Source: Closterium sp. NIES-65
Taxonomy: Eukaryota; Streptophyta; Zygnematophyceae; Desmidiales; Closteriaceae
DNA length: 64,000 nt
Reading direction: 5' to 3'
Assembly (NCBI GenBank): GCA_948144175.1
Contig: CANXME010002425.1
Location: forward strand, 124,001 to 188,000
Both the position numbers and the translations under genes were made by a program. Shown piece by piece: positions 1-64,000 of this stretch. Position 1 is the stretch's first letter. Each line of letters opens with the position of its first letter. The notes beneath the pieces are model-generated. The model was not told where the DNA came from. It searched no databases and worked only from the letters and a program-made list of their open reading frames with translations.

Positions 1-1358
1 TGGTGGTAGGTTGGAGAGAGCAGGGCGAGCGAAGGGCGTCGCCACGAAACCGACGGCGACGAGGAGAAGAAACGCCACGACGAGTGGTAACCGTTTCGCG
101 CATGGCCGCCGCGAGCAGCGCCAGAAGCGCGCGCAGCGCGAGTAGAGCCAGCGGGGATGCATGATGGAGGGGAGAGCTGGTCGCAGCGTGAACGGCGACG
201 AGCATTGGACGCACGGCGAGTGGAAAAACGGACGACGAGAGCACGGCGACGGGCGCGGCGTCACAAGCATGCGCAAGAGCCGCAGGTGCAAGCAAGAGGT
301 GCAGGAGCAGCCGCAATCGCTGCATGCTACTCGATCCCTTGTGTATAGCGTCGCATTTTATTCATTGGCTTTCACTAATAGGGGTATATCCCCTGCTGTT
401 CCCAAATACCCGAAGCGCGGGAAGACAGACGCACCAAAAGGGAACAGCGCGATAGCGGAACGAGCGCCTATTTATAAAAGAGACGGAATGTACATGGTAC
501 GAAAAGAGTCATCGGGCTCGGCTGTGCCGCCGCGGTCGGCGAGAGAAGTAAAAATCACGCGGGAAGGACTTCTTTGGGACGGGTAGGTGCTTTCCTAATA
601 TCTTACGCTGATTTTGCAAGAAATGTTGCTATGGCGGATGGATGGATGGGCTTGAAAACAGGTCCCAGAGCGACGGCAGCTTAGAAATCGGGTTTTAGCT
701 TCCGCGAAAATCGCACAGATTTAGTTACCCGTTACAGGACAGCTTGCGAACGGAGTGGCTGTTTGCACAGGATTGAACTTCGGCCGCTCGAAACCGCAGC
801 GGGGACTCGAACTTCGCAGCCCGAGGAGCATTCCGATCGTCACACATTCCGCTGCCCCGAAGATCGCGAACGGTACGCTCACCACTTCGTGTCGCCACAC
901 CTTCGTCTGACACGAAACAGCGGACGCGGCCTCAATGGTGTCACCAATGCAACTCAATCTCGGCAACCAGATAAATGCCGTGCCGCTTTGAAACGCCGAT
1001 GATCTCACCCCACCGCACACTAATGAAGTTCATCAGGCAATGCTCATAATAACAACCGCTGACTGATCACCACATACTAAAATGCCGTCCAACAAACCAT
1101 GCCCCCAACCACTTAGTGATCACCACCATTCCCGCTTTCTACGCCGCCTTTTGCTCAAACCTCCCAGCTGCACCCTACATCAGGCAAACAGCCATGTAAG
1201 AAATCAATTAAACATGCCACCGAGTCAATCCGATGTTCTTTCTCTGAGAAACAAAATTCCCAGCAACGCAATATCCTCTGAAAATTCCGCTAGCTCCAGT
1301 CCACACCTTACAACTACTACTACTGACGTGCCAAAAAGGTCATCACCGCGTAGCAACC
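1..1358. other. 5' flank, no confident gene
   Basis: The first part is GC-rich and low in complexity. A TATA-like motif (TATTTATAAAAG) lies at about 469-480, but it is about 880 bases from the first start codon I trust, so I do not assign it to a gene. The short open frames on both strands here show no recognisable motif. The upstream control region of the hydrolase gene at 1359 probably lies in the last few hundred bases. Confidence 0.5.
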
Positions 1359-4300
1359 ATGCAACCTAGCGCGGCGCGGCAAGATTCCAAAATTCCCGGA
1401 ATGAGCGGATCGCTATCAGCGCCGGTGCTCGTTCTTGCGCTAATCGGCGCGCTTGCCGTGTTCACCGAGGTCGTGTCGCTCGTGCGCGTCGGCGTATCGC
1501 CGTCCTACGTGTCGTTCTCGTCCGCCGTGGCCGCCGTTCACGGACGCGATGCCGCGTGGACGGAGCGCAGTACGGCTCCGGGAGACGCGGAGAACGACCT
1601 GGAAGGAACGGCGTGGCCTGCGGGTGAGTCGGCTCGCATGTGGAAACGCGATGGACCAATCAATGGGGGCAGGTGAATGCGGTGGGATGTGATGAGAGTA
1701 GGTGGGTGTAGGTGAGATTATGTGGCAAGATGTTGAATTGGCTTTTATTGAGTCTGTTAAGTCTTTCCAGCATGGATAAAGTGAAACTTACTCCAGCCAG
1801 CCAATGAGGGCCAACTGACACGTCAGACTTCATCACTCCTGACCCATCCAACCCACCAGATGCTCCCAACACAGAAGCAGCAACCGAAGCAGCAACCGAA
1901 GAAGCAGAAGTAGCAGCAGGAGGAGGAGGGGAACCTGGAGGAGGGGAAGGGAGCTCGGGTGTTGACTCCCTTCCGCCGCTCTCTCTGCTGCCTCCAGAGT
2001 CACGAGCAGGACTAATGTTCGATGCTCTTCTGAGAGCGCAGTTCCGAGTGCAGCAGGTGCGTTGCGGTTCAGTGCGGTTGAGAGGTACAGTAATCGTTCG
2101 TAGGTGCCTTGTGTTGCTCTCTCTGTTGACCCCGGAGTCACGAGCACTGCTCATGTTCGATCCTCTTCTCAGGGTGCAGTTCCGAGTGCAGCAGGTGCGT
2201 TGCGGTTCAGTGCGGTTGAGAGGTACAGTAATGTAATCGTAGGTGCCTTGTGTTGCTCTCTCTGTTGACCCCGGAGCCACGAGCACTGCTCATGTTCGAT
2301 CCTCTTCTCAGGGCGCAGTTCCGAGTGCAGCAGGTGCGATGCGATGCGGTTCAGTGAACTGTAGTGCAGTGTGGTTGGGTGGTGTGCGGCAGCAGCTGTA
2401 GGTGGCTCGTGTCACTCTCTGCTGCCTCCAGAGTCACGAGCAGGGCTTCTGAGAGCTGTAGGTGTGTTGCGGTTCAGTGCGCTGTAGTGCGGTTGAAAGC
2501 TGCAGTAGTTGTTGCCTCCTTGTGCCACTCACTCTCTTATGCCCCTGGAGAGAATGAGTCACAAGCAGATGTTTGAAGCCTTCCAGGCGTGAGCAGCAGG
2601 CGAGCTACTGGGTGGGTCCCACAGTGCGATTGGTTTGCAAAGGCGTGGTGGAGTGGATAGCATGGCAGCACAGTAAATGAGTCGTTCCTATTCCCCCCTA
2701 CCGCAACCCCCTATAAAAAATGATTACACACACGCATGGACAGCAGGCGAGCTAATGGCTGGGTCCCACAGTGCAATCTCTCTGCAGGGGAGTGATTGAG
2801 AGTATGGCAGGGTAGCAGAGGCGCAGTGCTTGCCTGCTTTCCACTCTTCACTCTCCTTCCTTACCTTGATCGCTCACAGGTGTGGGCAGTGGGTGAACTT
2901 CTGGGCCCAACAGTGCGGTTATTTTGCAAGGGCGTGGTGGAGAGCATGGCAGCAGAGGCGCAGTGGGCTCCTGCCTGCTTTCCTTCCCAGTGATACTGCA
3001 CCAAGCCCTTCCCTTCTCATCCTCTCCCTCCCCCACTCCTTCCTCCTCTCCTCGGGACAGGCATGGCAAGCAGGCGAGCTTCTGGGTCCCACAGTGCGGT
3101 GGTTCCGCAAGGGCGTGGTGGAAAGCATGGCAGCAGAGGTGCTGTGCCTACCTGCCTACTCCTTGCTCTCTCATTCCCCTCCTTGCCTCCTTCACTGCTC
3201 ACAGGCGTGGGCAGCAGGCGAGCTACTTGGCCCAACAGTGCGGTGGTTCCGCAAGGGCGTGGTGGAAAGCATGGCAGCAGAGGCGCTGTGGCTGCCTGCT
3301 GACGTCATTGCTGCTGCTGCTGCTGACGCTGCTATTGGCGCTGCTGATCCCGATGCTGCTGCCAAGGCTGCTGAAGGTATACTTCTCACATTATTGACTT
3401 CTTATCTTAGAAAATATATTCATTTATTTATCAAGTCCAGCCGAAAGTCGTTCATTTAGGTGCTGGTTAGGGTGTTTTTTCTTTCAGCTTCTTCTCTAGC
3501 TTCACCTGAAGAAGGAAGCGGGAATTGGATACATTGAAGTGAGTGTTCTTGATCGGCTTTGGCTGGCTCTGACGGCGAAGTGGCAGGTGCGGGCCAACGA
3601 GTGGGCACTTCGTATTGTGTGTATTCATCTTCTCCTCTCCCCTCTTGCACCCCTGCCTCTTCTCCACTGAGGCAGCAGCGGCAGGGGCCAACCTGGGCGA
3701 CTCACATCCCCTAATTCTCTTGTTTTCCCTTTCCCCACTCCAGAGGCGGCAGCGAGGGAACGAGACAGAGGTTTGTATCCTTTGAAGCGATTGTGCCTGA
3801 GGCTGCTGGCAGCCTGGCACTGACAGCAGAGTGGCAGGAGCGGGCCAACCAGGACGACTCACATCCACCCCTACCCCTCTTCCCTTGCATTGCCCATTCC
3901 AGAGGCGGCGGCAGCAGCAGCGGCGGCGGCGAAAGAAACGAGGAGAGGGTTGGATCCTTTGAAACGGGTGTTCCTGAGACTGCTAGCTCTCACAACGGAG
4001 TGGCAGGTGCGGGCCAACCAGGGGCACGCGGAGACGGGGAAGCATGCCCCGTTTGGCCTCCATATAGTCACACTGGGGGGGTCAATAACGAGGGGATTCA
4101 GCAGCAGAAGCACGCAGTGAGTCAAGGCTTGTGCCTGACGGGGTTGGGTTGCTGCCCGCACCCAGGGGTGTGTGGAGAAGGAGAAGAAGGCTTCCTGTGG
4201 CCCGCATATAGTCACATTGAGTGTCACGTGTAGTAAGATGTCTTTTGAGGCGCCTCAAAAGGAAGGAAAAGGGAAGAAAGCGAAGAACGCTCCCCTTGGT

Positions 4301-7300
4301 CCGCATATCGTCATACTGGGGGTTCAGCAGCTGAAGCATGCATGCAGTGGGTGGCAGGCTTTAGTCATTGGGTTCTGTGGGTTGTGAGAGGGGTGGTTGA
4401 GGGGTGTGTATGGCTTGTGTGGCTGGATGTGTGGCTCATTGTACACCCACCTCATTTCGAGGCTGCTCAAAATAATTGACCACATCTCCTCTTACCCTTG
4501 GCTGTTTGTGCCTCCCCTCCCATCCATCTCCCTGCTTTTTTTTTTTGTTTTTTTTTTTGTCTCTTTCCTCTCCTGCCTCTCTTTCCTCTCCTGCCTCTCT
4601 TTCCTCTCCTGCCTCTCTTTCCTCTCCTGCCTCTCTTTCCTTTCCTGCCTCTCTTTCCTCTCCTGCCTCTCTTTCCTCTCCTGCCTCTCTTTCCTCTCCT
4701 GCCTCTCTCACCTCTCCTCCCCCGGCCGCCTCCCAGAGTGCGCTACCCCTGGCCGGACCTCCTCCTGCCCTTCTCAGTGACAGCCTTACACTTGACCCCT
4801 CTCTCACCATCCTGCATATGTTCCTCCTATCTCCTCTTTCCCGCCATTCCCCCAGAGTGCGCCACCCCTGGCCGGATCTCCTCCTGCCCTTCTCGGTCAC
4901 GGCCTTCCCTCACCTCCGCAACTTCGTCACCAACTCCGCTGTGCGTGCCTGCGGGGCCATCTGCCCCGCCCTCAGCCTCCCATCCTTCCTGGGAGATTCC
5001 CCAGGTGAGCCTTTCTGCTGTTACCACCCTCCTCAACCTCAACCTCTTCGGCTGTCCCTCCACCTCCCACCACAGTGGCCCTGCCAGAGGCTCATGTGAC
5101 CCCTCTCTTTTACAAGAAATTCCGATTCGTGTGCTCCTTCCTGATGGAAAACGTGCGAATCTAGAGAGTGTAGTAAGAGATTAAGTTCGTCGACTTCGAC
5201 GGAACATTGCGTGCAGCTCAGGTAATCTTATAATATGAGCATCTACGCGTTGGAAATGTCTTCATCTCCACTCTTCATAATGATAAAGCGCACTTTCAAC
5301 CAAGATCTAGGCTGATGCAATCGCGATTTGAATGCGATATCATGACAGAATTACTACGAAGCCATGAATTAGATATAAGAATAGCTTTTGCAAGAGTTCA
5401 AATCTAAAAAGTGACGATTTTGACAACAATGAAACATCGACTCAAAGTGCCAAACTAACAACACCAAAGGTGTTTTAGCGAATAGCGAAGGTTTGGTGGT
5501 GGTTGGTGTGTGCGAGTTCAGTTTCAACCCGCAACAAATCTAACAAGCACATTTTGCCCATACTCTTAGCCCACAACCAAGTAAAGCAAAATACCACAAC
5601 CACCTACACAATCATCACTTCCATCTCTCATTTTCCACTCGTATCCCACCCCTAGCCCCCACCACCCCTTCCCTAGATATAGTGATCACAGACTTCAACA
5701 TCAACGTGGGAGAGGCCTAGGACTCCTCTCTGTTGCTACCCCCAATGCTCTCCCCTCTCCCCACACCCATCCCTCTCCTTCCCAATCCTCTCCCTTCCAA
5801 CACCAGGCATAGTAATAACCGAGTTCAATATAAACGTTGGTGAGGCCTGGGACTCCACGCTCCTGCTGCGCCAGCTGGCCTTGTGGCCCTCCCACCCTGC
5901 TCTCCTCAACCTCAACCTCTTCGGCTGCGCCTCCACCTTCTCCCACCACAGCGGCCCTGCCAGAGGCTCTGCCTCCTGCGACCCCATCCCCACGCCCTCC
6001 TCCTCTGACTTTGCTGCTGCAGCTGCTGCTGCTGCTGGCGTGCCCACGATCAGTATGGCCCGTGCGCTCACTCCGTTCTGGCGCCCTGCGTCCGTTCCCC
6101 GGTGTGGGAATATCGACGGGAGCTTTGGGAATGGTTCTGCTGGTGCTGGTGCTGGTGCTGCGGGTGGTGGTGTGGGGAGTGGGATAAGAGATGGAGTGCG
6201 GTCGGCTTGGGTGCGGCTGGTTGCAGGGGCGTGTGAGAGGGAGTGCACGCTTCCCAAGGACAGGTGCCCCCCGTCAGGAGACAAGCCATTCTCCCTTCCG
6301 TGCACTGCCTGTGTGCACGCGTGCTACGCCCGGGAGGGGTGGGGGGTGGTGGGATTCGGCGGGGATGGAGGAGAGGCGGTAGGAGGAGGGGAAGGAGTGG
6401 TGGAAGAACAGCTGGCGAGTCTGGGTGTGAACCGGCTGATAGGATGCTCAGGTCATGAGCTAGGCTCTCTCTACCCACCTGGCCAAACACCTGCCGCCGT
6501 CGCCGATGCTGCTGCTGCCGCTGCCGCCGCTGCCGCCGCCGCCGCTGCCGCCGCTGCTAGTAACTCTGACGTGGGAGACTCAGAGGTGGTCGGGCGGCCG
6601 CTTTTGGAAGTATCTGCGGAGACGGTGCTGGGTGCCGACCGGGTGCACATGGTAGAGTTTGGGCACGAGCTGGCAGCGGCAGTGGTGGTACGGCATCTGA
6701 TGTCCTCTCTGCTGGCACTCACCCCTCAAGACATCCAGCAGTTCCTAGAAGAGGAGCAGCAAAGAGAGCAGGGGCAGCCTGCTCAACAACAGCCGGAGCA
6801 GGCGTGGACACACATGAAGCCGGAGCAAGGGCAGTGCTTCACCACCAATTGGGGGGACTACCGACAGAGGCACCGCTGCCCCAAGCTCAAAGCTATCAGC
6901 GGGCAGGTCTCCTTGAAATCTCGCCAGCCTGGGTGGGTGCTGTACCCGCTCTCGCGCGACAAAGAAGCGTTTATGTCGCACGTCCCCAATGCTACTGTAA
7001 CTTTTGCGATAAATGTAAATTTACGAGCTGGAGGGAGGCTGGCGTTTCTGTTCCTGAAGGCTCAGGACCTCGGGCCTGGGCTCGTGCGTGTAGCGTGGGG
7101 GGGCGGGGGTGGAAAAGGTGGGGAAGGAGGTGGGGAGGGTGGAGAAATTGGGCCAATATTGTTGAATGCAGAGGCGTGGAGGTCACCTACAAGGGTTGTG
7201 GGCGGGCAGGTGCTGCCGGGGATAGTGCCGAGAGGGAGGGTGGAGATTTCAGTGACAGTGGTTCCCGGTGGTGGGAATGGAGCTCCCGAGGGGTTCGGCG

Positions 7301-7353
7301 TAATTGGTGTGTTTGTGTTGTCTGGACTGCTTCCAGATTCCATGTTTTCATAA
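1359..7353 (+). CDS. SGNH/GDSL-like hydrolase with N-terminal membrane anchor (6 exons)
   Basis: Exons I infer: 1359-1623, 1998-2056, 3205-3376, 3903-4116, 4856-5004, 5807-7353. They total 2406 nt (801 aa) and all phases agree across GT-AG introns. Residues about 15-45 form a hydrophobic signal anchor after a short basic lead. SGNH blocks seen: block I LGGSITRG with Ser about 226; a PWPDLLLP segment just after; block III-like GIVITEFNIN at 287-296, with Asn in the usual place; block V DRVH (Asp564, His567) followed by a GHELAA helix. A C-terminal half with a Cys pair and beta-rich segments follows, as in plant and algal SGNH hydrolase-type proteins. Substrate unknown; esterase or polysaccharide O-acyl work in the secretory path is an inference. 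Length is inflated by Ala and Gly runs, such as poly-Ala coded near 6500-6560. A start at Met 15 (1401) is also possible. Introns are full of partial exon copies. Confidence 0.7.
2130..2480 (+). repeat. Donor-side echoes of SGNH exon 2
   Basis: Exon 2 (1998-2056) is copied two to three more times downstream, starting near 2137, 2278 and 2430. The first two keep the coding stretch ending FRVQQ and its GTGCG donor, plus about 80 bases of intron, giving a period near 135-140. The upstream acceptor tract is worn or missing in them. The first copy is the one that fits the reading phase. Confidence 0.75.
2583..3150 (+). repeat. Acceptor-side echoes of SGNH exon 3 (4 copies)
   Basis: Four decayed copies of the first two thirds of exon 3 (the GELLGPTVRWFRKGVVES region) begin near 2590, 2737, 2879 and 3060. 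The intact exon follows at 3205. Later copies are closer to the real exon in sequence and carry pyrimidine tract plus CAG before the coding start. None carries the exon's Ala-rich 3' end or its donor. Confidence 0.85.
3495..3860 (+). repeat. Acceptor-side echoes of SGNH exon 4 (2 copies)
   Basis: Two partial copies of the 5' half of exon 4 lie at about 3500-3605 and 3740-3860. They match the stretch coding for an acidic/Ala-rich lead, a basic turn, LRLLA and TEWQVRANQ. The intact exon follows at 3903. They are out of frame or internally altered, and stop short of the block I part. Confidence 0.75.
4125..4350 (+). repeat. Donor-side echoes of SGNH exon 4 (2 copies)
   Basis: Two copies of the block I end of exon 4 (GPHIVTLGG-like) lie downstream of the exon, near 4165-4235 and 4265-4340. 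Between them sits one copy of the 20-bp palindrome CTTTTGAGGCGCCTCAAAAG, near 4240-4260. Confidence 0.7.
4553..4712. repeat. 18-bp pyrimidine minisatellite
   Basis: About nine tandem copies of an 18-bp C/T-rich unit (CTCTCTTTCCTCTCCTGC) follow two short poly-T runs. They lie in intron 4 of the SGNH gene, just upstream of an exon 5 echo. The tract could act as a long polypyrimidine run near splice acceptors. Confidence 0.85.
4730..5750 (+). repeat. Echoes of SGNH exons 5 and 6
   Basis: Near 4733-4785 there is an acceptor-side copy of exon 5 (coding RVRYPWPDLLLPFS). Exon 5 itself is 4856-5004. An internal copy of exon 6 (coding LLNLNLFGC and HHSGPARG) lies near 5020-5098. An acceptor-side copy of exon 6 (coding IVITDFNINVGEA) lies near 5675-5735. 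The true exon 6 starts at 5807. The stretch 5110-5640 holds no gene I can see; it is more AT-rich than its surroundings and may be an old insertion. Confidence 0.7.
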
Positions 7354-8089
7354 GTTTTTATGCTTTGTTTTGTTGCTGATGTATCATGTACAGACTCTTG
7401 TACCATAGCATGAGCAACATCAGTAGTACACACTTCAGCAGCAAGTTTATACACTGCATGGGCCCTTTATTATTGGGAAAATATGCCATTCGTAACTATC
7501 ATGCGACTCGAAAACACATTTGGTAAAAAAATAAAGGGTACGGTCACTGGAAAGGGTGTTTTCACGCGACTGATAAAGCGTTTCACGGAATCGGTCACAA
7601 TCAACTGGTACAAAAAACGCGAATGGTCACAGATGAAACTGTTGGGCTGAAAAAGCCCTTAGGATCTTTGCAGGTGCGAATTCTGGGTAGGACTGATGTA
7701 ATAGTGGAAGCGTTTAATGAAGTACTGTGAACCACCTTGCGCTAGTATGTGAGGGCAAAGTAGATTGATTAAAGCAAGGAGATACAAGATTATATAAGAG
7801 TACAAGGAATACGAAGAGATGCAGTTATAACTACTTTAATATTGCAGTTGCGGTTCGATACAGTGACGACTCGGGCAACTGCTTCTTGTAGCGAGTCAGT
7901 TGTGGGTCCTTGCTGTCGCGCTGTACTTGTCAAGTCAAAGGTCGCTGACCTTTGACTTTCGCGTAACCTCCAACAGTTACTTTCAACCTCTGAGGGTTGA
8001 CTCGCCGGTGCTTCGATATGCTTCGCTTCGTTCATGCCTTGGTGCTTCGACACGACAGAGGCGCTTAAGATCGATTATTTCCAACACTC

Positions 8090-9728
8090 CCATTCGCTTC
8101 TGGAGTGTCACTGCTGGTGACGTGGCTCTGTCCAGTCAGCAGCATGCAGTATTCGAACTTCTGCTTTCCGAGCTTCTTGGTCAGGTAGTCAGCTGCCATC
8201 TCGGACTTGGGGCAGTATGACAGCTCGAGCCTCCCTTTTTCGATCTCGTCCTTTACTAAGAGATATCGCAGGGCGATGTATTTCGTCTTGTTCGCGAAAC
8301 CGTTCTTGATGCGAATTGCCGACTGGTTGTCGCAGAACAGAGTGAAGCTGGGTAACTGAGCCAGTTTTGTTTCTTCCAGTAGTTCGCTAAGGTAAAGTCC
8401 TTCCTTAGTGGCTGAGCAGAGTGCAATATATTATGCTTCAGCTGACGAGAGGGCGATTAATTCATGCTTGCTCGATTGCCAAGAGATAGGTCCGATAGGT
8501 TCGAGGCGGTAGATGTAGCCGGTGCGAGAACGCCTATTGTCGGAGTCGCCAGCGTGATCGGCGTCGACGTAGCCGATTAACTTAGGCAGTGTGGTTGCGT
8601 TCTTGTAGTAAGTTAGACCGATCGTCGGGGTGCTGACTAGGTAGTGAAGAGCGCGGTCGAGCTCAGCTAGATGTTCTGCTTCAGGCTTCTTGAGGTAGGT
8701 GGCGAGCTGGCTTGCAGAGTACGATAGGTCCGGGCGACAGGTGACGGCTGCGAAAAGGAGGCATCCAAGTTTCCTCTGGTAGTCGCGTATGCCGGCAGGC
8801 TTAAGTAGAGCGGAGCTTCCCTTGCTGCTTCCTGTCGTGTAGTGGTACGGTGTGGAGATGGCGGCCGGTGTGAGTGCGAAGCGCTTGGCGATGGTGTCGG
8901 TGTATTTCGCTGCATTGAGGTAGATCGCATCTTCCTCTTCTCGGATGTTGAGACCGAGGTACTGTGTGATGGTAGATGAGACCGTGAGTGTGAGGTCCTT
9001 CTGCAGCTCCCCTTCGAACCAGGTTGTGATGCCGTCGGTCGAGCCGATGTAGAGTAGATTGTCTACATGGACGATTAACAGGATGTAGTCGGTGTTCTTC
9101 GTGAGCCGGTACATGCCTTGATCATGCGGTAGTTGTTTAAAGCCGATGCGAATGAGGCGAGCGTGCAGGTATTGTTCCCATAGCCGCGGAGCTTGCTTGA
9201 TGCCGTAGAGCGACTTCAGCAGCTGTCAGACTTGATTGGGCTCTCCTTTGGAGCCGTGCGGTAACTCGACGAAGATTTCTACGTCGACAGGTGCGTAGAG
9301 AAATGCGTTCGCAACGTCGATTTGTCGCAACTTCTTCTTCTTCATGGCGGCGATCGCGAGGAGGATTCGTAGTGAGGTATGTCGGCTGACCGGAGCGAAT
9401 GTCTCGGTGAAGTCACGTCCATGTTCTTGGTCGAAGCCACGTACGACCCAGCGTGCTTTGAATTTGTCTATGGTGCCGGTTGCTTTTGTTTTCACTCGGA
9501 AAACCCACTTTACGGTGAGAATCGTTTTGTTCCGCGCCACACTAATGGGAACGACTTTCCAAGTGTTGCGCTCCTCTAGTGCCTTTAATTCCCTATCCAT
9601 GGCTTCGCGCCGTTTTTCCTTATGCTCCCCCCCCCAGAGCCTGCTGAACCGTGGTAGGCTCCTTAGGAATGGTCGTGCCGTGGACTGCGGTGACGAGCCC
9701 GAGTATCTGGAGTCCACTCTGTGTGAAG
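8090..9728 (-). pseudogene. Copia A: reverse transcriptase and RNase H part
   Basis: Fossil Copia pol. Recognisable RT motifs include ATF-like AFLYAPVDVEIFVELP and the VDNLLYIG region. The RNase H part shows YVDADHAGDSDNRRSRTGY. The next section of the same polyprotein lies beyond the Gypsy insertion. It is broken in more than one place. Confidence 0.85.
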
Positions 9729-10321
9729 CGGGGGTGTGAGGATCTAGGATCGAGCTCAGAAAAGAGAATGAGAATTGAGTCGAATTGAATCATCACCTGG
9801 GTACAACACAAGGCTATATATAGGCTCGACACAAGGCCCCGTAATCAGGTGTTACGCGAAGGTTCCGCAGGGCGCGTAGCGTCCCGAACAGATCCTTACC
9901 GAATTCGGTAGAAGGCAATTCGGTGGCAACCGAAAAGCCCAGAATTCGGTGCACGCAACCTAGCTCGGTGCTATAACTATAATAAAATATAGGAAAGCAC
10001 CTAGCCTAGGAAATCAAGCAATTCATGCATGCATATGATTATCCTATGCTAGAAATAGCATGATAAAGTAAAGGCAAGCAAGCTTAGCTGGCATAAGCCG
10101 TCGTACTCTCACACGTCCCCCCCTCAAAGCTGGGTGGCGTGAGATACACCCTGCTTGACAAGATAGTCCTTGAGAGCACGGCGTGCATTGCCCATATCAG
10201 CTTCTGCAACCCAGCTGTCCTCAGTGGGGTCGTATCCCTTCCAGCGTATCGGGAACTCGAGGGTCTTGCCGCCGCGGCGCCGGTGAGTGAGAATGCGCTC
10301 CACTTCATACTCGGGTTCATC

Positions 10322-13300
10322 CTATATGAGAACAGGTGGTGGTGGCGGTAGCTGCCGTCCCTGGAACTGTTGGTTGGCGTCCTTGTAGGGCTTCAGTAGC
10401 TGGACATGGAAAGCGTTGTGAAGCTTCCATGTATCTGGTAAGCGCAAGCGGAATGTAACTGGAGTCACCTGTGCCTCAACGACAAAAGGACCACAGAAGC
10501 GAGGCCGGAGTTTGGCTGGGAGGTGAGACAGGTTCAAGTTGCGCGTGTCAAGAAGCACCTGATCTCCGACTGCTACTGAGTGATCTCGTCGCTGACGATC
10601 GGCATACTGCTTCTGGGAGGTCTGCATCGTGGTGAGTCGTCGCTGAGTCTTCTCCCATAGCTGCTGCATGGTGGTGACGAAGTCATGTGCGGCTTGGACG
10701 TGTGCGGGTGTAGTTGGCTGCTGTGGTGTGAGTGGTTCCCGTCCGTAACACATGAAGAAAGGAGTTTTCCCTGTGGCCGCATGTGATGCGTTGTTGTAAG
10801 TGATCTCTAGGGTCGGTAACTGTGTGTCCCAGTGGCTGACGTCGTCCTTGCAAGCTGTGCGCAGTAACTGTTCAACCACTTGATTGAGTCGCTCTGTCTG
10901 TCCGTCAGTCTGGGGGTGGTATGCTGAAGACATTGCAAGCTTTGTCCCCAAAAGTCCCATGAGCTCCTTCCAGAACTTACTCGTGAATTTTGGGTCTCTG
11001 TCTGAGATGAGTGTAGCGGGGATGCCGTGGATGGTGATGATGCGGTCAAAGAAGAGGCGAGCAGTTGCTTCAGCTGTAGCTGTGGCGTTGGTCGGTATGA
11101 AGTGGCCCATTTTGGAGAACTTATCGATCATCACGAGGATGGAATCATGTCCCCGTGAGGTCGAAGGAAGTCCTGTGATGAAGTCGAGGCTAACGACCTG
11201 CCATGGCTGCTCCGGTACGGGTAGATGCTGAAGTAACCCTGCTTTTTTCTGCTTGCTACTCTTCATCCGCTGGCACGTGTCGCAAGAGGTGACGAACTGC
11301 TGCACGTCTGCTGCCATCCCGGGCCAGTAGTAATACTTCGCTATCCCTGCTAACGTCTTGTTGCTCCCGAAATGTCCCGCGTAAGGTACGTCGTGAAACT
11401 CCTCCAAAAGGATCCGCCGTAGCTGGGCGTAATTCGGTACCCAAATCTTTCCTGAACCTTTCCTTACAGCTAAGTCTTTCTCCCACTGTAACAGCTTCTT
11501 GGTCTGTGCTGTAGCAATCTCAGCGTCCACGGAGTACCCATGTTGGAATAGACCCTTGAGCAGAGGGTTCATCCCGTCGAGCTGGATGCCTGCTACATGT
11601 CCGGGGCGGCTCAACACGTCTGCCTTGTTGTGTAGCCCGGGCTTGTAGACGATGTCGTAGTGGAAGTGAGTTTCCAGGAAGTCCACCCACCGCACCTGTC
11701 GTCGTGAGAGCGTTGGCTGCGACTTCAGGTATTTGAGATTGCAGTGGTCAATATAGACTATAGTCTTGGCTCCCTCTAGGTAACACCTCCACGCCTTGAA
11801 GGCTATGACTATCGCTAAGGCTTCCTTGTCATGGATGGGGTAGTTCAGTTCTGCTCCTTGTAGCTTCTTACTGAAGTAGGCGATGGGCTGCAAACCGCGT
11901 CCGTGATCCTGCATCAGTATCGCTCCGACTGCTTGGTCATTAGCGTTTGCTTCCAACACGTAGTCCTTGTCTGGATCCGGCAAGATGAGTACTGGCGCTG
12001 TAGTCAGTGCTGTCTGTAGCTGCTCCATGGCTTGCTGATGAGGTGTATCCCATTTGTAGGGCGTATCCTTTTTCAGTAGGTCGGTTAGTGGCGCTGCTAT
12101 CTTAGCGTACTGCGGCACGAACCTGTTGTAGTAGTTGGCGAAGCCTAGGAACTGTTGCAACTCCTTCACGTTCTCCGGTACTTTCCACTTCTTGACGGCT
12201 TCGATCTCCCGCGGGTCCACGTGTACGCCCTCGGCACTCACCATGTGCCCAAGAAACTGCACCTTCTTCAGGGCGAAGTCGCTCTTCAACAGCTTCACGT
12301 AGAACTTGTTTTTCCGCAGGATCTCGAACACCTTGCGCAGATGCTCCACGTGCTCCTTCATGTTCTTGGAGTAGATAAGAATGTCGTCCAGGTACACCAT
12401 TACGCACTCGTCCAGTAGGGGTCGTAAGATGTGATTCATCTCCGCCTGAAACGTTGCTGGTGCGTTGTAGAGTCCGAACGGAATCACCAAGTATTCGTAG
12501 GAGCCGTACCTGGTACGGAACGCCGTCTTGTGGACCGAGTTGTCTGCCATCTTGATCTGCCAGTAACCCGATCGTAGGTCCAGCTTCGAAAAGACTGTTG
12601 CACCACGCAGTTGGTCGAGTAGGTCCTCTATGCGCGGTATGGGGTATTTGTTTTTAACTGTCTGTTTGTTCAGTGCACGGTAGTCGATGCACATCCGTGG
12701 ACTGCCGTCTGGTTTTGGAGTGAAGAGGACTGGTGCACCGTAGGGAGAGGTGGATGGGCGGATCAGTTGTCGGTCCAGTAGATATTCTATCTGTTTCTTC
12801 ATGTCTGTCAGCTCGGTCAGACTTAGTCGGTATGGTGCACGTGAGACGGGTTTCGCACCTAGTTCCTCCACGATCTCGTGCTCGTGGGTGCGTGCTGGAA
12901 GTACTCCTGCGGGTAGGTCGTCGGGCATTATATCTTTGTACTGCTCCAAGACCTCCTTCACTGCTGCAGGTAGCTCTGAACTCGGCTTCTCCTTCTCTGC
13001 TGCTGCCATAACCAGTGCTAAGTAACCCGTGTTACTCTCGTTCACCGTCCGTTCGAACCGTGCCAGTGTCGTTTCAGGAATGTTCCCTGTATCCGTCCAG
13101 CTTCGCAGCTCCACTCGTTTCCCGTTGTTGTAGATGCACGCCTTCCTGTTGACCCACTTGATCTCAAGAAATAACCGCTTCAAGAAATTTTGCTCGAAGA
13201 TGAAATCTAAACCCTTGATATTCGTGATCGGCAACGTCGGCTTCCACCTCAGCGCCCCTATGTGCAGCTGCAGTGATGCTTCGCCGTGGATGGGAAGTTT

Positions 13301-13567
13301 CGTACCGTCCACCATTGTTGCCGAGAACTTGGTCTCCTCCGAAAATTCTCCAATTTTCTCCAACGTCCCGCGGTCGCACACTGAGTGGGACGCACCACTG
13401 TCCACCATTGCCTGGAGGCGTCGCCCATTGCAGATCACCTCGAGTAGTAGTGGTTTTTGCTGCTCCGAGTAACCGTAGATGGTCTCGCTTATAGGATCGT
13501 AGGGTATGTCGAATAGATCATCCCTCGGTCCTGCGCTCGAAGCTGCTGACTCCATATATGTTCTCAA
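10322..13567 (-). CDS. Gypsy pol polyprotein (PR-RT-RH-INT)
   Basis: A single open frame of 1081 aa. In order: an aspartic protease (VDSGASHSV, about aa 55-63); reverse transcriptase with [10 protein letters not shown] and YLDDILIYS; RNase H; an integrase with an HHCC zinc domain (GHFG through CDTCQRMK) and a DDE core starting [11 protein letters not shown]; then a short C-terminal tail ending in a KPYKD-type motif. I see no chromodomain, which places it outside the chromovirus branch as far as sequence reading allows. The frame looks whole. Confidence 0.93.
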
Positions 13568-13599
13568 CTGAGTTGGGTTAGAAGGCTTTATCCGAGGCC

Positions 13600-14991
13600 A
13601 ATTCAGCTTCGTCTTGGCCTGGAACCTTCGCTTAAGCCTTTGCAGCTGTGTAGGCTTCTTCTGTGGGCAATGGGGAGCCTTAACACTATGCTGCGGGGAG
13701 AGAATATGAATCCTTGAAACGCACGACCCTTTTCAACGCTCCGGAGTGGTTTGCCCAACTTCTCATGTACCTTAATAATGTCTGAAGGCTTTTTCTTGGC
13801 CTTGAAATCTCCCCTGAATTTTTTTAAAGGCTTGAAAACCTCGAGAGGGAATATTCTTACTCTCGGGGGTGTTTGGCTGGAGTTTCCCGGTCGATGCAGA
13901 GTCTTGTTTCGCGGAGCCTCCATTTGTCTTGGCGATTTCCCCTAATGTCGGCCGGTCGTGGCGTTTTAAATTCGCGCCATCATGTCCTCCTTTTTCGCCA
14001 TCGTGGATGTCGCACTGTTGTTGCCCTGCAGCTCCGCTAGTACCTTCTTCAACTTCCAACACGCCAAGAGTCGATGTCCTGCTGCGCCGCAAAATTCGCA
14101 CTTCTCATATTTTGTCCGCCGCTGCTTTGCGTCGATCTTGTCCATATCCATCGGGTCGGCGGTCGCGGGTGGTGCCGATCGCTTTGTGCTGAATGATCTG
14201 TTCGGCACGTGGCGTCGTGTCTCGGGCTCACATCGCATTAGCGCATCAAATCTCTCTGCTGCACACACCATGTCGCGGTAGTTGTTGTAGTTTGCGGCAA
14301 TCACCTGTCCGTGGACTTCCATCTTTAGCCCCTCAGTATACGCTTGGATTTTTTCCCCGTCGGTCAGGTCGGTAATTCGGTTGAAGAGGTTCTCCATCTG
14401 CAGCATGTACTGTGTTACACTGCCGAACTATTTATGACGATGAATCTGCTGCCGCGCCATGTAGCTGGAGTTGATTGTTTCGAAACGTTGAATTAAAGCT
14501 TCCTGAAACTGCGTCCATGACCCCTCGCCTCGGATCTTATTGCTGTTGTAAATCCACTCGAGCGCTGGGCCTCGTAACAGTGTCGCTGCGAGTCGAATCC
14601 GCATTGCATCGTGTGTCGGGGTCGTACAGCCAACGGCCTCGAAGTAAATTTCGAGAATCGCAATGAATCGACGAACGTCAGTGTCTCTCGCATTCGGATT
14701 GAACGTCTCCCGTAGCCTCGGACTTGCCGCATCAAGATTCATTGTAGCTGTTGCCGCTGCTGCTGGGTGAAGTGTCGGTGTAGCCGCTGCTGCTGCTGAC
14801 GTCGCTGCTGCATTCGCCGTTGCGTTCGCTGCTGTCGTGGCGGCTGCCGAATGGTTTGCGAGAAGCTCCTCTATTCGCTGGAGTACCGCTCGCGTCTGGT
14901 CGAGGTCGGTGTGTAACTCTGTAATTTTCTGTACCGAATTATCACTGTTTTCCTCCATTTGGCGATTTATAGGAAGATTTGCGACGAACAA
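13600..14991 (-). pseudogene. Gypsy gag region
   Basis: This is the gag part of the Gypsy element. It has an N-terminal Ala/Thr-rich stretch, a capsid-like retrotransposon gag domain (ARDTDVRRFIAILEIYFEAV region) and one C2HC zinc knuckle (CEFCGAAGHRLLAC). It is spread over two frames, so it counts as broken at about one or two places. A Lys-rich tail leads towards the pol frame. Confidence 0.8.
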
Positions 14992-15774
14992 AAATGAATT
15001 TTAGGCGCTGCTCATCTTACTGTGAGTCGAGTTGACTGCAGAAATGACGAGGGCTGAATCTGTAGGTCGCGTTTTTCTACCTTAGTCGAAATTCGCGTCT
15101 GATCTCGGCCGTTGAGAAGAAATTTTATCCGACGCTCCAAATTCCAACCTTTTTGGGCGAAATTCTCGAGACCGTTGAGATTCGAATCGATCCGACGGTC
15201 GAAATTCCAACTTTTTCGCCACTGGACCTGAGGAGTGTTCGAAAACCGGATCGAGGGGGGCGTTAGAAAATAGCGCGGAACCGGTTTACGTACCCGAAAT
15301 CGGCGCTTCCCGTCGTCGCCCCCGCGGTTTTAAAAGCTAGGTTTAAGCGGTCCAAAACCTTTGCTTGCAAACAGGCTCTGATTACCAAGTGTGAGGATCT
15401 AGGATCGAGCTCAGAAAAGAGAATGAGAATTGAGTCGAATTTGAATGATCACCTGGGTACAGCACGAGGCTATATATAGGCTCGACACAAGGCCCCGTAA
15501 CCAGGTGTTACGCGAAGGTTCCGCCGGGCGCGTAGCGTCCCGAACAGATCCTTACCGAATTCGGTAGAAGGCAATTTGGTGGCAACCGAAAAGGCCAGAA
15601 TTCGGTGCACGCAACCTAGCTCGGTGCTATAACTATAATAAAATATAGGAAAGCACCTAGCCTAGGAAATCAAGCAATTCATGCATGCATATGATTATCC
15701 TATGCTAGAAATAGCATGATAAAGTAAAGGCAAGCAAGCATAGCTGGGATAAGCGGTCGTACTCTCACAGGGGG

Positions 15775-16310
15775 AGTGACATGTCCGCGGGATAAACAGC
15801 TTCGTCTCCCGCTTCTGGATCAGGTGTGAAGTTGGGTCCTACGCGTTCTGCTTCTTCGATGTTGACTTGTGCAGGTGTAACGTAACCGTTGTCCGCTAGT
15901 AGGTTTCGGCGTTGATGCTTTCGCGTGGGTTTTCGTTGTCTATTGGCACGTCGACGGAGCAGTAGGGGAGAGGTCCGACTTCTTCCGAGGCTCCTTCCAC
16001 GTTCTGCTCGTCCCAGTCAGCTTCGTCGTCTGCCGAGGCGAAGGCTCAGGTGCCTTGAAAACCAGCGGAGCGGTCGGGGTTTTGTTCTTGCAAGTTGGCA
16101 AGGTAATACCGGAAGGTGAAGTTTTCGTAGAAGATGACATCACGTGCTGCTAGTGTCTCTTTTGTCTCGACGTCGAAAATCTTCCATGCGTTGTAATGCT
16201 TTTTTATGCCCAGGTGTAGTCCCCACTGTGCGCGTTGTGAGAATCGGCCAGCTCGTGCAGATGGGGGCCAACACTGTACCATGCAGCCGAAAACCCTTAA
16301 CATTTTTGTG
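15775..16310 (-). pseudogene. Copia A: integrase C-terminal end and linker
   Basis: This short island of Copia A lies between the Gypsy and Copia B insertions. It shows the integrase C-terminal core-binding pattern (VFGCMVQ, GIKKHYNAWKIFD, SRDV-like AARDVIFYENF). It links the integrase core near 23.75-24.1 kb to the RT part near 9.7 kb. Broken. Confidence 0.8.
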
Positions 16311-16315
16311 CTGCC

Positions 16316-19300
16316 TGTCAGAACATGTCTATAGCTTATACTGCTGTGTAGGCTGTAGTGGGGTATCCCATAGGGGGTACAACCCAGTTAGGGTTTCACA
16401 TTTGTACTGCTTTCATTCATAGTTCACCTCATTCCTGCTTACTCATTTCACATGGTATAGAGCTAGGTCCCTCCAGGAACGAAATTTTTTTTTGGGCCCA
16501 CCGAAGCGCGCCCCCGAGGCGCGATTTTTTTTAGCGACCCCTCGAGTCGCCCTCTCCCCTGCGGCCTCGCCGCCCACTCTGTCGCGGCCCCGCCCTGCTC
16601 CTTACGCGGCCCCGCCGCCTGCTCCTTACGCGGCCCCGCCCCGGCCCTTACGCGGCCTCGCGTCGCCTCCTACGCGACCCTTACGCGGCCCCGCGCCGGC
16701 CCCTTACGCGGCCCTTACGCGGCCCTTACGCGGCCACGCCGCCGGCTCCTTACGCGGCCCCGCGCCGGCCCCTTACGCGGCCCTTACGCGGCCCTTACGC
16801 GGCCACGCCGCCAGCTCCTACGCGGCCCCGCACCGGCTTCTTACGCGGCCCGTCCCTGGCCCCTACGCGGCTCTTACGCGGCCCGTCCCTAGCCCCTACG
16901 CGGCTCTTACGCGGCCCCGCGCCGGCCCCCCCCCCTTACGCGGCCCTGACGCGGCCACGCCACCGGCTCCTACGCGGCCCCGCGCCGGCTCTCACGCGGC
17001 CCCGCAGCTGGCTCCTACTCGGCCCCGCAGCCGGCCCCTTAAGCGGCCCCACCGCCGGCCTCCTACTCGGCCCTGCCCCGGCTCCTATCACGGCCCCGCC
17101 CAGGCTCCTTCGCGGCCCTGCCCCGGCTCCTACGCGGCCCTACCGCCGGCCCTGACGCGGCCCCGCCCCGTCTCACTTCTACGCGACCCGAGCCGCCTGT
17201 CGCCGAGCAGCCCGGGACCCGAACCGCCCTGCAGCCGAGCCGCCCGGGAGCCGAGCCGCCCTGCACCCGAGCCGCCCTGCAGCCGAGCCGCCCGGGAGCC
17301 GAGCCGCCCTGCACCCGAGCCGCCTTGCCGTCGAGCCGCCCGGGAGCCGATCCGCTGTACACCCGAGCCGCCCGGTCGCCGTTCTGCTTTTCTGTCGAGC
17401 TGCGCGACCTGCCCTGCCTGGTGAGCACAGTCCCACTGTCACTGCGTGCTCTCCCCCCTACTGCTTGCACTGCTTCACAGTCGTCGTCATGGCCACCCCT
17501 AGTGTCCTAGCTTTTGACGCTGAGGGTCGCGCCATTGATTTTGAGGTCTGGCTAGACGACCTGCAGCTGTTCTTACAGTGCGACAGGGCTGATGACCTTT
17601 CTCTCTTTGACCTCACCTCTGGCGCCTCTCCTGCTCCTGCTGCTGATGCTGATCCTGCTGTCCGCTCTAAGTGGGCCACCCGCGATGCTGCTGCACGTCT
17701 TGCTGTGCGTCGCCACCTCCCTACCTCTGAGCGTGCGCACTTTAGTCAGTACAAGAGTGCTCAGACCTTGTACGACGCTGTAGTTGCGCGCTACTCCTCC
17801 CCTGCCACTGCTGCACTGAGCCATCTCATGCTTCCCTACCTCTTTCCTGACCTCTCTGCCTTTCCCACTGTCGCTGACCTCATTACGCACCTCCGCACTA
17901 GTGACACTCGCTACCGCGCCGCCCTTCCTGCTGCGTTCTGCGCTAGGAACCCCCCTCCCATGTACATCGCTCTCTACTACGTAGTCGCGCGCCTCCCTGA
18001 CTCCCTTCGCGTCGTCAGGGACCACTTTCTCGCAGTCTGTCCCACCACTCTCACCGTCGACCTCCTCGAGAAGGCCCTCCTTGCAGCGGAGAAGAGCATA
18101 GTCGCTGTAGGTGCTTCTCGTGGTGACCCTCGCACCCCCATCTTTGAGGGGTGCTCTCCTTCCCCCTTGCTGCCCTCTGTTGCCTCTGCTGCTGCTGCCG
18201 ACCTGCTTGGTCTTGAGTCGGTCGGCGCGGCGTCTGCCCCTAGTGGGAGACGTCGCTCCAGCAAGGGCAAGGGAGGCAAGGGCGCGGGTGGAGCTGGGGG
18301 GGGCGGTGGCGGTGGCGGCGGTGGCGGCGGAGGGAGTGGGGGTGGCGGCGGGACTAGTGGCGGGGGTGGTGGTGGTGGTGGTGGCAGCAGCGGCGGAGAC
18401 GGTGGTGGTGGTGCCAGCGGTGGTGGTGGAGGCAGCGGCGGAGGTGGAGGCGGCGGAGGTGGAGGCAGTGGAGGCGGCAGCGGCGGAGGCAGTAGTGGTG
18501 GAGGAGGTGGAGCTGGTCGGGGTGGTACCCAGCAGCGTAGCGGCGGTGGTGGTGGCCAGCGCTCGCACCGGCAGCAGCAGCAGCGCTCACGGGACATCCC
18601 TTCGCCTCAGCAGCTTCGTGAGTGGTACGCTGGGCGTCAGAGGGGTGGGGGTACTGGTCCCTGCACCTACGTTCTTCGTTCCGGCGACCGCGCGGGTGAG
18701 CAGTGTGGGGGTGCCCACGCCACCCAGCGCTGCTTTGGCCGCCTGACGGACGCTTGGCGTCAGCAGTTCCCTGGGGCTAGTGAGATCCCTCGCTGGGATG
18801 AGCTTCTCAGGGCTGGTGTAGCGATCTTTGATCTTGATTTTGATGCTATCCTTACTGCTATGTATGTTGTGGATTATAGTGAGGAGAATGAGGGTTACCG
18901 GTGTTTCCAGCCCGACCCGGGCATTGGTACTGCTGCGCTAGGTACTTGTGAGGCTGCTGCTCTAGGTGCCAGTGCGTCTGCGCTCTCAGGTACTGGTGAG
19001 ACTGCGTTCTCAGGTACTGAGTCGTCCTCGTCCTCCCTCACTTTCACACTTGACTCCGGAGCTTCTCGCTCCTTCTTTCGAGACCGCACTACCCTTTCGC
19101 CGCTCGCCAGGCCAGTTGCGGTCTCCCTTGCTGACCCCTCTGGGGGTCCTGTCCTGTCTCACTTCTCCACTGTCCTCCCGTGTCCGGCTGCCCCTTCGGG
19201 CACCCTGTCGGGTCTGTACCTTCCCTCGTTCTCTACGAACTTGGTGAGTGGAGCGGACCTGCAGGATGGGGGTGTTCACCAGTTCACTCCTGCGCGTCAG

Positions 19301-22300
19301 CGGGTGACCCACTGCACGGAGGCTCGCACAGGCCGACACCTGGCCACGTTCTCGCGTCGGCCGGGGTCGAGTCTCTACACCCTGACCGTTGAGTCTCCTC
19401 CTGTCCCTGCGTCTGGTCAGGTGGCTGCGTCGGGTCAGGTACTTGCTGCTGCGTCCCGGTCCGGTCCTGAGTCTGCCCCCTGTTCTTGTCGCCTCCTGTC
19501 TCACGAGACTCTCCTGTGGCACCACCGTCTTGGCCACCCCTCCTTGCCCCGTCTTCGGAGCATGGCTTCCCGTGTCCTTGTCTCTGGTCTTCCCCAATCT
19601 CTCCCTCCTCTCCCCTCCGGGCCAGGACCTTCCTGTGTCCCTTGTGTCGAGGGTCGCCTCCGGGCTACTCCTCACTCCTCCCACTTCCCCCCGACAGAGG
19701 CTCCCCTGCAGACGCTTCACATGGATGTGTGGGGCCCAGCCCCCGTCCGTGGGCAGGGTTACGAGCGCTACTTCCTGTTGGTGGTTGACGACTACTCGCG
19801 TTACACCACAGTCCTCCCCTTGCGCAGCAAGGGTGCGGTCACTGAGGTGCTGATCGACTGGATCCGCGAGGCTCGTCTCCAGCTCAGGAAGAGCTTCGGC
19901 TCGGACTTTCCTGTTCTGCGTCTGCACTCTGACAGAGGCGGAGAGTTCACTTCTCGCCTTCTGCGAGACTACTGTCGTGCACGGGGGATCCGCCAGACCT
20001 TCACGCTTCCGGACTCACCACAGCAAAATGGGATTGCTGAGCGCCGCATTGGCATGGTCATGGATGTCGCTCGTACGTCCATGATGCATGCGGCTGCCCC
20101 CCATTTTCTGTGGCCGTTTGCGGTGAGGTACGCGGCGCATCAGCTCAACCTTCACCCCCGGGTCTCTCGGCCTGCGATGTCCCCAGTCTTGCTGTGGACA
20201 GGGAAGGTTGGCGATGCGTCTGTGTTCCGTGTCTGGGGATCTCGGGCGTTTGTCCGCGACTTGTCTGCGGACAAGCTGTCCCCTCGTGCTGCTCCCTGTG
20301 TCTTTCTTGGCTTCCCCACTGACGCCCCAGGGTGGCAGTTTTACCACCCCTCCTCTCGTCGTGTTCTGTCCTCCCAGGACGTCACGTTCGACGAGTCAGT
20401 CCCCTTCTACCGTCTCTTCCCCTACCGCACTCCTTCCCTCCCCCCTCCCCCGGACTTCCTTGTGCCGGTTCCCCCCCCGGTAGACCCCCTCCCCCCTCAG
20501 GTTCGTGCCCCCTCAGGTGTGTCCCAGGTAGACGCCGTTGACCCGGTTGAGGTTACTGGTGACTCTGGTCCTGCTGCGGGTGCTGAGCCTGGGGGTGCTG
20601 ACTCTGGGGGTACTGTGCGCGGGGGTGCTGTGCCTGGGGGTGCTACTGCTGGGGGTGCTGGGCCTGAGGGTGCTACTGCGGTGGGTGCGGAGCCTGGGGG
20701 TGCTGAGCCGGGGGGTGCTGTGCCTGGAGGTGCTGGGTTTGGGGGTGCTGGGTCGGGAGCTGCTGAGCCTGGGGGTGCTGAGCTGGGAGCTGCTGAGCCT
20801 GGGGGTGCTGGGTCTGGAGCTGCTGAGCCTGGGGTTTCTCCTGCTGCTGCGTCTCGCCGGGAGCCCCTCTCTCCACAGGAGCTGCGCGAGTGGTTCGCTC
20901 GCCGCTGGAGGCGTGCTGCTGAGTCTGGAGGTGCTGCTGGAGCTGGAGCTGGAGCTTCTTCGATCGTCGAGGGTGCGGGTGCTGCCGGTCCCGGAGCTGC
21001 TGGACCTGCGGGTCCTCCTGGAGCTGGAGCTGCTGAGGGCGTTCGTGCTGAGCCTACTGCTGTTGGTCCTGCCGCTGGAGGTGTGGGTGGCGCTGGTGCT
21101 GTCGCTGAGGGTGCTGGTGCTGTCCCTGCTGAGACTGGAGCTGCCGCGCGGCCTCGGCCGTACTTCGTTCCGCTCCTTCAGCAGGTTCTTGGTCTTTCTC
21201 CTCCAGTAGAGGGTCCACCGCCTGTCCAGTCGCAGTCCCTGCTGGAGCCTTCCTCTCCACTGCCTGCTCCCTCTCCTTACACTGGTCCTACTGGAGGTCT
21301 TGCTGAGCGTCGTGAGCCTGCGTCTCGCCCCGCGTCGCCTGTTCGTGCTGCTCGCGCTAGTGGTCGCGGTTCGCGTCAGCGTCCTCCTCTTGTCCCTGGC
21401 ACGCACCGGATGTCTCTGCGTCCGTCCACTGCTCCTCTGCGTGCCCCTTTGCCTTCTCCTCCTGAGTCCCCTCTTCCTGCGCTTGCCGACCCTGAGTCGG
21501 ACTCTCTTCGCGCTGCGAGTCCTACTGTCACGCGTCTGCTTGCTACTGTCGTCACTGACCCCTCTTTTGAGTCCACTGCTGCGTCTGCTCTAGTCGCTGA
21601 GCTCGTCGACTTTGCTGCTCGCTGTCGTCTCGACTACGCTGCTAGTCTTGTTGCTGAGTCTGCGTCTGTCTGTCCTCCGTCCGTCGGGGGTGAGTGTGCT
21701 CTTGGCACGGACGTCCTAGAGGACAGGCAGGAGGAGTTACAGTGTCTAGCGGCTGCTTCACCTCACCTCGCATCTGTACTGCTTGCCCCTGAGGGAGACC
21801 CGGATGCACTAGACATCCCGACTCCGCGTTCTTACGCGGAGGCCGTAGAGGGCCCCTACTCCTCTCAGTGGCAGGCAGCCATGGATGCAGAGATGGCTTC
21901 CTGGAAGTCCACAGGCACCTACGTTGACGCTGTTCCCCCTCCTGGGGCGAACATCGTCAGTGGCATGTGGATCTTCAGAGTGAAGCGGCCGCCGGGCTCT
22001 CCACCTGTCTTCAAGGCACGGTACGTTGCTCGTGGCTTCAGTCAGCGGCAGGGAGTTGACTACTTTCAGGCCTTCTCTCCCACCCCGAAGATGACTACTC
22101 TTTGGGTGCTGCTGCACATAGCCGCTCAGCGCGACTACGAGCTTCACTCTCTCGACTTCAGCACTGCGTTCTTGCAGGGTAGCCTGCACGAGGAGATCTG
22201 GCTTCGCCGACCACCTGGCTTCACTGGGACTTTCCCTCCTGGCACCCAGTGGAGCCTCGGACGGCCAGTCTACGGTCTCCGCCAGGCACCGCGTGAGTGG

Positions 22301-23741
22301 CACGACACACTGAGGACTACGCTTGCGGCTCTTGGGTTTGCTCCTTCTACTGCTGACCCGTCGCTGTTTCTTCGCACCGACACTTCCCTGCCGCCGTTCT
22401 ACATCCTCGTGTACGTCGACGACTTGGTCTTTGCCACAGCGGACACTGCTGGACTCGCCTACGTGAAGTCCGAGCTGCTGAAGAGACACACGTGCACAGA
22501 CCTGGGTGAACTGCGCAGCTACCTTGGCTTGCAGATCACTCGGGACAGAGCACGCCGCACCATTACCTTGACTCAGTCACACATGGTGCAGCAGGTCCTT
22601 CAGCGCTTCGGCTTCACGTACTCCTCGCCTCAGGCCACTCCTCTGCCTACTCGCCACTCACTCTCAGCTCTGCCTTCGGATGAGTCCGTAGAGTCGAGTG
22701 GTCCGTATGCAGAGCTTGTTGGCTGCCTCATGTACCTGATGACCTGCACACGACCTGACCTTGCATACCCTCTGAGCATTCTTGCACGCTATGTTGCTCC
22801 TGGGAGACACAGACCGGAGCACATGGCTGCAGCGAAGAGGGTATTGCGCTACCTGTGCAGTACGTCAGGCATGGGGCTAGTGCTTGGAGGGCGGAGTCCA
22901 GTGGTCCTTACCGGCCACGCGGACGCTTCTTGGGCTGACGACCAGGCTACGCAGCGGTCGTCACAGGGTTACACCTTCAGCCTTGGTTCCGGCTCTGTCT
23001 CGTGGCGGTCTACTCGCTCGTCTTCGGTTCTCGGCTCCAGTTGTGAGGCTGAGATCTACGCCGGAGCCATGGCTGCACAGGAGCTTCGCTGGCTCACCTA
23101 CCTGCTGACTGACCTAGGAGAGCCGCCTCGTTCTCCTCCAGTGCTGTACGTAGACAACAAGGCTATGCTGGCCTTGTGTCGAGAGCAGCGCTTGGAGCAC
23201 AGAACGAAGCACATTGCTCTCTGCTACTTCCTTGCTCGTGAGTTGCAGCAGCGTGGTCAGTTGCGACTTGCGTACGTGGCCTCTGAGGCCAACACTGCTG
23301 ATGTGTTCACCAAGGCACTTGCGCCTTGTGACCATCAGCGCTTCTGCACCCAGCTGGGTCTTGTGCCTGTCTTGCCTCACTTGCTCTCCTCTTGACTTTA
23401 CTTGTACTGTGACATATATATATACCTGCTCTTGCTTGTCTAGTTTTATATATATATGTCTGTACTCTTGCTTGTGAACTGGCCTTTGGCCTTGCTCTTG
23501 TGCTCGGATTGTGTGGTGACTTTGTGATCCACCCTGAGCTTTGCTTTGTCTTACTTGACTGGTCTTGTGACCCCTTGTTCTCCCCCACTTTGCCTATGGG
23601 GGTGTGTCAGAACATGTCTATAGCTTATACTGCTGTGTAGGCTGTAGTGGGGTATCCCATAGGGGGTACAACCCAGTTAGGGTTTCACATTTGTACTGCT
23701 TTCATTCATAGTTCACCTCATTCGTGCTTACTCATTTCACA
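16316..23741 (+). mobile_element. Ty1/Copia element B, looks whole
   Basis: A plus-strand Copia element in the integrase part of Copia A. Both LTRs are 137 bp (16316-16452 and 23605-23741, TGTCAG...TTCACA). The target duplication is CTGCC (16311-16315 and 23742-23746). A primer site TGGTATAGAGC follows the 5' LTR at once, and a GGGGGTG purine tract precedes the 3' LTR. By eye the LTRs differ at one position, so the insertion is very recent. The leader 16500-17440 is a GC-rich tandem region of TACGCGGCC-like units, then CCGAGCCGCCC-like units. The coding frame is unbroken. Confidence 0.95.
17489..23395 (+). CDS. Copia B Gag-Pol polyprotein
   Basis: One open frame of 1968 aa from the Met in ATPSVLAF; an in-frame Met 8 codons upstream is possible. 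Order: gag with a UBN2-like capsid; a run of about 100 mostly Gly residues (about 18290-18530); a Cys/His patch; protease (LDSGASRSFF); pre-integrase (WHHRLGHPS); integrase (DVWGP, DDYSRY, HSDRGGEF, QQNGIAERR); a GGAEPGGA-type repeat linker (about 20570-20850); reverse transcriptase (FKARYVARGFSQ, YVDDLVFA); RNase H (GHADASWADD, SSCEAEIYA). All enzymatic motifs are present. The Gly tract and the linker are the fast-changing parts when compared with Copia C and D. Confidence 0.95.
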   Translation: MATPSVLAFDAEGRAIDFEVWLDDLQLFLQCDRADDLSLFDLTSGASPAPAADADPAVRSKWATRDAAARLAVRRHLPTSERAHFSQYKSAQTLYDAVVARYSSPATAALSHLMLPYLFPDLSAFPTVADLITHLRTSDTRYRAALPAAFCARNPPPMYIALYYVVARLPDSLRVVRDHFLAVCPTTLTVDLLEKALLAAEKSIVAVGASRGDPRTPIFEGCSPSPLLPSVASAAAADLLGLESVGAASAPSGRRRSSKGKGGKGAGGAGGGGGGGGGGGGGSGGGGGTSGGGGGGGGGSSGGDGGGGASGGGGGSGGGGGGGGGGSGGGSGGGSSGGGGGAGRGGTQQRSGGGGGQRSHRQQQQRSRDIPSPQQLREWYAGRQRGGGTGPCTYVLRSGDRAGEQCGGAHATQRCFGRLTDAWRQQFPGASEIPRWDELLRAGVAIFDLDFDAILTAMYVVDYSEENEGYRCFQPDPGIGTAALGTCEAAALGASASALSGTGETAFSGTESSSSSLTFTLDSGASRSFFRDRTTLSPLARPVAVSLADPSGGPVLSHFSTVLPCPAAPSGTLSGLYLPSFSTNLVSGADLQDGGVHQFTPARQRVTHCTEARTGRHLATFSRRPGSSLYTLTVESPPVPASGQVAASGQVLAAASRSGPESAPCSCRLLSHETLLWHHRLGHPSLPRLRSMASRVLVSGLPQSLPPLPSGPGPSCVPCVEGRLRATPHSSHFPPTEAPLQTLHMDVWGPAPVRGQGYERYFLLVVDDYSRYTTVLPLRSKGAVTEVLIDWIREARLQLRKSFGSDFPVLRLHSDRGGEFTSRLLRDYCRARGIRQTFTLPDSPQQNGIAERRIGMVMDVARTSMMHAAAPHFLWPFAVRYAAHQLNLHPRVSRPAMSPVLLWTGKVGDASVFRVWGSRAFVRDLSADKLSPRAAPCVFLGFPTDAPGWQFYHPSSRRVLSSQDVTFDESVPFYRLFPYRTPSLPPPPDFLVPVPPPVDPLPPQVRAPSGVSQVDAVDPVEVTGDSGPAAGAEPGGADSGGTVRGGAVPGGATAGGAGPEGATAVGAEPGGAEPGGAVPGGAGFGGAGSGAAEPGGAELGAAEPGGAGSGAAEPGVSPAAASRREPLSPQELREWFARRWRRAAESGGAAGAGAGASSIVEGAGAAGPGAAGPAGPPGAGAAEGVRAEPTAVGPAAGGVGGAGAVAEGAGAVPAETGAAARPRPYFVPLLQQVLGLSPPVEGPPPVQSQSLLEPSSPLPAPSPYTGPTGGLAERREPASRPASPVRAARASGRGSRQRPPLVPGTHRMSLRPSTAPLRAPLPSPPESPLPALADPESDSLRAASPTVTRLLATVVTDPSFESTAASALVAELVDFAARCRLDYAASLVAESASVCPPSVGGECALGTDVLEDRQEELQCLAAASPHLASVLLAPEGDPDALDIPTPRSYAEAVEGPYSSQWQAAMDAEMASWKSTGTYVDAVPPPGANIVSGMWIFRVKRPPGSPPVFKARYVARGFSQRQGVDYFQAFSPTPKMTTLWVLLHIAAQRDYELHSLDFSTAFLQGSLHEEIWLRRPPGFTGTFPPGTQWSLGRPVYGLRQAPREWHDTLRTTLAALGFAPSTADPSLFLRTDTSLPPFYILVYVDDLVFATADTAGLAYVKSELLKRHTCTDLGELRSYLGLQITRDRARRTITLTQSHMVQQVLQRFGFTYSSPQATPLPTRHSLSALPSDESVESSGPYAELVGCLMYLMTCTRPDLAYPLSILARYVAPGRHRPEHMAAAKRVLRYLCSTSGMGLVLGGRSPVVLTGHADASWADDQATQRSSQGYTFSLGSGSVSWRSTRSSSVLGSSCEAEIYAGAMAAQELRWLTYLLTDLGEPPRSPPVLYVDNKAMLALCREQRLEHRTKHIALCYFLARELQQRGQLRLAYVASEANTADVFTKALAPCDHQRFCTQLGLVPVLPHLLSS

Positions 23742-26703
23742 CTGCCCAGTTTTCCTGTCCACAGCAGGTGCGGTGATGCGTTGTTCGGGAGCGATGATGA
23801 CGAGAGCAGGTTGTGCAGCATGACGGCATGGTCCATTGCTTCGGGCCACTGGTGGTTGGGCAGGTGCACGCCACGTAGCAGTTTGCGCATAGTGTGCTGG
23901 AGGGTCCTGTTCATCCTTTCTGCTACACCTTGTTGTTTATGGGCGTAGGGGAGAGAGATGAGCCGCTTGATTCCTCTCTCTGCCAAGTATTCCTTGAGCC
24001 TCTGTGAGGTGTATTCTCCTCCCCCGTCTGACTGGAAGCTTTTTATTTTGACGCCCGATTCTCGTTCTGCTACTGGAAGCCAGGCGACGAAGGCTTCGAA
24101 GGCCATGTCCTTGCTTGGAAGATTTAGGTGCCAGACGTATCGAGTGGCTGCGTCGATGAAGGTGATGGTCTAGTTGTATGCGTTTTGTCCAGGCTCGCGG
24201 TTGTACAGGATATCGCTGTACACCTTCTCGAGTGGCGCGTAAGCTGGTACATTTGGGTTGTGGTGAGACGCGAACGGTTGATGCGGTAAGTCAGCTTCGG
24301 GACAGGTGAAGCATGTTCCACGGGCTCGCTGAAGTTCTCTGCCGTCAGTTAGGAGTAGAGAGTATTTATCGAGCACGCTTGCTCTTATCGTGTTGTTTAA
24401 CACCGTGTTGCTTGGATGTCCCATTCTTGCGTGCCAGGTTCCTTCGGTGGCGCGATGTCCGGGTGAGCGCCGATACATATCGGAGTTGGAATAGAAGCTG
24501 GCGGTAAAGTTGGCGCTTCGATGAACTTCTCGTGGTGCCGGGTGTAGTTGTTGCGCGGGTGTCAGTGGTGTGTCGTCGACGAGGCGTGGTGCCGTTGAAG
24601 GACCAGCGATTGGTGTTGACGTTCCTGCTGCTGCCATTGATGAATCTGCTGCTGCGGATGTTGTTTCTGCTGTTGTCGATGTTGTCTCTGCTGCTGCCGA
24701 TGTTGTCTCTGCTGCTGCCGATGTTGTCTGAATTGTTGCTAACGCCCTTGTTCTTTCTGCCTCAGGGATGGTGTGTGAATACCAGAAGCCGTCGGGGCTG
24801 AAGTCTGGATCAAGGTCTGGAGGGTGGGTCCAGGAAGTGAAGGTGACGATTCCGTCGCTGTCTGTTGTGCCTAGATCTGGAACAAAATCAAGAACGAAGA
24901 CGCTATTTTTCAGGACTGCCTTTCCGATGTAAAGGCCTCCTCTCCCGTGGTACAACTTGAATTCTTGAGTGGTGTTGTCTGCTTCGAGATGGATGCCCTT
25001 CGCCATCAGCTGGCTGACGCTGAGTAAGTTATATCCAAGTCCTTCTGCTATCAGAACCTTTGAAATCTGTAGTATCACGTTTGTTTCTCGTGACTGAAGT
25101 TGAACCACTCCTTGTCGTCGTGTGCGCAGGTTCTGGTTGTTGGCGACGGTGATGCTTCGCGTTGGAGTTGGTATTCTTGCTGCACGAAGCGTCCTGAAGA
25201 GCACATGTGCTGTCCGCAGCAACTGTCCAAGAACCTGGTGTCTTTCCCGGATGGCTTGCTCTGGGCGATGGCTGCGTACGTTGGATTCGGTTGAAGTGAC
25301 TCGCAGCGAGGTGTGATGTTGTCAAGTTGTTCTTCCGGTGAGTAGTGTGGCGGTGACTCGGTGATGCAGGAGTCGGTCAATCTTGCCATACAGCTGACGA
25401 TGTTTCTTGTTCCTTGTGCAGATTGTATTCACAGCGATGTCGTTAGGGACTGCAGTTGACTTATGGGGTTCGCTTGCGTGGAGGCGACTTGACTGCTTGA
25501 GGGTCGAAGCTGCTGTTGCGGTGGAGTTGACTGTTGTCGATTCGGACAGTGCGTCCGTGGGTGCCCTGACGTCTTGCAGATGTGGCAGAATGGAGGTACG
25601 GGCTTCGGTTGTTGTTTTTTGTAGTTGTTGTAGCGTCGCTGAGTGTGGAATGCAAATTCCGGTGCTGATATCTTCTTCTTGTGTCGTTCTTCTTGCATGT
25701 CCATGTCTTGCTGCTCGGCGTGGATTTCGGCGTAGAGTGCTGCTTCGGAGATTCTTCCGTGGGCTCGGAGAATGGCCTTTGTGGCGCGCCATTGAGGACC
25801 AAGGCCGCCGATGATGGCTGTCACGAAGGCATCTTCAGATATTGACCCTCCGCATCGAAGGAGTTTGTCGCGCAGCTCGCGACAACGGCTGATATACGCT
25901 ATTCCCTTTTCGCCTGGTTTCATTTCCACTGTTGTCAGCTGCGCCGTTAGCCGACTCTAATTAACGCTGTCTGTTGCTTGGTACAGGTTCTTCAAGTGGC
26001 TGTATGCGAGCTCGGCGGAATTACCATATCCCCGGTAAGACCGTATATTCTGGTGCTGGTTCGGGGTGATGTTCCTTAGTAGAATCGTATATGCCATCAT
26101 TGACTGATAGGTGTACTGCTGCTTCTCGTATTGTGTGCCGTTTGTTGGGTATGGCAGGGATCCGTCGAAGAAGCCAAGAATCTGCGCGCCTTCTATCATT
26201 AACTCGAACTCGAACGACCAGGTGAAGAAGTCCTTTCCGTTGAAAGGCCTTGACGTCTAAAGATTTAAAACGTGCGCGAACTGCGACTGAACTTGAAGTG
26301 CGTCCAGTGGTTTCCCCTGTCCGGGTGCAGGCTGCGGTTGTGGCATAAAGCTGACGGAGCCGCGCTGGGGCTCGTATGGAGCAAAGGTAGGTTGCTGCTA
26401 TTGATTTCTACGTGCGTAGGATGAACCGTCAAGGCTCATTGGAGTCACGTTGTTGTTGTTGTTACTGTTGTGTGACTGCGCAGGTACCGATTGCTGGTGT
26501 TGCTCGTAGAAGAACATGAAGGAGAAAAACTTCTCCATCATGCTCTGGTCGAAGCCTGCAGATTGATTCGCAAGAGACTCGTTGGATGTTGCCCTGGGTC
26601 TTGTTGCCGTACCCTCCTCTGTCTGTAGGCCAGAGGCAGGAGGTGGAGTAGGAGTAGTGCCGGGAGAACCAATAGAGGAACTCCTTTCCTTCTGAGTAGC
26701 CAT
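23742..26703 (-). pseudogene. Copia A: gag, protease and integrase core
   Basis: Right-hand part of Copia A. Reading leftwards it holds gag (about 25.4-26.7 kb), a protease patch (about 25.1-25.4 kb), the pre-integrase region with GTWHARMGHPSNTVL (about 24.2-25.2 kb), and an integrase core with SDGGGEYTSQRLKEY and KQQGVAERMNRTLQ (about 23.73-24.1 kb). Broken in several places. Confidence 0.85.
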
Positions 26704-27157
26704 GTCTTCTGATGTTGTAGGTGTTGTGATAGTTGAATTCCCCCTGATAGCTCTCCTACCATGTTGGGCTGAAAAAGCCCTTAGGATCTTTGCAAGTGCG
26801 AATTCTGGGTAGGACTGATGTAGTAGCGGAAGCGTTCAATGAAGTACTGTGAACCACCTTGCGCTAGTATGTGAGGGCAAAGTAGATTGATTAAAGCAAG
26901 GAGATACAAGATTATATAAGAGTACAAGGAATACGAAGAGATGCAGTTATAACTACTTTAATGTTACTGTTGCGGTTCGATACAGTGACGACTCGGGCAA
27001 CTGCTTCTTGTAGCGAATCAGTTGTGTGTCCTTGCTGTCGCGCTGTACTTGTCAGGTCAAAGGTCGCTGACCTTTGACTTTCGCATAACCTCCAACAGTT
27101 ACTTTCAACCTCCGAGGGTTGACTCGCCGGTGCTTCGATATGCTTCGCTTCGTTTAT

Positions 27158-27418
27158 TGTCAGAATCCCAACCACTAGACCATTGGGATAAAAGGGCTTG
27201 TTTTAGTAGCGGGTCAGTGCGCCCATAACCCCCCAGGCGAACGCGCCTGTAACCCTCTCCAGGATCAATCGGGCATCCACAGTGCAGATCTACTGACACC
27301 CCCTCACACTGGGAGGCCCAGGACTAAGCACAGCGGCAACGGCCTACATGTGCATACACCGGGAATCGAACCCGAGACCGCTCTGATACCATGTCAGAAT
27401 CCCAACCACTAGACCGCT
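27158..27418 (-). mobile_element. TRIM element 1, partial
   Basis: A tiny LTR element without genes. One LTR lies at 27158-27298 (about 141 bp). The internal part, 27299-27391, has a GTGAGGGGG purine tract at the 3' LTR edge and TGGTATCAGAGC, a typical plant Met-tRNA primer site, at the other edge. The second LTR starts at 27392 and is cut short near 27418, where Copia C sequence begins. An A-box-like motif lies in the LTR end, and GGTTCGATTCC lies just inside the primer site. Incomplete. Confidence 0.75.
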
Positions 27419-27531
27419 GCAACGTCTGCTCTTGTCGCTGAGCTCGTCGACTTTGCTGCTCGCTGTCGTCTAGACTACGCTGCTAGTCTTGTTGCTGAGT
27501 CTGCGTCTATCTGTCCTCCGTCCGTCGGGGG

Positions 27532-27878
27532 TCTCAGAATCCCAACCACTAGACCATTGGGATAAAAGGGCTTGTTTCAGTAGCGGGTCAGTGCGCCCAT
27601 AACCTCCCAGGCAAACGTGCCTGTAACCCTTCCCTAGGATCGATCAGGGATCACCAGTGGACCATGACACCCCCCCGCACTGGGATGCCCGAAGTGCATA
27701 CACCGGGATTCGAACCCGAGACCTTCGCTCTGGATACCATCTCAGAATCCCAACCACTAGACCATTGGGATAAAAGGGCTTGTTTCAGTAGCGGGTCAGT
27801 GCGCCCATAACCCCCCAGGCAAACGTGCCTGTAACCCTTCCCTAGGATCGATCGGGGATCACCAGTGGACCTCTGACA
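27532..27878 (-). mobile_element. TRIM element 2, complete structure with tRNA-like promoter boxes
   Basis: LTRs at 27532-27669 and 27740-27878 (138 and 139 bp) surround an internal part of only 70 bp. The target duplication is GGGGG (27527-27531 and 27879-27883), and it splits an otherwise continuous Copia C sequence. On the minus strand the 5' LTR ends TTCTGAGA and is followed by TGGTATCCAGAGC (primer site). A GTGCGGGGGGG purine tract precedes the 3' LTR. TGGTCTAGTGG (27754-27764) fits an A box and GGTTCGAATCC (27706-27716) is a perfect B box, 48 bases on. It codes for nothing and looks structurally whole. Confidence 0.85.
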
Positions 27879-28283
27879 GGGGGTGAGTGTGCTCTTGGCA
27901 CGGACGTCCTAGAGGACAGGCAGGAGGAGTTCCAGTGTCTGGCTGCTGCTTCACCTCATCTCGCGTCTGTACTGCTTGCTCCTGAGGGAGACCCGGATGC
28001 ACTAGACATCCCGACTCCGCGCTCTTACGCGGAGGCCGTAGAGGGTCCCTACTCCTCTCAGTGGCAGGCAGCTATGGATGCAGAGATGGCTTCCTGGAAG
28101 TCCACAGGCACCTACGTTGACGCGGTTCCCCCTCCTGGGGCGAACATCGTTAGTGGCATGTGGATCTTCAGGGTGAAGCGGCCGCCGGGCTCTCCACCTG
28201 TCTTCAAGGCGCGGTACGTCGCTCGTGGCTTCAGTCAGCGGTAGGGAGTTGACTACTTTCAGACCTTCTCTCCCACCCCGAAG

Positions 28284-29588
28284 ATGACCACTCTTCGGGT
28301 GCTGCTGCACATAGCCGCTCAGCGCGACTACGAGCTTCACTCTCTCGACTTCAGTACTGCGTTCTTGCAGGGGAGCCTGCACGAGGAGATCTGGCTGCGC
28401 CGTCCACCTGGCTTCACTGGGACTTTCCCTCCTGGCACCCAGTGGAGCCTCCGACGGCCAGTCTACGGTCTCCGCCAGGCACCACGTGAGTGGCACGACA
28501 CACTGAGGACTACGCTTGCGGCCCTTGGGTTTGCTCCTTCTACTGCTGACCCGTCGCTGTTTCTGCGCACCGACACTTCACTGCCGCCGTTCTACATCCT
28601 CGTGTACGTCGACGACTTGGTCTTTGCCACAGCGGACACTGCTGGACTCGCCTACGTGAAGTCCGAGCTGCTGAAGAGACACACGTGCACAGACCTGGGT
28701 GAACTGCGCAGCTACCTTGGCTTGCAGATCACTCGGGACAGAGCACGCCGCACCATTACCTTGACTCAGTCACACATGGTGCAGCAGGTCCTTCAGCGCT
28801 TCGGCTTCACGTACTCCTCGCCTCAGGCCACTCCTCTGTCTACTCGCCACTCGCTCTCAGCTCTGCCTTCGGATGAGTCCGTAGAGTTGAGTGGCCCGTA
28901 CCCAGAGCTTGTTGGCTGCCTCATGTACCTGATGACCTGCACACGACCTGACCTTGCATACCCTCTTAGCATTCTTGCACGCTATGTTGCTCCTGGGAGA
29001 CACCGACCAGAGCACATGGCTGCAGCGAAGAGGGTATTGCGCTACCTGTGCAGTACGTCGGGCATGGGGCTAGTGCTTGGAGGGCGGAGTCCAGTGGTAC
29101 TTACAGGTCACGCGGACGCTTCTTGGGCTGACGACCAGGCTACGCAGCGGTCGTCACAGGGTTACACCTTCAGCCTTGGCTCCGGCTCTGTCTCGTGGCG
29201 GGCTACTCGCTCGTCTTCGGTTCTCAGCTCAAGTTGTGAGGCTGAGATCTACGCAGGGGCCATGGCTGCACAGGAGCTTCGCTGGCTCACCTACCTGCTG
29301 ACTGACCTTGGAGAGCCGCCTCGTTCTCCTCCAGTGCTGTACGTAGACAACAAGGCCATGCTGGCCTTGTGTCGAGAGCAGCGTCTGGAGCACAGAACGA
29401 AGCACATTGCTCTTCGCTACTTCCTTGCTCGTGAGCTACAGCAGCGTGGACAGTTGCGGCTTGCGTACGTGGCCTCTGAGGCCAACACTGCTGATGTGTT
29501 CACCAAGGCATTCGCGCCTTGTGACCATCAGCGCTTCTGCACCCAGCTGGGTCTTGTGCCTGTCTTGCCTCACTTCCTCTCCTCTTGA
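28284..29588 (+). pseudogene. Copia C: RT and RNase H frame
   Basis: An open stretch of 434 codons matching Copia B. It shows LDFSTAFLQGSLHEEIWL and YVDDLVFATAD (RT), then GHADASWADD and SSCEAEIYAGA (RNase H). It is a fossil fragment of the polyprotein. Confidence 0.88.
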
Positions 29589-30374
29589 CTTTACTTGTAC
29601 TGTCACATATATATACCTGCTCTTGCTTGTCTAGCTTTATATATATATGTGTGTACTACTGCATGTGAACTGGCCTTGTGGCCTTGCTCTTGTGCTCGGA
29701 CTGTGTGGTGACTTTGTGATCCACCCTGAGCTTTGCTTTGCTTTGCTTGACTGGTCTTGTGACCCCTTGTTCTCCCCCACTTTGCCTATGGGGGTGTGTC
29801 AGAACATATATGTAGCTTATGCTGTTGTGTAGGCTACAGTGGGGTATCCCATAAGGGATACAACCCAATTAGGGTTTTGCCATTTTTGTACCCAACTCTT
29901 TCATAGTGCATTCATTCTCGTTCTATTTTCCACATTAATGCCTTTGTGTTTTGACACGATAGAGGCGCTTAAGATCGATTATTTCCAACAGAAACTCCCG
30001 CCAAAACAAAATGAGACCCAAAAAGAACCTGGATGCATTTTCGGATGACAAACCCTAAACACGTAACTCGCCAGGTGTTTAGGGTTGATCCGTTCCCAAA
30101 CCGCAACCGATTCCGATTGGGTTTTAGTTTTTTGACAAGTTCGCAGATTGGTTGGGCACGAGCGGGAATTTTCTTGAGTTTCAAGTTTTTTTTGGCGGGA
30201 GTTACATGTGTGACCATTCGCGTGATTTTTTACCTGTTGTTAGTGACTGAATCCGTGACCCCGCTTACCAAACCCGTCAGAAAACCTGATACAGTGACCG
30301 TACGCGTTTTGTTTTTACCATTCAAGTTATCAGTCCCAAGTTGGTTACTTGTGGCATATTTTCCCTTTATTATT

Positions 30375-30760
30375 TGAAGTGGTATAGCATTTCCTGGATG
30401 GTTCGTCAATTCAGCTCGCTGAGTCTGGTTTGGACAGGGCTGGAACCAGCCAATACCTGCGGGAAACCTGAATCTTTCGTTAGGTCAATGTAACGCTCAA
30501 TACGACGCTGTGGCGAGAAAAATCAACTGCGAGTACGACAGAAAAGCTACCGATGCCCAATCACAGCAGCGACTTCCGTCGTACAGGGTAGCCGTCGGAG
30601 GAGGAAAACGGGGCGCCAGTGCGCCATGCCAAGAATGTAGCGTCGCAGCAGGGCTCAGCTCAATTCGCCTTGCTCACCTCACGTGCTCCTTGAGGCCGCT
30701 GCATGAATTGAGGGGAAGTACATGCCAGCTCCGTACCGTAGTTTGACTTGAAGCAGTTTC
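30375..30760. other. Intergenic, nothing recognised
   Basis: This unique-looking DNA lies between the Mutator-like MITE end and the hAT-like MITE. I see no coding motif, RNA gene or repeat in it. Confidence 0.5.
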
Positions 30761-31276
30761 AGGGGGTGTCCAGCTCGTCCATTTACTGCTCGTAAAGCCC
30801 TTCAGTTACCACAATTTGCGTTGTAACACTGAGTTTTACAAAAATGCCAGACACGATCAGCTCCCGTTCACGATACGGCACACCCCCTACACGTACCTCG
30901 AATCGTGTGACGCACGTTACAGGAATCAGCGTGCGCATCAAACAATGGTACAGAACCGCGTCCTGCCCACTACAGTGAGTGCCCATCGTATCGCGCGCTT
31001 GATTTCGCATGCGCCGCCTGACACTCGCCAAAACCTTTAGTGGAAGTGTTGGCCTGGCGAAAATTCTAACGCTTTGGTTGAAGAGGGAACTGGTTACCTT
31101 GGTTGCCACACGGCCCCTGCACTGCTGAAGTCTGTGTGGGGGGGTGGTGTCCGTGCGCCAGAATGACAGAAAGGGTGGAGCAAGGCCGGTTCGTTTATAG
31201 GTACAGTGTTCAGTTTTGAACCCCGGATCGTGAGGAGGTACTAGATTTCCCGAAATGAACGAGCTGGACAGGCCCT
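30761..31276. mobile_element. hAT-like MITE candidate
   Basis: The ends form an imperfect inverted pair: AGGGGGTGTCCAGCTCGTCC at 30761 and its complement ending ...GGACAGGCCCT at 31276, with CAGCTCGTnCATTT shared. I find no convincing 8-bp target duplication. There is no transposase; the 167-codon open frame inside shows no motif. The size, about 516 bp, fits a non-autonomous element. Confidence 0.5.
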
Positions 31277-31609
31277 CAGCAATCATTGCAGCCAGTCCTA
31301 GTACCAGCTAGTGAAGGCATATATGTTCCATTGCCAAGCGTGTCATTGTGTTCATCAACCAGTGTAACAGCTTCTTGTCCGAGTTTATTACTCTAGACAT
31401 GCCACAGATTACCCTGACTTCATTACTCTAAATATACGTCAACTACAATTTCGCGTTCCCAGTTCCTCCAGCAGACACACGCAGAACTCACCGAGTCAAG
31501 CCACGAAATGTTCGTCAATTCAGCGAATCCGACAAGATTATCACCCTCCTTTTACCGCTTCGCGGCGAGTCGTCCACCTTCCGTCATCGCGTCGCGCCCG
31601 TCGCGCGGC
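31277..31609. other. Upstream region of the kinase gene
   Basis: Non-coding stretch between the MITE and the kinase start codon at 31610. It probably holds the kinase promoter and 5' leader. I see no clear TATA box. Confidence 0.4.
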
Positions 31610-31818
31610 ATGGACGGCGATGATGGCGTTGCGTGCTGTGGGTGCTTCGGTGCGACGCCCTCGAAGCGCTCGGCTGTGCGCGGGAATGGCGCAGGTCGGT
31701 TATGGCCTGATTGCATGTAGCGAGATCTTTCTCACTAGTAGTGATGCGGCGAGCTCGGCGAGAGCTCTTCGTGGCGTGAGCCATAGTGCTACCGAAGATA
31801 AACCATTCCTGCGTTTCG

Positions 31819-31849
<31 letters not shown>

Positions 31850-34800
31850 GCGTTTCTCGTGCCCCAGTTTGACCCTTTTTATCCCGTTGCACGTGGTGCT
31901 CGGGTGGAACACGAGTCCTTTGGGAAATTATGGTTTGCGAAACTCAGACATCTTGCTCGATCACACCCCAAGCGAGATGCAGCAGGCTCCGACTTCCACG
32001 TTTCCACGAAGTACAGAAAGCGTTACGACTGTTGGTTTGTCGTCGTAGTAGGTTCGCTGATAGCAGCAGGTTCCGACCCAAACGATGTGACTTCTGAGGT
32101 GACTTTTGAGGCGAATCAAAGGTCCCGACGCGAACAAAGCGAGCCTTCTCCGAAGCCTCAGAGTCAGATTTGTACCGTGAGACGTGGCGAGCCTCATAGC
32201 CTCAGAAGGAATCGTAGCGCGCGAGATGCGGCGAGCCACGTTTGCTGCAGCGCGTGAGACGCGTCGACACGGCGCGGTTGTAGTGAGTGAGACCCACCCA
32301 ACAGCTGTTCCGGCTTTCTCTCCCGTCCTACGCTCACGCAACGAATTCTCCTCCCGTCTTTCCTCTTATAGCGAGAGCGGGATGCAGCAGGCGGCGGGGT
32401 ATTCTCAAGCAAGCTGACTTGTGAGTCGACTCAAAAGTCAGGCAGCGGGGTATTCTCATGCACCCCTTTTGTGCAGCTAGGCCCCTCTCTCCTCCATGCC
32501 TTCTTTATCTCTTCCCTCTCCCCCAATCCAGTCCCTGTTTCCTCTTTTCCTCACCCCACCCCTCTCTTCCCAAACCCCTGTGTCCCCATCAGCGCACAGC
32601 CAGCCTTCCGCCTGCCCCCCTCCCCTGCGTCGTTCCTCCTACCGCATCTCTGCTGCTGGAGGGCCAAACTCTCTTCCTCTCCCCCTTTCTCCTCCCTCTC
32701 TTCTCCCTCTCTTCTCCCTCTCTCCTCCCTCTCTTCTCCCTCTCTTCTCCCTCTCTCCTCCCTCTCTTCTCCCTCTCTCCTCCCTCTCTTCTCCCTCTCT
32801 TCTCCCTCTCTTCTCCCTCTCTTCACACCCTACCCCCTTTACCCGATTGCCCAAACACGCCCCCTCCCACCTCCCTCCACCCCATCCCTTACTCTCCCCC
32901 TCTTTTCAACGCGGCCCTGCAGCTGGGTAAGGGCAGGGCCTTACTCTCCCCCTCTTTTCTCCCTCCCTCACATGCCTACCCCCTTAGCCCTCTCTGCAGC
33001 TGCGCAAGGCCCTTCCTCCAACCCTCATCCTCTGCGCTGCTTCTCCTATCGCGAGCTACAGCAGGCGGCTGGGTACTGGGCAACGCGTCCCTGCAGCTGG
33101 GCAAGGCAAGGGCCTTACTCTCCCCCACTCTCCCTCTTTTTTCTCCCTCCCAGCGGGGCAAGGGTCTTCCTCCAACCCTCCTCCCCTGCGCCGCTTCTCC
33201 TATCACGAGCTGCAGCAGGCGGCGGGCGGGGTACTTCAACGCGCCGACCCTGCAGCTGGGGAAGGCAAGGGCCTTACCCTCTCCCTCTCTTCTCCCTCCC
33301 GGCTGCAGCTGGGGAAGGCAAGGGCCTTACCCTCTCCCTCTCTTCTCCCTCCCGGCTGCAGCTGGGGAAGGCAAGGGCCTTACCCTCTCCCTCTCTTCTC
33401 CCTCCCGGCTGCAGCTGGGGAAGGCAAGGGCCTTACCCTCTCCCTCTCTTCTCCCTCCCGGCTGCAGCTGGGGAAGGCAAGGGCCTTACCCTCTCCCTCT
33501 CTTCTCCCTCCCGGCTGCAGCAGCGGGGCAATGGCCTTCCTCCGGCCCGCCTCCTCTGCGGCGCTTCTCCTACCGCGAGCAACAGCAGGCAGCGGGGTAC
33601 TCCAACGAGTCTTTGCAGCTGGGCGCTCTCACCTTTTTCCACACACAACCCAACCCTCCTTCCCCCCCCTTCTGTGTCACCCCTCAGCACACGGCCAGCC
33701 TTCCTCCGGCCCTCCTCCTCTGCGGCGCTTCTCCTACCGCGAGCTACAGCAGGCAGCGGGGTATTTCAATGCATCCCTGCAGCTGGGCAAGGGCAGCTTC
33801 GGGACTATTTTTCGCGGGCAGGTGGACGAGTGGTTGGGAGAGCTGCCACGTGGCAGCAAGAGAGAGGTAGCAGTGAAGGTGCTTCACACGGAAAGCGTCA
33901 AGGCGTTTGACGACTGCCTGGTGAGGGAGGGAGGGGACAGAAGGGGAGAGGAGGGGAGCATGGGCTTGGGGTAAGGAGAGGTGTGGCAGTGAAGGTGCGT
34001 GCTTCACACAGCGAGCATCAAGGCGTTTGATGACTGCCTGGTGAGAGGCGAGGCGTGGGGGGGGGGGTTGAGGATGAGCGAGAATGGAGTGATGGGCGTG
34101 GGGGAATGGAAGAGGTGGTGGTGAAGGTGCTTCATGCGGAGAGCGTGAAGGCGTTTGACGACTGCGTGGTGAGGGGAGAGAGTGTAATGAGTGATTGGGT
34201 AGGGAGGGAGGAATGAGGCAACGGAGGGATGTGCTTGGAGGTGTGGGTGGCGGTGAAAGTGCTTCACACGGAGCGCGTGAAGGCGTTTGACGACTGCCTG
34301 GTGAGAGGCAGGCGGGGGAAGGCGTTAGGAGAGTGAGTTACAGGGTGGGGGAGAGGGGGGGAGAGGGAAGAGGATGGGTTTGAGAAGATGGGATGAGAGA
34401 GAGGTGGCGGGGCAGTGAAGGTGCTTCACACTGACAGCGTGAAGGCGTTTGACGATTGCCTGGTGAGCCACTGAGAAAGGAGGAGTGAGAAAAGGGGTGA
34501 GGAAAGGGACATGGAACGGAGTGAGTAAGTAGGGAGGAGTGAGGAACGTGTGAGTTAGTATTTTGTCTATTTTGCGGGGCAGAAGGGAAGAGAATGGGGA
34601 AGGGGGGGAGGGAGAGGAAGGGAAGGGGATGTGCTTGAGGGAATGGGAGGGGTTGCTGTGTGAAGGTGCTTCACACTGACAGCATGAAGGCGTTTGACGA
34701 TTACCTGGTGAGATGCCAGGCCAGGCAAAGGCGAGGCCAGGCAAAGGCGAGGCCAGGCAAAAGCGAGGCCAGGCAAAGGCGAGGCCAGGCAAAGGCGAGG

Positions 34801-37800
34801 CCAGGCAAAGGCGAGGCCAGGCAAAGGCGAGGCCAGGCAAAGGCGAGGCCAGGCAAAGGCGAGGCCAGGCAAAGGCGAGGCCAGGCAAAGGCGAGGCCAG
34901 GCAAAGGCGAGGCCAGGCAAAGGCGAGGCCAGGCAAAGGCGAGGCCAGGCAAAGGCGAGGCCAGGCAAAGGCGAGGCCAGGCAAAGGCGAGGCCAGGCAA
35001 AGGCGAGGCCAGGCAAAGGCGAGGCCAGGCAAAGGCGAGGCCAGGCAAAGGAGTCATTGAGTCGAAAGGTGATCACATATAATCTATCCCCCCACCCACC
35101 CACCCTACTGCCCATTTCACGTGTCCCCTTCAGTCCCTAAGGTTGTATCCCTCGCTAGTGTCAACATACTGTTGGTGCCAAGCGGGAAATTCGCTTGACA
35201 CCAGGTGGAGCTGCGCTCATGCGCGGCTCCAGGTTGGTGCCAATGTTGCCAACATTGTGCCAACTTCCCGAGCCATCCCAAGCTGACACCAGGAGGTTTA
35301 GTCCTCCATGCGTTTTCCGAGTTTGTGTCTTGACACTAACCACTCTTGACACTAGCCAGGGATACGATCTAAATACCCCAATCAGGTGCACCTGTTATCC
35401 CTAGATACTGCATGTGAGGTGGCAATGGTGCACTTCTCTCCCCCCATTCTGCGTCCTTCACCCCACAGGTGCAGATCCTCCTCATGCTGGGAATCCTTAA
35501 ACCACCCCAACCTGCTGCAGCTGCTTCTCCTACTCATCCCCACACCGTTTCGCCCCCCCCTACCATGCGTTCTTCACTGCACACGCGGAGATCCTAGTGC
35601 TGGGCAATCTGCGACACCCCAACCTGGTGCAGCTGTTGGGGTACTGCATGGAGGACTGCAGTGCTGCGCTCCTCTCCCTCACACCCCCATTTCTATTCCT
35701 TTCCTCTCCAACACGCATACCCATTCCTCTCCCTCTCCCCCCACCACAGGCGGAGATCCTAGTGCTGGGCGATCTGAGACACCCCAACCTGGTGCAGCTG
35801 TTGGGGTACTGCATGGAGGACAGCCGGGCGATTCTGGTGTATGAGCTGGTGGAGCGAGGCGACCTGCACCACTGGCTGCACCCCAACAGTGAGTGAGAGG
35901 ACGAAGAGGGCGGTGGGAGGGATTGCATATCTTCTAAGACGATGCATGTCTTCAGCACCCGGGAATAAAAAAAAGATAAGGAAAAAAAAAAACATAGAGA
36001 GCAAAATTGCATGTGCCAGCCGGGAATCGAACCCGGGTCTGCACCGAGCTCATGGCAGGGTGCTATTCTACCACTAGACCACTGGCACGCTTTTGGATGC
36101 ATGATGACGTTATGGTATGATCGTACAACATGCACTGGCTCTTTGACGTTGCATCTGAGAGACTTCTTGGGTGGTGTGTGCACGTCCTTCCCCTTGGGTT
36201 AGGAATTGCACGTCCGACCAATTCCTAACTACCTCTTTTCGTCCCCTTCCCCGCCCTCCCCCACCCTTGTCAATCCTCCCCACCACACTCACCACTGCCC
36301 CAGACCTCTCTCCGGACAGCCCGTGCCTGACGTGGGAGCAGCCCTCGAAAGTGGCAGGTGGGTATGAGCGAGGCCTTGCGTTTGGCGTATCCGATGTCAA
36401 CAAATTTCCCCTTCCTTGTTTCCCCTCCACCTCAACTTTCCTGGACAGCCCGTGCCTGACATGGGAACAGCGAGCGCAGGTGCCAGAGAGTGTGGTGGAG
36501 GGCATGGCACATCACATTTGCTTCTAGCCAAATCCAACTGCCATCCTTCCCCAACCCCTCTCCTCCCACCCATCTTATCAATCCCTTCTTCGTCACCCAA
36601 GACCTCTCCCCGGACAGCCCGTGCCTGACATGGGAGCAGCGCGTGCACGTGGCAGTGGGCATGGCGGAGGGCATGGCATATCTGCACGGGCAGAACATCA
36701 TTCACCGCGACTTCAAGTCCCATAATGTCATGCTGGACCATGTAAGTTGTAGGGGGGTGTAGGTGAGTTTTGAAGGGAAACCACCCGTGAAATTGGCTAA
36801 GCTTTTCAGGTCCATACTTTGTCTCTGGGTGATGTAAGTGGGAGGAAAAGTTGCTGGGGAGAACGCAGTGTGCGGTACCGTTTGTGGGATGGTAAATACC
36901 TTACTACGAGTAGTGTGCCTTTATATGTGCGGGGGGTCTCTACATGGGCATTCATAGGGCTACATTGTAATGGGCATCTCTTGAGTCAACTGCAATGACA
37001 CATCGTTACTTTTGAGTCGACTTAAAATTGTCCACCAGCTTTACCACCAGCCTTAGCATGGCAGGCAACATGGGGTCTGAAGGAAACTTTTGAGGCGCCT
37101 CAAAAGGCAACATGGGGTCTGAAGGAAACTTTTGAGGCGCCTCAAAAGGCAACATGGGGTCTGAAGGAAACTTTTGAGGCGCCTCAAAAGGCAACATGGG
37201 GTCTGAAGGAAACTTTTGAGGCGCCTCAAAAGGCAACATGGGGTCTGAAGGAAACTTTTGAGGCGCCTCAAAAGGCAACATGGGGTCTGAAGGAAACTTT
37301 TGAGGCGCCTCAAAAGGCAACATGGGGTCTGAAGGAAACTGAGACTCAGCATCTGCTGCACAGCTTCCGCCCTTTCCCTCCCTTCATATCTAATTTGGCA
37401 GGAGTTGAAAGCGAAGGTGGCGGATTTCGGCATGGCCACATAAATAGCTTAAATTCCACCTTAATCACCCCCTCCCTCCCCCCCCCCGCCCCCCCCCCGC
37501 CCCCGCCCCCTCCTCCCATCTCCCCTCCCATATCTATCTTGGCAGGAATTAAGGGCAAAGGTAACCGATTTTGGCATGGCTACACGGGGACCGGAGGAGG
37601 GGAAGACGCACGTTTCGACTCGCATCATGGGCACCCTGGGGTACCTCGACCCTGACTACATCTACACAGGTGGGGAGGGATTCAGTGCGGTGCAGTGCGG
37701 TGCAGATGGATTAAGATGGATTGTGGGGTAGTGAGCGGCAAGACGCACGTGTCAACTCGCATCATGGGCACCCTACTTCGACCCTGACTATATCGATACA

Positions 37801-40044
37801 GGTGTGGAGGCTTGTAACGAGGATATGACTTGTGCGTGTGGGGTATGGAGGGGAGGAGGGCGTGAGGCACGTATCGACTCGCATCATGGGTACCCTGGGC
37901 TAGGGTACCTTGACCCTGATTATTTCGGCACAGGTGGGGAGGCCTGTAAATTGTTTGTGGTCCTTGTTGTTCGGGTATCACCACTACACACAACCGCCCC
38001 TTCCTCCCCCACTTCCTCTCCACTGCACACAACCGCTCTTCCCTCCCGCACTTCCCCTCCACTACCCGCAACTGCCTCTTTCCTCCCTGAATCCCCATCC
38101 CCCCTTCCTCGTCCCCTCTCCCACCTCTCCCTCTTCTCCCTTCGTCTCCCCGTCCCCTCACGTGCATCAACCCACTCATCCTCCCCCACCACCCCCAGGT
38201 CACCTCACCCCCCTGAGCGATGTGTTCTCCCTGGGTGTGGTTCTGCTCGACCTGCTCACCGGTTGAGGTGACTTGACTCTAGAGGCACTTCACCCCTCCT
38301 CCCCCCCCCCCCACCCCACTCAGGTCACCTCACCCCCCTGAGCGATGTCTTCTCCCTCAGGGTATTGTTCTGCTCACTGTACCCCTCCTCTCCCCTCCTC
38401 TCCCCTTCTTGTGTTCTTGTGCCTCTCCTCCGCGAGTCACCCCCCTATCCCCTCTTCCCCACCCCCACGTCACCTCACCCCGCTGAGCGATGTCTTCTCT
38501 CTGGGCGTGGTTCTCCTCGAGCTGCTCACCTGCTCCCGCTCCCCCTTTTTCTCACCCCCTCCTGTGCGTCACCGCCCCTCCAGGCCACCTCACCCTGCTG
38601 AGCGATGTCTTCTCTCTGGGCGTGGTTCTCCTCGAGCTGCTCACCTGCTCCCGCTCCCCCTTTTTCTCACCCCCTCCTGTGCGTCACCGTCCCTCCAGGC
38701 CACCTCACCCCGCTGAGCGATGTCTTCTCTCTGGGCGTGGTTCTCCTCGAGCTGCTCACCTGCTCCCGCTCCCCCTTTTTCTCACCCTCTCCTGTGCGTC
38801 ACCGCCCCTCCAGGCCACCTCACCCCGCTGAGCGATGTCTTCTCTCTGGGCGTGGTTCTCCTCGAGCTGCTCACCTGCTCCCGCTCCCCCTTTTTCTCAC
38901 CCCCTCCTGTGCGTCACCGCCCCTCCAGGCCACCTCACCCCGCTGAGCGATGTCTTCTCTCTGGGCGTGGTTCTCCTCGAGCTGCTCACCTGCTCCCGCT
39001 CCCCCTTTTTCTCACCCCCTCCTGTGCGTCACCGCCCCTCCAGGCCACCTCACCCCGCTGAGCGATGTCTTCTCTCTGGGCGTGGTTCTCCTCGAGCTGC
39101 TCACCTGCTCCCGCTCCCCCTTTTTCTCACCCTCTCCTGTGCGTCACCGCCCCTCCAGGCCACCTCACCCCCGCTGAGCGATGTCTTCTCTCTGGGCGTC
39201 GTGCTGCTCGAGCTGCTCACCGGCCAGTTCCCCACCACTGCTGCCACCCACAACCGCCTCTTCTTCCCCTCCACTACGCACACCCATCCCATCCCCCCCC
39301 CTCTCTCCTGGCCACCTCACCCCCCTAATCAATGTCTTCTCCCTGGGCGTTGTTCTCCTCAAGTCGCTCACCGCTCCCTGCATGCTTCACCCCCTCAACC
39401 CCTCCCCACTCTCAGGTCACCTCACCCTGCTCAGCAATGTCTTCTATCTGGGCGTAGTGCTTCTCACCCACTCCCACTTCCCCTCCTTGTCACCCTCTCC
39501 CATGCATCGCCAACCACCAGGTCACCTCACCCCGCTCAGCGATGTCTTCTCTCTGGGCGTGGTCCTCCTCGAGCTGCTCACCGGCCGATCCCCTGCCACC
39601 ACCGCCACACACAACCGCCTCTTCCCCTGGATCCACAAGCAGCTGGCGCGAGGTAGAAAAGGGGGGGGAGGGGGAGACTCAGCATCAGCAGCAGCGGCAG
39701 CAGCAGAAGCGGGAGGAGCGGGTAATGAAGGGCAACAGCAACAGCAGCAGGGGCAGCAGCAGGAGGGGAGGAAGGCGGATGGGTTTCATATAAGCCAAGT
39801 GGTGGATCCACGGCTGAAGGGGCAGTTCTCAGCGGGTGCAGCGAAGAAGCTGCTGCTGGTGGCGCTGCAATGCAGTCAAGAGGAGCCCAGCAAGCGACCC
39901 GACATGAACCATGTTGTGGAGAGGTTAAGGGAGATCGCTGCCTCTGGGGTGGGGAAAGGAGGGGCGCGAAGGGTGGAAGGAGGAGGAGCAGGAGTGCAAG
40001 GGATGGCAGGCGGAGTGGCAGTAGTGGCAGCGGTAGGAGTTTAA
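31610..40044 (+). CDS. Receptor-like cytoplasmic kinase (6 exons)
   Basis: Exons I infer: 31610-31694, 33688-33920, 35750-35888, 36602-36741, 37546-37669, 39521-40044. They total 1245 nt (414 aa), every phase closing. The N-terminus has a Cys cluster, CCGCF at 9-13, a likely palmitoyl anchor; no signal peptide or membrane helix is seen, so it should be cytoplasmic at the membrane. Kinase features: FSYRELQ (43-49), P-loop LGKGSFG (61-67), Lys92 in VAVKVL, Glu108, hinge [15 protein letters not shown] (187-194), DFG (207-209), [26 protein letters not shown], and [12 protein letters not shown] near the end. This is the RLK/Pelle Ser/Thr kinase pattern. A Ser/Ala/Gln/Gly-rich insert sits between subdomains IX and XI, and the tail is Gly/Val-rich. 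Introns carry dozens of exon-edge echoes, an antisense tRNA gene and palindrome arrays. Confidence 0.85.
31821..31850. repeat. Poly-T run
   Basis: About 29 T residues in intron 1 of the kinase gene. On the minus strand it would be a poly-A run; I see no element attached to it. Confidence 0.9.
32370..33625 (+). repeat. Acceptor-side echoes of kinase exon 2
   Basis: At least five decayed copies of the exon 2 start (coding [20 protein letters not shown] and ASLQLGKG) fill intron 1 at about 32372, 32588, 33005, 33160 and 33525, before the true exon at 33688. Several keep a pyrimidine tract and an AG at the right place. A 12-bp CTCTTCTCCCTC satellite (32695-32825) lies among them. A 53-bp array (33250-33515, five units in register) repeats only CTGCAGCTGGGGAAGGCAAG plus a pyrimidine tract, that is, the LQLGKG codons plus intron-like filler. 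Confidence 0.85.
33960..34712 (+). repeat. Donor-side echoes of kinase exon 2 (5 copies)
   Basis: Five copies of the exon 2 end lie downstream of it, at about 33985-34041, 34120-34171, 34248-34303, 34415-34464 and 34662-34710. They code [17 protein letters not shown] and keep the G|GTGAG donor. Spacing is 130-250 bases, with purine-rich filler. No copy carries the exon's 5' part. Confidence 0.88.
34713..35050. repeat. 16-bp minisatellite (AGGCCAGGCAAAGGCG)
   Basis: About 21 near-perfect tandem copies of a 16-bp unit lie in intron 2 of the kinase gene. They begin within a few bases of the last exon 2 donor echo. Because 16 is not a multiple of three, all frames are open and give long false open frames on both strands. 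Confidence 0.95.
35145..35365. mobile_element. Small MITE-like inverted-repeat element
   Basis: GTATCCCTCGCTAGTGTCAA at 35145-35164 pairs with TTGACACTAGCCAGGGATAC at 35346-35365 (19 of 20). The 221-bp segment lies in intron 2 of the kinase gene and codes for nothing. No clear target duplication; family not assigned. Confidence 0.6.
35460..35690 (+). repeat. Acceptor-side echoes of kinase exon 3 (2 copies)
   Basis: Copies near 35466-35530 and 35583-35665 match the 5' part of exon 3 ([23 protein letters not shown]). The second is nearly perfect, then diverges into intron-like DNA. The true exon starts at 35750 and runs on to the donor at 35888. Confidence 0.85.
36013..36088 (-). tRNA. tRNA-Gly (GCC) with a possible 6-nt intron
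   Basis: The minus strand folds as a complete tRNA. The acceptor stem is GTGCCAG/CTGGCAC (7 of 7), and the D arm is GTCTAGTGGTAGAAT. The anticodon stem is GCACC/GGTGC, and the T arm is CCGGG-TTCGATT-CCCGG. The A box TGGTCTAGTGG and B box GGTTCGATTCC are present. The anticodon is GCC in CTGCCA. The anticodon loop has 13 bases instead of 7; the extra TGAGCT lies right after position 37, the standard eukaryotic tRNA intron site. A TTTT Pol III stop follows within about 10 bases. It sits antisense in intron 3 of the kinase gene. A decayed or mis-sized tRNA copy is the alternative. Confidence 0.85.
36300..36520 (+). repeat. Acceptor-side echoes of kinase exon 4 (2 copies)
   Basis: Copies of the exon 4 start ([11 protein letters not shown]) lie near 36303-36360 and 36433-36515. 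The true exon starts at 36602. Both keep pyrimidine-rich DNA before them and stop before the catalytic HRD segment. Confidence 0.82.
37065..37338. repeat. Alternating array: seven 22-bp repeats and six 20-bp palindromes
   Basis: Seven copies of GCAACATGGGGTCTGAAGGAAA alternate with six copies of the perfect palindrome CTTTTGAGGCGCCTCAAAAG. The period is 42 bp and the total is exactly 274 bp (7x22 + 6x20). It lies in intron 4 of the kinase gene. A diverged SalI-core palindrome (near 37012-37028) lies just upstream. The layout is what repeated insertion of a palindrome, each time with duplication of the same target, or tandem amplification of one such insertion, would give. Confidence 0.97.
37390..37445 (+). 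repeat. Acceptor-side echo of kinase exon 5
   Basis: One copy of the exon 5 start: GGCAG then the codons [13 protein letters not shown], ending in a stop. The true exon starts at 37546. The intervening DNA is C/T-rich with long C runs. Confidence 0.85.
37735..37940 (+). repeat. Donor-side echoes of kinase exon 5 (2 copies)
   Basis: Copies of the exon 5 end ([12 protein letters not shown]...DPDY, then ACAG|GTG donor) lie at about 37738-37803 and 37862-37935, downstream of the true donor at 37670. Both retain the donor. Confidence 0.85.
38195..39460 (+). repeat. Acceptor-side echoes of kinase exon 6, with a 115-bp x6 array
   Basis: Eleven or so copies of the exon 6 start ([21 protein letters not shown]) precede the true exon at 39521. 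Six sit in a near-perfect 115-bp tandem array (units start their ATGTCTTCT at 38490, 38605, 38720, 38835, 38950 and 39065). Diverged single copies lie near 38200, 38325, 39165, 39305 and 39415. Each has C/T-rich DNA and CAGG(G/T)CACCTCACC at the acceptor. None has a good donor, so use of one as an acceptor would run into intron. Confidence 0.92.
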
Positions 40045-40059
40045 TTATAGGTAACGGGC

Positions 40060-40520
40060 AGTTTTCGGCTGGAAGAGGCTGCTGCTGGTGGCGCTGCAGT
40101 GCAGCCAGGAGGAGCTGAGCAAGTGGCCTGAGATGAACCGTTTGGTGCAGAGACTGAGGGAGATTGCTGCTGCAGGTGGGGCGCAAAGAGTGGAAGGGGG
40201 AGGAACAGAAGGCGCAGGAGTGGAAGGGGTGGCAGTGGCAGGGGTAGGAGTGTAGATGTAGGAAACGGGCAGTATACAGCGACTGCAGCGAAGGGTTGCT
40301 GCTGGTGGCTCTGCAGTGCAGCCAAGAGGAGCCGAGAAGTGATTGAGGGAGATCGCTGCTGCTGGGGGAGGAGCAGGATTGCAAAGGGTAGGAGGGGAAG
40401 AAGCAGGAGGGTAAGAAATAGGAGGACGAGTAGGGCAAGGGATGGCAGCGGAGGGGGAGGGGGTAGTGCCTGGGGCAGGGAAAAGGATGGCGGGGGTAGG
40501 AGTGTAGGTGTAGAAACTAG
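40060..40520 (+). repeat. 3'-side echoes of kinase exon 6 (2 copies)
   Basis: After the stop codon at 40044 come two decayed copies of the exon's 3' coding end ([14 protein letters not shown]...LREIAA, then the Gly/Val-rich tail), at about 40065-40250 and 40290-40510. They may form part of the 3' UTR. Confidence 0.8.
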
Positions 40521-40567
40521 CTTTGGCTACCACAAGGAGGTCAGCATCAGCCCTCCCATGCGGAGGT

Positions 40568-40735
40568 GAGGTGGCACTGCAGTCACGTGGCACTGCAGTC
40601 ACGTGGCACTGCAGTCACGTGGCACTGCAGTCACGTGACACTGCAGTCACGTGGCACTGCATTCACGTGGCACTGCAGTCACATGGCACTGCAGTCACAT
40701 GGCACTGTAGTCACGTGGCACTGCAGTCAAATGGC
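40568..40735. repeat. 16-bp minisatellite (CACGTGGCACTGCAGT)
   Basis: About ten tandem copies of a 16-bp unit lie downstream of the kinase gene. Each unit contains CACGTG and CTGCAG palindromes. Confidence 0.93.
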
Positions 40736-41146
40736 ATGAACCAATCAGCATTGGGCATGTCAAAAAATCACATACAGCACGGCAGAACCATTTATACATC
40801 ATGTCAAACCCACCCATACGGCCCGGCACAGCAGCATGATGGTAGGGCATGGCACCATTGTAAATCAGGGGGGAATCGGCACAGGATGGCATTGGGAAAG
40901 GCGGGGGGAGAGCCGGGCCTTGTAGGACGGGATGGGGAGGTTTATAGGGCGGTTGAGTGGCATGGAACCAACAGCCAAGGGGAGGAGTTTGGGGGAAGGG
41001 AGAGGGAGGGGCTCCTTAGTGGGTGATACGGTCATTTTTTCAGTGGGTAGTACCAGTACATTTCCCACTTATCCGCATCATGCTCTGCGGTTGCTTTTGT
41101 GCCCGTACGTAGGGTAGGCCATGGAAGCAGTCGTGGTAGTTGGAAG
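40736..41146. other. Intergenic, nothing recognised
   Basis: Non-coding DNA between the minisatellite and the hAT-like MITE. No motif recognised. Confidence 0.5.
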
Positions 41147-41891
41147 CAGGGCTCTCGTTATCAGACCAAATTGGTCTGATGGTCTGATTTTCAGACGTAG
41201 ATTTTCGCTTTCATCCGATCTCTAAGACGATGCTTTTTATTTCGTCTGATCCGTAAGATGACTGATTTTAGTTCATCTGATATTTCAGAGCAAGCTCTAA
41301 AGTTAGTCTGAAATTTCAGAGAACGAGTTGTTTTTCGTTTGATACCGATCCCCCTCCCCCCAACCCTCCCTTTCCCCCCCGATCTCTCGCTACTCTACCA
41401 GCTCAGCCCCCCCTTCTATGCCCTCGCTCCTCTTCCAGGCCTAGTCCTGTCCAACCCTTCTCCCTCTTTCCCCAACCTGAGGTCTCTCCAGGTCTCGCTC
41501 CCAGCCTAGCCCGCTTTCATGCCCCTCCTAATGTCTCGCAGCCCAGCCCCCCCTTCCCTTCGCGTCCCTCCACCTCCACCCACCCTGATCCCTCGCGTCG
41601 CAGCCCCTCATTGTCATGTGCGTGCCCCTCAATAGCCACACAGCTGTCTGTCAGCTAGCGAGCTGTCAGCACCGCGCCAGGGGCGCGTTAATTAACAAAA
41701 CAAGCGTGATTATGTTAGACATGTGTGTTAGCTAAATCAGACTGTGCAAATTGAATCGTATGAAGAATCAGACTAAGCTTTAACATTCGTCCAAAAAATC
41801 AGACCAAAAAAATATGCCCGTCTGAACGTCAGACGGAACGGTTTTTTTACTTAGGTATGTCAGACAGACCCAAATCCTAGCAAGAGCCCTG
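41147..41891. mobile_element. hAT-like non-autonomous element, 8-bp duplication
   Basis: The ends are CAGGGCTCTCG at 41147 and its complement CAAGAGCCCTG at 41891. They are flanked by an exact 8-bp repeat GTTGGAAG (41139-41146 and 41892-41899). CAGGG ends and 8-bp duplications are hAT hallmarks. Many TCAGAC/GTCTGA motifs lie inside both ends, as hAT transposase sites often do. The middle is C-rich and codes for nothing. Length 745 bp. Confidence 0.88.
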
Positions 41892-41899
41892 GTTGGAAG

Positions 41900-42526
41900 A
41901 GAAGTTGTAGAGTGCAGGTGGAATTATGAATTCGGTAGTTTTTTTAATAGATTTGTCTTGTGCATCAGAGCGTGAGACACTAGCAGCTTACAGCAAGCAA
42001 CGTTCAAGGACTTGTGCATTGATACATTGCGAATGCAATCTGCCTTTATACCAGTAACATTGGAAGAACCTTGATAGCACTATTTTTGTTATCAACTTAT
42101 TGCCATGAGTGGCAGACACTAACTGCAGCTTAGCACTGTATTTCCGGGCCCTGAACGAATATGGTGGATTGTGTAGGTGGAATAATTAGCATCAATGTAC
42201 CAGATTGCCCTTCTACTTATATCGCATGGCATCGGATTCCATCGGTGTATTGTTATCTTGCTTTCAAGAAAGCGGCGAGTCTTCTCTTAGGGCGTGGAAC
42301 ATCCTCGAAACAGCTACTGTAGATCGATGCGAATCAACGCATCTGCTGAAATGCGACACCGGCCGAGCTCCATCCAAGCTGCTAGTAGAAATAAAAGCGG
42401 TTTCACTTGACTACTGGCGATGCACGCGCGTATCGAATAGCGACGCTGCTTTCACGTGATATCAGGCGCTTCTTTTGCCGCGCTCTCTTCGTGGGCTTTC
42501 CGATTTCGAAGATTTGAAAGCGCTTC
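41900..42526. other. Upstream region of the RAR1 gene
   Basis: No gene recognised. It is somewhat AT-rich at first and ends near a decayed copy of the RAR1 start region. The RAR1 promoter probably lies here. Confidence 0.4.
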
Positions 42527-42570
42527 GGCCATGTCGACCGCGATAAACGCGCGTATCGACTACTGGTGAC
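42520..42570 (+). repeat. Echo of the RAR1 exon 1 start
   Basis: The stretch GGCCATGTCGACCGCGATAA near 42524 and its lead match the true start region at 42661 (GGCCATGTCGCCCGCGATAA) before diverging. It contains an ATG that would not lead into the CHORD domain. Confidence 0.75.
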
Positions 42571-42665
42571 GCTGCTTCAGTGTGATCTCACGGAGCTTCT
42601 TTCTAACGATCCCAACATTCATTCTCATCCCCATAATTTCGATCACGGTTGAAAGAGCTTAGGCC

Positions 42666-45600
42666 ATGTCGCCCGCGATAAACGCGGAGGGAAGGAAGCG
42701 GTGCGAGAGGATCGGGTGTGACGTGTATTTCACGGACGCAGAAAACGACGACACGAGCTGCTGCTACCACCCAGGGGTAAATACACTCACACGCGCTTTG
42801 ACTTATGAGGTGATATACCTTCTTAACCAGGGTTAAAGCAGTCGCGCGTGCCTCTTGTCCCGTCTCAAGAGGCTCTGACGGCCTTGTACGCGAGTTTCTG
42901 TGTCGTGCTGCTGAATTCACCCTGCGTTATGAGTGATCTGCCCCGTCGCTTGTCTCGGCGCGCACCACTTTCCCCGTCGCATGCTCATCGCATCACATGC
43001 GCCGTCGCATGCCCATCGCATCACATGCCCATCGCATCACATGCCCATCGCATCGCATGCCCATCGCATCGCATGCCCATCGCATCGCATGCCCATCGCA
43101 TCGCATGCCCATCGCATCGTATGCCCATCGCATCACATGTCCATCGCATCACATGGGCCATCGCATCGCATGCCCATCGCATCGCATGCCCATCGCATCG
43201 CATGCCCATCGCATCGCATGCCCATCGCATCGCATGCCCATCGCATCACATGCCCATCGCATCACATGCCCATCGCATCACATGCTCCGTCGCAACACCC
43301 ATCGCACATGCACCGTTCTTGAATCCTGCACCATTTGCCTGATTCACCTCATCATTTCTCTCCAATCTAGGTGACTTTGAGTCGACTCAAAAGTTACCTC
43401 ATGCACCATTCCTGGATCCTGCACCATTTGCCTATTCACCTCATCGTTTCTATCCAGTCTAGGTGACTTTGGAGTCGACTAAATCTGCACCGTTCCAGTC
43501 ACCTCAAGCACCGTTCCTGGATCCTGCACCGTTTGCCTAATCACCTCATTATTTTTCTCCAATCTTCCTTCTCCCTTCTTCATGCTCTACTCATTCCACC
43601 CCATGCCCCATCGCATCCCCCATCGTACCACATGCCCCATTCTTCTACGCATGTAATCCACCTTTTCTCTATCCGTTCTTCCTCCCCCCCTGCCGACGCC
43701 GCATGGGGTGTATGGGTTGAAATTCATGGCGTCACGGCTGGGTTGGCATTCATGGTTTGATCGGCCCACAACAACACATCCTGCTGACATCGGCCCACAA
43801 CAACACATCCTGTTGACACCAACTCTCGCATCAGCCGGTATGCTCTTCAGTGGATGCACGGATGAGTGGATGATGCGAGCTGAAGAGATGGGCGGTAGAT
43901 GAAGAGAACTAAGCGAGTGAAGAGGTGAAGAGAGGAAGAGATGGACGGATGATGAGAGATGGCGAGACAAAGAGATGAAGTATATCGAGATGCTTTTATT
44001 AAGAAAATCGACGAGATCAGGAGATCGGCAGATGGTCGATGGCAGATGGGCAAATGAGCTGGTGGCATATCTCTAGATTGAGGGATACTAGTTCCCCCTC
44101 GTCTCTCTTGACCAATTCTTCTTTCCTTCCCATTCCACGACGGCACGAAGGAGTGGACGTGCTGTTAACAGCGAAGCCTACAGTTCTGACTCACTCTCTG
44201 CTCCCGCCCCCTCTCCCCCCTCCGCTCCCACCTCTCAGCCAGTATTCCACGACGGCACAAGGAGTGGTTGTACTGCCACAATCAGCAAAGCCTGAGCGTC
44301 TGAGTCACGCCTTCCACACCCACTCCTCCTCCCACCTCTCAGCCAGTATTCCACGACGGCACCAAGGAGTGGAAGTGCTGCCAGCAGCAAAGCCTGCAGT
44401 TCTGAGTCACTCTCTGCTCCCTCTCCCTCTCCTCCCACACCCCTTTCTCAGCCAATTTTCCACGACGGCACCAAGGAGTGGATGTGCTGCCACAAGCGAA
44501 GCCACGATTTCTCGCTATTCCTCTCCATTCCAGGGTAACGCATCGCATGCAAGCAATCGAATTCACACCAGGGTAATGCATGCGATTCATTCCAGCATAC
44601 CTTGATACCTGTGCGTGATTTTGTCCTTTCTGCATGCCTGCCCTGCCGCCCTCTTCTCTGCCTACGCGTGTCTCTTTTCATTTTTGCTTTAGAGTAACTA
44701 TTTGACTGTGCTTGGTATATATTCCCTGTTGATTCACGCAGCATCTTTGTTCCCAACCTTCTGCTCGTGCCTTGCCCCTTCCCTCTGGGTTCCTTTACAG
44801 CTGCAAGCGAGGCAAGCACACCACTGAGAAACCCAAACCAATCACCCCTGCAGCACCAGCACCAGCACCACCGACGCCATCCCCTGTTCGAGGAGCAGGA
44901 GCGACAGCAGAGGCAGCAACCGCGACAACAGCACCATCAGCAGCAGCAGCAGCAGCAGAAGCATCATCGGTGCAGCAGCAAGCAGCATGCAATCGGTGCT
45001 CTCAGGGCTTCTTCTGTTCTGATCACAGTGCACCGCAAGGTGAGTTACATGGGCATGTGTTGTGCTGGTGCATGCGATCATTATCTTGGTATGCTAGGTG
45101 ACTTGTGTTTCCCTCATAAGACAGTTACTTCAAGAAAATCATTCAATTCTTCTAGCAACGTGGAGTTGCAGCAAACTTCATGCACAATGTGGGAAGTGTT
45201 GGGGAATGTGGATATGTGCGGTTGTAGGGAGTTTTTACCTTCAACAGAGGAGGTTTTAGAGACATTTTCAGATGTGCAGTAGTTGATAACAATGCACCTT
45301 TTTGATGACACCCAACACGTTCTACCTTAACTCTTATTCTCGGTGTTTGATGATTTACGGGCTGTAAGTTTGAAACAACCATTCTTGTAGCTAAGCACGA
45401 ATTATGGTTGTTATGAACTTACAGCTCGTAGCTCATCGAACATCGAAAAGAAAAGGTAGGGTAGAGATTGTCGGGTGTTATCGAGGAGGTGCACCGTCAC
45501 CAACTGCTGCACATCCAAAATTATCCCTAGAACCTCCTATGTTAGATGTTCGATTGCCAGTCGATTCTATTGGCTGTAGAATCCATTCAAATTCGATTGC

Positions 45601-47037
45601 CACTCGATTCTATTAGCTGTTTGATACCTCAACAACTTCACTCCCTCTCTCCCCTCCCTACACTACACCCTGCAGCTTCATCTGCTGCTGCTCCCCCCCA
45701 GCCCTCCCGACCGCCGTCGTGGGACATCAATGTGGAGCGCACGTGCAGCAACAAGGGGTGTGGCGCCAAGTACCGGGAGATTGACAACAGCGATGGCGCC
45801 TGCAAGCACCACCCAGGGCCTGCTGTTTTCCGCGACAGAAAGCGAGGGGTGCGTTCAGGGTTGTGGGGGGTATTTGAAGTACAGGGTTTAAGAGGGCGTA
45901 TTGTGCAGCAACAAGGGGTGTGGCGCCAAGTACCGGGAGATTGACAACAGCGATGGCGCATGCAAGCACCTCCTGGGACCCGCTGTTGACTTTTGAGTCG
46001 ACTCAAAAGTCATCTGGGACCCGCTGTTTTCCACGACAGAAAGTGAGGGGTGTGTTGAGGGTGGCGGGGTGTGTTGAGGTTGGGGGGTGTGTGTTGAGGT
46101 TGGGGGGGGTGTGTTGAGGTTGGGGGGGGTGTGTTGAGGTTGGGGGGTGTGTTGAGGTTGGGGGGGTGTGTTGAGGGTGGTGGCGCGAGTTGAGGGTGCA
46201 GGGGTAAGTGCATTTTGAAGGGGTGAGTCCGTTCAGTGAAGGGAGGGGTGACCTTGAACAGGAGGCAAGTGAGGTGCGAGTGTGCGAGGATATGTTTGTT
46301 GCGCTGCATGCCTTTGTAAGTGAGGTGTAAGCACAATACTCGGACAAGTTGTGACACTTGGAAAAGAGATAAGCAATGGGTTGGTCACATCATCAAGTGC
46401 AGTAAGCACATAAATTGGAGTGTGCGAGTGGATTGCTGGTAAGTAGCCTTAGTCACCCTTCCTCGTCTGCTCATGCTCATGCCCATGCTCTCACCCACCA
46501 CTCCTTTCCCCACCTCTGCACCTGTTCGCTTTTTCCCAATGGCAATGCTGCAGAGTAGCTGTGAGTAATTTATAGTGAGTTCCTTGCCGTTCCTTCTGTG
46601 CCAATCCTGGTGCTTACACCCATCATCGTGCTTCCACCCCTTCATTCCCCCCCGTCCCCTCTCCCTCCATCCATTTCTTCTCCAGTGGCAATGCTTCGGA
46701 GTATGTGTGAATGATTTTGATGAGTACCTTTCTGTTTCCTTTCTCCTCTGCCCATCCCGGTGCTCACACCCATCATCATGCTTCCACTCCTCCTACCCGT
46801 CCACCAGTCTCTTCTTTTCCAGTGGCAATGCTGCGGAGTATTTGTGAATGATTTTGATGAGTTCATTGCCGTTCCTTCGTTCACAAGCCACCTCCCCCAC
46901 CTCCCCTCCACCCCCTCTCCTTCCCCCACCCGTGTCTTCTTTTCCAGTGGCAATGCTGCGGCGTATTTGTGAACGATTTTGACGAGTTCATTGCCGTGCT
47001 GCCATGTGCTACTGGCTGGCACTCTGACGAGGTGTAG
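42666..47037 (+). CDS. RAR1: RAR1-type CHORD protein (5 exons)
   Basis: Exons I infer: 42666-42776, 44452-44534, 44801-45039, 45676-45848, 46948-47037. They total 696 nt (231 aa), all phases closing; land-plant RAR1 is of similar size. CHORD-I (about aa 13-76) shows CERIGCDVYFTD, CCYHPG, FHDGTKEWMCC, HKRSHDF and CKRGKHTTEKP. The plant-specific Cys/His motif CNRCSQGFFCSDH is at 128-140. CHORD-II (168-225) shows CSNKGCGAKY, ACKHHPGPAVF, RKRGWQCC, FVNDFDEF and PCATGWHS. The linkers are Ala/Pro-rich. RAR1 is a zinc-binding HSP90/SGT1 co-chaperone that stabilises NLR immune receptors in land plants; its role in an alga is not settled. No CS domain is seen, as expected for plants. Introns hold exon echoes, a minisatellite, a foldback element and palindromes. 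Confidence 0.92.
42985..43295. repeat. 16-bp minisatellite (ATGCCCATCGCATCGC)
   Basis: About 18-20 tandem copies of a 16-bp unit lie in intron 1 of RAR1, with ATCAC/ATCGC variants. The unit carries GCATGC-type palindromes. It gives long false frames rich in His, Pro, Ser and Met. Confidence 0.93.
43300..43570. repeat. Three direct repeats separated by two palindromes
   Basis: Three copies of a 60-65 bp unit (GCACC.TTCCTGGATCCTGC ... CTCCAATCT) start near 43308, 43402 and 43505. Between copies 1 and 2 lies AGGTGACTTTGAGTCGACTC plus AAAAGTTACCT, a near-perfect 31-bp palindrome. Between copies 2 and 3 lies a worn version of the same. This is the layout of the 37065 array with a longer direct repeat. 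Confidence 0.88.
44130..44420 (+). repeat. Acceptor-side echoes of RAR1 exon 2 (3 copies)
   Basis: Copies of the exon 2 start (FHDGTKEWxCC) lie near 44135, 44240 and 44340, before the true exon at 44452. Copies 2 and 3 retain CTCTCAG|CC acceptors and could be spliced in phase, but they lose the SHDFSLF part and end in stops or intron. Confidence 0.9.
45236..45556. mobile_element. Foldback (long inverted repeat) element in RAR1 intron 3
   Basis: Two arms of about 145 bases, left about 45240-45386 and right about 45403-45553, pair with roughly three quarters identity. A loop of only about 16 bases lies between them. Matching blocks include GGGCTGTAAGTT / AACTTACAGCTC and GATGTGCAGTAGTTG / CAACTGCTGCACATC. 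It codes for nothing. In the pre-mRNA it would form a very long hairpin. Confidence 0.75.
45893..46050 (+). repeat. Donor-side echo of RAR1 exon 4, carrying a palindrome insertion
   Basis: The exon 4 end (CSNKGCGAKYREIDNSDGACKH onwards to the GAGGGG donor) is repeated downstream of the true exon. Inside the copy lies the palindrome GACTTTTGAGTCGACTC plus AAAAGTC. The 15-bp stretch CTGGGACCCGCTGTT occurs on both sides of it but only once in the true exon (diverged there). This is a clear target-site duplication. Confidence 0.93.
46050..46185. repeat. G/T-rich 19-bp minisatellite
   Basis: About six to seven tandem copies of GGGGTGTGTTGAGGTTG-like units lie in RAR1 intron 4, directly after the exon 4 echo donor. 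The unit seems to come from that donor's own flank (AGGGGTGTGTTGAGG). Confidence 0.9.
46535..46870 (+). repeat. Acceptor-side echoes of RAR1 exon 5 (3 copies)
   Basis: Copies of the exon 5 start (TTTCCAG|TGGCAATGCTGCGG, coding WQCCGVFVNDFDEF) lie near 46540, 46680 and 46818, before the true exon at 46948. All but the first keep a good acceptor. Each then runs into filler (GTTCCTT...) instead of the final PCATGWHSDEV and stop. Confidence 0.9.
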
Positions 47038-47074
47038 ACACAGTATTGCTGTAATTGCTGCCTTTATCAGCCTC

Positions 47075-47570
47075 ATTGGGCTTGAATTGAATCAGATTCG
47101 ATTTGGGCTGTCTGATTCGTCAGACTTAGTACAAATTTATAGTCCGATTAATCAGACTTGGTCCAAAAAAAAACTCTGAAATTTCAGAGTTCAAGAGTAT
47201 AAAAGTCTGATTACACAGAGTTCACATTAATAGGGAAGCTGATGGATCAGCCTAAAACGAGGTGGTGATTGCGCTGCGCGACACCGCTGTCACTGTTTCA
47301 GCTTGACTGACAGGACTGAACTGTACCTGCAGCGCTCATCGCGGCTGTTAGTGCAGGAATACTAGAGTAGGAAAACGCTCATGGATCAGAGTACACTCTG
47401 AGAAAAAGGCTGAAAAATCAGACAAGGCCTACAATTTTTTTTTTTTTTTTCCGAATATTCAGAGTTCACAGCAAAAAGAACTCTGAACTTTCAGAGTTCA
47501 CTAAAAAAAAGGCTGAAATATCAGACTTTTTAAGGAAAATCAGATAAATTTCTCTGACTTCTGGGGGCCT
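47075..47570. other. AT-rich region with TCTGA/TCAGA motif clusters
   Basis: Many short inverted motifs, such as CTCTGAAATTTCAGAG near 47175 and again near 47490, resemble those of the hAT-like element at 41147. I cannot find clean ends. It may be a decayed relative. Confidence 0.35.
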
Positions 47571-49090
47571 GATCATACCGTACCGTTCGGAATTTTTTAT
47601 TATTTTTTCGATTTATTTCATGTCATGTGCCCTTCCTCTGCCATGTTGACTCCATTGTGTGAGGTAACAAAGCTGTGTTGGCCCTTGAAGATGAATTCAG
47701 GTACTTGCAGTGCAGTGCGGTGTTGCTGGAACAGTGTGAGGCGATTCTTTTAGGAGATTCACCAATGTTGGCAATGATATGGTTAAGTTCTACAAATTGT
47801 GTACCTACAAGGAGTACAACAAATGATCATTTATAATATTATGTGCTGGTTACCACATAGAATCAAACCAAATTACTGATGTGGCACGGCATCCGTAACG
47901 AGTAAGGCAGAAATGTCGAGCTGTCCTGTCGGGTGCGAAACAGCCATCAGTCAGGTCCGCCGGTACTGTGCCATGAGCTCAGGTCAACCACAGGCAAGCC
48001 ATGGCGGCGCTGCCTCCACCAACCAGCTTCGCGAGTCACGCTCATCCATTTCCATCCGCCCACAAATCTTCTTTGCAACACAGGATGCTCCAGCATCCAC
48101 GCTTGCGCTCGTGCCTTCCTTCAGCAGATTTTACTTAGACACGAGGCAAACCGATACCTTATCTCTAGTGGACGATCCCTTGCCGCTGTCGCAACCATCG
48201 CGGCGTGATGAAGCCCGCAGCAGCCCTTTTGCTCGGCGCGCTGCTGCTGCTGACATGTCGCGCGGTCCCACGCGTCGAATGCGTGCTTCTCGCCAAGTCC
48301 CAGGGTGCGTGCCGCTGAATCGCGATAACTTGGATTGAATTAGCATTTATGTCTGCTTTATTACGGCCCGGCTCGAGTTCACTCAACCATTCGAGCCGTC
48401 AGAACGCGCCGCTTGAGGTCGAAGCTGCTTCCCGCGGCCGCCGCGTGACGCGCCTCGAGATTAGGTTTAACTCACCGAGCCGCATTGTATAGGAGTCAGC
48501 GGACAAAGTGCACTGCGCGTCTGAGAGTATGTAACAGCGGACACGTGCACTGCGCGTCCGCGGCATCGGCATCTCTCAATGCCATTGCGGCGTGCGAAAA
48601 ATGGCATGTGCCATTTTGGGAATCGCAATGGCCATGAGTCGTGATTTGAGTCGACTCAAAACACGAATCATCATGTGTCATGCCACTGCCATGATTCTCG
48701 TCAACAGATGAGACACCTGCGTAGTCATAACGACGATCGATTCGTGCGGAGAATAGTAGTGATCGATAGGGACGAGCGTGGAGGAGTGGAAAGGCGAAGG
48801 AGAGGGGACATCACAAAAATGTGTGCATCTGGAAATCATCTGACCATTTTTTTTTTTAATGCAGGTTTCCAAAAATCGTTTGACAATCATCCAGGAACCA
48901 TCTGAATATCAATTGTATAGCATTTTAGTCAGACCAAATGATTTGCGGATGTTTTGGTAATGGTTTCGCAATGTTTCAATGGTTTGTTTGTCAGATGTTA
49001 ATTGTTGAGACAATAATAAGTTTCCTTAAAAGTGCGTATCACAATCAAAATAGGTTATAGGTCATCGACACAATAGCAATTTTATTTGCA
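47571..49090. other. Intergenic, no gene recognised
   Basis: There is a 141-codon frame at 47913-48338 with no motif. A palindrome TGATTTGAGTCGACTCAAAA sits near 48644-48665 with outward symmetry (TCGTG...CACGA). Otherwise I see nothing here. The end of the Plavaka-like element may lie in this stretch. Confidence 0.4.
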
Positions 49091-50049
49091 TCACCAGATG
49101 AACCTACTGAGTAGCTTCACATCAGAGTCTTTGCAGCATGGGACAACATGCACGATGCTAAGAATGCAATCTGCATCTACAACTGCATAGTTGTAGGGGC
49201 CCTTCGTGGGCAACAGTCGTTTGCAGCCAGTGTACCGGCAGACACGCTGATCCTCCGTGTAATACTCGATGTAAGCGGCCTTTTTTGCCATGCCATCTTT
49301 CACGTAATGGAACAGCATCAAGCAGCGGCCATACCAGCTGGCCCCCTTGCCAGCTGGATTTATGGCTACATCTGAAAAATGCTTTTCAGAAGGGCTTGCT
49401 TTGACAAACTGCCCCTTCTCGGTCCACTCCATCCTGTCGTGCGGCGGGATTGCCATGGCAGTGTGCACCTGCGAATAGGCAAGCAGGGATCGCAGCACAA
49501 CAATGGAAGGTTGTGTTAGGGTTTTTAGGGATGGGGTGCTGACTGGTGCGTCGATACAACAGGATGACATTCCTGGTTTGGGCCCATTACAACGATGCTG
49601 CCCGCGTTTAACAGGACTATGTGGCAGTGGCAATTTGCATTGCACTGTGCTCTGTATTGATTCTCACATTGAGCACTTGGTCGCGGATTCCCTCCCTGGC
49701 CAGCCGCTTCTTCAAGCAGCCCATCGCTTCATCTCCGTGAACAAGGACATAGCTCCTGAACACATCATCCGTGATCTGCCCCACGGTCATCTTCTTGTGT
49801 GTCTTGGTCAGCACCCGACGCCCAAGCATGCAAGCCTGGGTAGGAGGGTGATGGATGCATGGTGTACATGGGGGGCAGCAGGATAGGGGCAGCACTTGAG
49901 TACAATGGGGGCAGCAATGAGAGGGAGCAGGGATTAGGGACAAACGGGAGAGTGGAGTGGGGGAATTCGAGAGGTCAAAGGGTGCAGCAAGAGGAGGGAG
50001 CATAGGTGGAAAAGTGGAAATCAAGGGAGGGCGAAGGAAAGACAAATGG

Positions 50050-50430
50050 GCAGGAGGGTTCAGGAAGTGTCATGGATGGACAGATGGGTTTATGGGGGGG
50101 AGAACGAGGGGGCTACGCGTTTAGCAGGACGGAAGTTCATGGGTGGACTAGTGGGGGAGCATTGGGGGGCATAACGATGGATAACAGATGGGGCCGGGGG
50201 AGGGTCATGGGTGGATAAGTGGGGGAGCATGTGGTGGCAAAACGGGATGTGAAGGGTGGCAGCTAGTGGTAGGTTGATGGGTGGACAAGATGGTGAGCAT
50301 GTGGATGCAAAACGGGATGTCAAGGGGGGCAGTTGGAGGAAGGGTTAGGGTGGACGACATGGGGAGCATGTCCACACGGAACGGGATGTCAAGGCGGGCA
50401 GCTGGAGGAAGGTCCACTAGTTAACAAGTG
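50050..50430. repeat. About 70-bp minisatellite in a transposase intron
   Basis: Four to five diverged units of about 70 bases, built on GGGGGAGCAT...GGATG...GGTGGACAA, lie in a minus-strand intron of the Plavaka-like gene. Confidence 0.8.
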
Positions 50431-50999
50431 TGGGAGCAGGGCTTCAAGACGGAATGCCAATGGTTCAGCTTAGCAAGAGGAGGGACCAATTGGGCTCAGG
50501 AGTAGAGGCCGTGTTTAGGCCAAAACAATAGGTTATAGAGGGTAGCATGCGGAAGGAGCTTGCGGGGACCTTTGGCGGGCAAGATCGATTTCAATGTGTA
50601 CACAGGCTCACCTCCTTCATGGCTGTCTCGTAGGTTTTGTCCCCGCCGGAGGCCCTAGACAGCTGTCGAACAACGGCTTGCTCGATATGCTTCTTCACAA
50701 TGCAATCTTCCACACCCTTCCATTTGGTGCCACGGGAAGGGCGCTTCACTGTTGTCTTGTGGGACTGCTCGTACCGGTTCGACGAGTACTCCTGTGGCAA
50801 TCCCCGTGCACGGATCGTCGGTGGCAGGTGCGATACAAGATGTACCTTGATAATAAGCCACTTCGACTTCTGGTTGTCGAACGCTAGGACAAGCGCATCG
50901 ACCATCCTGAATGGGATGTGTTCGGGTGGATTGAAAGATATGGGATTGGGGCATTGGGGTGGTGGGGAGGTGTTTAGAGTGATTAAACAACATACATTG

Positions 51000-51420
51000 C
51001 CCCAACCCCACTCTCAAGTGTTACTACCCTCTCTCATCCCCTCACCCCTCCTCTCATCTCCCCCTCCCCCCCCCCCTCCCTCGTCCCCTCCTTCCCTGTA
51101 ACTGCCCCTCCATTCCCTCACTCTGGGCCCCTCCTCTCGTCTTTATGCCCCTTCTTTCCCTCTCTCAGCGCATCTCTCCCTTCCTCAGCCCCTCTTTCCC
51201 TCTCCCGGCCCCTCTTTCCCTCTCCCGGCCCCTCTTTCCCTCTCCCGGCCCCTCTTTCCCTCTCCCGGCCCCTCTTTCCCTCTCCCGGCCCCTCTTTCCC
51301 TCGCTCTGCCCCTGCTTCCCTCACTTTGCCCCCCTTTCCTTATCTTTGCCCTTCTTCCCCCTTTCTCAGCCCCTTATTTCCCACACACGGCCCCTTAATC
51401 CCTCCCTTGATCCCTTCAGC
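51000..51420. repeat. Pyrimidine-rich array with a 20-bp core unit
   Basis: Six perfect copies of CCCCTCTTTCCCTCTCCCGG (about 51187-51300) lie within looser CCCCTCCTTCCCTCACT-like repeats. It is purine-rich on the transposase strand, in an intron. Confidence 0.88.
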
Positions 51421-51839
51421 CTTACTAACCCTCCTTCTCTGTGCGCAAGGCACACATATCCATTCACACTAGACTTACTCGCAGGAGACCTCCTCCATGC
51501 GCTCAAGCGTGGCATCGGTATGATACTCTGCCCAGATAAACTCCTTGTACCATTCCGACATGATCGTGACGGCATGTCGAATATCGGCGCGCTTGGGGAG
51601 GTCGATGATGAGGGGCAGCACTTGCATCATGGCACGGTGCTCCGACGCTGAGAAGCAGGCCGTCGTGGTGAAGTATGCCCATGCGGATGGGAGTCACAGC
51701 AGAGACGCAGGAGTCACTGCCTTGAGAATCTTGTAGCGTCTGCACGTACGGGATGCAATAAGGGCCGGTTTTGGGGGTGTGAGGCGGGTGGGGTGGGGAA
51801 GGGAGGGGGGCTGGGGAGGGTGGGGGGAGCGGGGGGGTT

Positions 51840-52715
51840 TAGTAGTTAGGTGCATCAGATCGCACCTCATCTCCCCGCTGTCTCTCTCTCAGTGCATCCC
51901 TTTCCGTCCTATGCCCCACTTTCCCATACTCTATGCCTCATCATTCCTCTCTCTGCCCTTCGTTCCCTCGCTCCGCCCCATGTTCTCCCCTCTCCGCCCC
52001 TCGTTCGCTTTCTCTTCCCCAATTTCCCTCTCACTGCCCCACTTGGTTTTGGAACAGCCGCAATCTCCCTTTCTCTCTGCCCAACCTTACCCCATCTCTG
52101 CCCCTCCTGCCTGCTCTCTCCCAGCAATCACTTCTCGCTGCCCCTCCTTCATCTCTCTGCCCCCCCCTCCCTGTCTGTCCCGAATTCCCTCTTTCTGCAC
52201 CACTTCCCCCTCTCTCCACCCCGCATTCCTCCCTGGCTCTATACTTGACGCATTCCTCCATCGCTGCGACTAATTCCCTCTCTCTTCCCTACATTCCTCC
52301 TTATGTGCTCCCTCTCTACCCCGCATTACCTCCTCCTCTCAGTCTCTTTCCCTCTCTCTACCTGCCATTCCTCCTTAGCCCCTTATCTTTCTCTCTTCCA
52401 GCGCCCTCCATTCCTGCTAGATACCCCTCATGGACTCTCTCTGCCCCTCCTACCCTCTCTCTATCCCGCATTCCCTCTCTCTACCCCGCCCTCCCTAACT
52501 CTCTCTGCCCCACTGTCCCCGTCCATTCCCCCTCCCTCGTTCCCACTTCACGCGCCTCCTCTCACTCTGCCTCGAAGTCACTTCTCTCTGCACCTCCTGC
52601 CTTCTTTGCCCCGCATTCGCTTATCGCTGCCCCCCCTTCCATCCATCTCCCCCTCCTTCCCTCAATGTGCCCCAAATTACCTATCTCTGACCATCTTCCC
52701 CTCTCTCTGCCCCAA

Positions 52716-52720
<5 letters not shown>
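51840..52720. repeat. C/T-rich degenerate tandem region
   Basis: Loose 25-35 base repeats of the type CCCCxCATTCCTCTCTCTGCC run up to the CT dinucleotide array. No coding sense on either strand despite open frames. Confidence 0.8.

Positions 52721-52792
<72 letters not shown>
52719..52792. repeat. (CT)n microsatellite
   Basis: About 36 CT units abut the 3' end of the LINE. On the LINE strand it reads (AG)n, so it may be the LINE's tail or the site it entered. A second, shorter CT tract lies beyond the LINE's other end at 57909-57935. Confidence 0.95.
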
Positions 52793-52793
<1 letters not shown>

Positions 52794-52868
52794 ATGGTCC
52801 GTATATTGATATGGCAAAAAGGTACAGACATATAGTTCCACGAGCATGTGAGATTCAGACTAATCCCT

Positions 52869-54947
52869 CTAGAGTTCCACCAGTGGCTCCAAAACAGCAA
52901 AGCAGTCCCCTAGGTGTAGCTCATGCCCAATACCCCCTACCGGAGGGTTCTCAGCTGCTGCAGCCTCACCCAGTTTCATAAGCAAGCCCACTGACTGCGC
53001 CCTCTGAAGGGCAACCGACCACCGCTGCCTGAACTGATGCAGAAACTTGGCGGCATGATAGGAGTTAGAGTCGGCGTTGAAGTGGCGCCGAGCCGCGGTG
53101 TCTGCCAGCAGTTTGAGGAAGACGGGGACCTCTGCACATGGGCAACCGTAGGTCTCCACTGCCAGTGGAAAGAAGCCGACTGTCTCAGGCCTGTTTGCAT
53201 AGTGCTGGGTTTTCTTATCTGCCTGTTCCCTAGCTGCCCATCCCCTCCCTTTCCGTGCCTGTGGGTCCCTGGTACTGATGGGGTCTGTCACGGTCACGTC
53301 GCACACCCAGACCGCCCCACTGCTCCTATCCGACATGGTGAAGTCGGCTGTTTGTTCCTCGACAGGGCAGTGGGCAGCCGACTCCCTGTGGACGATAAAC
53401 CCCGCATCCTGTGCCATACTAATGCAGGCATCTCGGAGCTCGTTGTGGGTGTTGATGCGCTGCCTTCCAGTGCCGCAGCGTAGGAGGTGATTCGGGAGGC
53501 GGGGGTCTAGGATTTCGGTGTGATCAGAGCAATCACAGTTTTTCGGGGTGGAGAAGGGCAGCCCGAGCCTGAATCTGACGGCATTTGCGAAGTGTACCGG
53601 GCCTAGGCGTCTGGTTGCTTCTATAGGGATGGCTGTCAGCCAGTCCCCTGTGCCATAGCCGGTTAGGGAGAACATCCGCTGCGTATGGCCTGCTAGCGGA
53701 TTCAGTTCCATGTCCTTCGTTGCCTGTACTTGCACGGCGTAGCGGCTACCGTGAACCTGTAGGGCAAGGGCGTGCTGTAGTTTGACATCTGTCCACTTAA
53801 GTCGTTCCCGTTCCAGTAGCTCTCGCGCATCCGAAGGCAGGGCGGACTCGCACTCTGTGAGCCAGGAGCGAAGCGGTGTGTTTTCATCCGTGGGCCGTAG
53901 CATATGGCAGCGCGCGTGGGAGAGGGCGGTGTCCGGATCTAGCGCGAGCGTAGAGAAAAGCAGAGCCGCCTGTGTGAAGCTTGCGACGAAACCGTACACT
54001 CCCTCAACGAGGGGGTCAGTAACACCTATTCCCCCTAGAGAGGGGGGCAAGGAGGCCTGCGCCCAGACGCGTGCCTGTTCCGCTCTACCCGCCGGCACAT
54101 GAATGCTGCACGAGGTAAGGAGTGCCAGGAGGAGGTCACGACCCCACTCCGTCCAAGTGTCTCGTGAAACGAGGTTGAGAGGAGTTGTTCGAGTTAGATA
54201 GGACACGCGCCGAGAGATGCAGCGTGTGATCAGCAGCGAGGCCACCTGAGGATCTGCCCGCTCAATGAGGTGTAAGGGTTTCGCCAGGTCCTTCAGCTGG
54301 CCCGCTAAGAAAGAAGCTGCGCCGTTGGCCGCCCCCAGAAAGCTCCCAAGCAAGCGGATGCCGTCTGTGCAGAACGGCACCCCTGGAGGTAACCCAGCAG
54401 AGTCGCACGCAGTGGCGCTCCATGCCGTGCATTTCTGCGGGTTGTGCTTCAGGCCTAGTGATTCCAGTTTGGAGGTGAAGTGGTTGAACGCGGCTACAGT
54501 GGCACTTCGTGCACCCACGAATGTCACGTCGTCAGCATAGGCCAAGCAAAGCACCCCTGGGTGAGCTGCTGCAGTGTCACGAAGTGTAGGGTGTATTCCC
54601 GCCGCAAACAGGAGCGGGCCGAGTGGGTCGCCCTGGCGAACGCCACGTTCGCTGCGTAGGGGTCCGCTCGCGAAGGTCGAGTCCATGTAGAGTCGCGACG
54701 GGTTACCGTAGGTCAGTCGAACCAGTGGGAGTAGTGGCGATAGAGTTGGCTCCTGTAATGCCGCTGCGATGGATTGTCGCGAAATGCTGTTGAAAGCATT
54801 CGCAATGTCGGTCTGTAGTACCAGGCTGTTTGGGTGGCAGTCCACGTACGTTCGGGCGGCGTGAATTATCGCTTCCGCCCCACCAGGCACCGCCACTCCG
54901 AACTGTAGGGGTAGGAAGAAGTCACGTGCAGCCTCCCCCATGACCAA
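52869..54947 (-). CDS. LINE reverse transcriptase and C-terminal REL domain
   Basis: An open frame of 692 aa, starting inside the RT domain. RT motifs: FGVAVPGGAEAI, LQTDIANAFNSISR (first Asp), RGVRQGDPLGPLLFA, YADDVTFVG (catalytic Asp pair), LKHNPQKC. A long helical thumb region follows. The C-terminal part has CDC...NHLLRC...RINTHNELRD (zinc-knuckle-like CCHC) and then a PD-(D/E)XK-like patch (VWVCDVTVTDPIS ... AAREQADKKTQHY). This is the layout of LINE groups that use a restriction-like endonuclease instead of APE. The frame is open to its stop. The preceding RT blocks lie in the other ORF, in a different frame. Confidence 0.82.
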   Translation of the reverse strand: MVMGEAARDFFLPLQFGVAVPGGAEAIIHAARTYVDCHPNSLVLQTDIANAFNSISRQSIAAALQEPTLSPLLPLVRLTYGNPSRLYMDSTFASGPLRSERGVRQGDPLGPLLFAAGIHPTLRDTAAAHPGVLCLAYADDVTFVGARSATVAAFNHFTSKLESLGLKHNPQKCTAWSATACDSAGLPPGVPFCTDGIRLLGSFLGAANGAASFLAGQLKDLAKPLHLIERADPQVASLLITRCISRRVSYLTRTTPLNLVSRDTWTEWGRDLLLALLTSCSIHVPAGRAEQARVWAQASLPPSLGGIGVTDPLVEGVYGFVASFTQAALLFSTLALDPDTALSHARCHMLRPTDENTPLRSWLTECESALPSDARELLERERLKWTDVKLQHALALQVHGSRYAVQVQATKDMELNPLAGHTQRMFSLTGYGTGDWLTAIPIEATRRLGPVHFANAVRFRLGLPFSTPKNCDCSDHTEILDPRLPNHLLRCGTGRQRINTHNELRDACISMAQDAGFIVHRESAAHCPVEEQTADFTMSDRSSGAVWVCDVTVTDPISTRDPQARKGRGWAAREQADKKTQHYANRPETVGFFPLAVETYGCPCAEVPVFLKLLADTAARRHFNADSNSYHAAKFLHQFRQRWSVALQRAQSVGLLMKLGEAAAAENPPVGGIGHELHLGDCFAVLEPLVEL

Positions 54948-54973
54948 CAGCGCAGCTTTGGCAGCCAGCCGAG

Positions 54974-57640
54974 TCAGGCATTCTCCGATAGCGATTGGTC
55001 GGCCACCCCCCCCCCAGGTTTGGCCAGGGCGATGAGTCTGGACGCAGTAAGCAGGTCCGCAACCGAAGCTGGGAGGTTGCCCCCCAGAATTGTATTCACG
55101 AGGGCGTGCAGATGGGTGCTGACGGATGCATTGGTTATTGCCGCGTCGCGCAGGTGCTCAAATGTTGTGCCAGACGGTCCGGCACCAACACCATTCTCGC
55201 ATCTCCCAAGGAGCTTCGCAAATTCTGCGTGGGAAATGCACAGGGGCTTAGCATCGGCTGACTGCCAGGTCAGCTGGTCGTCTCCCGCCGGTGGATGTTT
55301 TTGTCGCAGCTCGTCTAGAATTTCTGGGCTCGGTGTACAGACGGGTGTTGACTCGAGCGTCAACACGGCTCGACGCAGACTGCCACGTTTCGCCAACCCC
55401 TCGGCTCTGCTCAGGACACCTGTCACATCGGGTTGGTGACGTGGGGGCGGAGGGGCGTTGACCGCGTTTATCGCCTCCTGGTAGAGCTGTGACCACTCGC
55501 CTCGCTGGAATGCCCGAAGACGGGCCTTGATTTGTGGCCAATTTGGGTGCTTTGGCGAAGCCTGGCGAAGGGTCAGACGCGGGAGGAAGAGAAGCAGCGT
55601 CCAACCCGCTTCGGAGTCAGGGTTTCGCGAAAGGTGAAGTAGCGGGGTCAGGAGTGTCAGCGAGAATAACTGGCACAGGTTAGGCGGTAATCGTCTTGAC
55701 AGCAGCGGTTGGCGACTATCGCAGAGGGCGGAGATGTCCCAGTTCGCTATGTCGGCGAATTTATCCCCCATCTCCGCTAGCTCCACTGGCGAAAAATAGC
55801 GCGGGCGCTGCGGGGCCAATCCTGACACTGGGTGGAGGGAAGCGTTTCGATGTCTGCGTGCGCGACTCGGTGGCGTTGACTGCTGCCGAGTTGGATTCTC
55901 ATCCGTCCGATCGGCATCCAATGGCCCTGCACGCCTTTCTGTTCCCACTGTGGGTAAATTGGCTGTCTCAGGTCTTCTCCTCCCTGTCCCTACTCTCGTT
56001 GCCTCCGCTCCGTCTCTTTCTTCCTCGTTTTCGCTGTCTGGCTCCACTCCCGTAGTATAAGAGGGGTCATTTCTGTCCCCTTCTGTATTAGCCGCTACCA
56101 AAGCAATTAAAGCCCGACGTCCCGCAGCCTGAAACCCATTCTCAGGCCCTCCGCCAGTTCCGCTAACCGTCTGCCTCCTTTCTTCCCGTGCTGCACTACC
56201 TCGTGATGGTGATTGCTGGAGCTCCCGAGCCGTCGCCAGAGCGCGCTGCCGCCTGGTCGGCAGTGGTCGCCAAGCCTCAGTCTGAGGCCGGAAAGGCGAC
56301 CACGGCGAAGAAGCCCCCGGTGGCTCCGGCTCCGAAGCCCTCGACAACATCCGCTGAAAAGCCTCCTCACCCCGAACCCGAGGCTCCCCTTGCCGCAGCT
56401 GCCGCTCAGTCTGTGGCTCTTGCTGCTGCTGGGAAATCCGCTCCGTCCACGCCAACTGCTCCCCAGGCTTCGCCCGATGGCCCGTCAGGGTCTGCCGCCG
56501 CGCTCCCGGCTCCTGCACCCGTTGGGCCCCCCGCTTCGGGCCCCAAGCCGCAGACTTCTGTGCCTGCCTCGTCCCCGCAGCCGACGTCCGCCACCACTGG
56601 CGGCCCGACGCAATTGATTGTGTCCCCTGCATTGGACCCGTCTGCTCCCGTTGCGCCTCCCGTGGCTCAGCCGACGCAACCAACGTCGCAGTCACGTCCT
56701 CCCTCGCCGGACCGTCGCCTATCTCGCCCTCATTCTCCAGCGCCCCAACAGGATCGGGCGTCCTCCCGGCGCCGGCGGAATTCTCCCCGGCGCAATCAGC
56801 AATCGGGTCAGTGGCAAGCTCGCCGTGGCGGTCGCGGCGGCTGGTGGGGTTCTCGTGGTCGCAATGGGGGAGGGTCGTATGATCCGCCCGTGAGGATGGC
56901 GGATCTGCAACGTGCGGTAACGACCGCGATGCGTGAAGAGAGGGCTGCTCAGACACAAGGCAGCTCGCACGTTGCCGTCGCCCATGCCGCCCAGCGTCAA
57001 GCGGCGCCTCATGAGGTTCCGCCCCCTGCTGCACTCGTCCACTCCCGTGTTCCGGCCTCATCGCTTCCCGCTGCTGCTGCGACTGCTCCCGTTCCAGGGT
57101 CGCGGTTGCATCTGCCGCCAGTCCCGCCCGTGGCGGGAGTAGAATTTGTGGCTGTGGGAGGCGGAGCGGTGACGGCAGTTGGCCCGGCTTCTCCTGCCGT
57201 AGTGGAGCCGTTCCAGTTCCTTGCGCAGGCGCTGCAACCCCCTCAGGCCCGGGTTCCGGAGGCGACCCTCGGCCAGCTCTTCCGTCTCGCAGAGAGCTTT
57301 CACGCTCTGCTCTTGATACAGGTTCTTGCTCACTCGTCCCTCCCCGCGACCCCCCCTGAGTTGTTCCTGGATCGTCACCGCGACTCTTGTCTGGACGCCG
57401 CCGATCAGCTTGCAGGGCTGCTGGCGCCCGTGCTGGCTGCGCCCGCCGAGGGAGGCGTTGCGGCGGCGGGGCCGCTTGATGAGGCTGTGCGCGGCTTGCG
57501 GCGCCATTTGCGTGCTGGGTCTGGAGCCGCTGCGATCGGCGCAAGCACGCTTGTGGTCCGGGAGCTGTGGCGCTCCCTGACGGGCGTTCTTCACGCCCTT
57601 GGAGCTCACCGCATGTAGGCGCGGACTCCGGCTCTGCCAT
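54974..57640 (-). CDS. LINE N-terminal ORF (Arg/Gln/Pro-rich) with RT lead
   Basis: An open frame of 888 aa. The first two thirds are highly charged, rich in Arg, Gln, Pro and Glu, with no zinc finger or APE endonuclease I can see. The last third is the RT lead of these LINEs: LSRAEGLAKRGSLRRAV, ELRQKHP, FAKLLGRCENGVGAGPSG, then LIALAKPGGG. At that GGG the genome has a run of G residues, and the frame leaves the RT frame, which resumes at once in the next ORF. This is a slip in a homopolymer: a true frameshift, a sequencing error, or (less likely) programmed shifting. Confidence 0.75.
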   Translation of the reverse strand: MAEPESAPTCGELQGREERPSGSATAPGPQACLRRSQRLQTQHANGAASRAQPHQAAPPPQRLPRRAQPARAPAALQADRRRPDKSRGDDPGTTQGGSRGGTSEQEPVSRAERESSLRDGRAGRGSPPEPGPEGVAAPAQGTGTAPLRQEKPGQLPSPLRLPQPQILLPPRAGLAADATATLEREQSQQQREAMRPEHGSGRVQQGAEPHEAPLDAGRHGRRQRASCLVSEQPSLHASRSLPHVADPPSSRADHTTLPHCDHENPTSRRDRHGELATDPIADCAGENSAGAGRTPDPVGALENEGEIGDGPAREDVTATLVASAEPREAQREQTGPMQGTQSIASGRQWWRTSAAGTRQAQKSAAWGPKRGAQRVQEPGARRQTLTGHRAKPGEQLAWTERISQQQQEPQTERQLRQGEPRVRGEEAFQRMLSRASEPEPPGASSPWSPFRPQTEAWRPLPTRRQRALATARELQQSPSRGSAAREERRQTVSGTGGGPENGFQAAGRRALIALVAANTEGDRNDPSYTTGVEPDSENEEERDGAEATRVGTGRRRPETANLPTVGTERRAGPLDADRTDENPTRQQSTPPSRARRHRNASLHPVSGLAPQRPRYFSPVELAEMGDKFADIANWDISALCDSRQPLLSRRLPPNLCQLFSLTLLTPLLHLSRNPDSEAGWTLLLFLPRLTLRQASPKHPNWPQIKARLRAFQRGEWSQLYQEAINAVNAPPPPRHQPDVTGVLSRAEGLAKRGSLRRAVLTLESTPVCTPSPEILDELRQKHPPAGDDQLTWQSADAKPLCISHAEFAKLLGRCENGVGAGPSGTTFEHLRDAAITNASVSTHLHALVNTILGGNLPASVADLLTASRLIALAKPGGGVADQSLSENA

Positions 57641-58779
57641 TAGTGGTTTGCGCGGCTAGGCCGCTGTAGGGCTTGCCATCCTTGTATGCCTCTTGTTAGT
57701 AACTCTGTGTGTTGTGTGCTTGTCGTTCCCCCACGCGCGGCCGAAGGCCGCGCTGTCGAGCGTCGGCCGCCGAAGGCGGCCGGCGCGAGCCGCTCGGTTA
57801 GGAGAAACAACTGAGAAGAAAACCGAACAATGAAGAGAACTAGCTGCAGAGGAGCACTATATACTAGGCTGAAGAGTGCTGGAGAGGCTAAGGGCTAGCT
57901 CCTAGGGCCTCTCTCTCTCTCTCTCCTCTCTCTCTCGCTCGGTTAGGAGAAACAACTGAGAAGAAAACCGAACAATATGGTCATCCACGTCCCGAAGATT
58001 ATCTCTCGTGACCATGCAGATGGAGCAAGGCCGGTAGGAGCTACATGACATGGTGCACGAGACCTTGTTAGACTCGGGATGGTCGTTCACGACTGAGTAC
58101 AACAGCGGGATGGCCACGTACTCAAACCCGTTGCTGTCCTCAACCTTCAAGCCCCCTCTGCGCGACCAAACATGGAGGCATGCCATGATGGTGGTTTTCG
58201 GTGAGGAAATCAGATTGAGAGCATGGAAGCAATGTTGCAAGGGGTTGTACGTTACGAAAACGAGACGAGTGGGAAACGGATAAGTGGATACTAACAATGC
58301 ACGCCGAGTGGGGCAGCAATTAAAATATGCGCTCCATATAACTGATCACGCAATACATGGCGGGGAGATTTCACAAGCGTATGATGCACAAAGCTATGAC
58401 ATGTGCGCATGCTTGTAGGTGATGAGTTTAAAGGAGCAGCGTACCCGCGGAGCTTGGAAAGGCGTTTCAGAGGCTGTAGCATGTATTCCGCCGCCAGTTG
58501 GAAGACCCTAATCTTCTCCTCTAGTTTCAGGTCGGAGGGGATGTTAGGGAAGAGCCCCACAAGCTCGGTGCCGCCGTCCAACCAACGCGCCCATTCCGGT
58601 GTGTTACCGAACGCCAGTACGAAAGGGTGAGCTGATTGTCTGCCATTGTTGGACAAGTTCGTTTGATCCGAATAGAGAATGATCGCCAGGACGATTGCAC
58701 CGACTTTACGGACGCGGTCCTGTCAGGTGTGAGAGGATAGAGAATGGTTAGGTGAACTCGGGCGAAGGGGAAAGTGCAC

Positions 58780-59520
58780 GGGCACAAAAAAGGGAGCACA
58801 GGGCGGGGATCAAAGTGAAAGCCAAGGGTTACAAAACGATCAAAGGGAGGCGAGCAAAGGGCGATGGGCAGAATACACGAGATTATCGACAGATACCAAC
58901 ACTCATGAGCTCATGATGGCAAAAGGCGGAGATTAGGGAGATTCTGGTCGAGAATAGAGAGGAAAGGGCGGGAGAGCAGAGAGCAAAGGGCGGGAGAGCA
59001 GAGAGCAAAGGGCGGGAGAGCAGAGAGGAAAGGGTGGGTGATCGGAGAGCAAAGGGCGGGAGAGCAGAGAGCAAAGGGCAAGAGAGCAGCTTCGCAAAGG
59101 GCGGGAGAGCAGAGAGCAAAGGGAGGGAGAGCAGAGAGCAAAGGGCGGGAGAGCAGAGAGCAAAGGGCGAGAGAGCAGCTTCGCAAAGGGCGGGAGAGCA
59201 GAGAGCAAAGGTCAGGAGATCAGGGAGCAAAAAGCAGGAGATCGGATAGAGACGGGCGCAGATTTGATAGCAAAGAATGGAGATCATCGAGCAAAGGGTC
59301 GTAATCAGCAAGCAAAGGGCGGGAGATCAGTGAACAAGGGCGGAGATTATAGAGCAAAGAGACAAAACAAGTGAGCAGAGGGCGGGGATTAGAGAGCAAA
59401 TGGACGAAATCAGCGAACAGGGGGCGGAGATTGGAGAGCATAGGGACAACATCAGCTAGCAGATGGCGGAGATCAGTGAACAAGTGTCGGTGATCTGAGT
59501 GATAAAGAGAGGAAAGTACG
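58780..59520. repeat. Purine-rich degenerate tandem repeats
   Basis: Units of about 18-30 bases built on GAGCAAAGGGCGGGAGAGCA lie in an intron of the Plavaka-like gene. They are pyrimidine-rich on the gene's own strand, the opposite bias to the introns near 51-52.7 kb. Confidence 0.85.
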
Positions 59521-60482
59521 GTGTTTGGCGACGAACAACGAGCACTAGGCGACGAAGACCAATGGCAAAGGACATCGTGCTTTGGATGCTCACTAACCCA
59601 AGCCTTTAGCATCCAGTCCGTGTTGCCGGGAGTGCTGTAGCGTCTTTCACCCTCCACCTTCCATTCCTTCGGCTCGATGATGAATCCGCGTACTGCGGAC
59701 ATCTTCTTGAACATCGCCTGTGCCAACTGCAAAGCGGGATGGGCATTGTTTTATTGGTGCATAGTGGACGCAGCCATTCAATGAGTTGTTGACTAACACC
59801 TGTGAGTGATAAGGGGCACTGCAGAAACAACTTGGTCCGTGTTGCGCAGGTAGTAACGCATACAAAGAACGTTCAATCGCGTGAGACGCACCACGTTAAT
59901 ATCGCGAAATCTGAAGGTGAGGTATCCCTCTTCATGATCCACCTTTATTTCTGCCACTTGCCAAGACTGCTCCGGTCCCAACTCGAAGCTGCTTTCGTAC
60001 TTCTTAAGGTCTCTGTAGGTCGTCCAGCCATGTAACTGTTCTATATCAAGGTTTGGAATTTGGAACAGGTCTATAAGGTCAGTTATAGCCCCGTTCGTAA
60101 GGCCGTGCTTCCGTGACAATATGCAAATCTCGGCCTTCAAGTCAATCGGTTCTTCTTCAGCAGCAGGTTCCACCACAACAGAGCCTCCGTAGGGCGCCTC
60201 CACGATCTACCTCACTTGTTCGCTCGGTTCTGATGGCGTTACAACTCTGTACGCGTTTTCGGTCAGTGGCAGCTGCAAGTACGGACGAGGAAGCGGTGCA
60301 AGGTTCAAAATGGCGCCAGAATTCGAAGCGCCACCTAGCCTTTTGTGCTTCGGACTCGACTGCTTGAGAACCAGCTTACGCTTCTGCTTGAGCTTGCAAG
60401 TTTCGTCGCAATTGACTTGGTGGCTCCTAAGGGTCTGATAGCAGAAGGCAACATAACCACAGCCGCACACCTGGCCTTTCAT

Positions 60483-61528
60483 TGTTACGACTCAATAGCA
60501 CATAATAGTGGGCAGCATAGCCACTCATGAAAAAAAGCCCAGAGCAACTTAGTACTCTATGATTACCCATCGTTGAGTTCTGGATCTGATGGGTTGGCGG
60601 GAAAGGCATTTGATGTCGCGCATTACTCAGGTTGTCTAGGGCGTGCATAGAGGCGTCTCACCACCAGTGACCTAGGATAGGCGGATTAGCACTGAACCGA
60701 TATATCTAATCTAATATGGTGACCATACCATTCTTCACGCCTTGAATCTCAAAGTTGGAATATCATTTGATTGCCAGGGTTGACGCCCTTGTACCCTAAG
60801 CGACGGCTGCATCGATGATTGGTTGGCCAAACTTCCACCAACACTTTTACTAATTGATTCTGACAGCTCCCTGTGTTTCAACCAATCACGCTGCGTCGCG
60901 CAAGCAGTGTGCCAGGCAGACAACGCGGAACCCTAAACAACCAGCGGAGATCATTCTGTCCTAGCTATCTGACCGTAGATTACCAGCACTGTTCATTTCA
61001 TACACGGGACAACCACTGTTACGCCAAGAACATGGGGGCGTGAACGTGTGAACACTGAGGAGAGGACCCTATGCGCGCCATAACCTCGCTGTACATGCCC
61101 CTTGCACTGTGCAGGTAGAAGGGCACATTCATGAGTTGCCAACAAGGTACCGGTGAAAGCCTGACGCGTGGAATTGCTAGCCCCAAAAAGTTGTTCCACC
61201 TCGTCAGCGAGGTGTTTTGATTGGCCAACCTGTCGGTAAAGGGGGCTGTATTTGCAAAGTCAGCAGGTTGGGAATCAGACTGACCATTGCCAATGAGCCC
61301 CGACAAGTGGGGGCCCTCTGGCGACTCTCGATTGTTCTCGCTCATGCGATTGCGAAATTTGTTTGGACCAGGCAGGCTCGGGACCCTATGGTGAAAATTG
61401 ACGACATGTGTAACAACATCCGCAGCAACTCGTGACTCATAGTATCGTGACCCAGATTCCAAATTGGTGCTCGTGTCCCATAATATCCCCAAGTGCCGCA
61501 CGCAAGTTTAAGTCGTAAATGTTCAGCC
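60483..61528. other. Gap between divergent transposase and Ulp1-like gene
   Basis: About 1 kb with no coding motif I can support. It may hold divergent promoters for the transposase (minus) and the Ulp1-like gene (plus). A 160-codon minus frame (61019-61501) shows nothing recognisable. Confidence 0.4.
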
Positions 61529-62607
61529 ATGGCTCCTCCTAATTTAGATGGTAAAATCGCCTTTCATCCAATTTTCATGCCCTTTCCCTACGGCGGAGGC
61601 TGGCTTGACATAAGCGTGGAACACGCCAACACGCTACGACCTGGTGAATGGGTCAGCGGAATCGTAATCGATTGGCTCGGTGTGTGAGTATCATAGTTAG
61701 GTAATCATTAGACCGATTTGTCATGGTTCTCTCATGCGTTTCATTTGGCGTAATTATGCGCATGCGCAGGATGGTGCAGTACGAACACGGTCGCAACCGC
61801 AACAAATGGCTTTACAGTGGATCATATTTCTGGGACTACGCTAAGAAGAACACCTCGAGGCGTAAAAATGCCTATACTTTCGGATTGGGTATTTTCGATT
61901 ACACATATCTACTCGTTCCGATAAACAACGAGTGAGTACTCGTCGCATCTAGCAGTTGCACCATATGTAATTCAGTAGTATAACGTTGGAGTTACTGATG
62001 GTAGATCTCATGTATGCCTTAGGAGTCACTGGAGCCTGATCGTGATCGAGATCATCCCGAGACCCGATGACCCGATTCCCATGAACTGCATGCTCTGGCA
62101 CGCTGACTCGTACGGTACCCATGCCGGTGTCGACGCCCCGTTGCGCAGGTACTCTCTCTTAAATGGCAGTCTGCTATTGTCTCGTACAAAAGGTCGGGGT
62201 GACGAGATTATTGAAACAATGACTCCCGATGTGCAGGTAATTACGAAACGAGGTGATAAGATGCTGTGCATGGATCATTGATTCGGACGCAGATGCATGG
62301 GCTGCGAGCATCCCGCTACGGCAGGTCAAGGTGTGCGCTATTGCCTTGTTTGTACGAGCTTCGAAACAATCGCATCTATCTTTTTAGCGTCGCGATTTCC
62401 ATACCGAAACCGCAATCCCGTACGGGGCCTTACCACGCCATCATTGACCCTATGTTTTTCCAGATTCCAAAGCAGGCCAATGAGAACGACTGTGGTGTGT
62501 TTACGATGCGTGTGATGCACACGTTGGTTGAGGATGGTTTCCACAAACTACCGGCCTATGAGCTTGTGGGGACGCCACTCAATTGGCGCCGTCAGTACCG
62601 TCGCTGA
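61529..62607 (+). CDS. Ulp1-like cysteine peptidase, family C48 (4 exons)
   Basis: Exons I infer: 61529-61683, 61770-61931, 62023-62236, 62464-62607. They total 675 nt (224 aa), phases all closing. It starts with MAPPNLDGKIAF; LRPGEWVSGIVIDWLG is the usual opening of the Ulp1 fold. The catalytic set is complete: His108 in SHWSLIVIE, Asp134 in LWHADS, Gln181 in IPKQANENDCGVF, and Cys187. C48 enzymes cleave SUMO or similar conjugates. This is a bare catalytic domain, shorter than host ULPs with regulatory N-termini, and such domains are often carried by transposons. It lies head-to-head with the Plavaka-like gene, so it may be cargo rather than a host gene. No exon echoes are seen in its short introns. 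Confidence 0.82.
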
Positions 62608-64000
62608 CGCCACTCAATTTACCACCCTCCTCCCTTCACCGGTTCTTTGACTCTCGTGACGCCCGTTTTGACTAGTCAGTCCCCTACTACACCCGGTACC
62701 CTTGTCGAGGTCTCTCGGTTCCTCCTCCCCCTCACTTCCTGACTCCCACTCCCCCTCTGGCTCCTCAGGTACAGCCCCCCCCCCCCCCCCGGTCCAGCCC
62801 CGTCATGTGTGTCACATGCTACACCCCGCCCCCTCCTCGGTAGCCCCTCAGGTCTCGTCCCTTTCTTCGCAGTCCTCCTCACAGTCACCGCAGCAGCCAT
62901 CAGCACTTCCTCCGGAGGCTGCTGCAGACCGCGAGGGTGCTGGTTTCCGTGGCGCGGACCCCGGAGGTGCTACCTCTAGAGGTGTTGGAGTTGGAGCTGA
63001 GAGTGTGCTTGCACGAGGTTCTAGTGCTGGGGGTGCTGGAGTTGGAGCTAAGCCCAGGTCTACAGGAGGTTCTAGTCTTGGGGAAGCTGGTGTTAGTCGA
63101 GCTGTCCCTGAGGGTGCTATGACTGGGGGTGCGGGTGCGCCCTCTACTGGACCTGGAGAGCCTGGGACTGGCCGCGTTGCTGCTGGTGGTGCTGGCTCTG
63201 GGGGTGGTGCGACTGGTTCTTTGGAGAGTGGTCCTAGGGCTACCACCGCCCCGGACACTACTCCTCCCCCCCACCCCTACCCGACCCGGCACCAGGCCCG
63301 TCTTTGCCGTACACATGAGGAGCAACTGGAGTTGGAGCGAGAGGAGCTGGAGTTGGAGCGGCAGCTGCCGCGGGAGCAGCAGCAAGCGCAGCAGCAGCCG
63401 CGATAGGAGCAGCAGCAGCCGCAGCAGGAGCAGCAGCAACCGCCACCTCCGCCTTCTGTCTCTGGCCTTCGAACCCTCGGTCTCCCCTCTCCCTGTCCTC
63501 CCTCCTCCCTCTCTCGTCCTGTCTACGGTCCCATGTTTCATCCTCCTAACTCCACCCCAAATGTTTTCCCCCATTCCCAGCCTCCGTTGTCCCCTCCTCT
63601 TTCTCACACTTGGGATTCTTGCTCTCCTCGTGCTCGTCTTTCGTCCCCTGTCCTTGTCACGTACCATCGTACTGTGCTGTTCCATCCTAGTCTGCCTCGT
63701 TCGTCTTCGTCTGTGCTTTTTTCTCCTCCTGATTCGGCCCTCACTGGTTCCCTCTCTACTCCTGTCACTGGCTACTACCACACGTACCGCCCTGTTCTCT
63801 CTCGTGTTCTCGCCTCTCTTGTTACGGACCCTCGTACCTCTTTGTCCTTTGTCTCCGCCCTTACTGCGACTGTCATTGAGCTCACTGCTACTCGCGGCCT
63901 TGACTACGCCACTTGTCTCGTGGCTCCTCCTCCTACCAGTCCTCTGGCCGTCGGGGGTGAGTCTGCCCTTGGCTGTGACGCCCTAGAGGACAGGCAGTTT
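62605..64000 (+). mobile_element. Copia element D, partial, runs off the window
   Basis: A fossil Copia section that begins near the integrase C-terminal end, directly after the Ulp1-like gene. It passes through the variable linker (a GGAxxGGA/GVGVGAE-type repeat, 62900-63230, then a Glu/Gln-rich stretch) towards the RT domain, which would lie beyond 64000. Related to Copia B but clearly diverged. No LTR is in view. Broken, with a few breaks. Confidence 0.8.

Follow-up and report, generated by a model that had tools for sequence, protein, structure and literature searches.

This locus raises the question of why the introns of three genes harbor decayed copies of the edges of their own flanking exons, and why each such copy should lie on one side only of the exon from which it derives.

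Window and Gene Models

The window analyzed is a single 64-kb stretch of DNA from Closterium sp. NIES-65 (assembly GCA_948144175.1, contig CANXME010002425.1, positions 124,001-188,000, forward strand), and all coordinates below are counted from its first base. Three host genes were modeled in it:

1359-7353, forward strand: SGNH host gene, exons 1359-1623, 1860-2056, 3205-3376, 3903-4116, 4856-5004, and 5807-7353
31610-40044, forward strand: kinase host gene, exons 31610-31694, 33688-33920, 35750-35888, 36602-36741, 37546-37669, and 39521-40044
42666-47037, forward strand: RAR1 (CHORD) host gene, exons 42666-42776, 44452-44534, 44801-45039, 45676-45848, and 46948-47037

The edge analysis thus covers six SGNH, six kinase, and five RAR1 exons, with 14 introns and 28 splice edges; exons 1-5 of the kinase are those from 33688-33920 through 39521-40044, preceded by an initial exon at 31610-31694. 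Each model consists of a single open frame closed by a stop codon, and GT..AG borders are found in 14 of 14 introns. At 12 of the 14 exon joins, at least 12 of 16 residues agree with at least one Closterium protein from another strain, a continuity at the protein level which is silent on the presence of the introns in the relatives' DNA; the unmatched ones are the first joins of the kinase and of RAR1. All five SGNH joins are supported by the Closterium protein P0121, four of the five kinase joins by P0123 (the first agrees in 9 of 16 residues only), and three of the four RAR1 joins, not including the first, by P0001. The Pfam scan returned PF07714 for the last kinase exon and PF04968 for the RAR1 gene, which has the Closterium relatives P0001-P0005, and 0 families for the frame of the last SGNH exon. 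The SGNH name follows the label of the initial annotation and a GGSITRG stretch, which we take to be an SGNH-like motif.

Copies of Exon Edges in the Introns

The first 40 nt (acceptor) or the last 40 nt (donor) of each exon were aligned to the flanking introns, with matches accepted at a score of at least 18. Copies, referred to here as echoes, were found in the adjoining intron at 15 of the 28 splice edges, or at 16 if one low-complexity case is included, namely the acceptor of SGNH exon 4, which the edge query missed because low-complexity codons open this exon and which was found with windows placed further inside it. The echoes reported in the initial annotation are real in all three genes, although the alignment yields 15-16 families and 42 copies, together with weaker ones, where that annotation counted approximately 20 families and upward of 45 copies on 14 exons. 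They are located as follows:

2057-2460, forward strand: donor-side echoes of SGNH exon 2, with copy edges at 2194 and 2333 and a weaker piece at 2415-2447
2475-3204, forward strand: acceptor-side echoes of SGNH exon 3, with copy edges at 2587, 2734, 2880, and 3061
3517-3853, forward strand: acceptor-side echoes of SGNH exon 4, two copies, obtained only via windows inside the exon
4159-4346, forward strand: donor-side echoes of SGNH exon 4, by edge alignment
4718-4855, forward strand: acceptor-side echo of SGNH exon 5, with its copy edge at 4737
5029-5093, forward strand: echo of the inner part of SGNH exon 6 without a splice site, 91% over 68 nt against 5902-5969
5677-5806, forward strand: acceptor-side echo of SGNH exon 6, by edge alignment
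32545-33687, forward strand: acceptor-side echoes of kinase exon 1, with copy edges at 32593, 33003, 33154, and 33521 and a 53-bp sub-array at 33250-33521
33921-34712, forward strand: donor-side echoes of kinase exon 1, with copy edges at 34040, 34168, 34300, 34462, and 34707
35440-35749, forward strand: acceptor-side echoes of kinase exon 2, with a copy edge at 35586 and a weaker copy at 35440-35523
36298-36601, forward strand: acceptor-side echoes of kinase exon 3, at 36304 and 36431
37402-37545, forward strand: acceptor-side echo of kinase exon 4, by edge alignment
37670-37950, forward strand: donor-side echoes of kinase exon 4, at 37801 and 37933
38187-39520, forward strand: array of 11 acceptor-side echoes of kinase exon 5, part of which is a 115-bp array at 38471-39221
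44127-44451, forward strand: acceptor-side echoes of RAR1 exon 2, at 44127, 44239, and 44343
45849-46075, forward strand: donor-side echo of RAR1 exon 4, with its exon part at 45903-45987 and its donor edge at 46049
46492-46947, forward strand: acceptor-side echoes of RAR1 exon 5, at 46540, 46686, and 46823

The donor-side echo of RAR1 exon 4 is broken up by a short palindrome.

The strict side rule claimed for these copies holds without exception at the same threshold. Of the 14 acceptor edges, 10 matched the upstream intron, with 31 copies, and none of 11 tests gave a match in the downstream one. For the 14 donor edges, matches in the downstream intron were obtained at 5, with 11 copies, and in the upstream intron in 0 of 11 tests, i.e., wrong-side copies were seen in 0 of 22 tests altogether. 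Neither reversed nor reverse-complemented introns gave any match to the exon edges. The shuffled pairing proposed along with the original claim was run within the three genes, and exon edges set against non-adjacent introns (351 kb) matched in 0 of 342 tests at score 18; at the laxer score of 16 there were 3 matches, every one from an acceptor query. A sliding-window scan of the exons, with the outer flanks excluded, showed that copies derive only from the exon part near the edge: of the 178 exon windows lying beyond 150 nt of the 5' edge, 0 matched upstream, and the reversed control of the entire scan gave one match. Taken together, the copies occupy approximately 6,284 of the 14,317 intron bases.

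The pattern is not confined to splice edges, since two coding ends that lack a splice site echo as well:

40053-40454, forward strand: C-terminal coding end of the kinase, which lacks a splice site, echoed twice past the stop codon
42465-42551, forward strand: RAR1 echo comprising 5' flank, start codon, and initial codons, situated upstream of the true start at 42666

The kinase copies are identical to the coding end over 84.0% of 200 aligned nt (score 106.5, reversed control 26) and over 81.2% of 202 (score 84, reversed control 32.5), and the RAR1 copy matches 42592-42686 at 77.0% of 87 nt (score 35.5, reversed control 12.5).

The copies stand in direct orientation, mostly head-to-tail, with a median spacing of 134.5 bp, and the spacing falls within 100-185 bp in 37 of 42 copies. 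The intron part and exon part of the match together equal or exceed the spacing in 36 of 42 copies and fall short of it in 6, by a measure of intron extension that is lenient in that polypyrimidine tracts align to one another. The copied exon part is 36-146 nt long (median 96.5 nt), and only two copies, both of RAR1 exon 2, reach 95% of their exon (80 of 83 nt); the claim that the exon end is never copied is thus correct in general, with these two coming close to an exception, just as the claim that every copy carries a splice site fails for the piece at 5029-5093, which does lie on the expected side. Each of the 42 copies, which were sought in introns, projects to one splice edge of an existing exon, and the modeled introns end at sites lying outside the copies.

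A Probable Ratchet of Tandem Duplications across Exon Edges

The direct orientation, the mostly head-to-tail spacing, and the joint presence of intron and exon parts bear out the earlier suggestion of tandem duplication across splice edges. Two other sources were considered and ruled out: reverse-transcribed copies, as the copies contain intron sequence, and inverted template copying, as there are no reverse-complement matches.

In the model which we consider very likely, introns grow by a one-way ratchet of tandem duplications across coding-exon edges. Repeated duplications at the DNA level, mostly of approximately 100-185 bp, would fall across such an edge. If a segment x..y spanning an acceptor is doubled, the second copy would stay joined to the exon and the first would become intron, and a duplication spanning a donor would be the mirror image; with one outer edge left intact, it is therefore the first (acceptor) or the second (donor) copy that must become intronic. 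Duplications that split the exon interior or double a whole exon would change the protein and presumably be removed by selection. Every event would leave a longer intron, one intact outer edge, and one more decaying copy, in which either the first codons follow a polypyrimidine tract and AG or the last codons precede a GT, and longer arrays would arise by re-duplication of copies already intronic. Splicing would keep to the outermost site, as exon definition would predict.

The side rule, which the initial annotation had presented as the work of no named process, needs no special process, tandem duplication and an intact coding sequence being enough. When random tandem duplications that keep the coding sequence were simulated for six ancestral intron lengths, 0 wrong-side pieces appeared at all six, a result which, with the coding filter built in, speaks to sufficiency and not to whether selection acted. 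With 100-170 bp units and 120-bp ancestral introns, 17.5 of 28 edges were hit and 0.7 of 44 events were purely intronic, which suggests ancestral introns near 120 bp; with 300-bp ancestral introns, the 18.2 pure-intron events expected lie above what is observed.

Two further observations count against the ratchet. Acceptor families (11 of 14) outnumber donor families (5 of 14; Fisher p 0.054, or 10 vs 5 with p 0.128 if the SGNH exon 4 case is left out), and no acceptor excess emerges from the simulated acceptor:donor events (65:73, 57:86, 64:64, 56:51, 41:33, and 14:21 for the six lengths). In addition, the intron DNA that remains once copies and short arrays are set aside amounts to 119-1038 bp per intron and exceeds the best-fitting ancestral intron of approximately 120 bp. 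This mismatch, and that in pure-intron events, weighs less given that only 7 of 15 families would be detectable by their intron part alone.

Placement of the Duplications

An alternative reading, which appears quite unlikely, is that chromatin, transcription, or co-transcriptional splicing steered the duplications to exon edges or to transcribed DNA, e.g., through a unit the size of a nucleosome or through R-loops where exons begin, over and above random placement and selection. The concentration of unit sizes at 100-185 bp would fit such steering, but exon length and the 40-nt window used for detection also set limits on the sizes. The scarcity of pure-intron families relative to the expectation for 300-bp ancestral introns and the acceptor excess point the same way, but slow exon change under selection would keep edge copies recognizable for longer than the intron part. 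Tandem copies occur in 656 of 1433 intron windows vs 2 of 396 windows in four flanks, and the duplication process may differ between these regions; against a restriction to introns, direct copies are also abundant in two non-coding stretches outside them (69 of 262 and 120 of 583 windows), and the outer coding ends, echoing in 2 of 6 cases vs 16 of 28 splice edges (p 0.39), are not clearly less affected. The LINE has a nearby direct copy in 0 of 481 windows, in agreement with its earlier description as free of echoes, and the stretch with Plavaka hits (57900-62000) has one in 56 of 411 windows (reversed control 13), a count that refers to windows, not exon edges.

Younger arrays lie close by, with 16-bp (x 20.9), 42-bp (x 6.6), and 53-bp (x 5.1) units that are 99-100% alike, and tandem expansion therefore still goes on in these introns. 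A second NIES-65 protein reads through a 16-bp array in RAR1 intron 1 that is 32 nt (two units) shorter there than in the window. A broader claim, that Closterium introns would grow genome-wide by this splice-edge ratchet, with approximately nucleosome-size duplications directed to exon edges as genes are transcribed or their transcripts spliced, and with exon definition permitting this growth by passing over the inner copies, we regard as unlikely.

Decay, Splice Signals, and Proteins of Other Strains

The copies decay like neutral DNA, without coding constraint. Their exon parts are approximately 84% identical at the median, differences per codon position amount to 0.142/0.116/0.232 in the 36 independent copies, and 116 of 131 indels are not multiples of three.

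It is very improbable that the echoes are instead working elements, i.e., decoy or alternative splice sites selected to regulate splicing, even though many retain their signals: AG lies within 3 nt in 24 of 31 echo acceptors and GT in 11 of 11 echo donors, and by small weight matrices 14 of 24 acceptors and 4 of 11 donors score at least as high as their own functional site. GT is retained in 10 of 10 independent donor copies, which counts against a neutral ratchet. However, 19 of the 27 independent acceptor copies retain AG, a rate like that of adjacent bases, its two positions being matched in 23 and 21 of the 27, with their neighbors alike; the differences are not confined to third codon positions; and for 31 of 35 retained sites, use would lead to a frameshift or into a stop codon, with 4 exceptions. 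A decoy function, as raised in the initial annotation, appears unsupported because so many of the retained sites would break the frame.

Copies of the same edges are present in proteins of NIES-64, Naga37s-1, and Yama58-4, as placed by tblastn, which agrees with the ratchet. In the database proteins P0121, P0122, P0130, and P0003 of other strains, echo segments serve as exons, which favors working elements and counts against the ratchet. Window alignment of 15 database proteins gave strong internal repeats in P0121, P0122, and P0130 and a weaker one in P0003. P0124 also scored high, within a low-complexity C-terminal tail; the repeat scan alone being insufficient, echoes in proteins were identified by tblastn placement. 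Self-BLASTP of 16 database proteins returned no repeats, not even those plainly visible. The echo-containing models may have RNA support because, in the part of the source available (PMC10407611), gene prediction for NIES-64 and its sister strains was guided by RNA-seq and by transcript assemblies; transcriptome reads are described there for NIES-64, NIES-65, NIES-4550, and NIES-4552.

It is scarcely credible that the echoes stem from chance, from matches between low-complexity sequences, or from errors in the assembly, for although polypyrimidine tracts align by composition and the assembly is described in the same partial source (PMC10407611) as that of a genome with much duplication, exon-only queries gave nothing in the reversed, reverse-complemented, and mismatched introns, the median identity is too low for assembly stutter, and the same edges are copied in proteins of other strains.

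Implications and Comparison with Known Systems

Tandem duplication across exon edges, concealed by splicing, would offer a testable route from short to long introns, with the slowly changing exon as a reference that exposes duplications otherwise hard to recognize. The copies form a natural series of competing splice sites at known distances, which could provide a direct test of exon vs intron definition in a relative of land plants. For annotation, it is of concern that database Closterium proteins carry echo-derived peptides.

Neither exon-edge echoes in introns nor intron growth via splice-edge duplication was found among the literature matches listed, and three known systems come close. 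In intron gain by tandem genomic duplication, as described in the available parts of the sources, an exonic segment with AGGT is doubled to give a new intron with new splice sites (PMC3443670), the potato RdRp being one case (PMC4974935). As there, the duplication lies in tandem within a gene, the spliceosome hides the duplicated exon, and the protein can stay unchanged; in Closterium, in contrast, an existing edge is doubled and an existing intron grows, with no new intron or functional site, and in none of the 42 copies does an exonic segment supply both sites of a new intron. Tandem exon duplication, in which whole exons are copied and which is linked to mutually exclusive exon choice in the part of the source available (PMC9013439), likewise places tandem copies of exon sequence beside the original. 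Unlike these, the Closterium copies have one edge and a limited exon part and decay: none comprises a whole exon with both splice sites, and an open frame is not kept, as the frame-breaking sites and indels attest.

Intronic minisatellites form head-to-tail arrays in introns, some with near-identical, recent units. The 115-bp x 6.5 array at 38471-39221, which is intronic and head-to-tail, is of this form, as are others in the window. Unlike minisatellites, however, the Closterium units include part of the adjoining exon, usually with its splice signal, and are mostly old and diverged.

Exon-edge echoes and gene models

The initial annotation had described decayed copies of exon edges (echoes) in the introns of three genes, always upstream of acceptors and downstream of donors:

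1359..7353, plus strand: SGNH gene, six exons
31610..40044, plus strand: kinase gene, six exons
42666..47037, plus strand: RAR1 (CHORD) gene, five exons

When 40 exon bases per edge, without intron sequence, were searched against the flanking introns (score at least 18), acceptor edges gave 31 upstream-intron matches spread over 10 of the 14 edges and donor edges 11 downstream-intron matches spread over 5 of 14, with none in 22 tests of wrong-side introns. At this score there was likewise no match in reversed and reverse-complemented introns or, in the shuffled pairing of exons and introns within the window, in 342 tests (351 kb) of non-adjacent introns; at a laxer score of 16, the mismatched tests gave three matches, every one from an acceptor query. 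The strict side rule thus stands, and the pattern is real and orderly. In a sliding-window scan through each exon (outer flanks left out; one reversed-control match overall), upstream matches were found for 10 of 14 windows at the 5′ edge, 4 of 36 at 101–150 nt and 0 of 178 farther away, and downstream matches for 12 of 42 windows 1–30 nt from the 3′ edge, 3 of 45 at 61–100 nt and 0 of 56 farther away. The echo matches derive from the part of the exon near the edge. Windows inside SGNH exon 4 revealed a sixteenth family (all echoes of one edge).

Each joined coding sequence has a length that is a multiple of three and a single, terminal stop, and all 14 modelled introns have GT..AG ends; Closterium proteins were used to set the SGNH exon 2 start, the SGNH exon 4 end and the first kinase exon. 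Among database Closterium proteins, P0121 (Yama58-4) agrees at all five SGNH joins (12–16 of 16 residues each), P0123 (Yama58-4) matches four of five kinase joins and P0001 (Naga37s-1) three of four RAR1 joins. These proteins do not support the first join of kinase (9 of 16 residues) or that of RAR1 (at most 8 of 16). Further database models depart from ours at several joins (4 of 5 for P0122, all five for P0130), partly because echo or intron sequence is included in them. Closterium proteins are the top matches to the joined RAR1 protein. The name SGNH is the initial annotation's label; the gene holds a GGSITRG stretch, which we take to be an SGNH-like motif, and a Pfam scan of its last-exon frame matched no families. 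The mean intron length here is 1,023 bp (n = 14). NIES-65 belongs to the Closterium peracerosum–strigosum–littorale complex strains studied in PMC10407611, the accessible parts of which give mean introns of 485–554 bp and 5.0–5.7 introns per gene for four strains and make no mention of exon edges.

Origin of the side rule

Successive copies are spaced 104–407 bp apart (median 134.5; 37 of 42 within 100–185), each with 36–146 nt of exon (median 96.5). The matched intron and exon parts together reach at least the spacing, as expected from head-to-tail duplication, in 36 of 42 copies and fall short in 6, the intron-side measure being lenient since pyrimidine-rich DNA self-aligns. Crediting each copy with its spacing (maximum 200 bp), and leaving the SGNH exon 4 acceptor copies in the remainder, about 6,284 of the 14,317 intron bases fall to echo units, 1,722 to other arrays and 6,311 to the rest.

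If a segment spanning an acceptor were duplicated in tandem, the second copy alone would still run on into the remainder of the exon, and therefore the first would have to be spliced out; donor-spanning duplication would be the mirror image. Random tandem duplications were simulated and kept only if each exon survived once with its splice flanks, and none of the six ancestral intron lengths tried produced wrong-side pieces, a result that shows sufficiency only, because the coding filter is built in. A stronger argument is that coding ends without a splice site have the same pattern: two echoes of the kinase coding end follow its stop codon (84.0% over 200 nt, 81.2% over 202 nt), and one of the RAR1 start-codon region lies upstream of it (77.0% over 87 nt). 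The other four outer ends score 10–14.5 against 10.5–18.5 for reversed controls, none reaching 18, two slightly exceeding their own control (14.5 vs 10.5, 12.5 vs 11.5). Outer ends are affected in 2 of 6 cases and splice edges in 16 of 28 (p 0.39, not significant).

Transcription or chromatin may instead steer the duplications, a less likely reading that fits the share of windows with direct copies, 656 of 1433 in introns (reversed control 56) vs 2 of 396 in four flanks; however, such windows are also common in two further non-coding stretches (69 of 262; 120 of 583), and regions that we labelled as transposable elements have 276 of 3129, these labels and those of the flanks being approximate. 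The best-fitting simulation has ancestral introns of about 120 bp, residual intron DNA being longer (119–1038 bp), and with 300-bp ancestral introns 18.2 of 44 events would be pure-intron. Residual windows with direct copies were found in 8 of 14 introns; judged by eye, those in RAR1 introns 1 and 3 are pure-intron duplications and most others echoes that the edge query missed. The shortage of pure-intron events is in part one of ascertainment, since the intron part alone would reveal just 7 of 15 families, all six with a single copy being missed. Families are found at 11 of 14 acceptors vs 5 of 14 donors (p 0.054; 0.128 with 10 acceptors), an excess absent from the simulation's predictions. 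Tandem duplication, selection and this ascertainment effect probably explain the pattern.

Decay, splice sites and age

Across 36 independent copies, differences from the exon amount to 0.142, 0.116 and 0.232 at the three codon positions; the excess at the third is expected where a free copy faces a constrained exon. Of the 131 indels, 116 have lengths not divisible by three. Among the 27 independent acceptor copies, 19 retain the AG, its two positions matching in 23 and 21, similar to surrounding bases; all 10 independent donor copies retain the GT, a small sample. In 35 copies an AG or GT lies no more than 3 nt from the projected edge, and 7 copies have none; hypothetical use of the 35 would give a frame shift or stop in 31 and neither in 4. 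By small weight matrices (13 training sites each), the echo site scores at least as high as its own functional site in 14 of 24 acceptors and 4 of 11 donors, suggesting that, if the modelled sites are those used, the outermost copy is not picked by site strength. Under exon definition, the site nearest the exon's other end would win, and hence the outermost copy.

Echo peptides occur in other strains' proteins, and some echoes are therefore probably older than the split of these strains:

2796–2975: NIES-64 SGNH residues 94–153, 88%
44105–44257: NIES-64 RAR1 residues 85–134, 83%
44344–44535: NIES-64 RAR1 residues 129–192, 95%, covering one echo unit and the true exon 2
35469–35546: Naga37s-1 kinase residues 304–329, 96%

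A fused SGNH–kinase model of Yama58-4 has extra kinase exon 1 pieces upstream of the full exon, with no one-to-one correspondence to the window's copies. Gene prediction, according to the accessible parts of PMC10407611, drew on RNA-seq hints and assembled transcripts.

Young arrays and other neighbours

33250–33521: 53 bp × 5.1 array, 100%, kinase intron, recent
34718–35051: 16 bp × 20.9 array, 99%, kinase intron, recent
37063–37340: 42 bp × 6.6 array, 100%, kinase intron, recent
42977–43294: 16 bp × 20 array, RAR1 intron 1
36012–36088, minus strand: predicted tRNA-His, anticodon atg (an unusual label), kinase intron 3 (ARAGORN, bacterial settings)
45243–45543: inverted repeat, 140 nt, 76% complementary, 21 nt between arms, RAR1 intron 3
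45974–46035; 4243; 37088–37315; 43377; 48646: short perfect palindromes

The 53-bp unit is similar to part of kinase exon 1. Two NIES-65 database proteins include the RAR1 array as coding sequence: P0105, which spans it in 324 nt vs 356 in the window (two units fewer), and P0106, whose first 103 residues are identical to the translation of the array region. The inverted repeat resembles a foldback element. The palindrome TTTTGAGGCGCCTCAAAA occurs seven times, six within one array, and TTGAGTCGACTCAA three times; that at 45991 lies within a RAR1 echo with the 15-bp direct repeat CTGGGACCCGCTGTT on both sides, which resembles the target-site duplication of a tiny insertion. SGNH and kinase form one gene model in Yama58-4 (P0121) and here lie about 24 kb apart; the interval (7354–31609) has long open frames that read as retroelement-polyprotein-like, and retroelement-like insertions may have separated the two neighbours.

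Comparison with known systems

We know of no described case of such extent, and none of the literature matches listed reports intron echoes on this scale. In intron gain by tandem genomic duplication, as described in the accessible part of PMC3443670, a new intron arises, whereas here existing introns grow.
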